Of a stretch of DNA of 64,000 bases, positions 1 through 64,000 are shown piece after piece; position 1 is the first letter of the stretch; each line of letters starts with the position of its first letter. This DNA is from Cellulosimicrobium protaetiae (lineage in GTDB: Bacteria; Actinomycetota; Actinomycetes; Actinomycetales; Cellulomonadaceae): positions 4,030,001-4,094,000 of the forward strand of contig NZ_CP052757.1 in NCBI RefSeq assembly GCF_009708005.2, given 5' to 3'. The notes beneath the pieces were generated by a model. It was not told the origin of the DNA. It did no database searches and saw nothing but the letters and a program-made list of their open reading frames with translations. A program made the translations under genes and the position numbers.

Positions 1-175
1 CGGCCCCGTCGAACGCGTCGACCCGGGCGCCATCGGGCAGGTCGGGCTCCGCGGCGGAGGCGGGCACCGACGTCGCGAGCGCGACCGTGCCGACCAGGCC
101 GGACACGAGCGCCAGCGCGACCGCGCGTCGGCGGCCGGCCGTTCGGGGCCGTGGCGGGTGAAGGGACGTATCCAT
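1..175 (-). CDS. Secreted protein, N-terminus only (cut by left edge)
   Basis: Only the first 58 codons are present. The ATG at 175-173 follows a good ribosome site (AGAGGAAG on the minus strand). The start encodes a classic export signal: a basic stretch (PRPRTAGRRRAV), a hydrophobic core (ALALVSGLVGTVALA) and an Ala-x-Ala-like cleavage region before AEPDLPDG. The mature part visible is too short to identify. Two LacI-type operators lie directly upstream (214-227, 247-260) and match those before araB and the importer. By inference it is an extracellular arabinose-releasing enzyme such as an arabinofuranosidase or arabinanase, but nothing in the visible residues proves this. Confidence 0.7.
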   Translation of the reverse strand, partial: MDTSLHPPRPRTAGRRRAVALALVSGLVGTVALATSVPASAAEPDLPDGARVDAFDGA

Positions 176-213
176 GGGCTTCCTCTCTTCGTCGAGAGAC
201 ACGCACCGTTGCG

Positions 214-227
214 TGTGAGCGTTAACA
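214..227. promoter_or_regulatory. LacI-type operator, secreted-gene copy 1
   Basis: TGTGAGCGTTAACA is an imperfect palindrome. It shares the TGTKANCG half with the other four copies in the arabinose cluster and lies 38 bp before the start of the secreted gene, where it would overlap or follow the promoter. Confidence 0.65.
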
Positions 228-246
228 GGATCATGGCCGAGCCTAG

Positions 247-260
247 TGTGAACGCTCACA
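247..260. promoter_or_regulatory. LacI-type operator, secreted-gene copy 2
   Basis: TGTGAACGCTCACA is a near-perfect palindrome centred on CG, as is usual for LacI-family proteins. Its centre is 33 bp from the copy at 214-227, about three helical turns, so two dimers could bind the same DNA face. Confidence 0.75.
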
Positions 261-288
261 TCCGACAAGGGTCATGTCGTGACACACC

Positions 289-314
289 GTCGGCCCGGCG
301 AGCGCCCGGCCGAC
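289..314 (-). terminator. Hairpin after importer operon
   Basis: Two 12-base arms (GTCGGCCCGGCG and its partner ending GGCCGAC) pair across a 2-base loop with one internal C-C mismatch. It lies downstream of the permease gene that ends at 445 and just before the operators of the next gene. There is no T-run, which is common for actinobacterial terminators. Confidence 0.5.
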
Positions 315-444
315 CCAGGGGTGCCGGCCCCCGTCCAGCTCCGGTGATCTCGGGCGAGGCGCCCGGGCAGACGTCCGCGGTGCCGGGCCCGGCCTGCCAC
401 GGCGTCGCGAGGACGCCGCGCAGACCGGGCCGGGCACCGGCGGC

Positions 445-1503
445 TCACCTCCGCCTGACGACCAGCACGCGCTGCAGGATCACGAAGACCAGGAGCAGCA
501 CGCCGATGACGATCTTGGTCCACCACGAGCTCAGCGTGCCCTCGAAGGTGATGATCGTCTGGATGAGGCCGAGCACGAGGACGCCGAGCACGGACCCGAG
601 CACGAAGCCCGTCCCGCCCGTGAGCAGCGTGCCGCCGATGACGACCGCGGCGATCGCGTCCAGCTCCATGCCCACGCCCGTGAGCGAGTAGCCGGACCGC
701 GAGAACATCGCGAACAGCAGGCCACCGATGCCGGCGCACGTGCCGCTCACCACGTACACGAGCACCTTGGTGCGCGCGACGGGCAGGCCCATGAGCATCG
801 CCGACTGCTCGCCGCCACCGATCGCGTACACGGTGCGGCCGAACTGCGTGTAGTGCAGCACGTAGAACGCGATCGCGACGACGACGAGGGCGATGAGGAC
901 CGCCGTCGTGACGCGCCACCCGTCGCCGAACTCCTGGCTCCAGCCCGCGAGAGCCACGAACGACTCGTCCGTGATCGGGATCGACTGGAGCGAGATCACG
1001 TAGCACAGGCCGCGCGCGAGGAACATCGCGGCGAGCGTCGCGATGAACGGTTGGATGTCGAAGACGTGCACCATCAACCCGACCGCGAGGCCGAGGACCG
1101 TCCCGATCAGGACGGAGACGACGAGCACGACGGCGACGGGCCATCCGCTCTGGAGCAGGGACGCCGTCGTGATGCCGGAGAGCGCCACGACCGCGCCGAC
1201 CGACAGGTCGATGCCTCCCGTGAGGATGACGAAGGTCATCCCGACCGCGAGCACGATGAGGAACGAGTTGTTGATGAACAGGTTCGAGATGACGCGGGCC
1301 GAGAGGAAGTTCTCGTACCTGCTGCCGCCCACCACGAGCATGAGCGCGAGCACCGCGAACGTGCCCAGGACCGGGAGGTAGCGCCGGTCGAGGCGGACAC
1401 GGCTCGTGAGTCGCTCGGTCATGGACGGGCCTCCGGGAGCGGCGGACGAGGCACCCCGGGGATCGGGGGGCGAGGTCGGGGCAGGGGTCTGCACGGCGGA
1501 CAT
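445..1503 (-). CDS. yjfF: Sugar ABC transporter permease (YjfF-like)
   Basis: This 352-residue inner-membrane permease has about ten hydrophobic segments and the family motif GGIDLSVGAVVALSG near residue 105, shared by ribose/galactofuranose-type permeases. The GTG/ATG choice is set by translational coupling: ATG 1503-1501 overlaps the stop of the upstream permease by one base (TGATG). It should pair with the permease at 1503-2561 to form the heterodimeric channel served by the ATPase at 2558-4099. In E. coli the YtfQRT-YjfF family imports galactofuranose. The position inside an araBAD locus with shared operators suggests L-arabinose or arabinofuranose here. The C-terminus ends in a basic tail, typical of a cytoplasmic end. 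Confidence 0.88.
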   Translation of the reverse strand: MSAVQTPAPTSPPDPRGASSAAPGGPSMTERLTSRVRLDRRYLPVLGTFAVLALMLVVGGSRYENFLSARVISNLFINNSFLIVLAVGMTFVILTGGIDLSVGAVVALSGITTASLLQSGWPVAVVLVVSVLIGTVLGLAVGLMVHVFDIQPFIATLAAMFLARGLCYVISLQSIPITDESFVALAGWSQEFGDGWRVTTAVLIALVVVAIAFYVLHYTQFGRTVYAIGGGEQSAMLMGLPVARTKVLVYVVSGTCAGIGGLLFAMFSRSGYSLTGVGMELDAIAAVVIGGTLLTGGTGFVLGSVLGVLVLGLIQTIITFEGTLSSWWTKIVIGVLLLVFVILQRVLVVRRR

Positions 1504-2561
1504 CAGGCGCTCACCTCCGCGGCCGCGGCGGCCGTCGGGGCCGCGCGACGTCGTCGGGCGGCGATCAGGTCGCGCACCTTCGGGGACTGCGCGAGGCAGA
1601 CCGCGATGACGACGATCGCCTTGAACAGGGGCGTGACGGACGGCGAGATGCCGAGCATGGTCACCGTGAGCGTGAGCGTCTGGATGATGAGGACGCCGAC
1701 GAGCGTGCCCGAGAGCGAGAACTTCCCGCCCGCGAGCGACGTGCCGCCGATGACGACGGCGAGGATCGCGTCGAGCTCGATGAAGAGGCCCGCGTTGTTC
1801 GCGTCGGCAGCCATGGTGCTCGACGAGATCATGAGGCCTGCCAGACCCGCGAACAGCGCGCACACCGCGTACACGGTCCAGATGATGCTGCGCGCCTTGA
1901 CGCCCGCGAGGCGGCTCGCCTCGGGGTTGATGCCGACCGACTCGATGAGCATGCCGAGCGCGGTGCGGCGCGTGAGCAGCGCGACCGCCGCGAAGACGAG
2001 GCCCGCGAGCACGACCGCGACCGGGATCCCGAGCCAGAAGCCGGAGCCGATCGCCTTGAACGGCGCGCTGTTGACCGTCGTGATCTGGCCGCCCGTGATG
2101 AGCATCGCGACGCCGCGCCCCGCGGTCATGAGCACGAGCGTCGCGATGATGGGCTGGATCCCGAGGACCGAGACCAGGAAGCCGTTCCACACGCCGAGGA
2201 CGAAGGACAGCGCGAGCGCGATGCCCGCGGCGACCAGCACGGTCGTCAGGCTGTCCGGCGAGGGCGACGACGCGATGAAGCTCAGGGCCACGGCGCCGGA
2301 GATCGCGACGACCGCACCGACCGACAGGTCGATGCCCCGCGTCGCGATGACGAGCGTCATGCCGAGCGCGACGAGCAGCAGCGGCGCGCCGTTCTTCAGC
2401 AGGTTGACGAGCGAGCCGAACAGGTGCCCGTCCTGGATCCGGATCGACAGGAAGCTCGGCCGGTTGACCGTGTTGACCGCCAGCAGCACGACCAGCGCGA
2501 CGATCGGCCAGAAGAGCCGGTGCTGGACGGCGCGCTGCCAGGCGGGTGCCGTGGTGCTCAT
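1503..2561 (-). CDS. ytfT: Sugar ABC transporter permease (YtfT-like)
   Basis: A 352-residue permease of the ribose/xylose/galactofuranose (BPD_transp_2) class. It has many membrane segments and the hallmark RGIDLSVGAVVAISG loop near residue 80. The start overlaps the end of the ATPase gene as ATGA (2558-2561), and the stop overlaps the next permease start, so the three genes are translated in series. Its sequence differs clearly from the YjfF-like partner, as expected for a heterodimeric channel rather than a recent duplication. Its role is to form the membrane path for the sugar delivered by the lipoprotein at 4338-5354. Confidence 0.88.
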   Translation of the reverse strand: MSTTAPAWQRAVQHRLFWPIVALVVLLAVNTVNRPSFLSIRIQDGHLFGSLVNLLKNGAPLLLVALGMTLVIATRGIDLSVGAVVAISGAVALSFIASSPSPDSLTTVLVAAGIALALSFVLGVWNGFLVSVLGIQPIIATLVLMTAGRGVAMLITGGQITTVNSAPFKAIGSGFWLGIPVAVVLAGLVFAAVALLTRRTALGMLIESVGINPEASRLAGVKARSIIWTVYAVCALFAGLAGLMISSSTMAADANNAGLFIELDAILAVVIGGTSLAGGKFSLSGTLVGVLIIQTLTLTVTMLGISPSVTPLFKAIVVIAVCLAQSPKVRDLIAARRRRAAPTAAAAAEVSA

Positions 2562-4099
2562 GACTCCTGCCCTCCGCTCGCGATGAGCTCGACGACGTCC
2601 TCGACCGTGACGTCCTCGTCGTTGGTGATCTCGGCGACCTTGACGCGGTCGCGCATGACGGCGATGCGGTGGCTGAGCCGCAGCACCTCCTCGAGCTCGG
2701 CCGAGATGAACACGACCGACATGCCCTCGCCCGCGAGCTGGGCGACGAGCTTCTGGATCTCGGCCTTGGCGCCGACGTCGATGCCGCGCGTCGGCTCGTC
2801 GAGGATGAGCAGCTTGGGTGCCGTCGCGAGCCAGCGCGCGAGGAGCACCTTCTGCTGGTTGCCGCCCGAGAGGTTCTTGATGAGGGCGTCCGGGTTGCCG
2901 GGGCGGATCGCGAGCGCCTTGATGTACGTCTCGACGATCTCGTCGACCTGCTTCCTCGGCAGTCGTCGTGCCCAGCCGCGCTCCGCCTGGAGCCCGAGCA
3001 CGATGTTCTCGCGGATCGTCAGGTCGCCCACGATGCCCTCGGCCTTGCGGTGCTCCGAGGAGAACGCGATCTTGTGCTGCATCGCGCTGCGCGGCGTGCG
3101 CAGGCGCGCGGGCGCACCTCCGACGCGCACCTGGCCGCTGTCCGCGCGGTCCGCTCCCGCGAGCAGGCGCGCGAGCTCGGTGCGTCCGGAGCCGAGCAGG
3201 CCGGCGAGCCCGACGACCTCGCCCGGGTACACGTCGAGGTCGAACGGCTGCACCGAGCCCTTGCGGCCGACGCCGAGGGCCTGGACGAACGGGGTCGTCC
3301 CGTCGCGGTCGGCGACCGAGCGCTTGGGCGCCTCCTCCAGCTCCTCGAGGACCTCGAGCGAGGTGCCGATCATCTTGGAGACGAGCTCGAGACGCGGGAG
3401 CTCGGCGGTGACGTACTCACCGACGAGCCTGCCGTTGCGCAGGACCGTCATGCGGTCCGAGATGTCGTAGACCTGCTCGAGGAAGTGCGAGACGAAGAGG
3501 ATCGCGACGCCCTCGTCGCGCAGCCGCCGTACGACGGCGAAGAGCTGGGCGACCTCGTCCGCGTCGAGGCTCGAGGTCGGCTCGTCGAGGATGAGCACCT
3601 TGCACTCGACGACGAGCGCGCGGCAGATCGCGACGAGCTGCTGCACGGCGAGCGAGTGGGCCGCGAGGGACGAGGCCGGGTCGATGTCGAGGTTGAGGCG
3701 GGCGAGCATCTCGCCGGCGCGGCGACGCGTCGCGCGCCAGTCGATCGCGCCGAGGCGGCGCGGCTCGTGGCCGAGCATGATGTTCTCGGCGACCGAGAGG
3801 TTCTCGCAGAGGTTGACCTCCTGGTACACCGGCGAGACGCCGGCGGCCTGGGCCTCGCCCGGGCCCGAGAACGTGTGCTCGGCGCCGTCGACCACGATGC
3901 GACCTGAGTCGATCGAGTAGACGCCGGTGAGCGCCTTGATGAGCGTCGACTTGCCGGCGCCGTTCTCGCCCATGAGGGCGTGGACCTCTCCGGGCCGGAG
4001 CGTGAGGTCGACTCCGTCGAGCGCCTTGACGCCCGGGAACTCGATCGAGATCCCGGTCATCTCGACGACGGGCCGACCGTCGGGGACGGCGGTAGTCAT
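2558..4099 (-). CDS. ytfR: Sugar ABC transporter ATP-binding protein (YtfR-like)
   Basis: The 513-residue protein holds two ATPase domains in tandem, as in RbsA/MglA/YtfR. Domain 1 has Walker A GENGAGKST near residue 44 and Walker B KVLILDEPTSSLD. Domain 2 has the usual degenerate P-loop (GLLGSGRTEL), an intact LSGGNQQKV signature and the Walker B LLILDEPTRGID. The first signature motif is weak (AHSLAVQQLV), also normal for this class. It energises the two permeases encoded downstream. The gap to the binding-protein gene upstream (4100-4337) carries two stable stem-loops, so this and the permeases are probably expressed at lower levels than the binding protein. Confidence 0.9.
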   Translation of the reverse strand: MTTAVPDGRPVVEMTGISIEFPGVKALDGVDLTLRPGEVHALMGENGAGKSTLIKALTGVYSIDSGRIVVDGAEHTFSGPGEAQAAGVSPVYQEVNLCENLSVAENIMLGHEPRRLGAIDWRATRRRAGEMLARLNLDIDPASSLAAHSLAVQQLVAICRALVVECKVLILDEPTSSLDADEVAQLFAVVRRLRDEGVAILFVSHFLEQVYDISDRMTVLRNGRLVGEYVTAELPRLELVSKMIGTSLEVLEELEEAPKRSVADRDGTTPFVQALGVGRKGSVQPFDLDVYPGEVVGLAGLLGSGRTELARLLAGADRADSGQVRVGGAPARLRTPRSAMQHKIAFSSEHRKAEGIVGDLTIRENIVLGLQAERGWARRLPRKQVDEIVETYIKALAIRPGNPDALIKNLSGGNQQKVLLARWLATAPKLLILDEPTRGIDVGAKAEIQKLVAQLAGEGMSVVFISAELEEVLRLSHRIAVMRDRVKVAEITNDEDVTVEDVVELIASGGQES

Positions 4100-4195
4100 G
4101 GGTGACCTTCCGTGCAGCGGTGGCGGCGGGGCTGCCGGGCCCCGGGGCGCCTGAGGACGCCGGCGACGTCGGCATGCCGGCGGTGGTGCGTCGGC

Positions 4196-4229
4196 CGCGC
4201 GCCGGGGAGACGTGCTCTCCCGGCGCGCG
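4196..4229 (-). other. Stem-loop 1 between binding-protein and ATPase genes
   Basis: Arms CGCGCGCCGGGGAGA and TCTCCCGGCGCGCG pair with one bulged G around a 5-base loop. It sits 3' of the binding-protein stop and likely acts as a partial terminator or 3' stabiliser of the upstream transcript. Confidence 0.5.
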
Positions 4230-4242
4230 ACCCGTCCGTGGT

Positions 4243-4274
4243 GGCGGGGCCGGTCGGCGTCGACCGGCCCCGCC
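4243..4274 (-). other. Stem-loop 2 between binding-protein and ATPase genes
   Basis: Perfect 14-base arms (GGCGGGGCCGGTCG and its complement) enclose the loop GCGT. With the neighbouring hairpin it marks an expression step-down point in the importer operon. A matching arrangement occurs after the other binding-protein gene, at 59179-59218. Confidence 0.6.
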
Positions 4275-4337
4275 GGGGCGGTGCCGAGCAGGTCTCGGAT
4301 CGCTCCGAGCGGTCCGCTCGGTGCTCGCCGACGCTTC

Positions 4338-5354
4338 TCAGTACTCGCGCGTCGGGAGCGCCTCGATGGCCTGCTCCTGCGTGAAGGACTCGTCCTTCAC
4401 GACGATGCGCTTCTCGACCTCTTCGCCCGCGACGACCTTCTTGATGATGTCCGCCAGGTCCGGGCCGAGGAGCGGGTTGCACTCGACGATGAAGTTGATC
4501 TTGCCGTCGGCGAGCGCCTGCATGCCGTCCTTGACCGCGTCGACGGTGACGATCTTGATGTCCTCGCCCGGGACGAGACCCGCGGCCTCGATGGCCTCGA
4601 TGGCGCCGAGGCCCATGTCGTCGTTGTGCGCGTAGACGAGGTCGATGTCGTCGTGCGCCTGGAGGAAGCCCTCCATGACGGTCTTGCCCTCGGCGCGCGT
4701 GAAGTTGCCCGTCTGGGAGTCGATGATCGTGACGTTCGGGTTGTCCTTCGTCGCGTCCTCGAAACCGGTCTTGCGGTCGATCGCGGGGGCGGCGCCCGTG
4801 GTGCCCTGGAGCTCGACGACGTTGATCGGCTCGGTGGCGACGTTCTCGGAGACCCACTCGCCGGCCATCTCGCCCTCGAGGACGAAGTCGGAGCCGATGA
4901 ACGACTCGTAGAGGGTGTCGTCCTCGGAGTCGACCGCGCGGTCCGTGAGGATCACGGGGATGTCGGCCTGCTTGGCCTCCTCGAGCACCGCGTCCCAGCC
5001 GGACTCGACGACCGGGGAGAACGCGATGACGTCGACGCCCTGCGCGATGTAGGAGCGGATCGCCTGGATCTGGTTCTCCTGCTTCTGCTGCGCGTCGGAG
5101 AACTTGAGGTCGAAGCCGTTCTCGGCCGTGAGCGTGTCCTGGATGGACTTGGTGTTGGCCGCGCGCCAGCCGGACTCGGCGCCGACCTGCGAGAAGCCGA
5201 CGACGATCGCGTCGCCACCGCCCGCCTCTCCGCCCTCGTCGTTGCCGCTCTCGTCCGTGCTGCCGCCCCCGCTGCTGCACGCCGCGAGCGCGAGGACCGC
5301 CACGCCGGCGAGGACACCCGTCAGACGCGTGCGCGCCTTGGTCGTGCTGAACAT
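4338..5354 (-). CDS. ytfQ: Sugar-binding lipoprotein of ABC importer (YtfQ-like)
   Basis: The ATG at 5354 is chosen because a strong GGAGGAGAG site precedes it and the product then opens with a lipoprotein signal ending LALAAC, giving lipidated Cys26. The 338-residue protein has the periplasmic-binding-protein type I fold of ribose/galactofuranose binders, with segments such as IVVGFSQVGAESGWR, VDVIAFSPVVESGWD and YAHNDDMGLGAIEAI. It captures the sugar outside the membrane for the YtfT/YjfF channel. Two LacI-type operators (5605, 5635) and an unrelated palindrome (5438-5461) lie upstream. An arabinose or arabinofuranose ligand is inferred from context only. Confidence 0.88.
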   Translation of the reverse strand: MFSTTKARTRLTGVLAGVAVLALAACSSGGGSTDESGNDEGGEAGGGDAIVVGFSQVGAESGWRAANTKSIQDTLTAENGFDLKFSDAQQKQENQIQAIRSYIAQGVDVIAFSPVVESGWDAVLEEAKQADIPVILTDRAVDSEDDTLYESFIGSDFVLEGEMAGEWVSENVATEPINVVELQGTTGAAPAIDRKTGFEDATKDNPNVTIIDSQTGNFTRAEGKTVMEGFLQAHDDIDLVYAHNDDMGLGAIEAIEAAGLVPGEDIKIVTVDAVKDGMQALADGKINFIVECNPLLGPDLADIIKKVVAGEEVEKRIVVKDESFTQEQAIEALPTREY

Positions 5355-5437
5355 GCTCTCCTCCTTGAGATGCGACCTCGGCGCCGTGCCGAGGGTCGTC
5401 GGGTCGTGCCAGCCCACCATCGGGCTGTTGACTCTTG

Positions 5438-5461
5438 TTGATACATGTTTGCTTGTGTCAA
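5438..5461. promoter_or_regulatory. Palindrome in importer promoter region
   Basis: Ten-base half-sites TTGATACATG and CTTGTGTCAA form an inverted repeat matching at 8 of 10 positions around a 4-base centre. It is markedly AT-richer than its surroundings and unlike the LacI-type sites. It could bind a second regulator (GntR- or CRP-like), which is unproven. Confidence 0.45.
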
Positions 5462-5604
5462 TGTCTAGCGGTGTCAGCACCCCTCCCGCAAGCCCCGACC
5501 CGGCTTTCCGCATAACCGTTCGGTAACCGTTGTGGTTGCCGCCCGACACTGCGACGTGCCGTCCGCGCGGAGCCTGCCGAAGCGCCGAGCCCCAGACCTG
5601 CGAA

Positions 5605-5618
5605 TGTGATCGCTCACA
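5605..5618. promoter_or_regulatory. LacI-type operator, importer copy 1
   Basis: TGTGATCGCTCACA, a near-perfect palindrome matching the copies at 247 and 9877, lies upstream of the sugar-binding lipoprotein gene. Confidence 0.75.
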
Positions 5619-5634
5619 CCCTCCTGAGAGACGA

Positions 5635-5648
5635 TGTTAGCGCTCACA
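5635..5648. promoter_or_regulatory. LacI-type operator, importer copy 2
   Basis: TGTTAGCGCTCACA is identical to the araB copy at 9877-9890. It is centred exactly 30 bp from the copy at 5605, so both lie on one face of the helix. Confidence 0.75.
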
Positions 5649-5736
5649 CGCGCGGAGGGGAAGCCGCCACCCGTCACGGTTCGGTCACGGCCGCGAAGCC
5701 ACGCCCGGACCTGCGCAGACGGCTCCCCCGAGCGCG

Positions 5737-7245
5737 TCAGAGGCCCTGCGCGACGCGGTAGAACACCTGGTTCCACCGCACCTGGTCGCGGAAGCCCCGG
5801 CGCGTCGTGCTCTCGTCGATGACCAGCAGCTCGGTGCGCGCGATGTCGGCGAACACCTCGAACGCGTCGATGCCGGCCGCGGTGGAGAGCACCGTGTGGT
5901 GCGCGCCGCCCGCGGTGAGCCACGCCTCGGCGGACGTCGCGAAGTCGGGGCGCGGCTCCCACACCGCCCGCGCGACCGGCAGGTGCGGCAGGGGGGCCGA
6001 GGGCGCGACGACGTCGACCACGTTGGCCGTGAGGCGGAACCGGTCGCGCATGTCCGCGAGGGACACGACGACGCCGACGCCCGGGTCGGCGTCGAACACC
6101 ATGCGGACGGGGTCCTCCTTGCCGCCGATCCCGAGCGGGTGGATCTCGACCCGGGGCTTCGACGTCGTGAGCGACGGGCAGATCTCGAGCATGTGCGCGC
6201 CGAGGATCTTCTCGCTGCCCGGCGTGAGGTCGTAGGTGTAGTCCTCCATGAGCGAGGCACCGCCCGGGAGGCCCTCGCCCATGACCTTCGCGGCGCGCAC
6301 GAGGACGGCGGTCTTCCAGTCGCCCTCGGCGCCGAAGCCGTAGCCCTTGGCCATGAGGCGCTGGACCGCGATGCCGGGGAGCTGGCGCAGGTCGCCGAGG
6401 TCCTCGAAGTTCGTCGTGAACGCCTTGGCGCCCACCGACTCGAGGAACGTCTCGAGCGCGATCTCCTGGCGTGCGGCGTACCGCAGCGACGCGTGCCGGT
6501 CGCCGTCCTTGCGCAGCTCGGGGACCACGTCGTAGAGGTCCTCGTACTCCGCGACGAGCGCGTCGACGTCCGCCTCGGAGACCTCCTCGACCGCGCGCAC
6601 GAGGTCGTTCACGCCCCACGTGTTCACGCTCACACCGAAGCGCAGCTCGGCCTCGGTCTTGTCGCCCTCGGTCACCGCGACGTTGCGCATGTTGTCGCCG
6701 AAGCGGGCCAGGCGCAGCTCGTGCGTCGCCGCCCAGCCGGCGGCGCCGCGCACCCACGAGCCGACGCGCGCCGTGACGGCCGGGTTCGACACGTGCCCGA
6801 CGACGGTCGTGCGCGCGACGCCCAGGCGCGTCGCGACGTACGCGTACTCACGGTCGCCGTGCGCGGCCTGGTTGAGGTTCATGAAGTCGAAGTCGATCGT
6901 GTCCCACGGCAGCTCGACGTTCGCCTGCGTGTGCAGGTGCAGCAGCGGCTTGCGGAGCTGGTCGAGGCCTCCGATCCACATCTTCGCGGGGCTGAACGTG
7001 TGCATCCACGTCACGACGCCCAGCACGCGGTCGTCCGCGTTCGCGTCGAGCATCGCGCGCCGGATCGAGACGGCGTCCTTGAGGACGGGCTTCCAGACCA
7101 CGTTCGCCGGGACGTCGGGGGACGCGTCGAGGGCGCGCGCGACCTCCTGGGACTGCTCGGCGACCTGCCGCAGCGTCTCCTCTCCGTACAGGTCCTGGCT
7201 CCCGGTGAGGAACCAGATCTCGCGGTCCGCGTAGGGCTTGCTCAT
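5737..7245 (-). CDS. araA: L-arabinose isomerase
   Basis: Converts L-arabinose to L-ribulose in the cytoplasm. The 502-residue length is typical of the family, and the protein runs without gaps from the family opening [17 protein letters not shown] to a C-terminus near [12 protein letters not shown]. Family-typical stretches include [31 protein letters not shown] and [10 protein letters not shown], the last two carrying the expected metal-site glutamates. The start at 7245 (MSKPYADRE) is preferred, although an in-frame ATG lies four codons upstream at 7257. It is the third gene of araB-araD-araA, separated from araD by a 140-base gap with no obvious operator, so it is probably co-transcribed. 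Confidence 0.96.
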
Positions 7246-7385
7246 GTCGGTCCACATCTCTCGTGTCGTGGGGCGGTCCCGCACCGCTGCGGTCCCGTCC
7301 CTGCTGGTCGTGCTGCGGTCGTGCCGATGTGTCGACCGGTGGCCGGTGGCGGCCGGTCGGCCGCGGGGCCGGCGCGGCCCGCAGG

Positions 7386-8156
7386 TCAGGGGCGGTCGGG
7401 CGCGGGCTGCTGCCCGTAGACGTTCTGGTAGCGCGCGTAGAGGGAGTCGACGTCGTCCTGCGGGATGCGCGTGGGCTCGCCGAGCTGTCGGCTGACGTGC
7501 ACGGTCCGCGCGACCTCCTCGCACATCACGGCCGCCTTGACCGCCGCGCGCGCGTCCTTGCCGATCGTGAACGGCCCGTGGTTGCGCATGAGGACCGCGG
7601 GGCTCCGGGAGTCCCGCAGCGTCTCGACGATGCCGCGCCCGATCGAGTCGTCGCCGATGAGCGCGAACGGGCCGACGGGGATGTCGCCGCCGAACTCGTC
7701 GGCCATCATCGTCAGGACGCACGGGACCGGCTCCCCGCGCGCGGCCCACGCCGTCGCGTACGTCGAGTGCGTGTGCACCACGCCGCCCACGTCCGGCAGG
7801 TGCCGGTAGACGTAGGCGTGCGCCGCCGTGTCGGACGACGGCGACCGGTCGCCCTCGACGAGCGCCGCGTCGAGGTCGCACACGACCATCGCGGCGGGCG
7901 TGATGTCGTCGTACGCCACGCCCGACGGCTTGATGACGAGCAGGTCGCGGGAGCCGTCGGGGTACGTCGCGTCGCGCACGCGCTCGGACACGTTGCCCGC
8001 GGTCCAGACGACGAGCTCCCACCGCGGGAGCTCGGCGTGCAGCGCGGCGACGCGCTCCTTGGCGGCGTCGACGGCGTCGCGCAGGTGCGCGGGCACCGCC
8101 GCCGTCGCGGCACCGGGTGCGGCAGCCACGTCCGCGGCAGGGGTGGGCGTGCTCAT
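7386..8156 (-). CDS. araD: L-ribulose-5-phosphate 4-epimerase
   Basis: This 256-residue class II aldolase/epimerase converts L-ribulose 5-phosphate to D-xylulose 5-phosphate, the last step into the pentose phosphate pathway. Metal and substrate motifs are visible: [25 protein letters not shown] with the zinc histidines, and the later MRNHGPF. The start codon overlaps the araB stop as ATGA (8153-8156), so translation is coupled. The Ala/Pro-rich N-terminal extension of about 25 residues before [10 protein letters not shown] is longer than in E. coli AraD. Confidence 0.95.
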
Positions 8157-9823
8157 GCGGGGTCCTCTCCATCGGTACGGGCGGGCAGCGCTGTCACGGC
8201 GGCACGCTCGACGGCGAGCCCCGCGGCGTAGCGCTCGAGGTAGGCCGCGAAGCCGGCGACGTCGTCGGGGTCGGGGTCGACGGTCTCGATCGCCGCCGAC
8301 GCGAACACGTGGTCGCGCAGGTACGCGCCGAGGTCGTGGGCGGCGCCGTCGGTCGACCCGGACGCGGTGCCCGCCGACGCCCGGTCGCGCGCGAAGCCGG
8401 CCAGGACCGCGATGCCCCACGCACCGCCCTCCCCCGCCGTGCGCCCGACGCTCACCGGCGCGTCGATCGCGGCGGCGAGCAGCCGCTGCGCGACGCCCGC
8501 CGTGCGGAACATGCCGCCGTGCGCGAGCATCCCGTCGAGCCGGACGCCCTCGCCCGCCAGCACTCGCATCCCGAGCGCGAGGGTCCCGAACGCGCCGTAG
8601 ACCTGGGTGCGGGCGAAGTTGGCGAGCGTGAGACGGCTGCCGGGCGTGCGCACGACGAGCGGCCGGCCCTCGTCCAGGCCCGTGATCGGCTCGCCGGCGA
8701 GGTAGTTGTAGGCGAGCAGGCCGCCGCCGTCGGCGTCGCCGTCCAGCGCGGCGTGGAAGAGCGCGCCGAAGACCTCGTCCTGCCCCGCGGCGGCGCCCAC
8801 GGCCGCGGCGAGCTCCCCCAGGAGCCCGGCCCACGCGTCGAGCTCGCTCGCGCCGTTGTTGCAGTGGACCATCGCCACGAGGTCGCCCGCGGGCGTCGTC
8901 ACGAGGTCGAGCTCGTGGTGCACACCGGCCAGCGGGCCCTCCAGCACGACCATCGCGAAGATGCTCGTGCCCGCGCTGACGTTGCCCGTGCGCGGCGCGA
9001 CGGCGTTCGTCGCGACCATGCCCGTGCCGGCGTCGCCCTCGGGCGGGCAGAGCAGGACGCCGGGGGTCAGCGCGCCCGAGGGGTCGAGCCAGGCCGCGCC
9101 CTCCTCCGTGAGCCGGCCCGCGTCGTCGCCGGCGACGAGCACGTCCGGCAGGAGCTCGGCGAGCTTCGGCCCGTCGCGGTGAGCCGCGGCGCGCTCGTCG
9201 ACGCGCGCGAGGAGCGCGTGGTCGTAGTCGCGCGTCGCGGGGTCGACCGGGAACATGCCGGACGCGTCGCCCACCCCGAGCACGTGGCGGCCGGTGAGCC
9301 GCCGGTGGACGTACCCGGCGAGCGTCGTGAGCGAGGCGACCTCCACCGCGTGCGGCTCGGCGTCGAGGATGGCCTGGTACCAGTGCGCGACCGACCAGCG
9401 CAGCGGGACGTTGTACCCGAGCAGGTCGGTGAGCTCGGCCGCCGCCGGGCCCGTCGAGGTGTTGCGCCACGTGCGGAACGGGACGAGCAGCTCGCCGGCG
9501 GCGTCGAACGCGAGGTAGCCGTGCATCATCGCCGAGACGCCCAGGGCGCCGTAGGTCGTGGGTCGCACGCCGTACCGCTCCTCGGCGTCGTCGACGAGGC
9601 GCGCGTAGCAGTCGCGCAGCCCGGCCTCGACGGCGTCGAGCGAGTACGTCCACGTGCCGTCCTCGTACGCGTTCTCCCACGCGTGGCTCCCGCTCGCGAG
9701 CGGCGTCCCCTCGGCGTCCACGAGGCACGCCTTGATCCGCGTCGACCCGAGCTCGATCCCGAGCGCGGTCTCCCCCGCCACGACGGCCGCCCGACGGCGG
9801 CCGACCTCGTCCTGCTGCACCAT
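8153..9823 (-). CDS. araB: Ribulokinase, FGGY family
   Basis: Phosphorylates L-ribulose with ATP. The 556-residue protein begins the sugar-kinase fold at [17 protein letters not shown] and keeps the second half of the ATPase core ([13 protein letters not shown], then [20 protein letters not shown]). The start at 9823 has an AGGAGA ribosome site. Upstream ATGs reach into the operator region and are not used here. It is the first gene of araB-araD-araA, with one LacI-type operator 54 bp upstream. The alternative within the FGGY family would be xylulokinase, but the araD and araA neighbours settle it. Confidence 0.92.
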
Positions 9824-9876
9824 TGCTGCTTCTCCTCGTCGCGGCGTCGCGCCTCGGTCGTTGCGTGTCCCTCGAA

Positions 9877-9890
9877 TGTTAGCGCTCACA
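9877..9890. promoter_or_regulatory. LacI-type operator before araB
   Basis: TGTTAGCGCTCACA is identical to the copy at 5635-5648. It lies between the LacI-family regulator gene and araB and is the only copy found in this gap. Confidence 0.75.
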
Positions 9891-9940
9891 ACCGGCGAGG
9901 CCAACTCCCTCCCGGACTGCTGCCCACCGGGGGTGCGGCG

Positions 9941-11032
9941 TCAGCCGCGCGGTGCCGCCGTGCTCTCCCGGACCATGAGCTCCGGCGCGATCGAGACCGG
10001 CCGGACCGTCGCGCCGGCGAGCGCGTCGATCATCATCGCCATGCACCGTCGCCCCAGCGACCCGAACGGCTGCCGCACGGTCGTCAGCGGCGGGATGAAG
10101 TGCCCTGCGCCGGCGACGTCGTCGAACCCGACCACCGACACGTCCGTCGGGACGCGCACGCCCCGCTCCCAGAAGGCCCGGAGCAGGCCGAGCGCGAGCT
10201 GGTCGTTGCCCGCGAAGACGGCGGTCGGCCCGTCGCCCCCACGCACGGCGTCGGCGAGCTCCTTGCCGACGGCGTAGCCGCGGTCCGACGACCAGTCCCC
10301 GCGCACGGGCTCGGGCACCGGTGCGCCGTGCTCCTCGAGCGCCGCGCGCCAGCCCGTCTCGCGCTCGCGCGCGTCGAACCAGTCGAGCGGGCCGGAGAGG
10401 TGGAGCACCGTCCGGTGCCCGAGCCCGAGCAGGTGCTCGGTCGCGACCCGGGCTCCCAGCCGCTGGTCCACGGCGATCGAGAGGATCGCCCCCGGCGCGC
10501 CCAGCGCTCCGGAGGCCGGCCGGACGACGTCCGCCGCCTCGCCCTCCCCCGGCAGGTCGCGCGCCGCGATCATGATGACGGGCACCGGGGCCCGGAAGGA
10601 GTCGACCGCGGCCGCGACGTCCGTCTGCGGCGCGATGACGACGATGCCCTCGACGCCCTGGTCCATGAAGTGCTCCAGCACACGGTGCATCGTGTCGGCG
10701 TCGTAGCGCCGGATCGTCGCGACGCTCACGAAGTACCCCTGCTCGCGAGCGGCCTCCTCGACGGCGATCAGGGTCGAGGTCGGTCCGTACAGCGCCGACC
10801 CCGTCGTCACGACCCCGATCGTCCCCGAGCGCATCGTCACGAGCGCACGGGCCGCGCTGTTGCGCCGGTAGCCCAGGGTGGCGATCGCGTCGAGGACGCG
10901 CTCGCGCGTCTCGGGCCGCACGCTCGGGTGGTCGTTGAGCACGCGCGAGACCGTCTGGTGGGACACCCCCGCGAGCCGCGCGACGTCCGACATCGCGGGC
11001 GGGCGCGTGCGCGGGGACGACGCGTCGCTCAC
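9941..11032 (-). CDS. LacI-family regulator, probable arabinose repressor
   Basis: The 363-residue protein has an N-terminal LacI helix-turn-helix (MSDVARLAGVSHQTVSRVLN, residues 14-33) and hinge (NSAARALVTMRSGTIGVV). A sugar-binding core follows, with PTAVFAGNDQLALGLLRAF and the FDD motif. The GTG start at 11032 overlaps the proC stop as GTGA. The ATG at residue 14 (10993) would also give a typical LacI start. It lies between proC and araB on the same strand. By inference it binds the five TGTKANCGCTCACA-like sites and is released by arabinose or a derivative. It is not an AraC-type or GntR-type AraR. Confidence 0.85.
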   Translation of the reverse strand: MSDASSPRTRPPAMSDVARLAGVSHQTVSRVLNDHPSVRPETRERVLDAIATLGYRRNSAARALVTMRSGTIGVVTTGSALYGPTSTLIAVEEAAREQGYFVSVATIRRYDADTMHRVLEHFMDQGVEGIVVIAPQTDVAAAVDSFRAPVPVIMIAARDLPGEGEAADVVRPASGALGAPGAILSIAVDQRLGARVATEHLLGLGHRTVLHLSGPLDWFDARERETGWRAALEEHGAPVPEPVRGDWSSDRGYAVGKELADAVRGGDGPTAVFAGNDQLALGLLRAFWERGVRVPTDVSVVGFDDVAGAGHFIPPLTTVRQPFGSLGRRCMAMMIDALAGATVRPVSIAPELMVRESTAAPRG

Positions 11033-11907
11033 CGCTCGTCCCCCGACCCCGGACGCGGGCCGGCCGCGAGCGCGGCGGCGAGCTCGACCGACCGGTCGCG
11101 CGCGGCCTCGGCCGCGTCGAGGAACGCCGCTCGCACGCCACCTGCGTCGAGGCGGCGCAGCGCGGCGACGGTCGTCCCGCCGGGTGAGGACACCTTCTCG
11201 CGGGCGATCGCGGGGTGCTCCCCCGTCTCGCGCAGCATCGTCGCCGCACCGTGCACGGTCGCGGTCGCGAGCTCGAGCGCCGTCGCACGGGTCAGGCCGA
11301 GCAGCACCCCCGCCTCGGCGAGCGCGTCGATCACGTAGAACACGTACGCCGGCCCCGACCCCGAGAGCGCCCCGACCGCGTCCTGGTCCTTCTCGGCGAC
11401 GCGCACGACGAGACCCGTCGCGCCGAGCACCCGCTCGACGAGCGCGACGTCGTCGTCGGTCGCGGCAGCGCCGCCGCTCACGGCGCTGACCCCGGCCCCC
11501 ACGACCGACGGCGTGTTCGGCATGACGCGCACGACGGCGGTGCCCGCGGGCAGTCGGTCCTCGTAGAACGTCGTCGGGAGCCCGACCACGACGCTCACGA
11601 CCACCGTCCCGTCACCGAGCGCGTCGTGCACCTCGTCCAGCAGCGCGGCGACGTCCTTCGGCTTGACCGCGACGACGACGATCCCGGCGCCGCGGACGGC
11701 CGCCACGTTGTCCCGGGTCGTGCGGACGCCGTGCCGTGCGGTGAGCTCGTCGCCCCGTTCGGGCCGGCGGACGGTGGCGACGACGTCGTCGGGCCGCCAG
11801 CCGGAGGCGAGCGCTCCCGCGAGGACGGTCTCGCCCATGGTGCCCGTGCCGAGGACGGCGAGCGCGGGCACCTCGGCGGGCACGGGCGGGGTCGGCAGGT
11901 CGGTCAT
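11029..11907 (-). CDS. proC: Pyrroline-5-carboxylate reductase
   Basis: Last step of proline synthesis: NAD(P)H reduction of pyrroline-5-carboxylate. The 292-residue protein starts a Rossmann fold at LAVLGTGTMGETVLAGAL and carries VVAVKPKDVAALL, VRVMPNTPSVVGAGVSAV and the C-terminal signature GSGPAYVFYVIDALAEAGV with VSSPGGTTVAAL. The length is slightly above the usual 270 because of flexible ends. The ATG at 11907 has a GGGAG site. It overlaps the LacI-family gene downstream by four bases, so the arabinose regulator may be co-expressed with a housekeeping gene. Confidence 0.95.
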   Translation of the reverse strand: MTDLPTPPVPAEVPALAVLGTGTMGETVLAGALASGWRPDDVVATVRRPERGDELTARHGVRTTRDNVAAVRGAGIVVVAVKPKDVAALLDEVHDALGDGTVVVSVVVGLPTTFYEDRLPAGTAVVRVMPNTPSVVGAGVSAVSGGAAATDDDVALVERVLGATGLVVRVAEKDQDAVGALSGSGPAYVFYVIDALAEAGVLLGLTRATALELATATVHGAATMLRETGEHPAIAREKVSSPGGTTVAALRRLDAGGVRAAFLDAAEAARDRSVELAAALAAGPRPGSGDER

Positions 11908-12055
11908 GGGCGATCAGCTCCCGGTGGTCGGTGAGGGCATTCTTGCGCACCCGGGGCGGCGCGAGGTCTCGGGACGTCCTCCCCGGACGCCCGGAGCGGT
12001 ACGCCCGGCCACCCCGGCAGGGTCGCGGCCACCCCGGGCAGGCGGCCGGGCCCCG

Positions 12056-12793
12056 TCAGAGGGGGTACGCCTCGTACACGTCCGCGACGGCGTCGGCGGG
12101 CCCGGACGCCTGGAGGACGGCGGTCCCGTTGCGCCACGTGACGGTCGCCTGCCCGTCGGCGGCGGGCGAGACGGCGTACGTCCCGGCGACCTCCCCGCCG
12201 ACCTCGACGTCGCCCGAGTCGGTGGGCTCGCCGGCGGCGGCCACGAGGTCGGCCGCCGCGGCCTCCGCCTCGGCGGTCGTCGGCCACTGCCCCGCGACCA
12301 CGGTGACCGTCGTGGCGTCGGCACCCTCGCCGTCGGCGTACACGAGCTCGTACGCCTCGAGGGCGCGGGCCGCGGTCCACGCGTCCGTGGCCGAGTCGCT
12401 GCGCAGCACCAGGTCGAGCACCGTGTCCGGGAGCGCCAGGGCGAAGGCCGTCGTCCCGGTGCGGGCGGCGGGCTCGAGCGTGGGGGTGGGCGCGTCCGCC
12501 GTGACGGTGACCGTCGGCGCGGGGTCGGCCGCCGCGTCCGAGCGGGCGAAGCCGGGCCAGACCCAGGCGACGAGAGCGGCGACCAGGCCGACGACGAGGA
12601 CCATGCCGACCAGCACGACGAGCCGCCGACGCCGGTACACGGCCGCCGACGACGGGCGGGAGTGGCGCCGGTCGCTCGCCCCGACGGCGTCCGCGGGGCG
12701 CCGCGGTGGGCCGGCCGGGGCCCCGGTCGATCCACGAGTGCGTGCCGGGGTGGCGGAACGTCCCGTCGTGCTCCCGCCGGGCGACTGGCTCAT
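12056..12793 (-). CDS. Membrane-anchored protein of unknown function
   Basis: A 245-residue protein not recognised as a known family. It has a basic, Pro/Ser-rich cytoplasmic segment (residues 1-55), one membrane helix (about 57-80) and an Ala/Thr-rich extracellular part. The last 150 residues alternate short hydrophobic strands with Asp/Ala loops, suggesting a small alpha/beta domain. The ATG at 12793 follows a GGAGG site. It stands alone between proC and the potassium channel. A cell-envelope role is likely from topology only. Confidence 0.6.
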   Translation of the reverse strand: MSQSPGGSTTGRSATPARTRGSTGAPAGPPRRPADAVGASDRRHSRPSSAAVYRRRRLVVLVGMVLVVGLVAALVAWVWPGFARSDAAADPAPTVTVTADAPTPTLEPAARTGTTAFALALPDTVLDLVLRSDSATDAWTAARALEAYELVYADGEGADATTVTVVAGQWPTTAEAEAAAADLVAAAGEPTDSGDVEVGGEVAGTYAVSPAADGQATVTWRNGTAVLQASGPADAVADVYEAYPL

Positions 12794-12939
12794 CGCGCCT
12801 ACCTCCGCTGCTCGCTCTCCCGGGCCCCGGACCCTCCCGGACCGTGACCCCGCGGCCCAGCGTAGGACGCGCGGACGCCGGTCCCCTGCTCCCGGCACGG
12901 GGTGTCGGCGCGAGGCGTGCGGGTTTCACCTCCCGCGCG

Positions 12940-13464
12940 TCACGTCTCGTGCGCGTCGGCCACCCGCCGGTGGCGCTCCGCCCGGGCACGGGCACGCGAC
13001 GTCGCGATCGAGACGAGCACGCCCACGACGACCAGGTCGAGCGCGATCTGCACCATGACCACGACCTTCGCGGCCTCACCGACCGGGTGGACGTCGCCGT
13101 AGCCGACCGTCCCGAGCGTCACGACGGCGAAGTACAGGGCGTCGGTCCTGTTCTCGATGCCCTCGAACTGGTCCGCCATGAGGTAGTAGGCGAGCGCGAA
13201 GAACGTGACCACGGGGAGCAGGAGTCCCATCACGGACTGCACCCGCACGCTCGGCGTCTCCCACGCACGGAGCTGGCGTCGCACCTGCAGCGCGAGCAGC
13301 GCGCACAGCAGCACGACCCCCGCCCCGAACACGACGACCTGGACGACCGGCTTGGCGTCGTCCGCGGGCAGGGGCACGCAGTAGTAGACGATGAGGCACG
13401 CGGTGACGGACGCCGCCGTGAGGACGAGGGTCCACCACGGGCTGTCGTGCGGGAGCCGGCTCAT
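12940..13464 (-). CDS. Two-pore-helix type potassium channel
   Basis: The 174-residue membrane protein carries the potassium selectivity filter TVGYGD at residues 119-124, flanked by a pore helix (RTDALYFAVVTLG) and a final inner helix (about 131-152). Two further hydrophobic segments (about 12-30 and 40-60) come first, so the subunit has four membrane segments. There is no voltage sensor and no attached RCK domain. Subunits should assemble as tetramers. The C-terminus is short and basic. It is transcribed divergently from radA, with only 75 bases between the starts. Confidence 0.85.
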   Translation of the reverse strand: MSRLPHDSPWWTLVLTAASVTACLIVYYCVPLPADDAKPVVQVVVFGAGVVLLCALLALQVRRQLRAWETPSVRVQSVMGLLLPVVTFFALAYYLMADQFEGIENRTDALYFAVVTLGTVGYGDVHPVGEAAKVVVMVQIALDLVVVGVLVSIATSRARARAERHRRVADAHET

Positions 13465-13527
13465 GCGCCCAGCATCCCGCCCGGGGGCGTTCTCGTCGCG
13501 GCAGGTGCTGGTGTCGGGGGTGGTGGC

Positions 13528-13533
13528 TAGGTT
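13528..13533 (+). promoter_or_regulatory. radA -10 hexamer, leaderless start
   Basis: TAGGTT ends 6 nt before the GTG start of radA, placing the expected transcription start at or next to the start codon. No ribosome site is present. Confidence 0.5.
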
Positions 13534-13539
13534 GGGCGG

Positions 13540-15003
13540 GTGACGTCGTCGACCACCGCGGCCCGCTCCGCGGCCACCAAGCGATCCCGCCCCGCCTACC
13601 GCTGCAGCGAGTGCGGCTGGACGACCGCCAAGTGGGTGGGCCGCTGCGGGGAGTGCCAGGAGTGGGGGACCGTCACGGAGGACGCCCCCGCGGCGTCCGG
13701 CCCGCGCACGGCGGCGGTCGCGCCGACCCGCTCCCCCGCCCGGCCGATCGGGGAGATCAGCGTCGAGGCCGCGCGCGCCACGCCCACCGGCGTCTCCGAG
13801 TTCGACCGCGTCCTCGGCGGCGGCATCGTCCCCGGTGCGGTCGTCCTGCTGGCCGGGGAGCCCGGCGTGGGGAAGTCGACGCTCCTGCTCGCCGTCGCGA
13901 GCAACGTCGCCGCGGGCGGCTCGGACCTGCCGACGGCCCGACCCCCCGGCGAGAGCCGGCCCGCCGAGGCGGCGCGCGCGACGCCGGCCCCGCGGCGCGT
14001 CCTGTACGTCACCGGCGAGGAGTCCGCGGGACAGGTACGGCTCCGCGCGGAGCGCGTCGGGGCGCTCGCCCCCGGGCTCCTCCTCGCGTCCGAGACGGAC
14101 CTCGCGACCGTGCTCGGGCACATCGAGGCGACGGAGCCCGACCTGCTCGTCGTGGACTCCGTGCAGACGATCGCGTCCGCGCAGGTCGAGGGGGCACCCG
14201 GCGGCGTGAGCCAGGTGCGCGAGGTCGCGGCGTCGCTCATCGCCGCGGCGAAGGCCCGCGACCTCCCGGTGATCCTCGTCGGGCACGTGACCAAGGACGG
14301 CTCGGTCGCCGGGCCGCGCACGCTCGAGCACCTGGTCGACGTCGTGTGCCAGTTCGAGGGCGACCGGCACTCGCGCCTGCGCCTCGTCCGGGCGGTGAAG
14401 AACCGCTACGGGCCGACGGACGAGGTCGGGTGCTTCGACCTCACGGAGAACGGCATCGTGGGCCTCGCCGACCCGAGCGGGCTGTTCCTCTCGCACACCG
14501 GCGCCGGGTCGCCCGGCACGTGCGTCACCGTGACGCTCGAGGGGCGGCGCCCGCTCGCGCTCGAGATCCAGTCGCTCGTCGTGCCCTCCTCGCTGACCAA
14601 CCCGCGCCGGACCACGAGCGGCGTGGACTCCAGCCGGCTCGCGATGATCCTCGCCGTCATGCACCGGCACGCGGGCGTGCGGCTCGTCGACCAGGACGTG
14701 TACGCGTCGACCGTGGGCGGCGCGAAGGTCACCGAGCCGGCCGCCGACCTCTCGATCGCGCTCGCCGTGCTCTCCGCGCGCGAGGACGAGGCGCTGCCCC
14801 AGGGCACCGTCGCGTTCGGCGAGGTCGGGCTCGCGGGCGACATCCGTCCCGTCACGGGCCTGGACCGCCGTCTGGCCGAGGCCGCGCGCCTCGGCTTCAC
14901 GCGCGCCGTCGTGCCGCGGGGATCGTTCCCACGGCCCGTCGAGGGCATGACGATCCTCCCGGCGCGCCACCTCGGCGAGGCCGTCGAGCTCGCACGGACC
15001 TGA
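13540..15003 (+). CDS. radA: DNA repair protein RadA
   Basis: A RecA-like branch-migration helicase acting in homologous recombination. The 487-residue protein has the N-terminal C4 zinc finger (Cys22, 25, 36, 39), Walker A GEPGVGKS at 106-113, Walker B LLVVDSVQT and the RadA-specific KNRxG motif in the form KNRYG. A C-terminal Lon-protease-like domain ends the protein. An insertion at about residues 127-152, rich in Pro, Ala and Arg, separates the P-loop helix from the next strand and looks flexible. Start is the GTG at 13540. In many actinobacteria radA lies next to disA. Here about 4.4 kb of other genes separates them. Confidence 0.95.
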   Translation: MTSSTTAARSAATKRSRPAYRCSECGWTTAKWVGRCGECQEWGTVTEDAPAASGPRTAAVAPTRSPARPIGEISVEAARATPTGVSEFDRVLGGGIVPGAVVLLAGEPGVGKSTLLLAVASNVAAGGSDLPTARPPGESRPAEAARATPAPRRVLYVTGEESAGQVRLRAERVGALAPGLLLASETDLATVLGHIEATEPDLLVVDSVQTIASAQVEGAPGGVSQVREVAASLIAAAKARDLPVILVGHVTKDGSVAGPRTLEHLVDVVCQFEGDRHSRLRLVRAVKNRYGPTDEVGCFDLTENGIVGLADPSGLFLSHTGAGSPGTCVTVTLEGRRPLALEIQSLVVPSSLTNPRRTTSGVDSSRLAMILAVMHRHAGVRLVDQDVYASTVGGAKVTEPAADLSIALAVLSAREDEALPQGTVAFGEVGLAGDIRPVTGLDRRLAEAARLGFTRAVVPRGSFPRPVEGMTILPARHLGEAVELART

Positions 15004-15045
15004 CGACGCCGGCCGCGACCGGTCCCCGTGCGTCCTGGGCGTGGG

Positions 15046-15714
15046 TCATCCGCCCGGTCGTCGATCAGCGGCGAGCGCCCACCACTGCAGCAGCATGATG
15101 GTCTTGCCGTCGACGATGCGGCCGTCGGCGATCATCGCCAGGGCGTCGTCGAACGCGAGCTCGACGACCTCGATGTCCTCGCCCTCCGCCGCCACGCCTC
15201 CGCCCGTGCCCGTGCGGTCCCGCGAAGTGTAGGGCGCCGCGAAGAAGTGCACCTTCTCGGTGACGGATCCCGGGCTCATGTAGGCGGTGAAGACACGCGC
15301 GACCGGCCCGACGGTCACGCCCAGCTCCTCGGCGACCTCGCGCCGGATCGCGGTCTCGGGGTCGTCGTCGTCCAGCAGTCCGGCGGCGGTCTCGAGGAGC
15401 ATGCCGTCCTCGTGGTCGTTGACGTACGCCGGGAACCGGAACTGCCGCGTGAGCAGGACGGTCGACCGCGCCGCGTCGTGGAGCAGGATCGTCGCCCCGT
15501 CCCCACGGTCGTACGTCTCGCGCTGGAGCGTCTGCCAGCACCCGTCCCGGCGCCGGAGGTCGAAGGTCGTGCGGCGCAGCACGTGCCACCCCTGCGACGT
15601 GAGCTCGACGTCACGGACGACGACGTCGGAGTTCCGTCGCAACGCGCGGCCGGCCCTGTCGAGGCCCGTCCGGCCGCGGTGGTCGGGGACGTCGACCCCG
15701 GGGACCCCGCTCAC
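15046..15714 (-). CDS. NudK-like NUDIX hydrolase
   Basis: Residues 35-215 match the GDP-mannose/ADP-ribose pyrophosphatase layout: [27 protein letters not shown], the NUDIX box around residues 112-133 ending REVAEELGV, then [15 protein letters not shown] and [13 protein letters not shown]. The first acidic box residue is Asp rather than Glu, as the helix starts [11 protein letters not shown], while the metal-binding REVAEE is intact. Expected activity is hydrolysis of a nucleoside diphosphate sugar. Start is the GTG at 15714, overlapping the upstream stop as GTGA. The first 30 residues are poorly conserved in character. Confidence 0.85.
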
Positions 15715-16100
15715 CGGGCGCTCGCTCGAGGTGTCTCGACGCGGCGGGGCAGCTCGGAGACGTCGTGGAAGACGGGGAGGCCACGGGCCGTGGCGATCGC
15801 GACGTCCTGGTCGGCCCCCGCCGACTCGCCAGGCAGGCGCAGCACGGCGTCGCAGTGCTCCAGGAGTCGCTCTGCTGTCGGGTACAGCACGTCGGCCGCG
15901 AGGTCGTCGTCGACCGTGGCGCCCGCCGAGCGCAGGACGGGGAGCGCGACCCACTCGCCGATCATGGGGACGTGCCCCGCTTCGAAGACGGGCCAGGCGG
16001 CCTCCTCGAGGCGGTGCAGGTTGGCCTCCATGGCGGCATGGTCGCCGGCGGTCCCCGAGCGGTACGGGCCGGCGATGAGGACGAGCAGAGGTCGGTTCAT
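15711..16100 (-). CDS. Nucleoside 2-deoxyribosyltransferase-like / DUF4406-like protein
   Basis: A 129-residue protein opening [13 protein letters not shown], the phosphate-loop-like start of this family. [24 protein letters not shown] and [21 protein letters not shown] follow, including the acidic residues typical of the active site. It would act on nucleosides or nucleotides in the cytoplasm, though the substrate is unknown. The gene is coupled to the NUDIX gene downstream and divergent from a DeoR-type regulator 51 bases away, suggesting a small nucleotide-sugar salvage or clean-up unit. Confidence 0.65.
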
Positions 16101-16117
16101 GCCTCTAGAATAGGCAT
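16099..16117. promoter_or_regulatory. Inverted repeat between divergent deoxyribosyltransferase-like and DeoR genes
   Basis: ATGCCT and AGGCAT flank a 7-base AT-rich centre that contains TAGAAT, a likely -10 for the rightward regulator gene. Its position over both start regions makes it a candidate operator for the DeoR-type protein. Confidence 0.4.
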
Positions 16118-16151
16118 AAACGTGCATCATCGAGAATCAACGAGGAGAACC

Positions 16152-16904
16152 ATGCTGGCCGCCGAGAGACGAGACCTCCTGCTCGCGACCCTCCGCCGCG
16201 ACGGCAAGATCGTCGCGAAGACCGCGGCGGCGGAGCTCGGGCTCTCGGAGGACAGCATCCGCCGGGACCTGCGCGAGCTGGCCGCCGAGGGGCTCTGCCA
16301 GCGCGTGTACGGCGGGGCGCTGCCGGTCTCGCCCGCGGTCGCCGACTACGCGGGACGCCGGCAGGTCGCCGTCGAGGGCAAGGAGCGGGTCGCGTCCGCC
16401 GCGGTCCGCCTGATCGACCCCGGGAGCACCGTCATCCTCGACGGCGGGACGACGGCCCTCGCCGTCGCGGCGGCACTGCCGCCGGACCTGCGGTGCACGG
16501 TGGTGACCCACAGCCCGACGGTCGCGACGGCGCTCGTCGAGCACCCGGTCGCCGACGTGATCGTCCTCGGCGGCAGGCTCTTCAAGCACTCGGCGGTGAC
16601 CAGCGGGGCCGCGACGGTCGAGGCCGCCCAGCACGTGTCGGCCGACCTGTTCCTGCTCGGCGTCACCGGCATCCACCCGGACGCCGGGCTCACCACGGGC
16701 GACCCGGACGAGGCGGCGACGAAGCGGGCCCTCGCCGCGCGCGCGGCGGAGACGTACGTGCTGGGCTCGTCGGAGAAGGTCGGGGCCGCGTCGCCGTTCC
16801 GCGTGGTCGGGTTCGCCGACGTCGCCGGCGTCGTCACCGACGCCGACCCCGCGTCGGACGTCGTGCGCGCGCTCAGCGAACGGACCCGCGTGCTCCCCGC
16901 CTGA
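16152..16904 (+). CDS. DeoR-family transcription regulator
   Basis: The 250-residue protein has the DeoR N-terminal helix-turn-helix (RRDLLLATLRRDGKIV, then LGLSEDSIRRDLRELAAEG, residues 5-50). The C-terminal sugar-phosphate sensor domain shows LDGGTTALAVAAAL, VIVLGGRLFKHSAVTSG and LFLLGVTGIHPDAGLTT. The ATG at 16152 has an AGGAG site. It probably represses the divergent deoxyribosyltransferase-like/NUDIX pair in response to a phosphorylated sugar or nucleoside. Its 3' end overlaps the convergent ctaA by 32 bases. Confidence 0.88.
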   Translation: MLAAERRDLLLATLRRDGKIVAKTAAAELGLSEDSIRRDLRELAAEGLCQRVYGGALPVSPAVADYAGRRQVAVEGKERVASAAVRLIDPGSTVILDGGTTALAVAAALPPDLRCTVVTHSPTVATALVEHPVADVIVLGGRLFKHSAVTSGAATVEAAQHVSADLFLLGVTGIHPDAGLTTGDPDEAATKRALAARAAETYVLGSSEKVGAASPFRVVGFADVAGVVTDADPASDVVRALSERTRVLPA

Positions 16905-17886
16905 CGCCCTCAGAACGTGCAGGAACGTGCAGGCTGCGAGCTGGCCCGTATCCCGCGACGCACAGGGCGACGACCGTCGTCGCGGCCGCGAGCAGCGTGG
17001 CGAGCACCATGTGGGCACCGACCGCCAGGACGGGCAGCCCGTGGCGCGCCTGGTAGAGGCCCAGCAGCACCTGGACGCCCTCCAGCGCGAGGAGCGCGAG
17101 GAGCCAGGCCCGGACCGGCATGCGCCGCGCCCACGCCACGACGGTGAGCGCGGCGGTGACGGCCACGAGCACGTAGCTCGGCCAGGCGTGCACGTGCTGC
17201 AGGAGCGTGGCGTCGAACCCGTTGCGGCCCGCCTGTGCGTCTCCCGAGTGCGGCCCCGCGCCCGTGGTGAGGACGCCGAGGAGGATCGTCACGACCGCCG
17301 TCGTCACGAGCACGACGGTCGCCACCCGGAACGCCGCGGGTGCGCGCCCGGACCCGCCGTCCGCGGGGACGACCCGGAGGCGGACGAGGAACGCCGCGCA
17401 CACGCACGCGAGCGCGACCGAGGCGACGTAGTGGAACCCGACGACGAAGGGGTTGAGCCCCGTGAGCACGGTCACCCCGCCCACGAGCGCCTGGGCCACG
17501 ACGCCCAGCACGACCGTGCCCGCGAGCAGCGCGAGGTCCCGGCGCTCGTGCCGCACCCGGACGACCAGGAGCAGCACGACCACGGCGGCGACGCCGACGA
17601 CCCCCGCCAGCGTGCGGTTGCCGAACTCGATGAGCCCGTGGATGCCCATCTCCGGGGTGCTCACGAGCGAGTCGGCCGTGCACAGGGGCCACGTCGGGCA
17701 ACCCAGGCCCGACGACGTCAGCCGGACGGCTCCGCCGGTCGCCACGAGGAGCACCTGGACGGCGAACGAGGCCCACGCCGCCACGACGACCCGTCGGTCA
17801 AGGCGGTCGGGCAGGCGTCGCCACCACCGCCGCAGCACGGGCTCCGCGCCGTCCGCCCGGTCGGCCACCCGCTGATCCACGCTCAC
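16873..17886 (-). CDS. ctaA: Heme A synthase (COX15/CtaA)
   Basis: An integral membrane enzyme of 337 residues that oxidises heme O to heme A for cytochrome c oxidase. About eight hydrophobic helices are visible. The first extracellular loop has the Cys pair in GLGCPTWPLC, followed by EMGIHGLIEFGNR, and later histidine-containing helices (VVGFHYVAS, LLQHVHAWPSY, AVGAHMVLA) supply heme ligands. Start is the GTG at 17886, overlapping the hydrolase stop as GTGA. The C-terminal 30 residues are basic, and the gene ends inside the convergent DeoR-type gene. Confidence 0.9.
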   Translation of the reverse strand: MSVDQRVADRADGAEPVLRRWWRRLPDRLDRRVVVAAWASFAVQVLLVATGGAVRLTSSGLGCPTWPLCTADSLVSTPEMGIHGLIEFGNRTLAGVVGVAAVVVLLLVVRVRHERRDLALLAGTVVLGVVAQALVGGVTVLTGLNPFVVGFHYVASVALACVCAAFLVRLRVVPADGGSGRAPAAFRVATVVLVTTAVVTILLGVLTTGAGPHSGDAQAGRNGFDATLLQHVHAWPSYVLVAVTAALTVVAWARRMPVRAWLLALLALEGVQVLLGLYQARHGLPVLAVGAHMVLATLLAAATTVVALCVAGYGPARSLHVPARSEGVRRGARGSVR

Positions 17887-18725
17887 CGGCCCACCGACCC
17901 CAGGAACGGCACGAGCGCCTCGGTGATGCGCTCCCGCGCGTCGTCGTCCGAGATCGAGGGGGTCCCGTCGCCCGGCTGCGCCCCGTAGTCGCCGAACTGG
18001 GCGTGCGTCGCGCCGTCGATGCGCACGCGCTCGGCGTCGGGTGGCAGGAGCGCCCGCGAGGACGTGATCGACTCTTCGTCGACGAGGCCGTCCTGCGTGC
18101 CCGTCACGGTGAGGGCAGCCAGGTCGGAGCGGCCGGAGAGGTCGCCGAGCGAGCAGTACGACGCGAGGAGGACGAGGGCGCGCACCTCCTCCGACGCGGC
18201 GTACGTGCACGCCCGGACGCCACCCATGCTGTGCCCACCGACGGCCCAGGCGTCGACCTCGGGGGCGAGCGCAGCGAACACCTCGAACGGTCGGCGCTCC
18301 AGCAGCGCGAGGTGGAGGAACGGCTCGACGAGGACGACCGTCGTGCCCTGCGCGGCGACCTCCCGGAACGTCGCCGCGTACGCCTGCGGCTCGACCTTGG
18401 CCCCCGCGAGGAACACGAGGCCGCTGCCGTCCCCCTCCCCCGCGGGCCGGAGCACGACGACGTCGCCGCGGTCGTCGAGGCGGACGCGCGGGTCCTCCTG
18501 CACGGCGGCGAGACCCGCCGGCTCGGCGGGGAAGGTGTCGTCGGCCCACACGAGGAAGGCGGCGACCGCGACGACGAGCAGGCCGAGCAGCGCGAGCGCG
18601 ACCGTCACGAGCACGCAGCGCACCCGGGACCGCCGGGGTCCGGGTCGCGTGGCGGCGGGACGGTCCGGCGGAGCGGCGCCGTCGTCGGGAGCGTGCTGCG
18701 CCGGGGGCGCGAGCGGGGAGGACAT
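17883..18725 (-). CDS. Membrane-anchored alpha/beta hydrolase
   Basis: A 280-residue protein with a Pro-rich cytoplasmic start, one membrane helix (about residues 36-60) and an extracytoplasmic alpha/beta-hydrolase domain. The nucleophile elbow is GGHSMGG, a later Asp lies in VTGTQDGLVDE, and the likely catalytic His is in DGATHAQFGDYG. The family resembles the small dienelactone-hydrolase-like group. The substrate is unknown. The start at 18725 lies 63 bases from the divergent MarR-type gene, with a perfect inverted repeat between them. It is coupled to ctaA downstream. Confidence 0.8.
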   Translation of the reverse strand: MSSPLAPPAQHAPDDGAAPPDRPAATRPGPRRSRVRCVLVTVALALLGLLVVAVAAFLVWADDTFPAEPAGLAAVQEDPRVRLDDRGDVVVLRPAGEGDGSGLVFLAGAKVEPQAYAATFREVAAQGTTVVLVEPFLHLALLERRPFEVFAALAPEVDAWAVGGHSMGGVRACTYAASEEVRALVLLASYCSLGDLSGRSDLAALTVTGTQDGLVDEESITSSRALLPPDAERVRIDGATHAQFGDYGAQPGDGTPSISDDDARERITEALVPFLGSVGR

Positions 18726-18751
18726 CGGGCGGCTCCGGGAAGAGTAGATGG

Positions 18752-18764
18752 TACGGCTACCGTA
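18752..18764. promoter_or_regulatory. Candidate MarR operator
   Basis: TACGG-CTA-CCGTA is a perfect inverted repeat in the 63-base gap between the divergent hydrolase and MarR-type genes. The location suits autoregulation plus control of the hydrolase. Confidence 0.5.
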
Positions 18765-18788
18765 GCATTCCGGGAGTAGGCTATTTTG

Positions 18789-19277
18789 ATGAGCCAGCAC
18801 CCCGACGCCGGGCCGGCGCTGTCGGTCCACCTGCTCCGGGACCTCCAGGACGCGATCGGCGAGGCCACCTCCGCCCTGGCGCACCGGCTGCGGATGAGCG
18901 CCACGGACGCCGCCGCGCTCGAGCACGTCGCGCTGGCGGACGAGGCGCTGGGGCCCGGGGAGCTCGGCGCACGGCTCGCCGTCACCCGCTCGTCCGCCAC
19001 CGAGGTCGTGGACCGGCTCGCGCGCGCCGGGCACGTCGAGCGCGTCCGGGACGAGGCGGACCGGCGCCGGTACCGCCTCGAGCCCACCGCGACCGCCCGG
19101 TCGCGCGTCCGCGCCGAGCTCGACCCGCTCCGACGTTCCCTGGACTCCGCCGCCGACGGCTTCTCGCCCGCGCAGCAGCAGGTGATCGCCACGTACCTGC
19201 GCGCGGTGACCTCCGCCTACCGCTCCTACGCGGCCACGCCGGACGACGCCCCGGGGTCCCCCCGCTCCCGCCGGTGA
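18789..19277 (+). CDS. MarR-family transcription regulator
   Basis: The 162-residue protein has the MarR winged-helix layout: RMSATDAAALEHVALADEAL, the recognition helix ARLAVTRSSATEVVDRLARAG, and the wing RVRDEADRRRYRLEPT with its conserved D-x-R-R residues. The ATG at 18789 is used, although a TTG directly precedes it and no strong ribosome site is visible. Divergent from the membrane hydrolase. The shared inverted repeat at 18752 is its likely operator. Confidence 0.88.
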   Translation: MSQHPDAGPALSVHLLRDLQDAIGEATSALAHRLRMSATDAAALEHVALADEALGPGELGARLAVTRSSATEVVDRLARAGHVERVRDEADRRRYRLEPTATARSRVRAELDPLRRSLDSAADGFSPAQQQVIATYLRAVTSAYRSYAATPDDAPGSPRSRR

Positions 19278-19319
19278 CCTCCGGACGGCGTGGGCGGGAA
19301 GGCGCCCGTCCGCTTCGAG

Positions 19320-19341
19320 ACCGGATCGTGACCGGATCGTG
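19320..19341. repeat. Tandem 11-base repeat upstream of disA
   Basis: ACCGGATCGTG occurs twice in tandem, 45 bases upstream of the disA -10. It may be a regulatory direct repeat or chance. Confidence 0.35.
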
Positions 19342-19385
19342 GCCCGCTGCCGCGGGTCCACCGGGGTGGAAAGGGGCTCACAGCG

Positions 19386-19391
19386 TAGGAT
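19386..19391 (+). promoter_or_regulatory. disA -10 hexamer, leaderless start
   Basis: TAGGAT ends 6 nt before the GTG start of disA, the same spacing as for radA and four other genes here. No ribosome site is needed if the mRNA is leaderless. Confidence 0.5.
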
Positions 19392-19397
19392 TCCTCC

Positions 19398-20483
19398 GTG
19401 GCCAACTCCCCCGCGCACCCCGACGAGATGCTCCGGGAGACCCTTGCTGCCGTGGCACCCGGGACCGAGCTCCGTGACGGTCTGGAACGCATCTTGCGCG
19501 GCCGGACCGGAGCGCTGATCGTCCTGGGCCTGGACAAGGTCGTCGAGGAGATGTGCTCGGGCGGCTTCGTGCTCGACGTCGGCTTCTCCGCGACGCGGCT
19601 GCGCGAGCTGTCGAAGATGGACGGCGCGGTCGTGCTGGACCGCGACGCGAACCGCATCCTGCGCGCGGCCGTCCAGCTCCTGCCGGACCCGACCATCGAG
19701 ACGACGGAGTCCGGGACGCGGCACCGCACCGCGGAGCGCGTCGCCAAGCAGAGCGGCTTCCCCGTCATCTCGGTGAGCCAGTCGATGCGGATCGTCGCCC
19801 TCTACGTCGGCGGCCAGCGTCACGTGCTCGAGGACTCCGACACGATCCTGTCGCGCGCCAACCAGGCGCTCGCGACGCTCGAGCGCTACCGCTCGCGACT
19901 CGACGAGGTGTCCGGCACGCTGTCCGCGCTCGAGATCGAGGACCTCGTCACCGTGCGCGACGTCTGCGCCGTCGTGCAGCGCCTGGAGATGGTCGCGCGC
20001 ATCTCCGAGGAGATCGCGGGGTACGTCATCGAGCTCGGCACCGACGGCCGCCTCCTCGCGCTCCAGCTCGACGAGCTCATCGGCGGCATCGGCTCGGACC
20101 GTGAGTTCGTCATCCGCGACTACGTCGACCTGGGTCGCAAGGACCGCTCCCTCGCCGAGGTCCAGAAGGCCCTGGGCGGCCTGGACTCGACCCAGCTCCT
20201 CGACCTCGGCCAGATCGGCCGTGTGCTCGACCTCCCGGGCGGCGGCGACGCGCTCGACGCCGCGGTCGCGCCGCACGGGTACCGCCTCCTGTCGAAGGTG
20301 CCGCGCCTGCCCGCGACGATCATCGACCGGCTCGTCGCGCACTTCGGCGGGTTGCAGAAGCTCCTCGCCGCGAGCATCGACGACCTCATGACGGTCGACG
20401 GGGTCGGCGAGCAGCGTGCCCGCGCGGTGCGTGAGGGCCTCTCGCGCCTCGCGGAGTCGAGCATCCTCGAGCGCTACGTCTGA
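19398..20483 (+). CDS. disA: DNA integrity scanning protein, diadenylate cyclase
   Basis: Makes cyclic di-AMP from two ATP and reports on branched DNA. The 361-residue protein has the DAC domain with the catalytic DGA at 75-77 and RHR at 108-110, a central helical spine and a C-terminal helix-hairpin-helix DNA-binding part ([27 protein letters not shown]). All key residues are intact. The GTG start at 19398 has a -10-like TAGGAT 6 nt before it. RadA, which restrains DisA in Bacillus, is encoded 4.4 kb upstream on the same strand. Confidence 0.96.
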
Positions 20484-20521
20484 CCCGACCGTCCGACCGG
20501 CGCACCGCGCGGAGGGGGACC

Positions 20522-21244
20522 GTGGACCACGTCGACGAGTGGTCGGCACTGGCCGACGCCTGGGCGCGCTGGTGGGCGCCCGCCGCGGAACCGGCACAGC
20601 GGGCGATCCTCGACGCCGCGAGCGTCGGGCCCGGCTCCCGCGTGCTCGACGTCGGGTGCGGCACCGGCGAGCTCGTCGCCCTGGCCCTCTCCCGCGGCGC
20701 GGACGCGGCAGGCTGCGACGCCGCGGCCGGGATGATCGACGTCGCGCGCCGGGTCGGCCCCGACGCGGACCTGCGCGTCGCCCAGGCCGAGCACCTCCCC
20801 TGGCCCGACGACGCGTTCGACCTCGTCACGCTCGTCAACGCGCTCGCGTTCACCGACGTCGCCAGGACCCTGAGCGAGGCCCGACGCGTCGCCGGCCTGG
20901 TCGCCGTCGCGACGTGGGCTGAGGACTCCCGCAACGACCTCACCGTGCTCGAGCGGGCCGTCGCCGGCGAGGACCACGAGCCGAGCGACGAGAGCCGCGA
21001 GGAGGGGCACCTCGGCATGCTCCTCACCGAGCACGGCTTCACCGTCGTCACGGAAGGGGTGGCGGACGCACCGATGCGGCTCGCCGACGCGGACGAGGTC
21101 GTCGCCGCGATCATGTTCGGCGAGTCGGACGACCTGCGCACCGAGCTCCGCCCCGACGTCCTCGCCGCCGCACGGCCCTTCCGCCGCTCCGACGGCTCCT
21201 ACCTCCTCCGCAACGCCTTCCGCTGGGCCCTCGCCCGGCGCTGA
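20522..21244 (+). CDS. Class I SAM-dependent methyltransferase
   Basis: A 240-residue protein with motif I VLDVGCGTGELVALA near residue 42, an acidic residue after strand 2 (GCDAAAGMI) and motif post-I LRVAQAEHLPWPDDAFDLV, as in UbiE/Methyltransf_11 proteins. The methyl acceptor is unknown. The GTG at 20522 has a strong GGAGGGGG site 38 bases after the disA stop, so it may be co-transcribed with disA. Confidence 0.82.
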   Translation: MDHVDEWSALADAWARWWAPAAEPAQRAILDAASVGPGSRVLDVGCGTGELVALALSRGADAAGCDAAAGMIDVARRVGPDADLRVAQAEHLPWPDDAFDLVTLVNALAFTDVARTLSEARRVAGLVAVATWAEDSRNDLTVLERAVAGEDHEPSDESREEGHLGMLLTEHGFTVVTEGVADAPMRLADADEVVAAIMFGESDDLRTELRPDVLAAARPFRRSDGSYLLRNAFRWALARR

Positions 21245-21316
21245 TCGCCCGACAGCCGGCGGGGAGCGCGAGCGTCGGCGGGCCCCGACGGCGGCACCGC
21301 CGCCGCCCAGGGGGCG

Positions 21317-22135
21317 TCACGCACCGCCGGCGCCGGCATCGGCCGCTGGGGCGGTCCCCTGCGCAGGGGCCGTGCCCTCCGCGGGAGGGGTCTCGCCCTC
21401 GGCGGGAGGGGTCTCGCCCTCCGCCGGCGGCGACCCGTCCGGTGCGCTGTCCGTCGGCGTCTCCGTCGGCTCGGGCGACGGCGGGGGCGGCGCCAGCAGG
21501 GTGAAGGTGACGGGCTCGCTCGTCGCGCCGTCGACCCCGGCGACGCTCACGACCGCCGTGTACGTGCCGGGACCGACCTCCGGCTGGTCGGGAGCGCAGC
21601 CCTCGACCGAGCGGCGGCGGTCCCAGCGGACCAGCCGGGACGGGTCCTCGTCGCCGGTGCTCATGAGCAGCAGGCGGTCCGTCGTGCCGCAGTGCGCGGA
21701 CGACCAGACGAGCTCGTCGCCCGCGTAGACGAGCACCTGGCGCCCCGCGTCCGACCCGTCGACGAGGCAGGGCCGGCCGCCCGACTGCCGGAGCGTGACG
21801 TCGAGCTGGACGGCGCGGCCGGGCTCGTACTCCGTGGCGCTCGCCGTCACGCCGAGCTCGAGGGACGCGGCGGTGCAGTCCAGCGGCGGTCCCACGGCCT
21901 CGGGCGTCGGGGGCGCCGACCTGCCCTCCTGCGCCTGCTCGTCGCCCGTGAGGAGGGGCTGCACCGCGCGCACGACGACCTGCCCGAGCAGGACGAGCCC
22001 GACCACCAGACCGACGAGCAGCGCGAGCGCGACGAGCCGACGGCGCAGCAGCGCCCCGCGCGTGGGACGGCTGCCGGGCCCGGGTCGCGGGCCGGCGCTC
22101 GGCCTCGGGGAGCGGTCGGTCCGCGGCGTGCTCAC
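21317..22135 (-). CDS. Membrane-anchored protein with acidic Pro-rich tail
   Basis: A 272-residue protein not recognised as a named family. A basic cytoplasmic N-terminus and one membrane helix (about 33-58) precede an extracellular beta-rich domain (about 85-205). That domain contains two Cys pairs (LDCTAASLELGV and RPCLVDG; AHCGTTD and EGCAPDQ) that could form disulphides. The tail is Pro/Glu/Thr-rich with a short repeated unit, PPAEGET. The middle domain resembles actinobacterial extracellular beta-sandwich proteins of unknown role. Start is the GTG at 22135. It is divergent from mutY across a region rich in inverted repeats. Confidence 0.6.
   Translation of the reverse strand: MSTPRTDRSPRPSAGPRPGPGSRPTRGALLRRRLVALALLVGLVVGLVLLGQVVVRAVQPLLTGDEQAQEGRSAPPTPEAVGPPLDCTAASLELGVTASATEYEPGRAVQLDVTLRQSGGRPCLVDGSDAGRQVLVYAGDELVWSSAHCGTTDRLLLMSTGDEDPSRLVRWDRRRSVEGCAPDQPEVGPGTYTAVVSVAGVDGATSEPVTFTLLAPPPPSPEPTETPTDSAPDGSPPAEGETPPAEGETPPAEGTAPAQGTAPAADAGAGGA
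21374..21430 (-). repeat. In-gene tandem repeat coding PPAEGET units
   Basis: Two full 21-base units and one partial unit encode the repeated Pro-Pro-Ala-Glu-Gly-Glu-Thr tail of the 21317-22135 protein. Copy number could vary between strains. Confidence 0.7.
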
Positions 22136-22225
22136 GGGGTCCTCCGTCGTGCAGGTGCTGGTCCCGACCACGGTATCGGCGACCGGCGCCCCTCCCGGTC
22201 CGCCGCGCCGACGACCGGCCGACAA

Positions 22226-22243
22226 CGGACCGACGACGGTCCG
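22226..22243. repeat. Inverted repeat 1 in divergent gap before mutY
   Basis: CGGACCG-ACGA-CGGTCCG is a perfect 7-base-arm inverted repeat between two divergently transcribed genes, so it is not a coding-gene terminator. It may be an operator. Confidence 0.5.
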
Positions 22244-22252
22244 ACGACGCGC

Positions 22253-22286
22253 AGGGTCGGGGCAGAATGTGTCCTGCCCCGACCCT
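22253..22286. repeat. Inverted repeat 2 in divergent gap before mutY
   Basis: Perfect 13-base arms (AGGGTCGGGGCAG and its complement) enclose the 8-base loop AATGTGTC. It lies 57 bases before the mutY start. It would form a strong hairpin in any transcript crossing it, although no gene ends here. Confidence 0.6.
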
Positions 22287-22312
22287 GACGTCCCGGAACC
22301 TGACGTCCCGGA
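22284..22312. repeat. Direct repeat next to inverted repeat 2
   Basis: CCTGACGTCCCGGA occurs twice at a 15-base period, the first copy starting inside the right arm of the hairpin at 22253-22286. Possibly a binding-site pair in the mutY leader. Confidence 0.45.
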
Positions 22313-22342
22313 GCCGACGAGCGGAGAGGAAGGAGCGCCACC

Positions 22343-23272
22343 ATGACCGGCCCGGCCGCGCGCGCAGCCCGCCCGACCACCGCCGCCACGGCGCGCGACC
22401 CGCACGCCGACCTGCGCGACGCCGTCGGGCGGTGGTTCGGCGACACCGCGCGGGACCTGCCGTGGCGGGCGCCGGACCGCACCCCGTGGGGCGTGCTCGT
22501 GAGCGAGGTGATGCTCCAGCAGACGCCGGTCGTCCGCGTCGAGCCGGCGTGGCGCGCGTGGATGGAGCGCTGGCCCGAGCCTGCCGACCTCGCCGCCGCG
22601 TCGACGGCCGACGTGCTGCGCGCGTGGGGCCGCCTCGGCTACCCGCGCCGGGCGTTGCGGCTCCAGGAGTGCGCCCGCACGATCGTCGCGCGGCACGACG
22701 GCGTGGTCCCGCTCGGCGAGGAGGCGCTGCGCGCCCTGCCCGGCGTCGGCGAGTACACCGCCGCCGCGGTGACGGCGTTCGCCCATGCGCAGCGCGCCGT
22801 GGTCGTCGACACGAACGTGCGCCGGGTCCTGGCCCGCGCCGTCGGCGGGGTCGCGCTGCCCGCGCCGTCGTACACGGCGGCGGAACGTGCGACCGCGGCG
22901 GCCGTCGCGCCCACCGACGACGCGGGCGCCGTGCTGTGGGCCGCCGCCTCGATGGAGCTCGGCGCCCTCGTGTGCACGGCGCGCTCCCCGCGGTGCGGGG
23001 CCTGCCCGGTGCGCGACGCGTGCGCGTGGCGTCGTGCCGGGCGGCCCGGTGACGAGCACGCGGCCCGACGTCGCACGCAGGCCTGGGCGGGCACCGACCG
23101 GCAGGTGCGGGGCAGGGTCATGGCGGCGCTGCGCGAGGCGCCCGGCCCCGTGGCAGGGGACACCGTCCGCGCGGTGTGGCACGACGCGGCCCAGCTCGAC
23201 CGGTGCGTCGCGAGCCTCGTCGAGGACGGGCTCGTGGAGCAGGTGGGCGGTCGCTACCGGTTGCCCGACTGA
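22343..23272 (+). CDS. mutY: A/G-specific adenine glycosylase
   Basis: Removes adenine mispaired with 8-oxoguanine. The 309-residue protein has the helix-hairpin-helix LPGVGEYTAAAVTAFA followed by the catalytic Asp region VVVDTNVRRV. The iron-sulphur loop CTARSPRCGACPVRDAC has the C-x6-C-x2-C-x5-C spacing. The early LPWRAPDRTPWGVLVSEVMLQQT is the MutY signature. The C-terminal part is short, and a NUDIX-like recognition domain is not evident, as in some actinobacterial members. The ATG at 22343 has a GGAGAGGAAGGAG region ahead. Its end overlaps the convergent argA by 19 bases. Confidence 0.92.
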   Translation: MTGPAARAARPTTAATARDPHADLRDAVGRWFGDTARDLPWRAPDRTPWGVLVSEVMLQQTPVVRVEPAWRAWMERWPEPADLAAASTADVLRAWGRLGYPRRALRLQECARTIVARHDGVVPLGEEALRALPGVGEYTAAAVTAFAHAQRAVVVDTNVRRVLARAVGGVALPAPSYTAAERATAAAVAPTDDAGAVLWAAASMELGALVCTARSPRCGACPVRDACAWRRAGRPGDEHAARRRTQAWAGTDRQVRGRVMAALREAPGPVAGDTVRAVWHDAAQLDRCVASLVEDGLVEQVGGRYRLPD

Positions 23273-23838
23273 TCCTGGGAGGGCGGTCCGTCGAGGTCGA
23301 GCAGCATGCGCGTGTTGCCCAGCGTGTTGGGCTTCACGCGCGCGAGGTCGAGGAACTCCGCGACGCCGTCGTCGTGGGAGCGCAGGAGCTCGGCGTACAC
23401 CTCGTGCGAGACGGGCGTCCCCTCGATCGGGTGGAACCCGTGGGCGCGGAAGAAGTCCACCTCGAACGTCAGGCAGAACACGCGGCGCAGGCCGAGCGCG
23501 CGCGCCCGGGCCAGGAGCTCGACGACGAGCGCGTGCCCCACGCGGTGCCCGCGCCAGGCCGGGTCCACCGCGAGCGTGCGGATCTCGGCGAGGTCGTCCC
23601 ACATGACGTGCAGCGCGCCGCACCCGACGACGCGCGGGGCGCCCGCGCCGTCGGGCCCGTCGCCACCCGCCGGGTCGTCGACCTCCGCGACGACGAACTC
23701 CTGCACGGCCTCGTAGTAGCCCACCATCTCCTTGGCGAGGAGGATCCGCGCCTCCGCGTAGGGCTGCACGAGCGCGCGCACGGCGCGGACGTCCGCGGGC
23801 AGGGCGGGTCGGACGTGGACGGTGGAGGTCGTGGGCAC
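23254..23838 (-). CDS. argA: Amino-acid N-acetyltransferase (N-acetylglutamate synthase, ArgA type)
   Basis: A 194-residue single GNAT-domain protein of the mycobacterial ArgA type, which starts arginine synthesis by acetylating glutamate. Visible family stretches are YYEAVQEFVVAEV, VGCGALHVMWDDLAEIRTLAVDP, the acetyl-CoA loop WRGHRVGHALV, FEVDFFRAHGFHPIEGTPVS and AEFLDLARVKPNTLGNTRML. The GTG at 23838 is the likely start. A perfect inverted repeat resembling an ARG box lies 30 bases upstream (23868-23883), which supports the arginine assignment and suggests ArgR control. Confidence 0.88.
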   Translation of the reverse strand: MPTTSTVHVRPALPADVRAVRALVQPYAEARILLAKEMVGYYEAVQEFVVAEVDDPAGGDGPDGAGAPRVVGCGALHVMWDDLAEIRTLAVDPAWRGHRVGHALVVELLARARALGLRRVFCLTFEVDFFRAHGFHPIEGTPVSHEVYAELLRSHDDGVAEFLDLARVKPNTLGNTRMLLDLDGPPSQDQSGNR

Positions 23839-23867
23839 CGCGTCACTGTACGCGGATCGGGCAGTTC

Positions 23868-23883
23868 CTGCATAATCATGCAG
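23868..23883. promoter_or_regulatory. Candidate ARG box before argA
   Basis: CTGCAT-AATC-ATGCAG is a perfect palindrome. TGCAT/ATGCA half-sites are characteristic of ARG boxes described in Streptomyces and relatives, and the site lies at the expected promoter position for argA. Confidence 0.65.
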
Positions 23884-23908
23884 TGAGACGCATAGATCCG
23901 CAGGGACG

Positions 23909-24859
23909 TCAGGCGCCCGCGACGAGGTGCGCCGCCGTGATCTCGTCCACGACGAGGTCCGTCACGACGCCGGCCCGCAGCGCAGCGCGCAGCGGCGCCA
24001 CCTTGTTGTCACCCGCGACCGCGCACACGCGCCGCGGGACGCGACGCAGCTCCTCCGGCGCCGGCCCCGTCGCCCGCTCGTTGAGCGCGATGTCCCGGTA
24101 GGTGCCGTCCGCGCGGAGGAACACCGTGCACACGTCCCCGACGACCCCCTCGTCGTCGAGGACCGCGATGTCGTCCGGCTCGAGGTACCCCGCCGAGTAC
24201 ACGTGGGACGGCACCCCGCCCGCGACGGCACCCACCGAGAACAGGGCGATGTCCGCGCGGTGCTGGACGTCGAGCACGCGCCGCACCGACCGCTCTCGCC
24301 ACATCGCCCGCTTCGTCTCGGCGTAGTCGAAGAACGCCGGAACTGGGAAATGGTGCACGTGGGCGTCGAACGCGGAGCCGAAGCCCGCGATGAGGTCGCC
24401 CGCGTAGTGCACGCCCGAGGTGCGCGTGTTGGCGGCACCGTTGAGCTGCACGACCGCGCTCCCCCGCGTCGGCTTCTGCGGCAGGTGCCGCGAGATCGCC
24501 GAGAGCGTCGTGCCCCACGCGATGCCGAGGATCATGTCCGAGTCGAACCACGTCGACAGCAGGCGGGCCGTCGTGAGGGCGACCTGCTCGAGCCGCTCGA
24601 CCTGCGGCGCCTGGTCCGGGACCGGCACGACGTACGCGTCGATCCCCCACGTGCTCGCGAGGTGCTGCCCCAGCCCCGGGCCGCGGCTCCGCGCCGGCCG
24701 CAGCGAGATCTCCACCAGCCCCGTGTCCCGTGCCCGCTTCACGAGCCGCGACACCGTGGACCGCGACGTGTGCAGGTGCTTGGCGATGGCCTCCATCTTC
24801 ATGTCCTGCAGGTAGTACATCGACGCCGCCCGCAGGACGTCCTGCTCCCGATCCACCAT
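23909..24859 (-). CDS. SorC-family transcription regulator (probable glycerol regulator)
   Basis: A 316-residue protein with an N-terminal helix-turn-helix (YYLQDMKMEAIAKHLHTS, then RSTVSRLVKRARDTGLVEI). The SorC-type effector domain follows, with LGIAWGTTLSAISRHL, VVQLNGAANT and CAVAGDNKVAPLRAAL, which forms the sugar-phosphate-binding part. The ATG at 24859 has a GGAGGGAG site. It is divergent from glpD with 230 bases between starts, so it probably senses glycerol 3-phosphate or a related polyol phosphate and controls glpD-glpF-glpK. Known glycerol regulators in Streptomyces are IclR-type (GylR), so a SorC member here is a departure. Confidence 0.85.
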   Translation of the reverse strand: MVDREQDVLRAASMYYLQDMKMEAIAKHLHTSRSTVSRLVKRARDTGLVEISLRPARSRGPGLGQHLASTWGIDAYVVPVPDQAPQVERLEQVALTTARLLSTWFDSDMILGIAWGTTLSAISRHLPQKPTRGSAVVQLNGAANTRTSGVHYAGDLIAGFGSAFDAHVHHFPVPAFFDYAETKRAMWRERSVRRVLDVQHRADIALFSVGAVAGGVPSHVYSAGYLEPDDIAVLDDEGVVGDVCTVFLRADGTYRDIALNERATGPAPEELRRVPRRVCAVAGDNKVAPLRAALRAGVVTDLVVDEITAAHLVAGA

Positions 24860-24888
24860 GACGCTCTCCCTCCGCTCGACCTCCATTC

Positions 24889-24902
24889 TGCACGTTTGTG
24901 CA
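24889..24902. promoter_or_regulatory. Candidate SorC operator
   Basis: TGCAC-GTTT-GTGCA is a perfect inverted repeat 30 bases before the regulator start, in the divergent gap with glpD. It is well placed for autoregulation. No second copy was found before glpF or glpK. Confidence 0.5.
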
Positions 24903-25089
24903 CCCCGGTTGCGCGTCTGTTCGCCGCGTGGTGGTCTGGAGGGCGTGCCGTCGCGCCGGGACCCCGGCGTGCGCACGACGGTTACCGCTCGCGCACCCTG
25001 GTCGGGCGTGGGACCGTCGCTGTGAGCGCACCGTGGGCGCATCGTCCCGCGGCGTGCCCGCAGCACCGAGGGACGAGAGAGGAAGACGG

Positions 25090-26838
25090 ATGGCATCCAC
25101 GAGACTCACCGCGGAGTCGCGCCGGCAGGCGCTCGCCGCGCTCGAGGCCAGCACGAGCGCCGACGCGGAGCTCGACGTCCTCGTGATCGGCGGCGGCGTG
25201 ACCGGCGCGGGGATCGCGCTGGACGCCGTGACCCGAGGGCTCTCGACGGCGATCGTCGAGGCGCAGGACTGGGCAGCAGGGACGTCGAGCCGGTCGAGCA
25301 AGCTCGTCCACGGCGGCCTGCGCTACCTCCAGATGCTCGACTTCCACCTCGTCAAGGAGGCGCTCACCGAGCGCGACCTCCTGCTCAAGGACATCGCCCC
25401 GCACCTCGTGCGGCCCGTCCCCTTCCTCTACCCCCTCGAGCACCGCGTGTGGGAGCGTGCCTACGTCGGCGCGGGCATCGCGCTCTACGACACGCTCGCG
25501 AGCGTCGCTCCCGGCAAGCGGGCGATGCCGCTGCACCGGCACCTGTCCCGCAGCGGCATGGAGAAGAAGTTCCCCGACCTCGCGCACGACGCCGCGGTCG
25601 GCGCCGTCCAGTACTGGGACGCGTCCGTCGACGACGCCCGGCTGGTCACCACGCTCGTCCGGACCGCCGCGTCCTACGGCGCGCACGCCGCGGCGCGCAC
25701 GCAGGTCGTCTCGCTCACCAAGGGCTCGACGGGCGCTGTGAACGGTGCCGTCCTGGCAGACCTCGAGACCGGGCGGGAGATCACCGTGCGGGCGCGCGCC
25801 GTCATCAACGCGACGGGCGTGTGGACCGAGGACACCGAGGCGCTCGCGGGCAGCGAGGGCGGGCTCCGCGTGCTGGCGTCCAAGGGGATCCACATCGTCG
25901 TCCCGCGCGAGCGCATCAAGGGCAAGGTCGGCCTGATCCTCCAGACCGAGAAGTCGGTGCTCTTCGTCATCCCGTGGTCGCGCTACTGGGTGATCGGCAC
26001 CACCGACACCCCGTGGGAGCAGGACCTCCAGCACCCCGTCGCGACCTCGGCCGACATCGACTACGTGCTCGAGCACGCGAACGCGGTGCTCGCGCACCCG
26101 CTCACGCGCGACGACATCATCGGCACGTGGGCCGGCCTCCGACCTCTCCTGCAGCCCGGCACCAAGGAGGGCACGAGCTCCGCGAAGGTGTCGCGCGAGC
26201 ACACCGTGGCGTCCCCCACGCCGGGTCTCACGGTCATCGCCGGCGGCAAGCTCACGACGTACCGGGTGATGGCCAAGGACGCGGTCGACTTCGCGATCGG
26301 CCAGCGCGCGAGCGCCCTGCCCTCGATCACGCACAAGATCCCGCTGCTCGGCGCCGTCGGGCTCGACGCCGTCCGACGTCAGGCGCGGCCGTGGGCCTCG
26401 CGCTACGGCTGGACGCCCGCGCTCGTCGACCACCTGCTCCACCGCTACGGGTCCAACCTGCGCGAGATCGTCGAGCTGTGCGAGGCACGGCCGGACCTCG
26501 CGAGGCCGCTCGAGCACGCACCCGCGTACCTGCGGGCCGAGATCGCGTACGGCGTCTCGCACGAGGGCGCGCTGCACCTCGAGGACCTGCTGCTGCACCG
26601 CACCCGGCTCAACTACGAGGTCGCCGACCGCGGCCTCGCCGCGCTGCCCGAGATCGCCGACCTCGTCGGCGAGCTCCTCGGGTGGGACGACGCGACCCGC
26701 GCCGCCGAGATCACCAGCTACACCGACCGCGCGAACGCGGAGGCCGCCGCCGAGCAGGAGCCCGACGACGCGTCCGCCGAGCGCACCCGGCTCGAGGTCG
26801 ACGACGTGTCGCCCCTCCAGCCGCTGCGCACCACCTGA
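25090..26838 (+). CDS. glpD: Aerobic glycerol-3-phosphate dehydrogenase
   Basis: An FAD enzyme at the membrane that oxidises glycerol 3-phosphate to dihydroxyacetone phosphate and feeds electrons to quinones. The 582-residue protein has the FAD loop DVLVIGGGVTGAGIALDAVTRG (residues 29-50) and SSKLVHGGLRYLQ. It also carries the substrate-site region KGIHIVVPRERI, VIPWSRYWVIGTTDTPWE and the later VIAGGKLTTYRVMAKDAVD. A C-terminal helical domain follows from about residue 420. The ATG at 25090 has an AGAGAGGAAG site. First gene of the glycerol cluster. Confidence 0.95.
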   Translation: MASTRLTAESRRQALAALEASTSADAELDVLVIGGGVTGAGIALDAVTRGLSTAIVEAQDWAAGTSSRSSKLVHGGLRYLQMLDFHLVKEALTERDLLLKDIAPHLVRPVPFLYPLEHRVWERAYVGAGIALYDTLASVAPGKRAMPLHRHLSRSGMEKKFPDLAHDAAVGAVQYWDASVDDARLVTTLVRTAASYGAHAAARTQVVSLTKGSTGAVNGAVLADLETGREITVRARAVINATGVWTEDTEALAGSEGGLRVLASKGIHIVVPRERIKGKVGLILQTEKSVLFVIPWSRYWVIGTTDTPWEQDLQHPVATSADIDYVLEHANAVLAHPLTRDDIIGTWAGLRPLLQPGTKEGTSSAKVSREHTVASPTPGLTVIAGGKLTTYRVMAKDAVDFAIGQRASALPSITHKIPLLGAVGLDAVRRQARPWASRYGWTPALVDHLLHRYGSNLREIVELCEARPDLARPLEHAPAYLRAEIAYGVSHEGALHLEDLLLHRTRLNYEVADRGLAALPEIADLVGELLGWDDATRAAEITSYTDRANAEAAAEQEPDDASAERTRLEVDDVSPLQPLRTT

Positions 26839-26865
26839 CAGCAGAACACCGCTCGCGAACGAGCA

Positions 26866-26895
26866 CGGGCGCCGTCCGGCAGGGGACGGCGCCCG
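26866..26895 (+). terminator. Hairpin between glpD and glpF
   Basis: Perfect 12-base arms (CGGGCGCCGTCC and complement) enclose a 6-base loop just after glpD. There is no T-run. It may be a partial terminator separating glpD from glpF-glpK expression. Confidence 0.5.
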
Positions 26896-27015
26896 GCTCA
26901 CCTCGCACCACGACCTCACGGGGCGCACGCCGTCGGCGGACCGACCCGAGGACCCGGCGCTCAGGCGCGCCGGGACGGTTGAGACAGAGAAGTCCACCAC
27001 GAAAGAGAGAGCACG

Positions 27016-27777
27016 ATGGATCAACTCCTCATGAACGCCTTCTGGTCCGAGATCCTCGGCACGGCGACCCTGATCCTCCTCGGTGCGGGCGTCGTCGCGA
27101 ACGTCATCCTGCCGAAGACGAAGGGCTTCAACGGCGGCTGGCTCCTCATCAACTTCGGATGGGGCCTCGCGGTCTTCGCCGGTGTGTACGTCGCCTTCAA
27201 GTCGGGCGCGCACCTCAACCCCGCCGTGACGATCGGCCTCTTCACGGCGCAGGAGCCCTTCTACTCGGTCACCGGTCCGGAGGGCGTGCTCACGGCGAGC
27301 ATCGAGCCGACGGTCGGCAACATGTTCATGTACTTCGGTGCGCAGATGATCGGTGCCTTCGTCGGCGCCGTCCTCGCGTTCCTCGCGTACAAGAAGCACT
27401 TCGACGAGGACGCCCCGGGCGCGACCAAGCTCGCCGTCTTCTCGACCGGTCCGGAGATCCGCTCCTACGGGTGGAACTTCGTCACCGAGGTCCTGGCGAC
27501 CTTCGTGCTCGTGTTCTTCGTCGTGGCGTCCGGCAAGACGCCGTCCGGCCTCGGGCCGCTCGCCGTCGCGCTCATCGTGGTCGGCATCGGCGCGAGCCTC
27601 GGTGGTCCCACCGGGTACGCCATCAACCCTGCCCGTGACCTCGGTCCCCGCATCGCGCACGCGCTGCTGCCGATCAAGGGCAAGGGCTCGAGCGACTGGG
27701 CCTACTCCTGGGTCCCCGTCGCGGGTCCGCTGGTCGGCGGTGTCCTCGCCGGCCTCCTCGGGGCCGCCTGGGTCTGA
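27016..27777 (+). CDS. glpF: Glycerol uptake facilitator (aquaglyceroporin)
   Basis: A 253-residue MIP-family channel for facilitated glycerol entry. Both pore loops are present: SGAHLNPAVTIG and GYAINPARDLGPR. The second loop carries the Asp after NPAR that marks glycerol-conducting members. Six membrane helices are visible. The ATG at 27016 follows a GAAAGAGAGA purine stretch. It sits between glpD and glpK, with stem-loops in both gaps. Confidence 0.95.
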   Translation: MDQLLMNAFWSEILGTATLILLGAGVVANVILPKTKGFNGGWLLINFGWGLAVFAGVYVAFKSGAHLNPAVTIGLFTAQEPFYSVTGPEGVLTASIEPTVGNMFMYFGAQMIGAFVGAVLAFLAYKKHFDEDAPGATKLAVFSTGPEIRSYGWNFVTEVLATFVLVFFVVASGKTPSGLGPLAVALIVVGIGASLGGPTGYAINPARDLGPRIAHALLPIKGKGSSDWAYSWVPVAGPLVGGVLAGLLGAAWV

Positions 27778-27804
27778 CCGGCCCGGACGACCTGCACTCT
27801 CCCC

Positions 27805-27842
27805 CGCGTGACCGGGGAGCCGGGGGCCTCCCCGGTCACGCG
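27805..27842 (+). terminator. Strong hairpin between glpF and glpK
   Basis: Perfect 15-base arms (CGCGTGACCGGGGAG and complement) surround an 8-base loop 27 bases after the glpF stop. Likely a partial terminator or processing/stability element setting glpF:glpK ratios. Confidence 0.6.
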
Positions 27843-27910
27843 ACCTGCCGCCGTCGGGCGGCGGGGCACCCACCACGCACACCACACCGACGTGAAGGAC
27901 TGAACGCACC

Positions 27911-29428
27911 ATGGCCGACTACGTTCTCGCCATCGACCAGGGGACCACGAGCTCCCGGGCCATCGTCTTCAACCACTCCGGGGAGATCGTCTCCACCGGG
28001 CAGCTCGAGCACGACCAGATCTTCCCGCGCGCAGGGTGGGTGGAGCACAACCCGGAGCAGATCTGGAACAACGTCCGCGAGGCCGTGGGCCTCGCGCTGA
28101 CCCGCGCCAACGTCACGCACCAGGACATCGCGGCGGTCGGCATCACCAACCAGCGCGAGACGGCCGTCGTGTGGGACAAGACCACGGGCAAGCCGGTCTA
28201 CAACGCGATCGTCTGGCAGGACACGCGCACGCAGAAGATCGTCGACGAGCTGGGCGGCTCCGACGGCCCCGAGAAGTACAAGGCGATCGTCGGGCTCCCG
28301 CTCGCGACCTACTTCTCCGGCCCCAAGGTCAAGTGGATCCTCGACAACGTCGAGGGCGCGCGCGAGAAGGCCGAGGCGGGCGACCTGCTGTTCGGCAACA
28401 CCGACACGTGGACGCTGTGGAACCTCACGGGTGGCGTCAACGGCGGCGTGCACGTCACCGACGTGACCAACGCGTCGCGCACCATGCTCATGGACCTCGA
28501 CACGCTCTCCTGGCGCGAGGACATCGCCGCCGACATGGGCATCCCGCTGTCCATGCTCCCCGAGATCAAGTCCTCCTCCGAGGTCTACGGGCACGGCCGC
28601 CAGCAGGGCCTCCTGCCGGGCGTGCCGATCGCGGGCATCCTCGGCGACCAGCAGGCCGCCACGTTCGGCCAGGCGTGCTTCGAGGTCGGGCAGGCCAAGA
28701 ACACCTACGGCACGGGCAACTTCATGCTGCTCAACACGGGCACCGAGAAGGTCATGAGCCAGAACGGGCTGCTCACGACCGTCTGCTACAAGATCGGCGA
28801 CCAGCCTGCCCGGTACGCGCTCGAGGGATCGATCGCCGTCACCGGCTCGCTCATCCAGTGGCTGCGCGACAACCTCGGCATGTTCGAGGACGCGCCCGAC
28901 GTCGAGTGGCTCGCCGGCAAGGTCGAGGACAACGGCGGCGCCTACTTCGTGCCCGCCTTCTCCGGCCTCTTCGCCCCGTACTGGCGCTCCGACGCACGTG
29001 GCGCGCTCGTCGGCCTCACGCGGTACGTCAACCGCAACCACATCGCGCGCGCCGCGCTCGAGGCGACCGCGTACCAGACGCGCGAGGTGCTCGACGCGAT
29101 GAACGCCGACTCCGGCGTCGACCTCACCGAGCTGCGCGTCGACGGCGGCATGGTCGCCAACGAGCTGCTCATGCAGTTCCAGGCCGACCAGCTCGGCGTC
29201 GACGTCGTGCGCCCCAAGGTCGCCGAGACCACGGCGCTCGGCGCCGCGTACGCCGCGGGCATCGCCGTCGGGTTCTGGAAGGGCGAGCAGGACGTCATCG
29301 ACAACTGGGCCGAGGACAAGCGCTGGAGCCCGTCGATGGAGTCCGGCGAGCGCGAGCGCCTGTACCGGAACTGGAAGAAGGCCGTGACGAAGACGTTCGA
29401 GTGGGTGGACGAGGACGTCGAGCAGTAG
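27911..29428 (+). CDS. glpK: Glycerol kinase
   Basis: Phosphorylates glycerol to glycerol 3-phosphate with ATP, trapping it in the cell. The 505-residue FGGY kinase has the phosphate loop [67 protein letters not shown] and the final [20 protein letters not shown]. The length matches the family. The ATG at 27911 follows GAAGGA. Last gene of the glycerol cluster, closed by a strong terminator at 29465-29501. Confidence 0.97.
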
Positions 29429-29464
29429 GCCCGTCGCCGCTTCCTTCGCGGGACGCGGCACGTG

Positions 29465-29501
29465 CGGAGGGGCGGGGCGCCGGGTGCGCCCCGCCCCTCC
29501 G
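29465..29501 (+). terminator. Terminator after glpK
   Basis: A perfect 16-base-arm hairpin starting CGGAGGGGCGGGGC encloses a 5-base loop (CGGGT) 36 bases after the glpK stop. No T-run follows. Confidence 0.7.
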
Positions 29502-29590
29502 TCGTCCCCGGCCCGGCGGGCGAGCCACCGGGCACCTGCCTAGCGTCGGAGGAGGTCGCGACACGGCGGCCTGCCACGACGGGAGACGTC

Positions 29591-30100
29591 ATGACCGACA
29601 CGCACCACGAGCTGCCGCACGCCGGGTCCGACGAGGTCGAGAAGGTCCGCGAGCTCGTCAAGGACGAGCGGATCGCCATGCTCACGACCATCGCGGAGGA
29701 CGGGGGCCTCGTCAGCCGGCCCATGGGCGTGCAGGCCGTCGACTTCGACGGCGACCTGTGGTTCTTCGCCGCGACGGACTCCCACAAGGTCGCGGAGATC
29801 GCGCGCGACTCCGCCGCCAACGCCGCGTTCTCCGGGACGAGCTCGTGGGTGTCGCTCTCCGGGCGCGCCACGCTCGTGCACGACCCGGACAAGATCCGCG
29901 AGCTCTGGAACGCCGTCGCCGACGCGTGGTTCCCCGACGGTCCGGACACTCCCGGCGTCGTGCTCATCCGGCTGCACGCCGAGTCCGCCGAGTACTGGGA
30001 CTCCCCCGGCGGCCGCGTCGCGACGCTCTTCAGCCTCGTCAAGGCGAAGGTCACCGGGCGCCCGTACGAGGGCGGGGAGAACGAGACCGTCGAGCTCTGA
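29591..30100 (+). CDS. Pyridoxamine 5'-phosphate oxidase-like (general stress protein 26 type)
   Basis: A 169-residue protein with the split-barrel flavin-binding fold of the GSP26/PPOX-like group. VRELVKDERIAMLTTIAEDGGLVSRPM, LWFFAATDSHKVAEIARD and VSLSGRATLVHD are visible, with the later LIRLHAESAEYWDSPGG. Proteins of this group bind FMN or a related cofactor. Their substrates are usually unknown and they are often stress-induced. The ATG at 29591 has a GGGAG site. It appears monocistronic. Confidence 0.78.
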   Translation: MTDTHHELPHAGSDEVEKVRELVKDERIAMLTTIAEDGGLVSRPMGVQAVDFDGDLWFFAATDSHKVAEIARDSAANAAFSGTSSWVSLSGRATLVHDPDKIRELWNAVADAWFPDGPDTPGVVLIRLHAESAEYWDSPGGRVATLFSLVKAKVTGRPYEGGENETVEL

Positions 30101-30155
30101 GGGCTGCGCGCCGCCGACCTGCGCCGCCGGGGTCGCTCCCGCCCGGACGAGTCCC

Positions 30156-30161
30156 TACGGT
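30156..30161 (+). promoter_or_regulatory. -10 hexamer, leaderless start of oxidoreductase
   Basis: TACGGT ends 6 nt before the GTG start at 30168, matching the spacing at radA and disA. Confidence 0.45.
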
Positions 30162-30167
30162 GGTCAG

Positions 30168-31133
30168 GTGCGCGCGTGGGTCTACGAGCGGTACGGCGGC
30201 GTCGACGAGCTCCGGCTCCGTGACCTGCCGACCCCTGCGGCAGGGACGGGAGAGGTGCTCGTCGAGGTCGTCGCGGCGTCCGTGAACCTGTCGGACTGGG
30301 AGGCGCTGCGAGGCAGCCCGGGCTACGCCCGCCTCGACGGTCTCCGCGCGCCGCGCACCCACGTCCTGGGGTCCGACGTCGCCGGTCGCGTGGTCGCGGT
30401 CGGCGACGGCGTCACACGCTTCCGCCCGGGGGACGACGTCTACGGCGACAACCTCCCGCGCCGCGGCGGGTTCGCCCAGTACGTGGTGATGCCGGAGCAG
30501 GCGGTGGCGCGCAAGCCCCCGGGGCTGACCTTCGCCCAGGCGTCCACGATCCCGCAGGCGGGCGGCATCGCGCTGCAGGCCCTCGCGCGGGCGCATCCGG
30601 AGGCGCGGGTGCTCGTCAACGGCGCCGGAGGAGGGTCCGGGAGCTTCATGGTCCAGCTCGCGGTCGCGCGGGGGCTGCGCGTCACCGCGGTGGACGACGC
30701 GGGCAAGCTCGACTTCCTCAGGCGGCTGGGCGCGCACGAGGTGATCGACTACCGGCGGACCGACTTCACGCGGACCGGCCCGTACGACCTCGTCGTCGAC
30801 CTCGTCGCCCAGCGGTCGGTCTTCGCCTACCGGCGCGCGCTCGCCCGCCACGGTCGGTGCCTGATGGTCGGGGGCACGCTGCGGACGCTGCTCCGCATGC
30901 TCACCGTCGGGCCCGTCCTGGGCGCGCTGACCGGTGCGCGGCTCGGCGTCCTCCTCGTGCGGCAGGGTCCGCGCCACTTCGCGCCCCTCGCCGACCTGTG
31001 CGTCGCCGGCGACGTCGAGATCCACGTCGACCGCACGTTCGCCTTCGCGGACGTGCCCGCCGCGCTCACGCTGCACGGTGAGGGGCGCGCGCTGGGGAAG
31101 GTCGTCGTCGCCGTGCGCGACACCCCTGGTTAG
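30168..31133 (+). CDS. Zinc-independent alcohol dehydrogenase/quinone oxidoreductase family protein
   Basis: A 321-residue medium-chain dehydrogenase. The N-terminal GroES-like fold runs to VLGSDVAGRVVAVGDGVTRFRPGDDVYG. The NADPH-binding domain starts at ARVLVNGAGGGSGSFMVQLAVARG (about residues 145-170), followed by FLRRLGAHEVIDYRRTDF. The catalytic zinc ligands of classical alcohol dehydrogenases are not evident, so it is a quinone-oxidoreductase/enoyl-reductase-like member. The substrate is unknown. The GTG start is leaderless-looking. The next gene begins 9 bases after its TAG stop. Confidence 0.82.
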   Translation: MRAWVYERYGGVDELRLRDLPTPAAGTGEVLVEVVAASVNLSDWEALRGSPGYARLDGLRAPRTHVLGSDVAGRVVAVGDGVTRFRPGDDVYGDNLPRRGGFAQYVVMPEQAVARKPPGLTFAQASTIPQAGGIALQALARAHPEARVLVNGAGGGSGSFMVQLAVARGLRVTAVDDAGKLDFLRRLGAHEVIDYRRTDFTRTGPYDLVVDLVAQRSVFAYRRALARHGRCLMVGGTLRTLLRMLTVGPVLGALTGARLGVLLVRQGPRHFAPLADLCVAGDVEIHVDRTFAFADVPAALTLHGEGRALGKVVVAVRDTPG

Positions 31134-31136
31134 GGT
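31131..31136 (+). promoter_or_regulatory. -10 hexamer overlapping upstream stop codon
   Basis: TAGGGT starts with the TAG stop codon of the oxidoreductase gene and ends 6 nt before the GTG start at 31143, giving an apparent internal leaderless promoter. Confidence 0.45.
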
Positions 31137-31142
31137 GAGCGC

Positions 31143-32456
31143 GTGAGCGTCGTGCGCGAGACCAGCTACACCGTCCCCGGGATCCACGTCACCGACCGCG
31201 AGCTCGAGGTGCCGCTCGTCTGGGGCGACGACGGCGACCCGCGCCGCCTGACCGTGTTCGTGCGCGAGCTCGTCGACCCGGTGCGGCGTTCCGACGACCT
31301 GCCGCTGCTCGTCTTCCTCCAGGGCGGCCCCGGCGGCAAGGGACCGCGCCCCACCGGCCCAGACGGCTGGGTCGGCACCGCCCTGGAGACGCACCGCGTG
31401 GTGCTGCTGGACCAGCGCGGGACCGGGCGCTCCTCGGCGGTGCGGGGCGCGGCGCTCGCGGCCCGCGGGACGGGCGCCGCCCAGGCCGACCACCTGGCGC
31501 ACTTCCGTGCGGACGCGATCGTCGCCGACGCGGAGCACGTGCGGCGCACCGTCTACGGCGGGCGGCGCTGGTCGTCGCTCGGCCAGTCGTACGGCGGCTT
31601 CCTCACGATGACCTACCTGTCCCGAGCACCCGAGGCGCTCACCGCGTGCTACGTCACCGGCGGGTTGCCGGGGCTGACGGCGGACGCGCGCGAGGTCTAC
31701 CGGCGTACCCAGCCGCGCGTCGTCGCGAAGAACGCCGCGTACCGCGAGCGCTACCCCGACGACGCGGCCCGCCTCGCGCGCGTGGCGGACCGGGTCGCGG
31801 CGGGCGACGTGCGGCTGCCCGACGGCGACGCGCTGACCGTGCGCCGGCTCCAGACGCTCGGCATGGACCTCGGGATGAAGCCCGGGCCCGAGCGCATCCA
31901 CTGGGTCCTCGACGAGGCGTTCGACGCCGACGCGCCCGGCGAGCTCACCGACACGTTCCTCGCGGAGGTTGCCGCGGCGACGTCGTTCCGCACGAACCCG
32001 CTCTACGCCGTCCTGCATGAGTCGATCTACGCGCAGTCCGGCACCGGGCCCACCGGCTGGGCCGCCGAGGCCGTGCGCGCCGAGGACCCGGCGTTCGACC
32101 CGGCGGCGCGGCCGCTGCTGCTGACCGGCGAGATGATCTACCCCTGGATGTTCGACGAGGTCGCCGCGCTGCGCCCCTTCCGCGCGGCGGCGGAGGCGCT
32201 CGCCGCCCGCGAGAGCTGGCCGGACCTGTACGACCTCGACGTGCTGGCCCGCAACGAGGTGCCGGTCGAGGCGGCGGTGTACTTCGACGACATGTTCGTC
32301 GACGCCGGCCTGTCGCTCGAGACGGCGACCCGCGTGGGAAACGTCCGCACCTGGGTGACGAACGAGCACGAGCACGACGGCCTGCGCACCGGCGACGTCT
32401 TCTCCCGCCTGCGCGACCGCCTGGCCGCCCGCGGCGGCCCCCTCCCCACCCGCTGA
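31143..32456 (+). CDS. Prolyl aminopeptidase-like alpha/beta hydrolase (S33 family)
   Basis: A 437-residue cytoplasmic hydrolase. The oxyanion region LVFLQGGPGGKG, the strand VVLLDQRGTGRSS and the nucleophile elbow GQSYGGF (Ser149) match proline iminopeptidases. The late NEHEHDGLRTGDVF holds the likely catalytic His. Larger than the usual 310-residue Pip, like the actinobacterial S33 members with an extended cap. Start is the GTG at 31143. Its stop codon lies in the left arm of the 67-base inverted repeat that also ends the convergent RamB-like gene. Confidence 0.85.
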   Translation: MSVVRETSYTVPGIHVTDRELEVPLVWGDDGDPRRLTVFVRELVDPVRRSDDLPLLVFLQGGPGGKGPRPTGPDGWVGTALETHRVVLLDQRGTGRSSAVRGAALAARGTGAAQADHLAHFRADAIVADAEHVRRTVYGGRRWSSLGQSYGGFLTMTYLSRAPEALTACYVTGGLPGLTADAREVYRRTQPRVVAKNAAYRERYPDDAARLARVADRVAAGDVRLPDGDALTVRRLQTLGMDLGMKPGPERIHWVLDEAFDADAPGELTDTFLAEVAAATSFRTNPLYAVLHESIYAQSGTGPTGWAAEAVRAEDPAFDPAARPLLLTGEMIYPWMFDEVAALRPFRAAAEALAARESWPDLYDLDVLARNEVPVEAAVYFDDMFVDAGLSLETATRVGNVRTWVTNEHEHDGLRTGDVFSRLRDRLAARGGPLPTR

Positions 32457-32515
32457 GTGCATGAAATAGTCGCGTCCGCGGGCCGCGGACGCGACTATTT
32501 CATGCACTCAGCGGG
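32449..32515. terminator. Perfect 67-base bidirectional terminator
   Basis: Two perfect 33-base arms (outer end CCCGCTGAGTGCATG, inner end GTCCGCGG) flank a single central G. Both convergent genes end inside the arms: each arm begins with the final Arg codon region and the TGA stop. The AAATA/TATTT segment gives a short U-rich stretch in both directions. Confidence 0.85.
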
Positions 32516-34028
32516 GGCCCGGTGACGGGGCGTGCTTGGCGAGGAACGCGTAGACCTCCGTGGCGTCGACGCCCGGGAAGGCGCCGGACGGGAGCGCGGA
32601 GAGCACGTGCTGGTGCATGCGGGCGCTGGGCCAGGAGGCGTCCTCCCAGCGCGTCGCCGCGTCGGCCGCGGGGCGACGGCAGCACGACTCGTCCGGGCAC
32701 GACGACTGGCGCCGCACGGCCGTGTCGCGGCCGCGGAACCACTTGGCCGACGCGAACGGCACGCCGACGGCGATCGAGAACTGGCCGGTCGTCGTCGTGC
32801 CGGTCTGGGTCGAGCACCAGAACGTCCCCGCCGGGGTGTCGGTGTACTGGTACGACTCCTGCGCCCGGTCGCGGCGCGTGAACGCCTCCCGGACGGCCCA
32901 CTTCCGGCAGACCATCTGGCCCTCGATCGCGCCCGTCACGTCGGCGGGCAGGGGCAGGCCGTCGTTCTCGTACCCGCGGAACAGCGCGCCGTCGTCGCCC
33001 ACGCGCAGGAAGTGCAGCGGGATGCCGAGGTGCACGGTCGCGAGGTTGGTGAAGCGCTGTGCGGCGGCCTCGTGCGTCACGCCGAACGCGTCGCGGAGGT
33101 CCTCGACCGCGAGGTCCTTCTCGCGCTTGCGCCGCTCGAGGAACTCGACGGCGGCGGACTGCGGGATGAGGCAGCACGCCGCGAAGTAGGTGATCTCGAC
33201 GCGCTGGCGCAGGAACTCCGCATACGAACGCGGCCGCTCGTGCCCGAGCACGCGGTGCGCGATCGCCTGGAGCGCGAGCGAGCGCAGGCCGTGCCCGCCG
33301 GGGATGGACGCGGGCGGCAGGTAGATGCGCCCGTTCTCCAGGTCGGTGACGGTGCGCGTCGAGTGCGGCAGGTCGTCGACGTGCCAGATCGTGAAGCCGA
33401 GCTGCTCGGCCATGCGCGCGACGGTGCGGTGCGTGAGCGCGCCGACCGTGTACCCGGCCTTGCGCGCCATCTCCTCCGCGAGCTCCTCGATGCCCGGGTA
33501 GTAGTTGTCGCGCGCCTGCCGTTCGAGCCGCAGCTCGGTGTTGGCGCGGCGCGCCTCCTCGGGGGTCGCGACGGCCTCGGTCGCACGGCGCTGGAGCTCG
33601 GTGTGCAGGCCGACGAGGTTCTCCAGGACCGGCAGGGGGAGCTTCTGGCTCGCCTTCACGGACGGCAGACCCAGCCCGGCGAACAACGGCCCCCGCTGCG
33701 CGCGGTCGAGCGCGATCTCCAGCGCGGCCCGGCGCGACGGCGGCTCGTCCGTGAGCAGGTCGGTCAGCGGCACGTCGAGCGCCTGCGCGAGATGCTGGAG
33801 GAGCGACAGCCGCGGCTCGCGGCGCCCGTTCTCGATCATCGACAGCAGGCTCGGGGCGGTGCCGACCGCCTCACCGAGCGCGTCGAGCGTGAGGCCGCGG
33901 GTCGTGCGGAAGTGGCGCAGACGGCGACCGAGCGTGAGGAGGTCCGCCTGCGGCTCGGGCTGCGGCGGCTCGCCCGGTCCGGACCCGGGACGACCGTCAG
34001 GGCGACCGGACGACGTCGTGCTGACCAT
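32508..34028 (-). CDS. RamB-type regulator (XRE HTH + IrrE-like + short-chain fatty acyl regulator domain)
   Basis: A 506-residue regulator. An N-terminal XRE helix-turn-helix (LGRRLRHFRTTRGLTLDALGEAVG, then SLLSMIENGRREPRLSLL; about residues 32-75) is followed by an ImmA/IrrE-like region. There LALQAIAHRVLGHERP replaces the strict HExxH metal site, and EITYFAACCLIP follows. A C-terminal domain has paired cysteines (SSCPDESCCRR) and FTRRDRAQESYQYTD. This architecture is that of RamB, which controls acetate and glyoxylate-cycle genes in Corynebacterium. The ATG at 34028 is divergent from pckG with 115 bases between, so control of gluconeogenesis is a natural inference. Confidence 0.85.
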   Translation of the reverse strand: MVSTTSSGRPDGRPGSGPGEPPQPEPQADLLTLGRRLRHFRTTRGLTLDALGEAVGTAPSLLSMIENGRREPRLSLLQHLAQALDVPLTDLLTDEPPSRRAALEIALDRAQRGPLFAGLGLPSVKASQKLPLPVLENLVGLHTELQRRATEAVATPEEARRANTELRLERQARDNYYPGIEELAEEMARKAGYTVGALTHRTVARMAEQLGFTIWHVDDLPHSTRTVTDLENGRIYLPPASIPGGHGLRSLALQAIAHRVLGHERPRSYAEFLRQRVEITYFAACCLIPQSAAVEFLERRKREKDLAVEDLRDAFGVTHEAAAQRFTNLATVHLGIPLHFLRVGDDGALFRGYENDGLPLPADVTGAIEGQMVCRKWAVREAFTRRDRAQESYQYTDTPAGTFWCSTQTGTTTTGQFSIAVGVPFASAKWFRGRDTAVRRQSSCPDESCCRRPAADAATRWEDASWPSARMHQHVLSALPSGAFPGVDATEVYAFLAKHAPSPGPR

Positions 34029-34030
34029 GG

Positions 34031-34047
34031 CTTGACAGTACGTCAAG
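34031..34047. promoter_or_regulatory. Inverted repeat over pckG -35
   Basis: CTTGAC-AGTAC-GTCAAG is a perfect inverted repeat two bases from the RamB-like start codon. It contains TTGACA, the likely -35 of pckG. Candidate operator. Confidence 0.55.
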
Positions 34048-34060
34048 ATCAGGTGATCTT
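34032..34060 (+). promoter_or_regulatory. Probable pckG promoter
   Basis: TTGACA (34032-34037) and GATCTT (34055-34060) are separated by 17 bases. The transcript would start near 34067 with a leader of about 77 bases. Confidence 0.5.
34045..34060. promoter_or_regulatory. Inverted repeat over pckG -10
   Basis: AAGATCA-GG-TGATCTT is a perfect 7-base-arm repeat that overlaps the first repeat by three bases and covers the proposed -10. Binding here would block pckG. Confidence 0.5.
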
Positions 34061-34143
34061 CACAGCGATCTGGTTGGAAATCTCTACGGGCGCGGCGCGA
34101 GGGTGGAAGGAGCACGAGGCCACCGCCGACCGAGGAGCACCCG

Positions 34144-36108
34144 ATGACCGTTGCCGCCCGCACTGCTGCGAACCCGACGACCCGCCGCCGCACGCGGTCC
34201 GCCGCGCTGCTCGACGACGTCGAGACCGACGTCGCGGGCCTGTCGGCGACGTTCGGCTCGGCGTCCGGCGCGCGCCTCGGTTCCCCGAGCCACGACCCGC
34301 GCCCTCGCGACGCCCGCGCGTGGGTGCGCGAGATCGCGAACCTCACCGAGCCGGACGCGATCGTGTGGTGCGACGGCTCCGCGGAGGAGAAGCAGCGGCT
34401 CACCGACCTCCTCGTCGACGGCGGGACGCTGCTCCCCCTCGACCCCGAGCTGCGTCCGGGCAGCTACCTCGCGCGGTCCGACCCGAGCGACGTCGCGCGC
34501 GTCGAGTCGCGCACGTTCATCTGCTCGCGCGACGAGGTCGACGCCGGCCCGACGAACAACTGGCGCGAGCCCGAGGCGATGCGCGCCGAGCTCCGCACCG
34601 TGTTCGAGGGCTCCATGCGCGGCCGCACGATGTACGTCGTGCCGTTCTCGATGGGACCGGTGGGCGGCCCCCTCTCCCAGGTGGGCATCGAGGTCACCGA
34701 CTCGCCGTACGTCGTCGTGAGCATGGGGATCATGACGCGCGTCGGCCAGGAGGTCATGGACCTCATCGACGCCGGCGCCCCGTTCGTGCCGGCCGTCCAC
34801 TCGGTGGGCGCGCCCCTCGTGGACGACACGGGCGCCGTCGCCGAGGACGTCCCGTGGCCGTGCAACGACACCAAGTACATCGTCCACTTCCCCGAGACGC
34901 GGGAGATCTGGTCGTACGGCTCCGGGTACGGCGGCAACGCCCTGCTCGGGAAGAAGTGCTTCGCGCTGCGCATCGCGTCCGCCATGGCGCGCGACGAGGG
35001 CTGGCTCGCCGAGCACATGCTCCTCATCCGCGCGACGTCGCCCGAGGGCCGCGCGTACCACCTCGCCGCAGCCTTCCCGTCCGCGTGCGGCAAGACGAAC
35101 CTCGCGATGCTGCGCCCGACGATCCCCGGCTGGACCGTCGAGACCATCGGCGACGACATCGCGTGGCTGCGCCGCGGCCCCGACGGCCGCCTGCGCGCCA
35201 TCAACCCCGAGGCCGGGTTCTTCGGGGTTGCGCCCGGGACCGGCGTCGACACCAACCCCGCCGCCGTCGAGACGTTCGCGCGGGACACGATCTTCACGAA
35301 CGTCGCGCTCACCGACGACGGCGACGTGTGGTGGGAGGGCCTGACCCCCGAGCCGCCCGCGCACCTGACCGACTGGACCGGCCAGGACTGGACGCCCGAC
35401 TCCGGCCGACCCGCCGCGCACCCCAACTCGCGGTTCACCGTCTCCGCCGCGCAGTGCCCGACGATCGCCGACTCGTGGGAGGACCCCGACGGCGTCCCGA
35501 TCGACGCGATCGTCTTCGGCGGCCGCCGCGCGACCAACGTCCCGCTCGTCGCGCAGGCGTACGGCTGGGAGCACGGCGTCTTCATGGGCGCCACCATCTC
35601 CTCCGAGCAGACCGCGGCCGCCGAGGGCACCGTCGGCGCGCTGCGCCGCGACCCGTTCGCGATGCTGCCCTTCTGCGGCTACAACATGGCCGACCACTGG
35701 GCGCACTGGCTGCGCGTCGGCGCGTCGCTCGACCCCGACAAGCGCCCCAAGATCTTCCAGGTCAACTGGTTCCGCAAGGACGCCGACGGCCGCTTCCTGT
35801 GGCCGGGGTTCGGTGAGAACTCGCGCGTCCTCGCGTGGATCGCGGCGCAGGTGGACCGCTCGCGCGGCGTGCGCACCGACTGCGGCGCAGTCAAGAGCCC
35901 CGTCGGCCTGCTCCCCGCGCCGGGCGCTCTCGAGCTCGGCGGCCTGCACATGGACGACGGCGACCTCGACGCGCTGTTCGAGGTCTCGCCCGAGCAGTGG
36001 CTCGCCGAGGCCGAGCTGACCGCCGAGTTCTTCGACACGTTCGGCAACCGCGTCCCCGACGAGCTGTGGGCGCAGCTCGCGCGCCTGCGCGACCGCCTCG
36101 GCGCCTAG
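34144..36108 (+). CDS. pckG: Phosphoenolpyruvate carboxykinase (GTP)
   Basis: Converts oxaloacetate and GTP to phosphoenolpyruvate, the entry to gluconeogenesis. The 654-residue protein has the kinase loop [13 protein letters not shown] from residue 310, preceded by the substrate region [20 protein letters not shown] and [13 protein letters not shown] with the reactive Cys. [27 protein letters not shown] and FQVNWFRKD follow. The length is typical of GTP-type enzymes. It has a 20-40 residue Arg/Thr-rich N-terminal extension. The ATG at 34144 lies downstream of a promoter covered by two inverted repeats and opposite the RamB-like regulator. Confidence 0.97.
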
Positions 36109-36128
36109 CCCACCGGGCACCGCCCGGA

Positions 36129-36188
36129 CGATGCGCTCCGGCGCGAGCCCTGCGCTCCCCCGTGCAGCACTCGCGCCGAAGCGCATCG
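36129..36188. terminator. Bidirectional terminator between pckG and trpS
   Basis: Nineteen-base arms (CGATGCGCTCCGGCGCGAG and partner) pair with one mismatch around a 22-base loop, in the gap between two convergent genes. Confidence 0.7.
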
Positions 36189-36208
36189 TTCGGCAGGACG
36201 GGCTCGTG

Positions 36209-37354
36209 TCAGTACCTCGTGCCCATGAGGTCGCGGACGTCGGCGAGGGTGCGGTCGGCGATCGCGTTCGCGCGGGCGTTGCCCTCGCGGAGCACGTCGA
36301 GCGGATCGGGGCCGTCGCCGGCGGCGAGGGCGCGCCGTCGGGTGCGCAGGGGGCGCAGGTGCTCGATCAGCGCCTCGGTCACGACCTGCTTGAGCCGGCC
36401 CGCGCCCGCCGCGCCGACCTCGTCCGCGAGCGCCTCGGGCGTCGTCCCGGCGGCGAACGCGCCGAGCGTCAGGAGGTTCGCCACCTCCGGGCGCCGCTCG
36501 GGCTCGTAGGTGACGTGCCGCTCGGAGTCGGTGCGGTGGCGCCGGACGAAGCGCGCGGTGGCGTCCTCGTCGTCGCGCAGCTCGAGCGCGTTGCCCGCGG
36601 ACTTGCTCATCTTGCGCCCGTCGGTGCCGAGCACGGTCGGCGCGGGCGCGAGCAGCACGTCGGGCTCGGGGAAGTACGGCTGCGCGGCGGCGTAGCGCTG
36701 GTTGAAGCGCCGGGCGATCGTGCGGGTGATCTCCACGTGCGGGAGCTGGTCCTGCCCGCCGGGCACGAGGTTGCCGTGACAGAACAGGATGTCGGCCGCC
36801 TGGTGCACGGGGTAGGTGAACAGCAGGCCGCTCATGGGCCGACCCTGCCGGGCCGCCGCGGCGACCGCCTCGGCCTTCACCGTCGGGTTGCGCTCGATCT
36901 CGGCCGTCGTGACGAGGCTGAGGAACGGCAGCAGGAGCTGGTTGAGCGCGGGCACCGCGGAGTGCGTGAAGATCGTCGTGCGGGCGGGGTCGACCCCCGC
37001 CGCGAGGTAGTCGAGGACGACCTCCCGCACGGTCGCGGGCAGGTCGCCGGCGTCGTCGCGGTCGGTGATGACCTGGTAGTCGGCGACGACGAGCACGACC
37101 TCGACGCCGTCGTCCTGGAGCCGCACGCGGTTCGCCAGGGTCGCGACGTAGTGGCCGAGGTGCAGCGCGCCGGTGGGGCGGTCGCCGGTGAGGACGCGGA
37201 ACCCTGACGGGTCGGTCGCGAGGCGGGCCTCGATCTGGGCGGACCGCTCGCGGGCGGTCGCGACGGACGCCGTCGAGGCCGGCAGGGCGGGCGACGGCGC
37301 CGCGGTGGCGTCGTCGGGGAGGGCCGCCCCGGTCGGGGCGAGGGTGGTGGTCAT
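36209..37354 (-). CDS. trpS: Tryptophanyl-tRNA synthetase, auxiliary-type sequence
   Basis: Charges tRNA-Trp. The 381-residue class I synthetase has the HIGH-type motif HLGH (residues 65-68) and an intact KMSKS in LGTDGRKMSKSAGNAL. The stretch LTGDRPTGALHLGHY with NRVRLQDDGVEV and the C-terminal LRPLRTRRRA resemble the second, auxiliary TrpRS group (Deinococcus TrpRS II type) rather than the housekeeping group with SGIQPTxxLHLGNY; this is judged from memory of the families. A 50-residue Ala/Thr-rich N-terminal extension precedes the domain. A Trp-rich leader peptide and hairpin lie upstream, implying regulation by charged tRNA-Trp. In Streptomyces an attenuated auxiliary TrpRS gives indolmycin resistance. 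Confidence 0.92.
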   Translation of the reverse strand: MTTTLAPTGAALPDDATAAPSPALPASTASVATARERSAQIEARLATDPSGFRVLTGDRPTGALHLGHYVATLANRVRLQDDGVEVVLVVADYQVITDRDDAGDLPATVREVVLDYLAAGVDPARTTIFTHSAVPALNQLLLPFLSLVTTAEIERNPTVKAEAVAAAARQGRPMSGLLFTYPVHQAADILFCHGNLVPGGQDQLPHVEITRTIARRFNQRYAAAQPYFPEPDVLLAPAPTVLGTDGRKMSKSAGNALELRDDEDATARFVRRHRTDSERHVTYEPERRPEVANLLTLGAFAAGTTPEALADEVGAAGAGRLKQVVTEALIEHLRPLRTRRRALAAGDGPDPLDVLREGNARANAIADRTLADVRDLMGTRY

Positions 37355-37417
37355 GGGGGCTCTCCTTCGGTGGGGAGCCGCGCGCCGCGTCCTGGTCGGG
37401 AGGGCCCGGACATGACG

Positions 37418-37449
37418 ACGTCCCGGCTGCGGCGCGCAGCTCGGGACGT
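37418..37449 (-). terminator. Attenuator hairpin upstream of trpS
   Basis: ACGTCCCGGCTGC pairs with GCAGCTCGGGACGT with one bulge. It lies 13 bases after the leader-peptide stop and 64 bases before trpS. Its GCTGC arm could instead pair with GCAGCC at the end of the leader ORF, which fits a terminator/antiterminator switch. There is no T-run. Confidence 0.55.
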
Positions 37450-37461
37450 GGGCAGGACTGG

Positions 37462-37503
37462 TCACGGCTGCGGGGGCAGCCACCACCAGCTCTGCGTGAT
37501 CAT
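37462..37503 (-). CDS. Tryptophan-rich leader peptide of trpS attenuator
   Basis: A 13-residue ORF reading MITQSWWWLPPQP, with three consecutive Trp codons, located 107 bases before trpS on the same strand. The Trp codons and the following bases form a small hairpin (GGCTGC-CCCC-GCAGCC). Such a leader with regulatory codons for the cognate amino acid is the hallmark of ribosome-mediated transcription attenuation: stalling at Trp codons when charged tRNA-Trp is low would free trpS expression. Its ATG overlaps the stop of the upstream 89-residue membrane protein gene (ATGA). Confidence 0.8.
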   Translation of the reverse strand: MITQSWWWLPPQP

Positions 37504-37769
37504 GCGTCCACCCTACTCCGGCTCTCCTGCAGCTTCCCCGGCGTCGTGCGCCGACCGAGAACGCCCACGAGCCCGAGGAGGGCCACCACGCCACCGATCA
37601 CCACCGTGCTCAACACGCACAGGGCCATGACGCGCACCTGGGACCGGGACACACCGTCCTCGGCGAGCGGGTTGTCGGCGATCACGCCCATCGTGTACCC
37701 CACCACGAGCCCGACGACCCCGAGCGCGACACCCGCGACCATCAGCACGACCGCGACCCACCGGTTCAT
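37500..37769 (-). CDS. Small membrane protein of unknown function
   Basis: An 89-residue protein with two hydrophobic helices (about residues 5-28 and 46-70) and a basic C-terminal tail. No family is recognised. The ATG at 37769 has a GAGGGGGA site. Its stop overlaps the trpS leader-peptide start as ATGA, so ribosomes finishing this gene could feed the leader ORF. Whether both belong to one transcript is not shown by the sequence. Confidence 0.65.
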   Translation of the reverse strand: MNRWVAVVLMVAGVALGVVGLVVGYTMGVIADNPLAEDGVSRSQVRVMALCVLSTVVIGGVVALLGLVGVLGRRTTPGKLQESRSRVDA

Positions 37770-37905
37770 TCGTCCCCCTCGTCCCAGTTCCCGGGCGAGA
37801 GCACTCGACCCGGACCATCTCGACGTCCGAGTGTGGCAGACGTCCCGCACCTCGTCTCCGGCCTCGGTGTCCGGCCTCGCCGCGCGCGTCGGGGAGGATG
37901 GTCCG

Positions 37906-38784
37906 GTGCCCCAGATCACCGTGGAGAACGTCACCGGACCCGTCGCGCACCACGGGGAGGGGCCGGTGTGGTCGCCGTCGTGGGGCGGGCTGCGCTGGCT
38001 CGACATGCTCGCGGGCGACCTGCTCACGCTGCGCGCGGACGGCGCCGTCGACCGCCTCCACGTGGGCGACCACGCGGCCGTGGTGCGGCCGCGGACCGGC
38101 GGCGGGTTCGTCGTCGGGCTCGCGCGCGGGCTCGTGGTCGCGGACTCCGACGACTCGCCCGTGCGCCCGCTCCCGGCGCTCTTCGACGACCCGACGGTCC
38201 GCCTCAACGAGGGCGCGGCCGGGCCCGACGGCGCGTTCTACGCGGGCGGCATGGCCGACGGCGCACGCCCGGGCGCGAGCGCGCTGTTCCGCGTCGAGGC
38301 GGACGGGACGTCGCGCGTCGTCGTCGAGGACGTGACGTGCGCGAACGGGCTCGCCTTCTCCCCCGACGGGTCGCGCGCCTACTGGACGGACTCGCTCACG
38401 CACCGCGTCGACGTCCTCGACGTCGTGCCCGCTGAGGAGGACCCGCGGGGGCTCGTGCGGCGGCGCCCGTTCGTGACGGTCGACCCGTCCGACGGCCTGC
38501 CCGACGGGATCGCGGTCGACGCCGAGGGCGGTGTCTGGGTCGCGCTCTGGGGCGGCGCCGCCGTCCGCCGCTACTCCCCCGACGGCACGCTCGACGCCGT
38601 CGTCCCGCTCCCGGTGTCGCAGGTCAGCGCGTGCGCGTTCGGCGGCGACGGGCTCGACGAGCTGTACGTCACGACGTCGCGCCAGGGCTTCGGGACGCCC
38701 GACCCGGACGAGGCCGCGTCGGGGTCGCTGTACGTCGCGCGACCCGGAGTGCGTGGCCTGCCCACGCTACCGTTCTCCGGCTGA
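37906..38784 (+). CDS. SMP-30/gluconolactonase family protein
   Basis: A 292-residue six-bladed beta-propeller of the SMP-30/LRE family, which hydrolyses sugar lactones. The metal and catalytic regions are recognisable: EGPVWSPSWGGLRWLDM, RLNEGAAGPDGAFYAGGMAD, CANGLAFSPDGSRAYWTDS and SDGLPDGIAVDAEGGVWVALWGG. The GTG at 37906 has a GGGGAGG site. It may supply the lactonase step for the sugar-acid pathway encoded just downstream, but no TGCTATAGCA operator was found in front of it, so its link to that regulon is only positional. Confidence 0.88.
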   Translation: MPQITVENVTGPVAHHGEGPVWSPSWGGLRWLDMLAGDLLTLRADGAVDRLHVGDHAAVVRPRTGGGFVVGLARGLVVADSDDSPVRPLPALFDDPTVRLNEGAAGPDGAFYAGGMADGARPGASALFRVEADGTSRVVVEDVTCANGLAFSPDGSRAYWTDSLTHRVDVLDVVPAEEDPRGLVRRRPFVTVDPSDGLPDGIAVDAEGGVWVALWGGAAVRRYSPDGTLDAVVPLPVSQVSACAFGGDGLDELYVTTSRQGFGTPDPDEAASGSLYVARPGVRGLPTLPFSG

Positions 38785-38817
38785 GCGGGAGGGGGCCGGG
38801 CAGGCGGCCGTCGAGGC

Positions 38818-39672
38818 TCAGCGGACGGCGTCGCGCACGCGCTGCTCGGCGCGGCCCAGGCCGTCGATCTCCAGCGTGACGACGTCGCCGTCGTGCAGGT
38901 ACGGGAAGCGGCCCGAGAGCGCGACGCCCTGGGGCGTGCCGGTGTTGATGAGGTCGCCGGGCTCGAGGACCATGTACTGCGACAGGTGGTGCACGAGGTA
39001 CGCGACGTCGAAGATCATGTCGGCCGTCGTCGAGTCCTGGCGGGCCTCGCCGTTGACCCAGGACCGGAGCCCGAGGTTCTGGACGTCCACCTCGTCGGCG
39101 GGCACGAGCCACGGGCCGAGCGGGTTGAACGTCTCGCAGCTCTTGCCCTTGGACCACTGCCCGCCGGAGACCTTCATCTGGTAGTCGCGCTCGGAGACGT
39201 CATGGGAGAGGACGTAGCCCGCGACGTGGTCCATCGCCTCTTCGGGTGACGACAGGTAGCGCGCCCGGCGTCCGATCACGACGCCAAGCTCGACCTCCCA
39301 GTCGACGGTCGTCGCGCCGGGCGGCACGAGGACGTCGTCGTTCGGGCCGACGACGGTGTTCGAGTGCTTCCAGAAGACGATCGGGACGTCGGGCGGCGTC
39401 GAGCCGGACTCGGCGGCGTGCTCGGCGTAGTTCATCCCGATGCACACGACGGCCGTGGGCCGCGCGACGGGCGGGCCGACGCGCAGCTCGTCGGCGCCGT
39501 CGAGCACGGGGAGCGCACCCGCGGCGAGCGCCGCGCGGACCCGGCCGACGCCGTCGGCCGCGAGGAACGCGCCGTCGATCTCGGCGGTGAGCGGTTCGAG
39601 CGAGTAGACGACCCCGTCCTCGCGGACGGCGGGACGCTCCTGGCCGAGGGGGCCGAGTCGGACGAGGTGCAC
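38818..39672 (-). CDS. Fumarylacetoacetate hydrolase family protein
   Basis: A 284-residue member of the FAH family, which hydrolyses C-C bonds in 2,4-diketo acids or acts on related keto acids. The fold start CIGMNYAEHAAE, the metal ligands in WEVELGVVIG and SHDVSERDYQ, KGKSCETFNPLGPW and the glycine-rich GDLINTGTPQGVALS are all present. The GTG at 39672 follows an AGGAGAC site. It is downstream of the hydroxyacid dehydrogenase at 39753-40757 and likely shares its TGCTATAGCA-controlled promoter. By analogy with L-fucose and L-rhamnose oxidation it may split a 2,4-diketo-3-deoxy sugar acid into pyruvate and a small acid. Confidence 0.85.
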   Translation of the reverse strand: MHLVRLGPLGQERPAVREDGVVYSLEPLTAEIDGAFLAADGVGRVRAALAAGALPVLDGADELRVGPPVARPTAVVCIGMNYAEHAAESGSTPPDVPIVFWKHSNTVVGPNDDVLVPPGATTVDWEVELGVVIGRRARYLSSPEEAMDHVAGYVLSHDVSERDYQMKVSGGQWSKGKSCETFNPLGPWLVPADEVDVQNLGLRSWVNGEARQDSTTADMIFDVAYLVHHLSQYMVLEPGDLINTGTPQGVALSGRFPYLHDGDVVTLEIDGLGRAEQRVRDAVR

Positions 39673-39752
39673 GGGTGGGTCTCCTAGATCTGGGGCGGGC
39701 GGACCGACCGCGGCGTGCTGCGGACGCCGCGGCGAGAGCAGTGTGCGCGTTC

Positions 39753-40757
39753 TCAGGCGAGGGCGCGCGCGTGGTCCGGGTTCACGATCGACGGCACGGG
39801 GCGGCCCGCGAGGAAGTCGACGGCGTTGCGCGCGGTGTGCACGGGGAGGTCCTGCATGGCCTCGGGCGAGAACCACGCGGCGTGCGGGGTGAGCAGCACG
39901 TTGTCCAGGGTGCGCAGGCGCGAGTCCGCGGGCAGCGGCTCGGTCGCGTAGACGTCGAGCGCGGCGGAGCCGACGTGGCCGGACGCGAGCGCGTCGGCGA
40001 GCGCGTCCTCGTCGATGAGCGGCCCGCGGCACGTGTTGACCACGCGCACGCCGGGCTTCGCGGCCGCGAGGGTGCGGGCGTCGAGCAGGTGGCGCGTCGT
40101 GTCCGTGAGCGGCGCGTGGAGCGTGATGACGTCGGCGCGCGCGACGGCCTCGTCGATCCCCACGGCCTCGTGCCCGTCGGACGCCACGGCCTGCGGGTCG
40201 ACGAACGGGTCGTGCACGAGCACGCGGTAGCCGAGCGCGCGGGCGGAGCGCGCGACCTCGGAGCCGATCCGCCCGTACCCGATCACGGCGACGGAGGTGC
40301 TCGACAGGCGCGCGGCGTGCTGGGCCGTCGGGGCCCACGTGCCGGCGCGCAGCGCGCGGTCGTAGGCGACGAGGCCGCGGTCGAGCGTGAGGATCATCGC
40401 GACCGTGTGGCTCGCGACCTCCTCGATGCAGTAGGTCGGGGTGTTGGCGACGGCGACGCCGCGCTCGGTGGCGGCCGCGACGTCGACCATGTCGTAGCCG
40501 ATGCCCATGCGCGAGACCATGCGCACCCCGCCCGGCCCGGCGACGGCGTCGAGCACGCGGGCCGTGATCGGAGCCCACTGCACGACGAGCGCGGCGGGTG
40601 CCGACCCGCTCTCGGCGGCCTCCTCGACGGCGGCGATCACCTCGTCCTCGGTGCGCGCCGCGGCACGCACGGCCCGCAGCCCGGCGGCGGTCAGGGTGTC
40701 CTCGCACGCGGTCCCGGGCAGGTCGCAGTCGGTGATGACGACGGTGTCGGCTGTCAT
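39753..40757 (-). CDS. D-2-hydroxyacid dehydrogenase (C-terminal-binding-protein-like)
   Basis: A 334-residue NAD-dependent dehydrogenase. It shows MVSRMGIGYDMVDVAAATERG, the NAD loop VAVIGYGRIGSEVARSARALG, VITLHAPLTDTTRHLLD, the catalytic Arg region VVNTCRGPLIDEDAL, the Glu in ALDVYATEPLP and the His in LLTPHAAWFS. The substrate is a 2-hydroxy or 2-keto acid, unidentified. The start is 8 bases from a TGCTATAGCA operator that overlaps a TAGCAT -10, so the mRNA is probably leaderless. It heads a two-gene operon with the FAH-family gene and is divergent from an SDR gene. Confidence 0.88.
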   Translation of the reverse strand: MTADTVVITDCDLPGTACEDTLTAAGLRAVRAAARTEDEVIAAVEEAAESGSAPAALVVQWAPITARVLDAVAGPGGVRMVSRMGIGYDMVDVAAATERGVAVANTPTYCIEEVASHTVAMILTLDRGLVAYDRALRAGTWAPTAQHAARLSSTSVAVIGYGRIGSEVARSARALGYRVLVHDPFVDPQAVASDGHEAVGIDEAVARADVITLHAPLTDTTRHLLDARTLAAAKPGVRVVNTCRGPLIDEDALADALASGHVGSAALDVYATEPLPADSRLRTLDNVLLTPHAAWFSPEAMQDLPVHTARNAVDFLAGRPVPSIVNPDHARALA

Positions 40758-40765
40758 GCGATGGA

Positions 40766-40775
40766 TGCTATAGCA
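40766..40775. promoter_or_regulatory. TGCTATAGCA operator, hydroxyacid dehydrogenase side
   Basis: A perfect palindrome inside a larger repeat TGCTAT-AGCAA-ATAGCA (40766-40782), overlapping the leftward -10 (TAGCAT). The same double arrangement recurs at 56311-56329. Confidence 0.7.
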
Positions 40776-40810
40776 AATAGCACCTTCGACCAACCCTCGG
40801 GCCGGTCGGA

Positions 40811-40820
40811 TGCTATAGCG
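40811..40820. promoter_or_regulatory. TGCTATAGCG operator, SDR side
   Basis: A one-base variant of the regulon palindrome. It overlaps TAGCGT (40816-40821), which ends 6 nt before the SDR start codon and fits a leaderless promoter. Confidence 0.65.
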
Positions 40821-40827
40821 TGGGCTC

Positions 40828-41640
40828 ATGACCCTTGCCCCGGACGGCGCCCGCCGCCGCCTCGCCCTCGTCACCGGCGCCAGCTCCGGCATCGGTGCCG
40901 CCACCGCCCTCCAGCTCGCGCGCGACGGGCACGACGTCTGGCTCACGTACACCGGCGGCGAGGCCGGCGCGCGCGCCACCGCCGCCCGCTGCGAGGAGGA
41001 GGGCGCCGCGACGCGCGTCTCGCGCCTCGACCTGCGTGACACCGCGTCAGTCGAGGCGCTCGTCGCCGAGGTCACCGACGCCTGGGGACGCCTCGACGTG
41101 CTCGTCAACAACGGCGGCGTGTGCCCCTACCGCGCGCTCGACGACATCGAGCTCGACGAGTGGGATTTGGTCATGGAGACCAACGCGCGCGGCACGTTCG
41201 TGCTGTCGCGCGCCGCGCTCCCGCTGCTGCGCGCGGGTCGTCCGTCGCCCACCGGCGCCACGGTCACGCCCGACGAGCGGGCCGCGCGCGACCGCGCGAT
41301 CGTCAACCTCTCGTCCATCGCGGGCGAGCAGGGCGCGCTCAAGACCGGCGTGCACTACGCCGCGAGCAAGGCCGCGATCCTCGCGATCACGCGTTCGTTC
41401 GCGCGCATCCTCGCGAGCGAGGGCATCCGCGTGAACGCCGTGACGCCCGGCCCCGTGACGAGCGCCATCACCGACCAGCTCACCCCCGACGCGCGCGCCG
41501 GGCTCACCGCGTCCATCCCCCTCGGGGACTTCGGCACGCCCGACGACGTCGCCTGGGTCGTCGCGTCGCTCGCCTCCCCGCGCGCCGGGTTCGTCACGGG
41601 CGCGACGTACGACGTCAACGGCGGCGTCCGGATCGACTGA
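40828..41640 (+). CDS. Short-chain dehydrogenase/reductase
   Basis: A 270-residue classical SDR: cofactor loop LVTGASSGIGAATALQLAR (residues 14-32), LVNNGGVCPY, Ser of NLSSIAGEQG, and catalytic Tyr-Lys in VHYAASKAAILAI. The C-terminal motif is FVTGATYDVNGGVRID. An insertion at about 131-150 carries acidic/Arg residues. It probably oxidises a sugar, sugar acid or polyol, since it has its own copy of the regulon operator at the promoter. It is followed after 42 bases by the SnoaL-like gene. Confidence 0.88.
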   Translation: MTLAPDGARRRLALVTGASSGIGAATALQLARDGHDVWLTYTGGEAGARATAARCEEEGAATRVSRLDLRDTASVEALVAEVTDAWGRLDVLVNNGGVCPYRALDDIELDEWDLVMETNARGTFVLSRAALPLLRAGRPSPTGATVTPDERAARDRAIVNLSSIAGEQGALKTGVHYAASKAAILAITRSFARILASEGIRVNAVTPGPVTSAITDQLTPDARAGLTASIPLGDFGTPDDVAWVVASLASPRAGFVTGATYDVNGGVRID

Positions 41641-41682
41641 CGCCCCGCACACCGCGCCCACCCCCTGCCCGAGGAGGCACCC

Positions 41683-42015
41683 ATGAGCACGTCCCCGTCC
41701 GCCGTCGTCACCGCCCAGGTCGACGCCTTCAACGTCCGCGACCTCGACGGCTTCTGCGCGACCTACGCGCGCGACGCCGTCGTCAGCGGCGTGACGCCCG
41801 AGCCGATCGTCGGCCGCGAGGCCCTGCGCGCGTTCTACGCGAGCCGGTTCGAGGACACGGCGCTGCACTGCGTCATCGACGCGTCCGTGACGTTCGGCGA
41901 CCGCTGGCTCGTCGCGCGCGAGCTCGTCACGACGTCGAACGGCACCGGCGAGACCGTCGCGACGTTCGAGGTCCGCGACGGCCTCATCACCCGCGCGAGC
42001 ATGGTCAAGGGCTGA
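41683..42015 (+). CDS. SnoaL/NTF2-like small protein
   Basis: A 110-residue protein with the cone-shaped NTF2-like fold pattern: VTAQVDAFNVRDLDGFCATYARDAVV at the start and mixed strands to the end. Members include isomerases, cyclases and steroid-type binding proteins, and the activity cannot be assigned. The ATG at 41683 follows GAGGAGGC. It is probably co-transcribed with the SDR upstream and so part of the TGCTATAGCA regulon. Confidence 0.75.
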   Translation: MSTSPSAVVTAQVDAFNVRDLDGFCATYARDAVVSGVTPEPIVGREALRAFYASRFEDTALHCVIDASVTFGDRWLVARELVTTSNGTGETVATFEVRDGLITRASMVKG

Positions 42016-42122
42016 CGGCGACCGCGCACGGAGCGCGGCGCTCGACCCCTCGCCGCCGCGTCCTCCCGGTGCACGGCCGGAGCCGTCCATGAGAATCCGC
42101 GGGACCGCGGCGAGACGCGCGT

Positions 42123-42128
42123 TACGGT
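42123..42128 (+). promoter_or_regulatory. -10 hexamer, leaderless start of GNAT gene
   Basis: TACGGT ends 6 nt before the ATG at 42135, the same layout as at 30156 and other leaderless genes here. Confidence 0.45.
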
Positions 42129-42134
42129 TCGCCC

Positions 42135-42620
42135 ATGACCGACGTCGTCACCGACCGCCTCGCGCTCCGCGCCTACGCCCCCGAGGACGAGGACCACTTC
42201 GTCGGGATCCTCGGCGACCCCCGGGTCACCCGCTGGATGGGCGTTCCCACCCGACCGCTCCGCGAGGTGTTCCGCTCGGTCGTCACCGCGGAGCCCGCCT
42301 GGGACATCTGGGCGATCTGGGCGGGCGACGTCTACGTCGGCCACGGCGAGCTCAAGCCGAGCCCCGACCCGCACGTCGACGGCCACGAGCTGGTCTACGC
42401 CCTCGTTCCCGACGCGTGGGGTCGTGGCTTCGGCACCGAGATCGCGGCGGGCATCACGAAGCACGGGCTGGAGACCCTCGGGCTGGGCGCCGTCCATGCG
42501 ACCGTCGCGCCGGAGAACGGGGCGTCCCTGCGCCTCCTGCGCCGGCTCGGTTACGTCGACGCCGGGTCCTGGGTCGACGACGACGGCGACGAGACGCTGT
42601 GGCTGGTCAGGAGAGGCTAG
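42135..42620 (+). CDS. GNAT acetyltransferase (RimJ/RimL type)
   Basis: A 161-residue single-domain acetyltransferase: TDRLALRAYAPEDEDHFVGIL at the N-terminus, LVYALVPDAWGRGFGTEIAAGITKHGL with the acetyl-CoA loop, and TVAPENGASLRLLRRLGY, the typical RimL end. The acceptor (protein N-terminus or small molecule) is unknown. It stands between two sugar-catabolism operons but has no regulon operator. Confidence 0.85.
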   Translation: MTDVVTDRLALRAYAPEDEDHFVGILGDPRVTRWMGVPTRPLREVFRSVVTAEPAWDIWAIWAGDVYVGHGELKPSPDPHVDGHELVYALVPDAWGRGFGTEIAAGITKHGLETLGLGAVHATVAPENGASLRLLRRLGYVDAGSWVDDDGDETLWLVRRG

Positions 42621-42647
42621 AGCTCGACGGTTCCCCGTGCGCGGAGT

Positions 42648-43487
42648 TCAGGTGAGGCCGTAGCGCGCGTCGAGGTCGGGGTCGTGGGGCGGGTTGCCGA
42701 AGGACGCGGTCCAGGCGCCGTCGGCGGCGATCGACTGGCCGGAGACGTAGCCCGCCTCGTCGGACAGCAGGAACGCGACGAGCGCGGCGATCTCCTCGGA
42801 CTCGGCGATGCGGCCGAGCGGCGGGCCTTCGGCGAGCGCGCGCTCCTCGGCGGCCGGGTCGGCCGCGCGGGCGATCTGGGCGTCGAGGTGCGGGGTGCGC
42901 ACCCCGCCCGGCGCGACGGTGTTGGCGCGGATGCCGTACCGCCCGTACGTCACGGCGACGGAGCGCGCGAGCGCGTCGATGCCGCCCTTGGTCAGCTCGT
43001 AGGCGGCGTGGTCAGCGAACGCCGCACGGCCGTGGATCGAGCCGATGTTGACGATCGACCCGCCGCTCACCTGGTCGGTGAACGCCTCGACGGCGGCGGC
43101 GCAGCCCCAGAGGTAGCCGAGACCGTTGATCTCGACGACGTCGCGCGCGTCCTGCTCGACCTGCGCGGCGCGCTCCGGGTCGGCGAGCGCGTGCAGCGGC
43201 GTGCGGACGGTGATGCCCGCGTTGTTGACCCACCCGGCGAGCGGCGCGAGGTCGCGCGCGGCCCGCGCGGCCTCGCGGTGGGCCTCGCGGTCGCGCGAGT
43301 CCCCCAGCACGACGGCGGCGCACACCCCCTCCTCGACCGTCCTTGAGCCCGGGGTGCGCTCCAGCCCGACGACGGTCCACCCGTCCGCAGTGAGGCGCGC
43401 CGCCACGGCGCGGCCGATGCCCTTGCCGCTGCCGGTGACGACGACGCTGCGGTGCTTGTTCGCGGGTCCGGCTGCGGGTCCGGTCAC
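42648..43487 (-). CDS. Short-chain dehydrogenase/reductase, operon gene 4
   Basis: A 279-residue classical SDR. VVVTGSGKGIGRAVAARLTA is the cofactor loop, WVNNAGI marks the NAG motif, and GSIVNIGSIHGRAAF precedes the catalytic Tyr and Lys in YELTKGGIDALA. The C-terminus has YVSGQSIAADGAW. Start is the GTG at 43487, overlapping the dehydratase stop (GTGA). It is the last gene of the 47222-to-42648 operon. Two SDRs in one operon with a dehydratase between suggest oxidation at two carbons of the same sugar-acid skeleton. Confidence 0.88.
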   Translation of the reverse strand: MTGPAAGPANKHRSVVVTGSGKGIGRAVAARLTADGWTVVGLERTPGSRTVEEGVCAAVVLGDSRDREAHREAARAARDLAPLAGWVNNAGITVRTPLHALADPERAAQVEQDARDVVEINGLGYLWGCAAAVEAFTDQVSGGSIVNIGSIHGRAAFADHAAYELTKGGIDALARSVAVTYGRYGIRANTVAPGGVRTPHLDAQIARAADPAAEERALAEGPPLGRIAESEEIAALVAFLLSDEAGYVSGQSIAADGAWTASFGNPPHDPDLDARYGLT

Positions 43488-44806
43488 GAGGGTGCCTCCA
43501 GGTCGAAGCGGTCGGGGTCGAGCGTGAAGCCCAGGCCGGGCGCGTCGGGCGGGGTGGCGTGGCCGCCGTCGAACACGGCACCGCCGCGCACGAGCAGCGG
43601 CGCGGGGTCGTAGGGGTTGCCCTCGGGCGAGCGGTCGAACGTCTCGACGCCGATGCCCGCCGCGCCGCCGAGGTGCACGCTCACCTCCGGGTACACGTGG
43701 CTCGAGACCACCATGCCGCGCGCGGCCCACGCGCGCACGAGCGGGTCGGCGACCGTGATGCCGCCGATCGCGACGACGTCGACGCGCGGCACGTCGAGCG
43801 CGCCCAGCATCGCCAGGTGCGCGAAGACCTCGGGGTCGGTCACCTCGTCACCGACGGAGAGCGGCAGCCCGGACGCGTCGCGCACGCGCGCGGCGCCGAC
43901 CGCGTCCTCGGGGAGCAGGGGGTCCTCGAGCCACGCGAGCGCGGGCGCGGTCTCGCCGGACTGCCCCGCCGCGCCCGCGACGCCCCACGCGTCGAGGTCC
44001 GCGAGCGCCTCGTCCGCGTCGCGCCAGCCGAAGCCCACGTCGACGACGACGCCGCTGCGCCCCGCGACGGTCGGCCGGCCCGTGACGTCGGGCAGCTCGG
44101 CGCGCAGGATCGCGAGCAGGTCATGCATCAGCGCCCGGTCGGGCGAGCGCGAGATCTTCAGCAGCGGCCACCCCGAGCGCGCGTGCGCGAGCACCTCGTC
44201 CGCGACGTCGCGCGCGCTCCGGCCCGGCGTCGGATACGCCGCGACGAGGATCGCGGGGCGTGGCACAGCGACGGCCGCCCCGGATGAGACGACGCCGGGA
44301 CGCCCTGCGACGGCACGTGACGGAACGTCCGTGTCGTCGCCGACACCGGGCTCTGCGAACCCGGCGAGGTCCGCGCCGTCGTCGAGCAGGGACCAGACGG
44401 GGCGCCCGGCGAGCCGGCCCGCGAGGTCCCACAGCGCGACGTCGACCAGGCCGATCGCGCGCCGCACGAGGCCCACGCGGCCGACGATCGCAGACCCGCG
44501 CAGGGCCGCGTCCCAGGCGGCGCCGACGCTCTCGCGCGCGGTGACGCCGTCGGACGCGACGACCTCGCGGCCCAGGACGTGCGGAGCGACGAGCCGGTCC
44601 ACGAGCTCGGCCATGGGCGCCTCGCGCGTGAGCGCGTACGACTCGCCGGCGACAGTCCGGCCGTCGTCCGTCTCGGCGACGACGCGCACGCCGACGTACT
44701 CGCGCCGCTCGACGGTCATCGCGCCCAGACGCAGCGGCTGCGGCAGCGGGACGACCGTCGTCGCGGTCCGGACGGCGACGACGCGCGCGGCGGGCCCCAC
44801 GCTCAC
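43484..44806 (-). CDS. Enolase-superfamily protein (mandelate racemase/muconate lactonizing type)
   Basis: A 440-residue protein with the N-terminal capping domain (about 10-130) and a TIM barrel. Candidate catalytic residues: Lys217 in LLKIS, metal ligands Asp256 (VVVDVGFGW), Glu294 (WLEDPLLPED) and Asp320/Glu321 (SVGDEV), and His370 in VVSSHVYPEVSVHL as general acid/base. This supports acid-sugar dehydratase activity, though racemase or lactone isomerase remain possible. About 30 Gly/Ala/Val-rich residues (156-184) are inserted at the start of the barrel, making it longer than the usual 380-400. GTGA overlaps link it to both neighbouring SDR genes. Confidence 0.82.
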   Translation of the reverse strand: MSVGPAARVVAVRTATTVVPLPQPLRLGAMTVERREYVGVRVVAETDDGRTVAGESYALTREAPMAELVDRLVAPHVLGREVVASDGVTARESVGAAWDAALRGSAIVGRVGLVRRAIGLVDVALWDLAGRLAGRPVWSLLDDGADLAGFAEPGVGDDTDVPSRAVAGRPGVVSSGAAVAVPRPAILVAAYPTPGRSARDVADEVLAHARSGWPLLKISRSPDRALMHDLLAILRAELPDVTGRPTVAGRSGVVVDVGFGWRDADEALADLDAWGVAGAAGQSGETAPALAWLEDPLLPEDAVGAARVRDASGLPLSVGDEVTDPEVFAHLAMLGALDVPRVDVVAIGGITVADPLVRAWAARGMVVSSHVYPEVSVHLGGAAGIGVETFDRSPEGNPYDPAPLLVRGGAVFDGGHATPPDAPGLGFTLDPDRFDLEAPS

Positions 44807-45600
44807 TCCGGCTTCTTCGCGAGCGGCACGCCGTAGTCGACGAGGAACCCGCCGTCGACGTAGACGGTCTGGCCGACCATGTACGCGGCCTGGTCGGACA
44901 CGAGCCAGCTCACCGCGTTGCCGATCTCCTCCGGCTGGGCGAGCCGGCGCGCGGGGATGCGCGCGAGGATCGTCTCCTCCGAGAGCGTGCCCTGCGCGAC
45001 GCCCTGGCGGAACACGCCCGTGTCGATGTACCCGGGGGCGACGGCGTTGACCCGCACGCCGCGCGCGGCCCACTCGGCGCCCGCGGTCGCGGTGAGCCCG
45101 ATGACGGCGGCCTTGGTGGTGGAGTAGGGCGCCCGTCCCGCGGAGCCGCGGGCCGAGACGGACGAGATGTTGACGACGGCACCACGACCCGCCGCGAGCA
45201 TGTGGCGACCCGCGGCCTGGAGGCACGCGAAGACACCGTGCAGGTTGACGTCCACGACGGCCGACCACTCGTCCCAGGTGAGGTCCTCGAGCGCGCGGTG
45301 GCGCTGGATGCCCGCGTTGTTGACGAGCGCGTCGATCCCGCCGAACGCGTCCGCGAGGTCGTCGAACGCGGCGCGCACGGCGGCGTGGTCCGTGACGTCG
45401 AGCGGGGCCCACACGAGCCCGGGCGCGTCGGGGACGGCGCCGAGGTCGAGCGCGGGGAGGTCGTGCTGCACGACGTCCGCGCACACGACGCGGAACCCGT
45501 CGGCCGCGAGGCGCTCGGCGACGGCGCGGCCGATGCCGGCCGCTCCCCCGGTGACGACGGCGAGCGGGACGGGCGGGGCGTCGGGGGCGGGGGTGGTCAC
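44803..45600 (-). CDS. Short-chain dehydrogenase/reductase, operon gene 2
   Basis: A 265-residue classical SDR: AVVTGGAAGIGRAVAERLAADG, LVNNAGIQRHRAL, the Ser of NISSVSARGSAG, Tyr-Lys in YSTTKAAVIGLT and the C-terminal YMVGQTVYVDGG. The sequence resembles sugar/sugar-lactone dehydrogenases such as glucose/galactose/fucose types, without a firm substrate. Start is the GTG at 45600 (GTGA overlap with the ceramidase-like gene), and its stop overlaps the dehydratase start. Part of the four-gene TGCTATAGCA-controlled operon. Confidence 0.88.
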   Translation of the reverse strand: MTTPAPDAPPVPLAVVTGGAAGIGRAVAERLAADGFRVVCADVVQHDLPALDLGAVPDAPGLVWAPLDVTDHAAVRAAFDDLADAFGGIDALVNNAGIQRHRALEDLTWDEWSAVVDVNLHGVFACLQAAGRHMLAAGRGAVVNISSVSARGSAGRAPYSTTKAAVIGLTATAGAEWAARGVRVNAVAPGYIDTGVFRQGVAQGTLSEETILARIPARRLAQPEEIGNAVSWLVSDQAAYMVGQTVYVDGGFLVDYGVPLAKKPE

Positions 45601-47222
45601 TGGTCCTCCTCGGGGACGGGACGGATCGGGGTCGCGGGTGCGGCGTGCGGTGGTGCGACCGCGCCGGGGGGCCAGGCCGCGGTGGCGGCGAGCACGTCGT
45701 CGACGACGGCGCACGCGTGCCGCTCCAGGCGTTCGAGCGAGCCCGGCGCGAGCGGCGACTGCCAGGCCTGGTAGGCGCCGACGTCGTACGCCTCGCGCGT
45801 GGGCAGGTAGACGAAGCCGGGGCCGTTGGTGAGGTTCGCGACGACGACGGGCCGCGTCCCGGCGTGGGCGCGCACCGTGCGCTGGAGGCGCGAGTACGCC
45901 TCGCCGGGGTGCGCGACGAGCAGCGCCTCGCCCACGCGCCACACCCACGTGGGGTGCGGCACCGTCGGGCCGGTGACGTAGCCGTCGCGCAGGTTCCGCG
46001 CGCGGCGCAGGCGCTCCTCGCGCGAGCGCGGGTCGATGCCGGCCCACTCGGCCTCGAGCTCGTCCCACGTCGGGAGGTCGCGCAGGTCGAGCGTGACGGG
46101 CTCCTCCACCGCGGCGAGCGTGCGGGCGTCGGGGCGGGCATCGGTGCCGGTGAGCGCGGCCGACGGCACGGGCTCCCAGACGGCGAGCGGCGCGCCGGAC
46201 TCGACGACGTGGGTCAGCTCCAGCTCCGTGCCCGGCGGCGGGAGCTCGGCGAGCGCCGCGAGCACGGCGTGGCCGAGCGACGTGCCGTGGCGGTCCGCGA
46301 CGGCGGTGTCGCCCGTGTACTGCTCGCGCGGGGCGAGCTCGCCCGACGCGCCCTGGAGGAACGCGACGGGGGCGGCCGTCTCGCGCTCGACGAGGTCGCG
46401 CATGGCGCCCACGTAGTCGGGCGAGACGAGCCGGTTCTGCCACGCGAGCGTCGTCGGGTGGCACGCGTAGTTGACGATCGTGGCGAGGGTGACGGGGTCG
46501 CCCTCGGGCGCGACGCCGTCGGGCCGGGTGTCCGGGGCGCCGAGGGCGGGGCGCGTCGTGAGGCGCCCGACGACGACCGTGTCGTCCGCGAGGTCGGCGC
46601 CGGGCGAGCGCGGGGTGCCGGCGTCGGGGTTGAAGCCGACGAGCGGGCGCGGGGCGCTTCCCGTGGCGGTCCCCGCGTCCCCGTCGGCGCACCCGTCGAG
46701 CAGCGCCTCGCGGTTGGACGCGAGGCCGCAGCGCCCGGTCGTCCACTCGAGGGTCGCGGGTCGGAGCGACGCGATCGCCGCCACGGCGGCGTCGGCCGCG
46801 GCGCGCGCGAGGTCGCGCAGGTACGCGACGCCGCGGTCGCCGCCCGGGAGGTCGGCGTCGCCCGAGCACAGGACGGGTCCGGCGTGCGTGTGGGAGAGCG
46901 AGACGACCAGGCGCTCGACGGGCAGGCCGGTCGCGTCGAGGACGGTCGTGCGCAGCGTCGCCTCGTCGTCGACCCGGCGCCACCACGTGCCGTCGACCGT
47001 CACGAGGACGAGCGGGTCGGAGGCGCCGCCGGCCGGGGTGCGCTCCTCGGCGAGCGCGACCGCCGTGAGCGTCATGGCGCGGTGCGCACCCTCGGAGACG
47101 TCCCAGTCCGCCGGGCCCCAGTTGCGCGCCCGGATGCCCGGGGCGGGTGTCACGTCGCGGACGGCGACGCCCGCCAGGCCGACGAACGCGGGGACGGGGG
47201 CCCGCGTGTGCAGGGCGACCAT
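45597..47222 (-). CDS. Neutral/alkaline ceramidase-like domain protein, operon gene 1
   Basis: A 541-residue protein with the N-terminal domain of neutral ceramidases: GLAGVAVRDVTPAPG, SLSHTHAGPVL (zinc-type histidines), VNYACHPTTLAWQNRLVSPDY and QGASGELAPREQY. It has no signal peptide, so unlike true ceramidases it should be cytoplasmic. In a sugar-acid operon it may be an esterase, amidase or lactonase. The ATG at 47222 has a strong AGAGGAGG site. The regulon operator at 47252-47261 lies 30 bases upstream. First gene of the operon running to 42648. Confidence 0.78.
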   Translation of the reverse strand: MVALHTRAPVPAFVGLAGVAVRDVTPAPGIRARNWGPADWDVSEGAHRAMTLTAVALAEERTPAGGASDPLVLVTVDGTWWRRVDDEATLRTTVLDATGLPVERLVVSLSHTHAGPVLCSGDADLPGGDRGVAYLRDLARAAADAAVAAIASLRPATLEWTTGRCGLASNREALLDGCADGDAGTATGSAPRPLVGFNPDAGTPRSPGADLADDTVVVGRLTTRPALGAPDTRPDGVAPEGDPVTLATIVNYACHPTTLAWQNRLVSPDYVGAMRDLVERETAAPVAFLQGASGELAPREQYTGDTAVADRHGTSLGHAVLAALAELPPPGTELELTHVVESGAPLAVWEPVPSAALTGTDARPDARTLAAVEEPVTLDLRDLPTWDELEAEWAGIDPRSREERLRRARNLRDGYVTGPTVPHPTWVWRVGEALLVAHPGEAYSRLQRTVRAHAGTRPVVVANLTNGPGFVYLPTREAYDVGAYQAWQSPLAPGSLERLERHACAVVDDVLAATAAWPPGAVAPPHAAPATPIRPVPEEDQ

Positions 47223-47251
47223 CGCACCTCCTCTGGGCTCGGGAGTGCCGA

Positions 47252-47261
47252 TGCTATAGCA
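47252..47261. promoter_or_regulatory. TGCTATAGCA operator between ceramidase-like operon and GntR gene
   Basis: A perfect palindrome overlapping a leftward TAGCAT -10 (47256-47251), leaving a leader of about 22 bases before the ATG at 47222. It also lies about 110 bases before the GntR-family gene, so autoregulation is possible. Confidence 0.7.
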
Positions 47262-47372
47262 TGTTGCTCGGTCGACACGTCCGACCAGGGACGGCGCCGT
47301 GGCCGCTATCCTTCGGGGCGTCCGACCGACGACGATCCGAGCCCGCCGCCCCCACGACACCACGGAGAAGCC

Positions 47373-48059
47373 ATGGCGCTCAAGAGCGTGCCGGACCAGA
47401 ACGTCGCCGACCGGGTGACGGTCGAGCTGCGCGAGGCGATCTTCAGCGGCGACCTCGCGCCGGGCGAGCGGCTCGTCGAGCGCAAGCTCGCCGAGCGCCT
47501 CGGCACGAGCCACATCCCCGTCCGCGAGGCGCTCACGCGGCTCACGCAGGAGGGCCTCGTCGAGCGACTCCCGCACCGCGGCGCGCGGGTCGCCGCCCTC
47601 ACGAGCCGCGACCTCGAGGAGATCTCGAGCCTGCGCACGCTGCTGGAGCAGTTCGCCGTCGTGCGGGTCCAGGACGCGTGGGACCCCGCCAAGGAGGCGA
47701 GGCTGCGCAAGACCGTGCAGCAGATGGTCCAGGCGGCGGAGAAGGGCAGCAACGCGCGCGTCTTCGAGCTCGACCGGCGCTTCCACGAGCAGCTCTGGGA
47801 GATGGCCGACCACCGCATGCTCATGACGCTCAACGCGCAGCTCCGCAGCCGCATCACCGGCTTCCTGCGCGCCGCGAACGCCGCGCTCGAGCCCGAGGCG
47901 CGCGTCGCGCACGCCCGCACCCACGAGCTCATCGTCGACGCCATCGCGGGCGGCGACCCGGGGGCGGCGCAGCGCGTCATGGCCGAGCACATCGGCGAGG
48001 CCGCAGCCCGCCTCGCGAGCCACACCGAGGACGAGGCGGAGCCCGCCGTCGGGGCCTGA
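47373..48059 (+). CDS. GntR-family regulator, FadR subfamily (FCD domain)
   Basis: A 228-residue regulator. The N-terminal winged helix contains ERKLAERLGTSHIPVREALTRL (about 37-58) and PHRGARVA. The all-helical FCD effector domain has the metal-site pattern with Asp/His in FELDRRFHEQL, His in HARTHELIVDAI and His in VMAEHIGEA, so it should bind a metal and a carboxylate ligand. Divergent from the ceramidase-like operon, with a TGCTATAGCA site between them. It is the only plausible regulator for the seven copies of that site in this window. TATCCT at 47307-47312 may be its -10. Confidence 0.88.
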   Translation: MALKSVPDQNVADRVTVELREAIFSGDLAPGERLVERKLAERLGTSHIPVREALTRLTQEGLVERLPHRGARVAALTSRDLEEISSLRTLLEQFAVVRVQDAWDPAKEARLRKTVQQMVQAAEKGSNARVFELDRRFHEQLWEMADHRMLMTLNAQLRSRITGFLRAANAALEPEARVAHARTHELIVDAIAGGDPGAAQRVMAEHIGEAAARLASHTEDEAEPAVGA

Positions 48060-48132
48060 GCCCGCGCCGCCCGCCGGTGGCGCCTCGCGCCCGGCCGTCA
48101 CAGCCCGGCGCGACTCCCGGTCGACCTGAGGA

Positions 48133-48148
48133 GGATGCACCCGCATCC
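48133..48148. promoter_or_regulatory. Inverted repeat before NmrA-like gene
   Basis: GGATGC-ACCC-GCATCC is a perfect repeat, with an outer CTGAG/CTCAG pair framing it. It lies 22 bases before the start codon. Candidate operator or leader hairpin. Confidence 0.4.
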
Positions 48149-48170
48149 ACCGATCTCAGGGAGGCACCAC

Positions 48171-48920
48171 ATGGCTCGCATCATCGTCGTCGGCGGCACC
48201 GGGCACGTCGGCTCGCGCGTCGTCGAGAAGCTCACCGCGCACGGGCACGACGCCGTCGCCGCATCACGCCGCACGGGCGTCGACGCGTACACCGGCGCAG
48301 GGCTGACGGAGGCGCTGGCCGGCGCCGACGTCGTCGTCGACACCACCCAGGCGCCGTCGTACGTCCCCGACGAGGTCCGGGAGTACTTCGCCACGTCGAC
48401 CGCGAACCTCGTCGCGGCGGAGAAGGCGGCGGGCGTCCGCCACCACGTCGCGCTCACCATCGTGGGCACCGACCGCCCGCAGGGCATCGGCTACTTCCAC
48501 GGCAAGGCCGAGCAGGAGCGCGTCGTCCGCGAGTCGGGAGTGCCGTACTCGCTCGTCCACGCGACCCAGTTCTTCGAGTTCACCCCCGCGATCATCGGCA
48601 CGGCGGCGCACGGGGACACCGTGCGGGTGTCGTCGGCGTCGATCCAGCCGATCGCCGCCGAGGACGTCGCGACCGCCGTCGCGCGGATCGCCGTCGGAGA
48701 GCCCGTGGGCGACGTCGAGATCGCCGGCCCGGAGGTCCTCGCGATCGGCGACCTCGTGCGCCGGACGCTCGCGGCGCAGGGCGACGGGCGCGAGGTCGTC
48801 ACGGCGGACGACGCGCCGTACTTCGGGGCGCTGATCGAGGACCGCACGCTCGTGGCCGTGGACGGTGCGCAGATCTTCGGGACGCGCCTGGAGGACTGGC
48901 TCGCCGCGCAGGCAGCCTGA
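48171..48920 (+). CDS. NmrA-like NAD(P)-binding protein
   Basis: A 249-residue atypical short-chain dehydrogenase. IIVVGGTGHVGSRVVEKLTAHG is the cofactor loop, and GYFHGKAEQERVVRESGVPYSLVHATQFFEF fits NmrA/quinone-oxidoreductase-2-like proteins. No strict catalytic YxxxK is visible beyond YFHGK. The ATG at 48171 has a GGGAGGC site. An upstream in-frame ATG at 48135 would fall inside the inverted repeat and is less likely. No regulon operator, so probably unrelated to its neighbours. Confidence 0.8.
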   Translation: MARIIVVGGTGHVGSRVVEKLTAHGHDAVAASRRTGVDAYTGAGLTEALAGADVVVDTTQAPSYVPDEVREYFATSTANLVAAEKAAGVRHHVALTIVGTDRPQGIGYFHGKAEQERVVRESGVPYSLVHATQFFEFTPAIIGTAAHGDTVRVSSASIQPIAAEDVATAVARIAVGEPVGDVEIAGPEVLAIGDLVRRTLAAQGDGREVVTADDAPYFGALIEDRTLVAVDGAQIFGTRLEDWLAAQAA

Positions 48921-49030
48921 CGGTGCACCCCGGGTGGCGGCACGCCGCCGCCCGGGGTGTCGTGCGTGCCCAGCCCGGCCCGCACGGTCCGTCGCGTCGC
49001 ACGCCGACGGTCGTCCCGCGACCCTACTTT

Positions 49031-49040
49031 TGCTATAGCA
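49031..49040. promoter_or_regulatory. TGCTATAGCA operator before Eis-like gene
   Basis: A perfect palindrome in the context TTTTGCTATAGCATCC, overlapping a rightward TAGCAT -10 at 49036-49041. It lies 34 bases before the ATG at 49075. Confidence 0.7.
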
Positions 49041-49074
49041 TCCCGTCAACACCGGCTCGCGACCCTGGACGGCC

Positions 49075-50172
49075 ATGCACCTGCGCACCGCCACGCCCGA
49101 CGACGTCCCCTCCCTCTACGCGCTGTGGGACCGCGCGTTCGACGCGCCGCTCATGGTGCCGGTCTACGAGACCGACGACGGTCGGCTCGACCGCACGCAC
49201 GTCGCCGTCGACCCGCTCCACGGCGGGGTGGTCGGCTCGGTGTACTGGACGCCGCGCGAGGTCGGCGGGCCGGACGGCGGCACGCTGCGGGCCGGCGGCG
49301 TCGCCAACGTCGCGACCGCCCCCGAAGCCCGCGGCCGGGGCCTCGTCCGGACGCTGCTCTCCCGGGCCGTCGAGCAGATGGAGCGGGCCGGCACGCACGT
49401 CGCGCTGCTGTTCACCGGCACCCCCGACGTCTACCGGTCGAGCGGCTTCGAGACGTTCGACGTGCCGCTCCGGCGCGGCGTTCCACGGACGCTCGGCGAC
49501 GCCGCGACCCACACGGTGGACGACCTCGCCGCCGAGTCGTTCCGCCCCCACACCCCCCGCGACGCGCCGTCCGGGCCGGGGGCTCCGCCGTCGGGCTCGG
49601 AGGACGACGCACCCCTGACCGTCCGCACCGACCGCCTGCCCGGCGTCCCACGGCCGGCATGGTCCGTCGCGCTCGGGTGGGAGCAGCTCGCCGCGCCGCA
49701 CGACAGGTTCGACGCCGCGGGCGGCGGACCACGCCCCCTCACCACCCGGCGCACCGCCGAGCACTGGGAGCGCCGCATCCCGCTCTGGTACTCCGGCGCC
49801 GAGGTGTTCACCGCGCGGGCTGCCGACGGGGAGGTGGTGGGCTACCTCGCCCACGAACCCGGGCCGGGCGTCCTGAAGGTCCGTGAGCTCGGCGTCGACC
49901 CGACGGCGGAGCGCGCCGGCGAGGTCGTCGACGTTCTTGCGCGCACGACGCTCCAGCGGGCGCGCCTCCACCGCTCCCCCGTCGTCGAGGTTCGCCTGCC
50001 CGCGCACCCGCTCACCGAGCGCTTCACCGCGGCAGTCCTCGACGCGCCGACGCCGGCGACGGACACGACCGGGATGCTCCGTACGGTCCGCGCGGGGGCC
50101 GACGTCGTCGCCCGTCTGCGGGAGGCCGCCGCAGCCGGGATGGGCTTTCATTGGCCGGGCGACTACCTCTGA
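49075..50172 (+). CDS. Eis-like GNAT acetyltransferase
   Basis: A 365-residue protein with an N-terminal GNAT domain (LRTATPDDVPSLYALWDRAF, then GGVANVATAPEARGRGLVRTLLSRAVEQM with the acetyl-CoA loop, and LLFTGTPDVYRSSGFETFDV). A second GNAT-like module follows (about 200-340, with VVGYLAHEP and KVRELGVDPTAERAGEVV). This is the Eis layout minus a clear C-terminal SCP2-like domain, so it is shorter than the usual 400 residues. Eis proteins acetylate amines. Its own copy of the regulon operator implies a role tied to the sugar pathway, perhaps an amino sugar or detoxification. Confidence 0.75.
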   Translation: MHLRTATPDDVPSLYALWDRAFDAPLMVPVYETDDGRLDRTHVAVDPLHGGVVGSVYWTPREVGGPDGGTLRAGGVANVATAPEARGRGLVRTLLSRAVEQMERAGTHVALLFTGTPDVYRSSGFETFDVPLRRGVPRTLGDAATHTVDDLAAESFRPHTPRDAPSGPGAPPSGSEDDAPLTVRTDRLPGVPRPAWSVALGWEQLAAPHDRFDAAGGGPRPLTTRRTAEHWERRIPLWYSGAEVFTARAADGEVVGYLAHEPGPGVLKVRELGVDPTAERAGEVVDVLARTTLQRARLHRSPVVEVRLPAHPLTERFTAAVLDAPTPATDTTGMLRTVRAGADVVARLREAAAAGMGFHWPGDYL

Positions 50173-50284
50173 TCCTGGGGCCGCCGCAGGGGTGTCACGG
50201 ATCCGGGCTGAAGACCGGTCGACCGCGACGCCCTGTCCGGACCGCCGGTTCGCCGTCCGCACGCTCGCCGCTATGTTCTCGGTC

Positions 50285-50803
50285 ATGCCTTCCGTTCGAG
50301 CCCGCCAGGCGATCGCCACCTCGATCGCCGTGGTCGTGTACGTGCTCTTGGCGTGCGCGGCAGTCGTCGCCGTGTGGTCCGGGATCTCGGGCACCGTCAA
50401 CAGCTGGCAGGCGCAGCACGACGGCGAGGTCGGCACGTTCACCCCGGTCGAGCAGCACTGCAGCTCGAACCGTGGCACCCCGTCCTGCCGCTGGACCGGC
50501 ACGTGGGAGCCCGAGGCCAGGGACCGCGTCATCAAGGACGTGCTCCTCGACGAGAGCCTCGGGACCGCAGAAGGCGACCCGCCTCCTGGTCCGGTCCATC
50601 CCACCCTCCACCACGACGCCTTGTCAGACCCGCAGGTCGTCTATCGGCCAGGTGATCGCACCTGGCTCCTGACCCCGGCTGTGACCACGGTCTTCCTCGG
50701 AGGCAGCGCCTACCTCGCCTGGAAGACGCACAGGTGGTCGCGCCGGGCGGCGGCAGCTGCGGCTCGACGAACCGAGCCGGGCAGGCACCGCACCGCCGCC
50801 TGA
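50285..50803 (+). CDS. Two-helix membrane protein of unknown function
   Basis: A 172-residue protein with membrane helices at about 11-33 and 131-150. An extracellular middle part between them contains a Cys pair (QHCSSNRGTPSCRW), and the tail is Arg-rich and cytoplasmic. No family recognised, but actinobacterial two-helix proteins with this topology are common. The start at 50285 is chosen because TATGTT (50272-50277) ends 7 nt before it, suggesting a leaderless mRNA. An in-frame ATG at 50273 lies within that hexamer. Confidence 0.55.
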   Translation: MPSVRARQAIATSIAVVVYVLLACAAVVAVWSGISGTVNSWQAQHDGEVGTFTPVEQHCSSNRGTPSCRWTGTWEPEARDRVIKDVLLDESLGTAEGDPPPGPVHPTLHHDALSDPQVVYRPGDRTWLLTPAVTTVFLGGSAYLAWKTHRWSRRAAAAAARRTEPGRHRTAA

Positions 50804-50930
50804 CCCACCCGGGCGGCGTCCTCGAGGGAAGACGAGCGCCCCGGGCCGATGGTCAAGCGCCTGCCGGTCACCTGGCCTCCGTGCTCGTGGGGCACAGGTG
50901 TCGAGCGACGGCCGTGCCACACTTCCGGCC

Positions 50931-51185
50931 ATGGCCGATCGCGAACCCGACGAACCGTCGGGATGGTACGAGAGCTGGTTGCGGGACGTGGCCGGTGGGG
51001 CGCCGGTCCGCACAGGGCCGCTCTTCCTCGGCTGGGTGGGGGTCGTCTCCGTCGTCGCGGCGGTCGTGTACCTGACGGGAGGCCGGAGCGAGCCGGCATA
51101 CATGGCTCCGATCGGAGTCGTCTCCATCCTCTACTGGTCCCTCGCGGTGCCCGCCTACGTGGCCAAGCGCTACCGCGGCCGATGA
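50931..51185 (+). CDS. Small two-helix membrane protein
   Basis: An 84-residue protein with an acidic, Trp-containing N-terminus and two hydrophobic helices (about 31-50 and 57-76), ending in a basic stretch (AKRYRGR). No family recognised and no clear ribosome site before the ATG at 50931. It may be real because codon usage and third-position GC follow its neighbours. Confidence 0.5.
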   Translation: MADREPDEPSGWYESWLRDVAGGAPVRTGPLFLGWVGVVSVVAAVVYLTGGRSEPAYMAPIGVVSILYWSLAVPAYVAKRYRGR

Positions 51186-51288
51186 GCGATCACGGGTCGG
51201 GTCGGGCAGCGGCTCGCAGGTCGGCGCGTCGCCACCCTGGCCCTGAACCGCGATCACACGAGCGGTCCGCGCAGGTCGCGTCGCATTT

Positions 51289-51298
51289 TGCTATGGCA
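51289..51298. promoter_or_regulatory. TGCTATGGCA operator variant, distal
   Basis: A one-base variant of the regulon palindrome in the context ATTTTGCTATGGCATTC, 64 bases upstream of the -35 for the beta-helix genes. Looping with the copy at 51360 is possible. Confidence 0.55.
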
Positions 51299-51352
51299 TT
51301 CAGGGGCCGCTCACACTCTCTCTGACCTGCATCGACACGCATCAGCCATCTC

Positions 51353-51381
51353 TTGACGATGCCATAGCATTTGGCTACTCT
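51353..51381 (+). promoter_or_regulatory. Promoter of tandem beta-helix genes
   Basis: TTGACG (51353-51358) and TACTCT (51376-51381) are separated by 17 bases. The regulon operator at 51360-51369 fills the spacer, so repressor binding would exclude polymerase. Confidence 0.6.
51360..51369. promoter_or_regulatory. TGCCATAGCA operator variant in promoter spacer
   Basis: A one-base variant of the regulon palindrome placed between the -35 and -10 of the beta-helix gene promoter. Confidence 0.65.
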
Positions 51382-51551
51382 CCGAGAGTCCGGTTCACCG
51401 TCGCAACGACGCGCACGAACCCGCTGACCCCGACCCAGCACCGGAACCGCACGACCCCCGCAGCACCGCTCCCCCGGAACACCCCGCAGCCCCGGGCCGC
51501 CGGAGCCTTCGCGTCGCCCGCCCGCACGGCGTCCTCCCGACGTCCCGAAGG

Positions 51552-53828
51552 GTGCCCGAGTTGTCCACTCCCCGATCCCAGACCCGCCCCGCGTCCCCGA
51601 CCCTCGGCCAACCCGAGCCGGCGGTCGACGCCCCGCCCCCGTCGCGGCGCAGCCTGCTGCGCGTGGCCGGTATCGCCTCCCTCGCCGCAGGCGCCGTCGC
51701 CCTCGGCACCGGCAGCGCCCACGCCACGCCCCTCGCCGGCGCACCGCTCGGCGCCAAGAACGACGACAAGCCCGACGCCGAGGTCCTCGTCGCCGCCACC
51801 GTCGCCGAGCTCACCGGTTGGAAGGCCAAGAAGCTCGACGACGGCACCGTCGCCCAGCTCCTCGGCCACGCCACCCCCGGCGACGGCGCCGAGCGCCTCC
51901 TGCGCTACGACGCCAAGTCCACCGCGACCACCAACGGCGGCACCGTCCTCGCCCCGAGCGACGCGGGAGCCAAGGGCCGCTGGCACACCCTGCACACCGG
52001 CACCGCCGACTTCCGCTGGTTCGGCCTCTTCGGCCCGGAGAACCCCGCCGACGCCGCGCTCGACGCCCTCGTCGACGACCCGAGCATCACCCGCATCGAG
52101 GCCCACACCGACCTCAACTTCACCCGCCGCCACACGTTCACGCGCTCGAACCTCGAGCTCGACTTCGGCGGCAACACGGTCACGAGCGAGGGCATCGAGC
52201 GCAACGCGCACGACAACCCGTTCGGCGCGGTCCTGTTCTTCCAGGGGCGGGTGACCGACGAGACGCAGCAGCGCACGCTCGCCGCCACCCTCCCCGACCT
52301 CGCCGACGTCTTCGAGGTCGCGGACGCGGGCGCGTTCGCCGTCGGGCAGTGGTGGGCGCTGCGCTCGGACGAGCGGCCCGGGGGCGGGGGCGACGAGCGC
52401 GAGCTCCAGCGCCTCGTCCAGGTCACGCAGGTGCTCGACGCGACGCACGTGCGCGTCGACTACAAGAACGGCTGGGAGCTGCCCGCCGGGCGCGTGCTCA
52501 CCTGGACGCGCGTCGAGCCCGTCGAGCAGGTGCACGTGCGCGCGATGACGTTCCACGGCTCCGGTCCGTTCGACGGCCCCGCGAACGGCGAGCTGCCCGA
52601 CGACCGCGAGATGACAGGCTCCCACCCCGTCGCGTTCGAGTACGCGGTGCGCTGCGACGTCTCGGACGTCCACGGCCACCGCACGTGGTGGCCCGTGATC
52701 ATGCGGCGCTGGAACACCCACTTCGTGACCGAGCGGTGCTCGGTCGCCAACCCGCCGACGGTCTTCTACGGCGGCGCCGGCTACCTCACCCAGCAGATCT
52801 ACTGCCTGTACGGGCGGGTCTCCGACTGCACGAGCCACAACGCGCGGCACCTCAACGACCTCACCGCGTCGGCGTACTGCCTCGTGGAGAACTGCCACGG
52901 CGACGGCGACGACCAGGGCGGCAACCCGTTCACGACCCACGGGCAGTACGAGCACGACCTCGTGTTCGTCGGCAACAGCGGGCTCATGGACATCGCCAAC
53001 TCGGGCGGCCAGTGGGGCACGGCGGCCAAGCGCATCACGGTCAAGCACCACACGTGCTCGTGGTTCGTCGCGGGCACCAAGATCACGGACCTCACGCTCG
53101 AGGACGTGCACGTCGTCGCACGGTCGACGTTCGACCCGCAGGCGACGCTCACGATCAACGCCGACGGCGCACAGGTGCGCGGCTGCACGGCCGGCTTCTT
53201 CGCCGTCGGGCAGCGGTCGTCGCTGTCGCGGCGCCCGACGGTCGTCGAGGACTGCGCGTTCGCGCTGCCCGCGGGGTCGGTGCTGCACCAGACGCCGGTG
53301 ACGAACGCCGTGCACTTCGTCCGCACCCGGATCACGGGCGTGGACGGCACGATCCTGCGCGGTGCCGGTCCCGTGACGTTCACCGACTGCGAGCTCGTCG
53401 GCGGCACGGACGACGCGCCCGCCGCCCCGGTCGACCTCGGCTCGGCGGACGTCACCGTCACGGGCGGGTCGTGGCGGGGCGTGGGCGTGCGGCTCAGCGG
53501 CGCGCGCGACCAGCGGCTCGTGCTCGACGGCGTGCGCGCGTCGGGCACGACGACGGCCGGCGCCCTCGTCTCGCGCGGCACCGGCGCGGGTGCCGTGGAC
53601 GTCACGCTCCGCGGCGCCGACCTGCGGGCCGCCGACGGCACCGCGCACGTCGCGCTGCGCCCCGGCGACCGCTACGCCGCGACCGGGTCGCGGTTCACGG
53701 GCGGTCGCCTCGACCTGCCCGACGGCGTGCGCGTCCTCCATGCCCGCAACGTCGAGACCGGCGTCGACCGCACCGGGCTCCCGACGTCCGGCGACGGCGT
53801 GCTCGTCGACGCGAACCTCGTCGTGTGA
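51552..53828 (+). CDS. Tat-exported right-handed beta-helix protein 1
   Basis: A 758-residue protein with a twin-arginine signal (SRRSLLRVAGIASLAAGA) and cleavage near GSAHA-TPLAG. After a linker module (about 70-140), DFRWFGLFGPENPADAAL and SNLELDFGGNTVTSEGIE resemble the entry of pectate-lyase-3-type beta-helices. The remainder (about 190-755) is a run of short strands and turns with repeated VHG, VENCHGDGDDQ and TINADGAQVRGC units, as in parallel beta-helix carbohydrate-active enzymes. No catalytic family can be named. Start is GTG 51552 (TTG 51561 is possible). The promoter carries regulon operators, so it is the likely extracellular depolymerase or binding protein of the system. Confidence 0.75.
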   Translation: MPELSTPRSQTRPASPTLGQPEPAVDAPPPSRRSLLRVAGIASLAAGAVALGTGSAHATPLAGAPLGAKNDDKPDAEVLVAATVAELTGWKAKKLDDGTVAQLLGHATPGDGAERLLRYDAKSTATTNGGTVLAPSDAGAKGRWHTLHTGTADFRWFGLFGPENPADAALDALVDDPSITRIEAHTDLNFTRRHTFTRSNLELDFGGNTVTSEGIERNAHDNPFGAVLFFQGRVTDETQQRTLAATLPDLADVFEVADAGAFAVGQWWALRSDERPGGGGDERELQRLVQVTQVLDATHVRVDYKNGWELPAGRVLTWTRVEPVEQVHVRAMTFHGSGPFDGPANGELPDDREMTGSHPVAFEYAVRCDVSDVHGHRTWWPVIMRRWNTHFVTERCSVANPPTVFYGGAGYLTQQIYCLYGRVSDCTSHNARHLNDLTASAYCLVENCHGDGDDQGGNPFTTHGQYEHDLVFVGNSGLMDIANSGGQWGTAAKRITVKHHTCSWFVAGTKITDLTLEDVHVVARSTFDPQATLTINADGAQVRGCTAGFFAVGQRSSLSRRPTVVEDCAFALPAGSVLHQTPVTNAVHFVRTRITGVDGTILRGAGPVTFTDCELVGGTDDAPAAPVDLGSADVTVTGGSWRGVGVRLSGARDQRLVLDGVRASGTTTAGALVSRGTGAGAVDVTLRGADLRAADGTAHVALRPGDRYAATGSRFTGGRLDLPDGVRVLHARNVETGVDRTGLPTSGDGVLVDANLVV

Positions 53829-53913
53829 CCCAACCGGGCGACCACCCGGGCACCCGAACCTTCCTCCCCACCGACACCCGCGCCGTCGTGCACGGGCCGA
53901 CGAAAGGACACCC

Positions 53914-56130
53914 ATGACCCTCGACACCACGACCGAGCCGACGACGGCGGCGCCGGGCGAGGCCGCCCAGCCGCCCTCGCGGCGCAACCTGCTGCGCGTC
54001 GCCGGCATCGCCTCCCTCGCCGCGGGCGCCGTCGCCCTCGGCAGCGGCAGCGCCCACGCGGCGCCCCTCGCCGGAGCGCTCCCTACGGGCAAGAACGACA
54101 AGCCCGACGCCGAGGTCCTCGTCGCCGCCACCGTCGCCGAGCTCACGGGCTGGAAGGCCAAGAAGCTCGACGACGGCACCGTCGCCCAGCTCCTCGGCCA
54201 CGCCACCCCCGGCGACGGCGCCGAGCGCCTCCTGCGCTACGACGCCAAGTCCACCGCGACCACCAACGGCGGCACCGTCCTCGCCCCGAGCGACGCGGGA
54301 GCCAAGGGCCGCTGGCACACGCTGCACACCGGCACCGCCGACTTCCGCTGGTTCGGCCTCTTCGGCCCCGACGACCCCGCGGACGACGCGCTCGACGCCC
54401 TCGTCGACGACCCCAGCATCACCCGCATCGAGGCCCACACCGACCTCAACTTCACCCGCCGCCACACCTTCACCCGCTCGAACCTCGAGCTCGACTTCGG
54501 CAACCACCTCATGACGACCGAGGGCATCGAGGACGCCGGGCAGGACGACCCCTTCGCGGCCGTGCTGTTCTTCCGCGGGAAGGTCACGGACGACGTCCGG
54601 ACGAACACCCTCACGGCGACGATGCCGGAGCTGCGCGACGACTACGAGGTCGCGGACTCGTCGCAGTTCGAGGTGGGTCAGTGGTACGCGGTCGAGGTCA
54701 ACGCGCTCACCGGCCGGTGGGAGCGCGAGCTCCAGCGCCTCGTCCAGATCACGCAGATCGTGGACGCCACCCACGTGCGCGTCAACTACAAGGCGGGCTG
54801 GTCGCTCGCGAAGGGCCGCACGCTCACATGGACGCGCGTGGAGCCCGTCGAGCAGGTGCACGTGCGCAACCTCGTGTTCCGCGGACGACCTGACGGCGAC
54901 CAGTACACCGGTTCGCACCCGATCGCCTACGAGTACGCGGTCCGCTGCGACGTGGAGAACGTGCACGGCGTCGCGACGTTCTGGCCGCTCGTCATGCGCC
55001 GGTGGAGCACGTTCTTCCGCACGGCGGGCTGCTCGCTGACCAACCCGGCGTCGGTCACGTGGGGCGGCGCGGGCTACCTGACGCAGCAGATCTACTGCAA
55101 CTACGGGCACGTGGTCGACTGCCACACGACCAACGCGCGGCACCTCAACGACTGGACCGCGTCGTCGTACGGGCTGGTGGAGAACTGCCACGGCGACGGC
55201 GACGACCAGGGCCCGTTCGTCACGCACGGCCAGTACGAGCACGACCTCACCTACGTGGGGAACTCGGGCCTCATGACGTTCGCCAACTCGGGCGCGGCCT
55301 GGGGCGGCGCGGCCAAGCGCATCACGGTGACGCGGCACGTGTGCTCGTGGTTCGTCGCGCGCGTCAAGGTCACCGACCTCACGCTCGAGGACGTGCAGGT
55401 CATCCGCAAGGACGGCCTCGCGGGGTCGGGGATGCTGTGGGTCAACGCCGACGGCGTGCAGCTCCGCGGCTGCCAGGCCGACGACACGCTGATCATCTCC
55501 CAGGCCTCGGCGCTGTCGAAGCGGCCCAACGTCATCGAGGGGTCGCGGTTCGCGGTCCTGCCGGACACCGCGATCACCCAGGCGAACGTCACGAACCCGG
55601 TGCACCTCGTCCGCACGACCCTGAACGGGCTGAAGAACGCCTCGTTCGCAGGGAAGGGCCAGGTCGTGCTCGACGCGTGCACGCTCGAGGCGGCCGAGGG
55701 CGAGGGGACCGTGACGGCGAGCGGCGACCTCACGGTGCGCGGCGGCGTCGTGCGCAACGTCGCCCTCGTCGCGGCGGGCGCCACGGAGCAGACGATCCGG
55801 CTCGACGGCGGCGCCCGGCTGGAGGGCAAGCCTGCGGGCGGCAGCTTCCTGCGCCGGGCGAAGGCGGACAAGCCGGTCACGTGGGCGCTCGACGGCGTCC
55901 GGAGCACCGCGCCGTCGGGTGACACTGGACACGTGAACCTAGACGCCGGTATCAACAAGTGGTCTGCCACGGGCTCGACCTTCGCGGGCGGCAGCCTCGC
56001 GCTCGCGCCGTCCGCGCTGGGCGGCGACTCGTACGCCCTGCACAGCGGCAACGTCGAGCAGGGCGTCACCCGCACGGCGTTCCCCGAGGACGGCGACCGC
56101 GTCGTCACGACGGGCAACCTCGTCGTCTGA
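53914..56130 (+). CDS. Tat-exported right-handed beta-helix protein 2 (tandem paralogue)
   Basis: A 738-residue paralogue of the preceding protein. It keeps the Tat signal (SRRNLLRVAGIASLAAGA) and the same domain order. From the linker module to about residue 190 it is nearly identical to protein 1, down to synonymous codons, while the helix beyond differs widely (for example KVTDDVRTNTLTATMPEL versus RVTDETQQRTLAATLPDL) and lacks the short GGNPF insertion. Conserved core stretches are NARHLNDxTAS, VENCHGDGDDQ and THGQYEHDL. The ATG at 53914 follows GAAAGGA. The 85-base gap has no terminator, so it is co-transcribed with protein 1. It probably acts on a related linkage of the same polymer. 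Confidence 0.78.
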   Translation: MTLDTTTEPTTAAPGEAAQPPSRRNLLRVAGIASLAAGAVALGSGSAHAAPLAGALPTGKNDKPDAEVLVAATVAELTGWKAKKLDDGTVAQLLGHATPGDGAERLLRYDAKSTATTNGGTVLAPSDAGAKGRWHTLHTGTADFRWFGLFGPDDPADDALDALVDDPSITRIEAHTDLNFTRRHTFTRSNLELDFGNHLMTTEGIEDAGQDDPFAAVLFFRGKVTDDVRTNTLTATMPELRDDYEVADSSQFEVGQWYAVEVNALTGRWERELQRLVQITQIVDATHVRVNYKAGWSLAKGRTLTWTRVEPVEQVHVRNLVFRGRPDGDQYTGSHPIAYEYAVRCDVENVHGVATFWPLVMRRWSTFFRTAGCSLTNPASVTWGGAGYLTQQIYCNYGHVVDCHTTNARHLNDWTASSYGLVENCHGDGDDQGPFVTHGQYEHDLTYVGNSGLMTFANSGAAWGGAAKRITVTRHVCSWFVARVKVTDLTLEDVQVIRKDGLAGSGMLWVNADGVQLRGCQADDTLIISQASALSKRPNVIEGSRFAVLPDTAITQANVTNPVHLVRTTLNGLKNASFAGKGQVVLDACTLEAAEGEGTVTASGDLTVRGGVVRNVALVAAGATEQTIRLDGGARLEGKPAGGSFLRRAKADKPVTWALDGVRSTAPSGDTGHVNLDAGINKWSATGSTFAGGSLALAPSALGGDSYALHSGNVEQGVTRTAFPEDGDRVVTTGNLVV

Positions 56131-56149
56131 CACCAGCCCGACGGCACCA

Positions 56150-56215
56150 CCCGCCGAACCCGGGATCGCTCCCCAGGACGCCTTCACCCTGGGGAGCGAT
56201 CCCGGGTTCGGCGGG
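56150..56215 (+). terminator. Strong terminator after beta-helix genes
   Basis: Perfect 28-base arms (outer CCCGCCGAACCCGGG, inner GCTCCCCAGG) enclose a 10-base loop, 20 bases after the stop of protein 2. Confidence 0.85.
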
Positions 56216-56268
56216 CGGGGGGAGCCGCGGCGCGAAAGGTCACAACTCCGCATCGCGTCGTGCGCGAG

Positions 56269-56297
56269 TTAACACGAGCGCCGATCTGGCGTAACAT
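56269..56297 (+). promoter_or_regulatory. Promoter of oxidoreductase-importer operon
   Basis: TTAACA (56269-56274) and TAACAT (56292-56297) are 17 bases apart. Transcription would start near 56304, with the operator at 56312 just downstream, a roadblock position. Confidence 0.55.
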
Positions 56298-56310
56298 CGG
56301 CATGGCAGGC

Positions 56311-56329
56311 TTGCTATAGCAAATAGCAA
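56311..56329. promoter_or_regulatory. TGCTATAGCA operator of importer operon
   Basis: TTGCTATAGCAA is a perfect palindrome (core 56312-56321) and lies within a wider inverted repeat TTGCTAT-AGCAA-ATAGCAA. The wider form also occurs at 40766-40782. Confidence 0.72.
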
Positions 56330-56397
56330 ACGAGGCCTGCCAGGGCCGGGAGACCCCCGCCCCGCAGGACCATCGCAACGGAGCAAGGACCGCACAC

Positions 56398-57783
56398 GTG
56401 ACCCCGAACCCCCAGCCTGTCACCGTCGCCCTCGTCGGCGCCGGCAACCGTGGTCAGACGTACGCGCGCTGGATCGCCGAGCACCCCGACCGTGCCCGTC
56501 TCGTCGCCGTCGCCGACCCCCGGCCCCACCAGCGCGGGCTCGTCGTCGACCAGGCCGTCGCGGCGCAGGCCGGCCTCTCCGCAGCCCACGCCCTCGCCTC
56601 GGGCACCGAGTCGGGCGCGACGCTCGCTGTCGAACCGCGAGTCGAGCTCGCGCAGGTCGCGGAGTTCGCCGGCTGGCAGGACCTCGTCGCCGCGGGCGAG
56701 GCCGACCGGGCCGCAGGGGGCACGGGCCGGCTCGCGGACATGGTCATCGTCGCGACGCAGGACCGCGAGCACCGCGACCCCGTCGTCGCGCTCGCGCCGC
56801 AGGGGTACGCGATCCTCGTCGAGAAGCCGCTCGCGCCGAGCCCGGAGGAGTGCCGGGACGTCGTGGACGCGGTCGAGGCGTCGGGCGTGCTCTTCGGCGT
56901 GTGCCACGTGATGCGCTACATGCCGTACACGGACCTCGTGAAGTCGGTCGTCGACTCAGGCGTCCTGGGCGAGATCGTCAACGTCCAGCACCTCGAGCCC
57001 GTCGGCTGGTGGCACGACGCCCACTCGTACGTCCGCGGGCCGTGGCGCTCGGAGAAGACGTCGAGCCCGATGCTGCTCGCGAAGTCGAGCCACGACCTCG
57101 ACTGGATCCGCTACGTCACCGGCAAGCGGATCACGACGGTCGCGAGCTTCGGCTCCCTCAAGCACTTCCGGCCCGAGGAGCGCCCCGCGGGCGCGGCGGA
57201 CCGCTGCCTGGACTGCCCGCTCGAGCCCACGTGCCCGTACTCGGCGCCGCGCCTCTACCTCACGACGCTGCGCGAGCAGGGCCCGATCTGGCCCGTCTCC
57301 GTCATCACGGACGCGACCGACGAGGCGGGCGTCGTCGAGGCCCTGCGCACGACCGACTACGGCCGCTGCGTCTACGGCTCCGACAACGACGTCGTCGACC
57401 ACCAGGTCGTCGCGATGGAGCTCGAGGGCGGCGGCGCGGCGACGTTCACCATGACCGCGTTCTCCGAGCAGGACCACCGCAAGACCCAGATCTTCGGCAC
57501 CCACGGGTGCCTCGACGGCGACGGCGAGAAGGTCCGCGTGACCGACTTCCGCGACGGCAGCGTCACCGTGCACGACGGCGGCCACCACGGCGCCACGAAC
57601 GCCGCCGACGACCACGGCGGCGGCGACTCGGGGGTGATGGACGCGTTCGTGCGCGCCGTCGCGACGGGGGACCCGAGCCACGTCCGGTCGGGCGCCGTCG
57701 AGTCCCTCCAGAGCCACCTCGCCGTGTTCGCGGCCGAGGAGTCGCGCCACCGGCGCACCGTCGTCGACGTCCCGGCCCGCTGA
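56398..57783 (+). CDS. Gfo/Idh/MocA family oxidoreductase
   Basis: A 461-residue NAD(P)-dependent oxidoreductase. The Rossmann loop is ALVGAGNRGQTYARWIAEHP with VAVADPR. The conserved Lys is in ILVEKPLAPSPEEC, and YVRGPWRSEKTSSPMLLAKSSHDLDW supplies the active-site His-Asp. A cysteine-rich insert (DRCLDCPLEPTCPYS) may bind zinc and is typical of a large carbohydrate-acting subgroup. The GTG start at 56398 has GGAGCAAGGA ahead. First gene of the right-hand operon, likely oxidising or epimerising the imported sugar. Confidence 0.88.
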   Translation: MTPNPQPVTVALVGAGNRGQTYARWIAEHPDRARLVAVADPRPHQRGLVVDQAVAAQAGLSAAHALASGTESGATLAVEPRVELAQVAEFAGWQDLVAAGEADRAAGGTGRLADMVIVATQDREHRDPVVALAPQGYAILVEKPLAPSPEECRDVVDAVEASGVLFGVCHVMRYMPYTDLVKSVVDSGVLGEIVNVQHLEPVGWWHDAHSYVRGPWRSEKTSSPMLLAKSSHDLDWIRYVTGKRITTVASFGSLKHFRPEERPAGAADRCLDCPLEPTCPYSAPRLYLTTLREQGPIWPVSVITDATDEAGVVEALRTTDYGRCVYGSDNDVVDHQVVAMELEGGGAATFTMTAFSEQDHRKTQIFGTHGCLDGDGEKVRVTDFRDGSVTVHDGGHHGATNAADDHGGGDSGVMDAFVRAVATGDPSHVRSGAVESLQSHLAVFAAEESRHRRTVVDVPAR

Positions 57784-57800
57784 CGCGTCCGGCGCGACGA

Positions 57801-57868
57801 CCGCACCACCCCGCACCTCCACAGCACCACACCGCACAGCACCACCCCACCCCCCACCCGCCCACCCT
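57801..57868 (+). other. C-rich, G-poor leader before binding-protein gene
   Basis: In this 68-base stretch the plus strand is mostly C and A, with only six G (for example CACCACCCCACCCCCCACCC). It is unstructured and resembles a Rho-loading (rut) region, so it might terminate transcription when the operon is not translated. Confidence 0.35.
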
Positions 57869-57896
57869 GGCGGGACCTCACCAAGGAGACACGTCG

Positions 57897-59171
57897 ATGA
57901 CCCTGCGCACGACGAAGCGCCTCTGGACCGCCGCTCTCGCGGTCGGCACGCTCGGCGCGCTGAGCGCCTGCGCCGGCGGTGCCGGCGCCGGCAGCTCCAC
58001 CCCCACCCCCGAGGACGGCGCCGCGTCCGGCTCCGTCACCATGTGGACCTACCCCGTCATCGCCGACGAGGCCGCCCACAAGGCCTTCTGGGACGAGCAG
58101 ATCGCCGCCTTCCAGGAGGAGAACCCCGACGTCGACGTCAAGGTCGAGATCTACCCGTGGGCCGGTCGCGACGAGACCCTCGCGACGGCCATCGCGGGCA
58201 ACAAGGGCCCCGACGTCGTCTACCTCATCCCGGACCAGATCCCCAAGTACGGCAAGTCGCTGGCCGCGGTCGACAACTACGTCACCGACCAGGTGGGCGA
58301 CCTGCGCGAGAACGCGTCGAAGGCCGTCACGGTCGACGGCGCGATGCTCGGCTCGCCGCTGATCATGAACAGCAAGCCGCTCGTGTGCAACGCCGCGGCG
58401 TTCGAGGCCGTCGGCGAGGCCGGCAACTACCCGGAGACGTGGGACGACCTCATGGCGCTCGCGCCGACGTTCCAGGCCGCCGGCTACGACGTCACCAACT
58501 ACTGGGGCTCGGTCGACGCGACGCTCAACGAGTCCTTCTACCCGCTGTTGTGGCAGGCAGGCGGGTCCGTCTTCTCCGAGGACGGCTCGTCGGTCGCGTT
58601 CGACTCGCCCGAGGGCATCGAGGCGCTCCAGTTCGCGGTCGACCTCGCCGAGGGCGGGTACATCGAGAAGGACCTGCTGACGACGATCCCCGCGTTCGAG
58701 CAGACCAACACCGCCAAGGGCAAGATCGCGTGCACCTGGCAGCAGGGCCCGGCCGACGTCGCCGGCTTCTGGGGCGAGGAGAACGTCGTCGTGCTCCCGC
58801 CGCTCAAGCAGGCCGAGGCGGTCGCGTTCGGCACGGTCGGCTCGCTGTCCGTGCTGAAGACGGCGGAGAACCTCGACGCCGCGGGCAAGTGGGCCGCGTT
58901 CGCGACGTCCCCCGCGGTGAGCACCGAGTACGCGAAGGCGGCGGGCTGGTTCTCGCCGTACGAGAGCGAGTCAGGCCTCTACGCCGACGACCCGGTGCTC
59001 TCGGCGCTCGAGGACACCCTCCAGTACACGACCGCGGGCGAGGTCAACGAGAAGTCCCGTGAGGTCATGGGCGTCCTCGCCCCGGAGATCCAGGCCGCGC
59101 TCATCGGCGAGAAGACGCCGGAGCAGGCTCTGAAGGACGCAGCCGCGGCGGCAGACCCGCTGCTCGGCTGA
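57897..59171 (+). CDS. Sugar-binding lipoprotein of ABC importer (family 1 SBP)
   Basis: A 424-residue extracellular binding protein. The lipoprotein signal ends LGALSAC (lipidated Cys25). The mature part has the maltose/oligosaccharide-binding layout: SGSVTMWTYPVIADEAAHKAFWDEQIAAF, NKGPDVVYLIPDQIPKYGK, YPETWDDLMALAPTFQAAGY and KGKIACTWQQGP. Trp-rich positions suit stacking on sugar rings. The ATG at 57897 has an AAGGAGA site. It feeds the two permeases downstream. No ATPase gene is present in the window, so a shared MsiK/UgpC-type ATPase encoded elsewhere is likely. Confidence 0.9.
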   Translation: MTLRTTKRLWTAALAVGTLGALSACAGGAGAGSSTPTPEDGAASGSVTMWTYPVIADEAAHKAFWDEQIAAFQEENPDVDVKVEIYPWAGRDETLATAIAGNKGPDVVYLIPDQIPKYGKSLAAVDNYVTDQVGDLRENASKAVTVDGAMLGSPLIMNSKPLVCNAAAFEAVGEAGNYPETWDDLMALAPTFQAAGYDVTNYWGSVDATLNESFYPLLWQAGGSVFSEDGSSVAFDSPEGIEALQFAVDLAEGGYIEKDLLTTIPAFEQTNTAKGKIACTWQQGPADVAGFWGEENVVVLPPLKQAEAVAFGTVGSLSVLKTAENLDAAGKWAAFATSPAVSTEYAKAAGWFSPYESESGLYADDPVLSALEDTLQYTTAGEVNEKSREVMGVLAPEIQAALIGEKTPEQALKDAAAAADPLLG

Positions 59172-59178
59172 CCGACGT

Positions 59179-59218
59179 CGCGGCGCGGGCGGCCCTCCCC
59201 CTGGCCGCCCGCGCCGCG
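59179..59218 (+). other. Stem-loop between binding-protein and permease genes
   Basis: Perfect 16-base arms (CGCGGCGCGGGCGGCC and complement) enclose an 8-base C-rich loop, seven bases after the binding-protein stop. Likely a 3' stabiliser or partial terminator giving more binding protein than permease. Confidence 0.65.
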
Positions 59219-59247
59219 GCACCCCTCGCGGTACGAGAGGAGAACCC

Positions 59248-60201
59248 ATGACCGCGACCGCCCCCACCTCGGACGGGCTCACCGCCGACGGGGCCGACCG
59301 GCGCCCGGCGCCGAAGCCCCCGCGCGGCGGCACCCGCCGCGTCCTGGAGCGCCGTGAGGCGAGGATCGGCCTGCTGTTCGCCCTCCCCGCGTTCCTGCTG
59401 TTCCTGCTGTTCCGGTTCGGCCCCGCCATCGCGGGCGTCGCGCTGAGCTTCTTCGACTACACCATCGGCGTCGGCGCCGAGTGGACGGGCGTCGAGAACT
59501 TCCGGCGCATGGTCGACGACCCGATCTTCTGGTCCGCGCTGCGCGTCACGGTCGTGCTGAGCCTGCTCATCGTCCCGGTGTCGCTCGCGATCTCGACGTT
59601 CATGGCGCTCATGGTGCGCCGCTCGTTCCGCGGCTCCGGCTTCTACCGGTCGGTGTTCTTCCTGCCCGTCGTCACGAGCCTCGTGCTCGCCGCGACCGTG
59701 TTCACGTGGGTGTTCTCCACGAACGGCCCGTGGTCCAAGCTCATGGGCGCGCTCGGGTTCTCGACCGACTCCTGGCTCGGCGACACGCTGCTCGTGCTCC
59801 CCGCGCTCGCCATGGTGGCGATCTGGTCGCGCTTCGGGTACGGGATGCTCATCCTCCTCGCCCGCATGCAGGACCTGCCGCGCGAGCTCGAGGAGGCCGC
59901 CGCGATCGACGGCGCCGGACCGTGGAAGCGGTTCTGGTTCATCATCGCGCCCCAGCTCAAGCCGACCTTGTTCTTCCTCGCCGTCATCGAGACGACGGCG
60001 TCGTTCCAGATCTTCGACCTCGTCTACGTGATGACCGCCGGCGGACCGGCCCGGGCGAGCTACAACCTCGTCTTCTACATCTACGACCAGGGCTTCAAGT
60101 ACTTCGACCTCGGCTACGCGAGCGCGCTCGGCGTCGCGCTGTTCGTCGTCACGCTCGTCGTCGCCCTCATCCAGCGCTACGCCATCGGGAGGGACAAGTG
60201 A
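59248..60201 (+). CDS. Carbohydrate ABC transporter permease 1 (MalF/UgpA type)
   Basis: A 317-residue permease with six membrane helices and the EAA loop ELEEAAAIDGAGPWKRFWFIIAPQLKP that docks with the ATPase. The Pro/Arg-rich cytoplasmic N-terminus (1-40) is typical. The ATG at 59248 has a GAGAGGAGAA site. Its stop overlaps the next permease start (GTGA). Works with permease 2 and the lipoprotein at 57897. Confidence 0.92.
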   Translation: MTATAPTSDGLTADGADRRPAPKPPRGGTRRVLERREARIGLLFALPAFLLFLLFRFGPAIAGVALSFFDYTIGVGAEWTGVENFRRMVDDPIFWSALRVTVVLSLLIVPVSLAISTFMALMVRRSFRGSGFYRSVFFLPVVTSLVLAATVFTWVFSTNGPWSKLMGALGFSTDSWLGDTLLVLPALAMVAIWSRFGYGMLILLARMQDLPRELEEAAAIDGAGPWKRFWFIIAPQLKPTLFFLAVIETTASFQIFDLVYVMTAGGPARASYNLVFYIYDQGFKYFDLGYASALGVALFVVTLVVALIQRYAIGRDK

Positions 60202-61112
60202 CCGCCGTCGACCCCACCACCACCGGGCGGGTGCTCGAGGGCGCCGCGATGCCCGTGCGCCCCACCGCGACCCGGCGCGGCCGCAAGGGCGCGAGCGACC
60301 TGTCGCTGCGCGGCAAGGTGCTGCGCTACGTCGTGCTCTCGCTCGCCGCCGTCGTGACGATCTTCCCGTTCTACGCGATGGTCGTGCTGTCGCTGAAGCC
60401 GGCCGCCGCGATCGACTTCCCCGCGTCGCTCCTGCCGACGAACCTCACGACCGAGGCCTACGACCGCGTGCTCGGCGCGGGCAACATCGGCACCTGGCTC
60501 GTCAACACGCTCGTGTACTCGGTCGTGTCCGTCGTCGCGGTGCTGCTGCTCGCGTCGATGGCCGGCTACGCGTTCGCGAAGAAGAAGTTCCCCGGGCGCG
60601 AGGCGATGTTCTGGTCGTTCCTCGCGATGGTCATGGTCCCGTACCACGTGACGCTCATCCCGACGTTCATCCTCATCGCGCAGGCGGGCGGGCTCGACAC
60701 GTACTGGGGCCTGATCCTGCCGACGCTCGCGAACGCGCAGGCCGTGTTCCTCATGCGGCAGTTCATCCTCGACCTGCCCGACGAGCTGTTCGAGGCCGCG
60801 AAGCTCGACGGCGCCTCGGAGTGGCGCATCTTCCTGCGCATCGTGCTGCCGCTGTGCAAGCCGATCCTCGCGACGCTCGGCACGTTCGTCTTCCTGTGGC
60901 ACTGGAACGACTTCCTGTGGCCGCTCATCATCGGCCAGGGCACCGACCACTGGACGCTGACCGTCGGCATCGCCTCGCTCCAGCAGCAGGACGTGCCGCT
61001 CAACATGGTGCTCGCGGGCGCCACCATCTCGTTCGTTCCGATCTTCGCCTCGTACCTCGTGGCCCAGCGCTTCTTCGTCGAGGGCGTCACCTCGTCCGGC
61101 ATCAAGGGATGA
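60198..61112 (+). CDS. Carbohydrate ABC transporter permease 2 (MalG/UgpE type)
   Basis: A 304-residue permease with six membrane helices, the MalG-like MVPYHVTLIPTFILIAQAGGLDTYWGLILP and the EAA loop ELFEAAKLDGASEWRIFLRIVLPLCKP. The C-terminal FFVEGVTSSGIKG matches the common end of this family. The GTG start at 60198 overlaps permease 1, and the end overlaps the epimerase start as ATGA. Confidence 0.93.
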   Translation: MTAVDPTTTGRVLEGAAMPVRPTATRRGRKGASDLSLRGKVLRYVVLSLAAVVTIFPFYAMVVLSLKPAAAIDFPASLLPTNLTTEAYDRVLGAGNIGTWLVNTLVYSVVSVVAVLLLASMAGYAFAKKKFPGREAMFWSFLAMVMVPYHVTLIPTFILIAQAGGLDTYWGLILPTLANAQAVFLMRQFILDLPDELFEAAKLDGASEWRIFLRIVLPLCKPILATLGTFVFLWHWNDFLWPLIIGQGTDHWTLTVGIASLQQQDVPLNMVLAGATISFVPIFASYLVAQRFFVEGVTSSGIKG

Positions 61113-62179
61113 CTCACCACATGACCACGCAGACCAGCACCACCGCCCTGAAGGCCCCGACGTCCGTCGCGGAGCTCGAGGAGCTGCTCACGACGCCGTC
61201 GCCCGCCCTCGTGGAGGACCTGGCTGCCCGCTCGGGCGACCTCGTCATCCTCGGCGCGGGCGGCAAGATGGGCCCGAGCCTGACCGTCCTCGCGCGCCGG
61301 GCACTGGACGCGGCCGGGCGCACGAGCGACGCCGTGCACGCCGTCTCGCGGTGGTCCGACGCCGCGCAGGCCGACCGCCTGCGCGACGCCGGGGTGAACG
61401 TCGTCGCGGCCGACCTGCTCGCGCCCGGCGCCGACCTCGCCGCCCTGCCCGACGGCGCCGACGTCGTCTACATGGTCGGCGCCAAGTTCGGCACCTCGTC
61501 CGCGCCGTCGCTCGCGTGGGCCGCGAACGCGGCGCTCGTGCACGACGTCGCGCGCCGCTACGCCGACTCGACCATCGCGGCGTTCTCCACCGGCAACGTC
61601 TACCCGCTCGTGCCCGTCGAGTCCGGCGGCTGCTCCGAGGAGCACCCCGTCGGGCCGGTCGGCGAGTACGCGATGAGCTGCCTCGGGCGCGAGCGCGTGC
61701 TCCAGCACGCCGCGCTCTCGCGCGGGACGAAGGTCGTGACGATCCGCCTCAACTACGCGGTCGACCTGCGGTACGGCGTCCTGTTCGACGTCGCGTCGCC
61801 CATCCTCGCGGGCGAGCCCGTGGACCTCACGACCGGGCACGTCAACGTCGTGTGGCAGGGGTACGCGAACGAGGTCGCGCTGCGCTCGCTGGGCCTCGCC
61901 TCGTCTCCCGCGACGGCGATCAACCTCACGGGCCCGGAGACGGCCTCCGTCGAGCGGCTCGCGACGCTGCTCGGGCGGGGCCTCGACCGCGAGGTGTCGT
62001 TCACGGGCGAGCCCGCCCCGACGGCCCTGCTCAACGACGCGACGCGCTGCCACGAGCTGTTCGGCTACCCGCAGGTGCCGCTGCGCACGCTCGTGGACTG
62101 GCAGGCGAAGTGGCTCGCGGCCGGACTGCCGACGAGCGGCAAGCCGACGAAGTTCGCCGTGCGCGACGGGGCGTTCTGA
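61109..62179 (+). CDS. NAD-dependent epimerase/dehydratase family protein
   Basis: A 356-residue extended SDR. The cofactor loop is VILGAGGKMGPSLTVLAR (about 46-63), YMVGAKFGTS follows strand 4, and STGNVYPLVP gives the catalytic Ser/Thr. The Tyr of the usual YxxxK is present (Tyr187 in GEYAMSCLGRER), but the +4 residue is Cys191, not Lys, so the classical mechanism may be changed. The ATG at 61109 overlaps permease 2 (an in-frame ATG at 61121 is an alternative). Probably acts on the imported sugar or its acid. Confidence 0.82.
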   Translation: MTHHMTTQTSTTALKAPTSVAELEELLTTPSPALVEDLAARSGDLVILGAGGKMGPSLTVLARRALDAAGRTSDAVHAVSRWSDAAQADRLRDAGVNVVAADLLAPGADLAALPDGADVVYMVGAKFGTSSAPSLAWAANAALVHDVARRYADSTIAAFSTGNVYPLVPVESGGCSEEHPVGPVGEYAMSCLGRERVLQHAALSRGTKVVTIRLNYAVDLRYGVLFDVASPILAGEPVDLTTGHVNVVWQGYANEVALRSLGLASSPATAINLTGPETASVERLATLLGRGLDREVSFTGEPAPTALLNDATRCHELFGYPQVPLRTLVDWQAKWLAAGLPTSGKPTKFAVRDGAF

Positions 62180-63363
62180 TGACGGCCACCCCCGCCGCGG
62201 CACCGGTGGCGAGCCCGCGCCTCGCCGACGACGTCGCCGCGCTCCTGCGCACGGGGACCGTCATCCCGGCCCAGCCCCTCGCGCTCGACGCCGACCGTCG
62301 TCTCGACGAGCGCCGCCAGCGCGCGCTCACGCGGTACTACCACGCGGCGGGCGCGGGCGGCGTGGCCGTCGGCGTCCACACGACGCAGTTCGAGATCCGC
62401 GAGCACGGGCTCCTGCGGCCCGTGCTCGAGCTCGCGGCCGAGGTGTCGCGCGCGACGATCGCGGGCGACGCGCCGGCGGGCTCGCTGCACGCCGGTCCCC
62501 GCCCGCTCGTCCAGGTCGCGGGCGCGGCCGGCGACGTGCGCCAGGCCGTCGCGGAGGCCGAGCTCGCGGCGGAGCTCGGGTACGACGCCGTCCTGCTGGC
62601 CCCGCGCGTGCCCGGCCTCTCCGGCTCGCGCGAGGAGGTCGAGCGCGTGCTGCTCGACCGCGCCCGCGCCGTGGGCGAGGTGCTGCCCGTCATCGGGTTC
62701 TACCTCCAGGAGGCGATCGGCGGGCCGCGCCTGTCCGTGGGCTTCTGGCGCGAGTACGCGTCGATCGAGGCGGTCGTCGCGATCAAGGCCGCGCCGTTCC
62801 ACCGCTACCGGACGATCGACGTGCTGCGCGGCGTCGCCGCGTCGGGTCGTGGCGACGAGATCGCGCTGTACACGGGCAACGACGACGCGATCGTCGCGGA
62901 CCTCACGCAGTGCCTCGACGTCCCGGTGACGGACGCCGAGGGGCGGGCCGCGACGTTCACCGCGCGGTTCGTGGGCGGCCTGCTCGGGCAGTGGGCGGTG
63001 TGGACCCGGGGCGCGGTCGAGACGCTGGCCCTCGCGCACGCCGCGCACGGCATCGGCCCCGACGGCGAGGCCACCGTGCCCGACGCCGCCGCCCTCGCGA
63101 CGCTCACCGCGCGCGCGGCCGGCCTCACCGACGCGAACGCGGCCGTCTTCGACGCGGCGCACGACTTCGCGGGCGTCATCGCGGGCGTGCACGAGGTGCT
63201 GCGCCGACAGGGCCTGCTCGACGGCATCTGGTGCCTCGACCCGGACGAGACCCTCTCCCCCGGGCAGGCTGACGAGCTCACGCGCGTGACGTCGTCTTAC
63301 CCGTGGCTCGCGGCCGCGGACGACGCGCTCGTCGCGGAGCACCTCGAGGACTGGCTGCGATGA
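62179..63363 (+). CDS. DapA-like (dihydrodipicolinate synthase family) aldolase
   Basis: A 394-residue class I aldolase-like TIM barrel, longer than the usual 290-310. Schiff-base Lys203 lies in AVVAIKAAPF and the proton-relay Tyr175 in VIGFYLQEAIGG. The usual GTTGE loop is replaced by GVHTTQFEI, so it is not lysine-pathway DapA but a sugar-acid member. It could split a 2-keto-3-deoxy sugar acid into pyruvate plus an aldehyde. The start overlaps the epimerase stop (TGATG), and its end overlaps the next gene (ATGA). Confidence 0.82.
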   Translation: MTATPAAAPVASPRLADDVAALLRTGTVIPAQPLALDADRRLDERRQRALTRYYHAAGAGGVAVGVHTTQFEIREHGLLRPVLELAAEVSRATIAGDAPAGSLHAGPRPLVQVAGAAGDVRQAVAEAELAAELGYDAVLLAPRVPGLSGSREEVERVLLDRARAVGEVLPVIGFYLQEAIGGPRLSVGFWREYASIEAVVAIKAAPFHRYRTIDVLRGVAASGRGDEIALYTGNDDAIVADLTQCLDVPVTDAEGRAATFTARFVGGLLGQWAVWTRGAVETLALAHAAHGIGPDGEATVPDAAALATLTARAAGLTDANAAVFDAAHDFAGVIAGVHEVLRRQGLLDGIWCLDPDETLSPGQADELTRVTSSYPWLAAADDALVAEHLEDWLR

Positions 63364-64000
63364 CCCTCGCGCCCGGCACGGAGACCGGCGCGGAGACCGG
63401 CCCGGGTACCGGGGCGGCCCGTGCGGTCGTCGCGGTCGCGCCGTGGCTGCGCGCCGAGCTGTTCGCCCCGGACGCCTGGGAGCGCCTGGCCGGGGCGGGA
63501 CCGTTCGACGTCGTCGACGACCCGCGGGCGCTCGGCGCCGCCCTCGACCGGCTGGGCCCCGCGGTGCGCGAGAGCGTCGACGCGCTCGTCATCTCCTGGG
63601 GGACGCCGCCGCTGGACGCCGACCTCCTGGACCGGCTCCCCGGGCTGCGGCTCGTCGCGCACACCGGCGCCTCGGTCAAGCCGTTCGTCACGCCGGACCT
63701 GTGGGCACGCGGGGTCCGCGTGACGCAGGCGGGCCAGGCGATGGCGCGCCCGGTCGCGGAGGTCTCCGTGACGTTCGCGCTCGCCCTGCTGCACCAGGTC
63801 CCCGCGTTCCACAACGCCCTGCACGACGGCGTCCCGTGGGCCGGCGCCGAGGCGGCACCCCCGCGGTACGAGATCGCGGGCACGCGCGTCGGTGTCGTCG
63901 GGGCGTCGCGCACCGGGCGCGCGGCGATCGCGATGCTGCGCGCGCTCGGCGCGGAGGTCGTCGTCGCCGACCCGACCCTCTCCCCCGCCGAGGCGACAGC
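63360..64000 (+). CDS. D-2-hydroxyacid dehydrogenase, N-terminal part (cut by right edge)
   Basis: 213 codons are visible. After a Gly/Thr-rich start (GTETGAETGPGTG), ALVISWGTPPLDADLLDRLPGLRLVAHTGASVKPFV and the NAD loop RVGVVGASRTGRAAIAMLRALGAEVVVADP match the D-isomer-specific hydroxyacid dehydrogenase fold. The catalytic Arg, Glu and His lie beyond the window. The ATG at 63360 overlaps the DapA-like stop. It is the second such dehydrogenase in the regulon and may reduce or oxidise the acid product of the aldolase step. Confidence 0.85.
   Translation, partial: MTLAPGTETGAETGPGTGAARAVVAVAPWLRAELFAPDAWERLAGAGPFDVVDDPRALGAALDRLGPAVRESVDALVISWGTPPLDADLLDRLPGLRLVAHTGASVKPFVTPDLWARGVRVTQAGQAMARPVAEVSVTFALALLHQVPAFHNALHDGVPWAGAEAAPPRYEIAGTRVGVVGASRTGRAAIAMLRALGAEVVVADPTLSPAEAT

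Follow-up and report, generated by a model that had tools for sequence, protein, structure and literature searches.

The locus raises the question of whether a short palindrome, TGCTATAGCA, repeated between its genes, is the operator of the GntR/FadR protein encoded among them and, if so, what that protein would control. The window analysed here is the whole stretch of 64 kb (G000:C1:4030001-4094000), from a 4.78-Mb genome that is 99.99% complete.

Palindromic sites in the window and the genome

Scanning the window recovered seven sites with at most one mismatch to TGCTATAGCA, four exact and three with one mismatch, at every position given by the first-pass annotation (Table 1). Dinucleotide shuffles of the window gave an expectation of 0.05 such sites, and none of 100 shuffles reached seven or more. 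The annotation had also described the sites as intergenic, and none of the seven overlaps any gene of our map; the surrounding region (37912-57783) is 90% coding, and the chance of intergenic placement for all seven is ~1e-7. Over the whole genome (4,784,181 bases) the scan found eight sites with at most one mismatch, seven of them in this cluster and the eighth before an unlinked sdaA gene. The pattern read backwards matched 105 times in the genome, a rough control since its dinucleotides differ. A chance origin of the repeats was rejected on the window shuffles, on the genome scan and on palindromes of equal composition searched at 50 related loci (see below).

Operon limits were drawn from strand and spacing, giving seven inferred units: DHDH-FAH (-), SDR1-SnoaL (+), CER-SDR3-ENO-SDR2 (-), gntR-NmrA (+), GNAT2 (+), BH1-BH2 (+) and GFO-SBP-permeases-EPIM-DAPA-DHDH2 (+, continuing past the window end). 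About 20 window genes lie downstream of sites, plus sdaA, so that the earlier estimate of at least 15 connected genes is if anything low; the labels beta-helix, importer, dehydrogenases, dehydratase, FAH, DapA-like and Eis-like were upheld by Pfam, database names or fold. Three genes are weak members of the putative regulon: an SGL lactonase (37912-38784), which has no site; GNAT1 (42135), which was matched in one compared locus only (L024); and the NmrA gene, because it lies by gntR in 3 of 14 gntR loci (L024-L037). Site O3, between CER and gntR, is probably the autoregulatory site of gntR.

Table 1. Genes, palindromic sites and additional half-sites in the window
Feature	Position	Strand	Description
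FAH	38818-39609	-	fumarylacetoacetate-hydrolase-family enzyme
DHDH	39753-40757	-	D-2-hydroxyacid dehydrogenase; relatives named C-terminal binding protein or glycerate dehydrogenase
O1	40766-40775		TGCTATAGCA, exact; 8 bases from DHDH start codon
O1 third half-site	40778-40782		TAGCA
O2	40811-40820		TGCTATAGCG, one mismatch; 7 bases from SDR1 start codon; 45 bp from O1
SDR1	40828-41640	+	short-chain dehydrogenase
SnoaL-like protein	41683-42015	+	adjoins SDR1 in relatives
SDR2	42648-43487	-	short-chain dehydrogenase
ENO	43484-44806	-	enolase superfamily, mandelate-racemase type; candidate sugar-acid dehydratase
SDR3	44803-45600	-	short-chain dehydrogenase
CER	45597-47222	-	neutral-ceramidase-fold hydrolase
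O3	47252-47261		TGCTATAGCA, exact; between CER (-, 29 bases off) and gntR (+, 111 bases off)
gntR	47373-48059	+	FadR-subfamily regulator, 228 aa, recognition helix SHIPVREAL, FCD domain
NmrA/NAD-binding protein	48135-48920	+	3' of gntR
O4	49031-49040		TGCTATAGCA, exact; abuts TACTTT (49025-49030), a -10-like hexamer before GNAT2 (by-eye call)
GNAT2	49075-50172	+	Eis-like acetyltransferase
O5	51289-51298		TGCTATGGCA, one mismatch; 71 bp upstream of O6
O6	51360-51369		TGCCATAGCA, one mismatch; within 17-bp spacer of TTGACG (51353-51358) / TACTCT (51376-51381)
BH1	51552-53828	+	beta-helix protein, Tat-like signal (by eye), paralogue of BH2
BH2	53914-56130	+	beta-helix protein, tailspike/depolymerase-like model
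O7	56312-56321		TGCTATAGCA, exact; starts 14 bases after TTAACA-17-TAACAT (56269-56297)
O7 third half-site	56324-56328		TAGCA
GFO	56398-57783	+	Gfo/Idh/MocA oxidoreductase
ABC importer	57897-61112	+	binding protein (SBP) 57897-59171, permeases 59248-60201 and 60198-61112
EPIM	61109-62179	+	NAD-dependent epimerase/dehydratase family
DAPA	62179-63363	+	dihydrodipicolinate-synthase family by relatives' names and Pfam; own Pfam match none
DHDH2	63360-64000	+	second D-2-hydroxyacid dehydrogenase by likeness to DHDH; runs ~424 bp past window

Co-occurrence of the site with the regulator

Of the 150 family genomes, 15 have a gntR orthologue (E <= 1e-60, 86-100% identity), and these are distributed over three genera. 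All 15 carry four to six exact sites, and among the 135 genomes lacking gntR one site was found in 10 and none in 125. Nine of the genomes lacking gntR are of the same genus as the window genome. Eight of them are devoid of sites; in the remaining one, G146 (75% complete, 560 contigs), the single site belongs to this cluster, and the contig breaks off short of gntR (L043). A Fisher test on the presence of at least four sites against gntR gave 6e-21, which is no true probability as the genomes are related; the counts in gntR-bearing genomes are not independent, because the 15 fall in three genera. CER, taken as a marker of the cluster, was present in 16 of the 150 genomes, namely the 15 with gntR and, with 49% identity, G071.

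A wider contig scan with alignment A2 returned 81 relatives of the regulator, of which 80 were kept, 50 at ~50% identity or more and 30 at 45% or less. Among the 50 loci, 11 belong to Cellulosimicrobium, Oerskovia or Isoptericola (one filed as Sphaerisporangium) and come mostly from genomes of the family set; the others are mainly from Microbacterium, and also from Conexibacter, Thermomonospora, Actinomadura, Nonomuraea, a Streptomyces and MAGs. Every one of the 50 stretches searched contains a site with at most one mismatch (168 sites, 87 exact), and 319 palindromes of equal composition searched over the same loci gave a mean of 0.12 exact matches with a maximum of 7. Such a site lies within 350 bp upstream of gntR in 47 of the 50 loci, the exceptions being L111 and L117, where the best site has two mismatches, and L124, where it has four. 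The 30 loci at 45% identity or less yielded five sites with at most one mismatch, in five loci. In two Armatimonadota loci (L136, L137; 30% identity) an exact site lies ~48 bp before the place aligned with regulator residue 1, and a DHDH relative adjoins gntR. The common core in Thermomonospora, Actinomadura, Nonomuraea and a Streptomyces is gntR-DHDH-SDR1. The neighbouring genes in Thermomonospora, Actinomadura, Conexibacter and Armatimonadota were inspected by eye, and they differ too much between these distant loci to point to a substrate.

Taken together, the site follows gntR in the 150 family genomes and at the 50 wider loci, and the earlier suggestion of one regulon under this GntR/FadR protein is supported, at the level of sequence, by site clustering and co-occurrence.

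The whole genomes of 16 members of the wider set were also searched with the 9-base core, which matched in 15 of 16. In seven Microbacterium genomes all matches were at the cluster bar one exact site in G543, and several of the non-Microbacterium genomes have core matches away from the cluster as well. A distal exact site in one other genome (L190) lies near second SDR2- and NmrA-like genes, and a second distal exact site was seen in another genome (L191).

Promoter geometry and additional half-sites

Aligning five operators across four or five genus representatives showed 9-10 of 10 operator columns kept, versus 7-16 of 60 flanking columns. For O1, none of the 10 columns varies among the five representatives compared, which are two from Cellulosimicrobium and one each from Oerskovia, Isoptericola and Microbacterium.

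The position of the operator relative to promoter elements recurs between genomes. At BH1 it lies within the 17-bp spacer of TTGAC(A/G)-17-TAnnnT in 15 of 15 orthologous promoters, and at GFO it follows TTAACA-17-TAACAT by 13-14 bases in 9 of 15, the six Oerskovia promoters being different. At GNAT2 a TAnnnT-like hexamer directly adjoins the operator in Cellulosimicrobium and Oerskovia (by eye), and at DHDH 7-9 bases separate the end of the operator from the start codon in all 13 cases. A simple promoter scan recovered the GFO promoter only among these promoters. Operators on promoter cores would block RNA polymerase and would therefore repress; the predicted geometry thus points to a repressor, with the sdaA site less clear.

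Paired sites are frequent as well: O1-O2 are 45 bp and O5-O6 71 bp apart in all Cellulosimicrobium loci compared, and in many Microbacterium the pairs are 47-55 bp apart. Moreover, GCTA occurs two bases outside the palindrome in 57 of 164 distinct 50-base stretches, many of which come from related strains, and at other offsets within 20 bases at most twice. The outer GCTA is preceded by T in 52 of the 57, giving an element TGCTA-NN-TGCTATAGCA in which half-sites in direct orientation are spaced by 7 bp. PMC4494728 describes additional half-sites of GntR proteins, located 7-12 nt from the centre, and we therefore regard the third half-site as a form of a known feature.

The regulator protein

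The gntR product matches both domains expected of the subfamily, PF00392 (GntR winged helix) with 67 bits against a cut-off of 27 and PF07729 (FCD) with 76.5 bits against 24.3; the GntR domain starts at residue 13. Residues D134, H138, H184 and H206 are invariant in all seven aligned regulators, with a spacing that we take to fit the metal ligands of LldR and that would suit a metal-binding effector domain. In a by-eye alignment FadR residues Glu34, Arg35, Arg49 and Glu50 are kept as E36, R37, R51 and E52, and by the same kind of residue mapping FadR Arg45 is replaced by His47 and Thr46 by Ile48. His47 is present in 7 of 7 sequences of alignment A2 and in 50 of 50 loci, a uniformity that is partly selected, as one of the two scan patterns required SHIPV.

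According to PMC4494728, Arg45 of FadR is a base-reading residue of the recognition helix that is typical of the subfamily and does not define it, and members of the subfamily have small molecules, carboxylic acids among them, as ligands. The same source gives the operator rule as TKGT/ACMA with a gap of 3 or 2, NanR and BioR being exceptions. The sequence TGCT-AT-AGCA fits the 2-nt-gap form of this rule save for a core G to C change (GT to CT). The first-pass view that the site is shorter and more AT-centred than FadR sites holds against TKGT/ACMA as published there, with CT in place of GT. A tie between the His47 change and the changed operator base is plausible from these alignments. In the set of 30 loci with at most 45% identity, CTATAG was found within 400 bp upstream in 5 of 19 with SHIPV (two with exact TGCTATAGCA, three TCCTATAGGA-like) and in 0 of 11 without it. 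A general His/CTATAG code is not established, no such core being seen in 14 of the 19 SHIPV loci. Searching the open-licence literature for a GntR paper on TGCTATAGCA (judged by title), on a TATAGCA-type palindrome or on GCTATAGC found none, and the one match linking GntR with Cellulosimicrobium is, by its title, about nucleases.

An unlinked site before sdaA

The eighth genomic site (G000:C1:705299) shares bases with the 3' end of a methyladenine-glycosylase gene and is situated upstream of sdaA, which encodes an L-serine dehydratase (TIGR00720, 589.8 bits against a cut-off of 345.1). This site was first assumed to be a chance occurrence, an assumption dropped once Oerskovia genomes proved to have it upstream of sdaA as well. 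Among the cluster-bearing genomes (14 with gntR, and G146), 14 of 15 have TGCTATAGCA or CGCTATAGCA before sdaA, at a distance of 52 or 51 bp from the aligned start; G078 has the regulator and lacks the site. In genomes without gntR the sdaA site was found in 0 of 8 within 110 bp (best 4-5 mismatches), nor was it seen within 160 bp in three further such genomes (G011, G071, G019), making 0 of 11. A separate sdaA search at E <= 1e-120 gave no match in 18 of 22 genomes, including G072 and G007. A universal place for sdaA in the regulon was rejected on Microbacterium G476, which has gntR but not the sdaA site.

As the site is present in cluster-bearing genomes and absent from genomes without gntR, the operator seems to have been gained at this unlinked gene in regulator-carrying lineages, the number of independent events being limited by shared ancestry. 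The sdaA operator lies upstream of a stretch that is alike in genomes with and without it, an arrangement that would suit activation too.

Predicted pathway and substrate

Family and fold assignments were used to consider what the cluster degrades. CER has the ceramidase fold in the model of an orthologue (64% identical) and scores 21.1 bits with PF04734, below the gathering score of 32.1; it is likely an amidase. The model of BH2 has the beta-helix fold of tailspike-like depolymerases or lyases. Neither BH1 nor BH2 has a Pfam match, a sequence search of BH1 against the PDB gave no relative (one row at E 0.54), and database names of the exported beta-helix proteins are 'peptidase C14' or hypothetical. 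FAH, with 8gsr as a relative, scores 246.6 against the NCBIfam cut-off of 500 for the rhamnonate-pathway enzyme, and ENO reaches at best 58.4 against 500 and is far from all characterised dehydratases found. None of the NCBIfam families listed for ENO and FAH reached its cut-off, none among the best 25 did so for SDR1-3 and DHDH, and CER and DAPA had no NCBIfam match; naming the substrate from equivalogs was therefore abandoned, no listed family having reached its cut-off. The substrate is likely a carbohydrate; judging from folds and families, it may be a polysaccharide that is acidic, perhaps amide-bearing, and degraded via sugar acids.

Proposed mechanism and alternatives

The distribution of the sites, their conservation and their overlap with promoters make it very probable that the palindrome is the operator of the GntR protein and that this protein represses. 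A GntR dimer would bind TGCTATAGCA with one subunit per TGCTA half, and the extra TGCTA half-site 7 bp away, present at roughly one site in three, may recruit a further subunit or dimer. When inducer is absent, about seven local units, including gntR itself, would be repressed together with the unlinked sdaA, until a small carboxylate of the pathway (a sugar acid, 2-oxo acid or 2-hydroxy acid) binds the FCD domain and causes release. Exported tailspike-like beta-helix enzymes would then cleave an acidic polysaccharide, the ABC importer would bring in the pieces, and the ceramidase-fold amidase and the oxidoreductases would trim them. The enolase-type dehydratase, the SDRs, the FAH hydrolase and the DapA-like aldolase would convert the resulting sugar acids to pyruvate and C3 acids. 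Taken alone, the polysaccharide part of this explanation is close to an even call.

The same regulator and operator might work mainly by activation, or in both ways depending on operator position, as could be read from the sdaA site, 51-52 bp before the aligned start and upstream of the stretch common to genomes with and without it, and from O5, which keeps a constant 71 bp upstream of O6 in Cellulosimicrobium like an upstream activator site. We consider this quite unlikely given the polymerase-blocking positions at BH1 (spacer, 15/15), GNAT2 (hexamer contact), GFO (9/15) and DHDH (13/13). It is less likely still that a regulator other than the product of gntR binds the sites and that gntR is a mere target: a site before gntR is by itself no proof that its product is the binder, but gntR and DHDH, often with SDR1, recur with the site in the distant lineages examined, an exact site still precedes gntR at 30% identity in Armatimonadota, and within the family site presence follows gntR. 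The least probable reading, with a very small share of our belief, takes the repeat as a promoter element or other non-regulatory repeat. Although TGCTATAGC, with its TGCTATA, looks like an extended -10 and the sites of DHDH and SDR1 lie 7-8 bases from the start codon as in leaderless genes, the repeat has two-fold symmetry and retains 9-10 of its 10 positions, a separate -10 is visible at BH1 and GFO, and the palindrome is absent from 125 of 135 family genomes lacking gntR.

Repression by the GntR protein could be extended to an undescribed His-for-Arg specificity class of GntR proteins acting on a CTATAG palindrome with a third half-site from Actinomycetota to Armatimonadota, with a serine-amide acidic polysaccharide as the substrate in Cellulosimicrobium and Oerskovia; we regard this extension as doubtful. 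Amide-linked serine in the polysaccharide, if true, would explain both the ceramidase-fold amidase and the recruitment of sdaA.

Comparison with known systems

An operator and a regulator can now be putatively assigned to this cluster of Cellulosimicrobium, Oerskovia, Isoptericola and Microbacterium. The metabolic gene sdaA, though unlinked, has seemingly been wired into the regulon in lineages that carry the regulator, and this link is a concrete clue to the substrate of the cluster. Non-phosphorylative pathways of the L-fucose/L-rhamnose type bring together SDRs, an enolase-type dehydratase and an FAH hydrolase, and the present locus likewise has these in one cluster. It differs in that ENO and FAH score under the cut-offs and in the extra amidase-fold, DapA-like and DHDH genes.

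The E. coli sugar-acid repressor NanR (PMC8012715) is similar in being a GntR-type protein with closely spaced direct-repeat half-sites; its effector domain binds metal, as that of the present regulator may. Unlike the present system, NanR has an N-terminal extension of 32 residues and uses three GGTATA direct repeats, whereas here the core is palindromic, a third half-site is found in 57 of 164 stretches and the GntR domain begins at residue 13. HypR of Streptomyces coelicolor and other FadR proteins with a 2-nt gap share the half-site gap of 2, and HypR is likewise an actinobacterial GntR protein of a catabolic pathway; its site is listed with the GT/AC type in PMC4494728, and its targets are L-hydroxyproline genes. 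With E. coli FadR and its subfamily, the present regulator shares the GntR winged helix and FCD domain, a short AT-centred palindrome, sites before its own gene and in divergent promoters, and an extra half-site of a kind reported in PMC4494728. It departs from the form given there in TGCT-AT-AGCA in place of TKGT/ACMA and in His47 in place of Arg45, in 50 of 50 loci. This is a FadR-subfamily regulon with an unusual operator, and its natural protein-DNA co-variation (Arg to His, GT to CT) offers a means of probing the recognition code of a very large family.

Paralogous beta-helix genes and the BH1 promoter region

Many named database relatives of the beta-helix protein BH2 are labelled 'peptidase C14', a label that has probably been mis-propagated; the BH2 model is a beta-helix. 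PF27114 is present in many relatives, and a Pfam search gave no match in the window's own copies of BH2 and its paralog BH1. Comparison of repeat blocks found 97% identity between BH1 and BH2 over one stretch of 300 nt, whereas the remaining listed blocks were 71-83% identical, a difference that suggests gene conversion between the two genes.

Between the two BH1 operators lies CTGACCTGC, which is conserved in Cellulosimicrobium, while the spacer around it varies over much of its length in the genus. CTGACCTGC is perhaps the site of another regulator.

Sites and clusters in other loci

The species label of one record (L078, titled Sphaerisporangium cinnabarinum) may be wrong; its cluster matches that of G098, a genome placed in Cellulosimicrobium. 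Upstream of the window, five very long minus-strand open frames (~800-1400 aa) occur in a row in L045. On visual inspection, the starts of at least some of these frames resemble signal sequences; the genome-wide site search found no palindrome in this stretch.

In one Microbacterium genome (L190), an exact site also occurs in a separate, unlinked region, where by eye the nearby genes resemble paralogs of SDR2 (short-chain dehydrogenase) and NmrA (NAD-binding protein). In Microbacterium loci L093, L094 and L105, an ABC importer whose binding protein is of the SBP_bac_5 type is divergent from gntR, and sites occupy the gap between them. Finally, TCCTATAGGA-like palindromes lie ~100 bp upstream of other GntR genes of the SHIPV type (named for the start of the recognition helix) in L144, L145 and L152.

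Coordinates of the features discussed
Feature	Locus	Position	Strand
BH1 and BH2	window	51552-56130	+
97% block, BH1	window	51763-52062	
97% block, BH2	window	54095-54394	
CTGACCTGC	window	51322-51330	
Long open frames	L045	1-16000	-
Second exact site	L190	3592	
SBP_bac_5-type importer	L093	8235-9773
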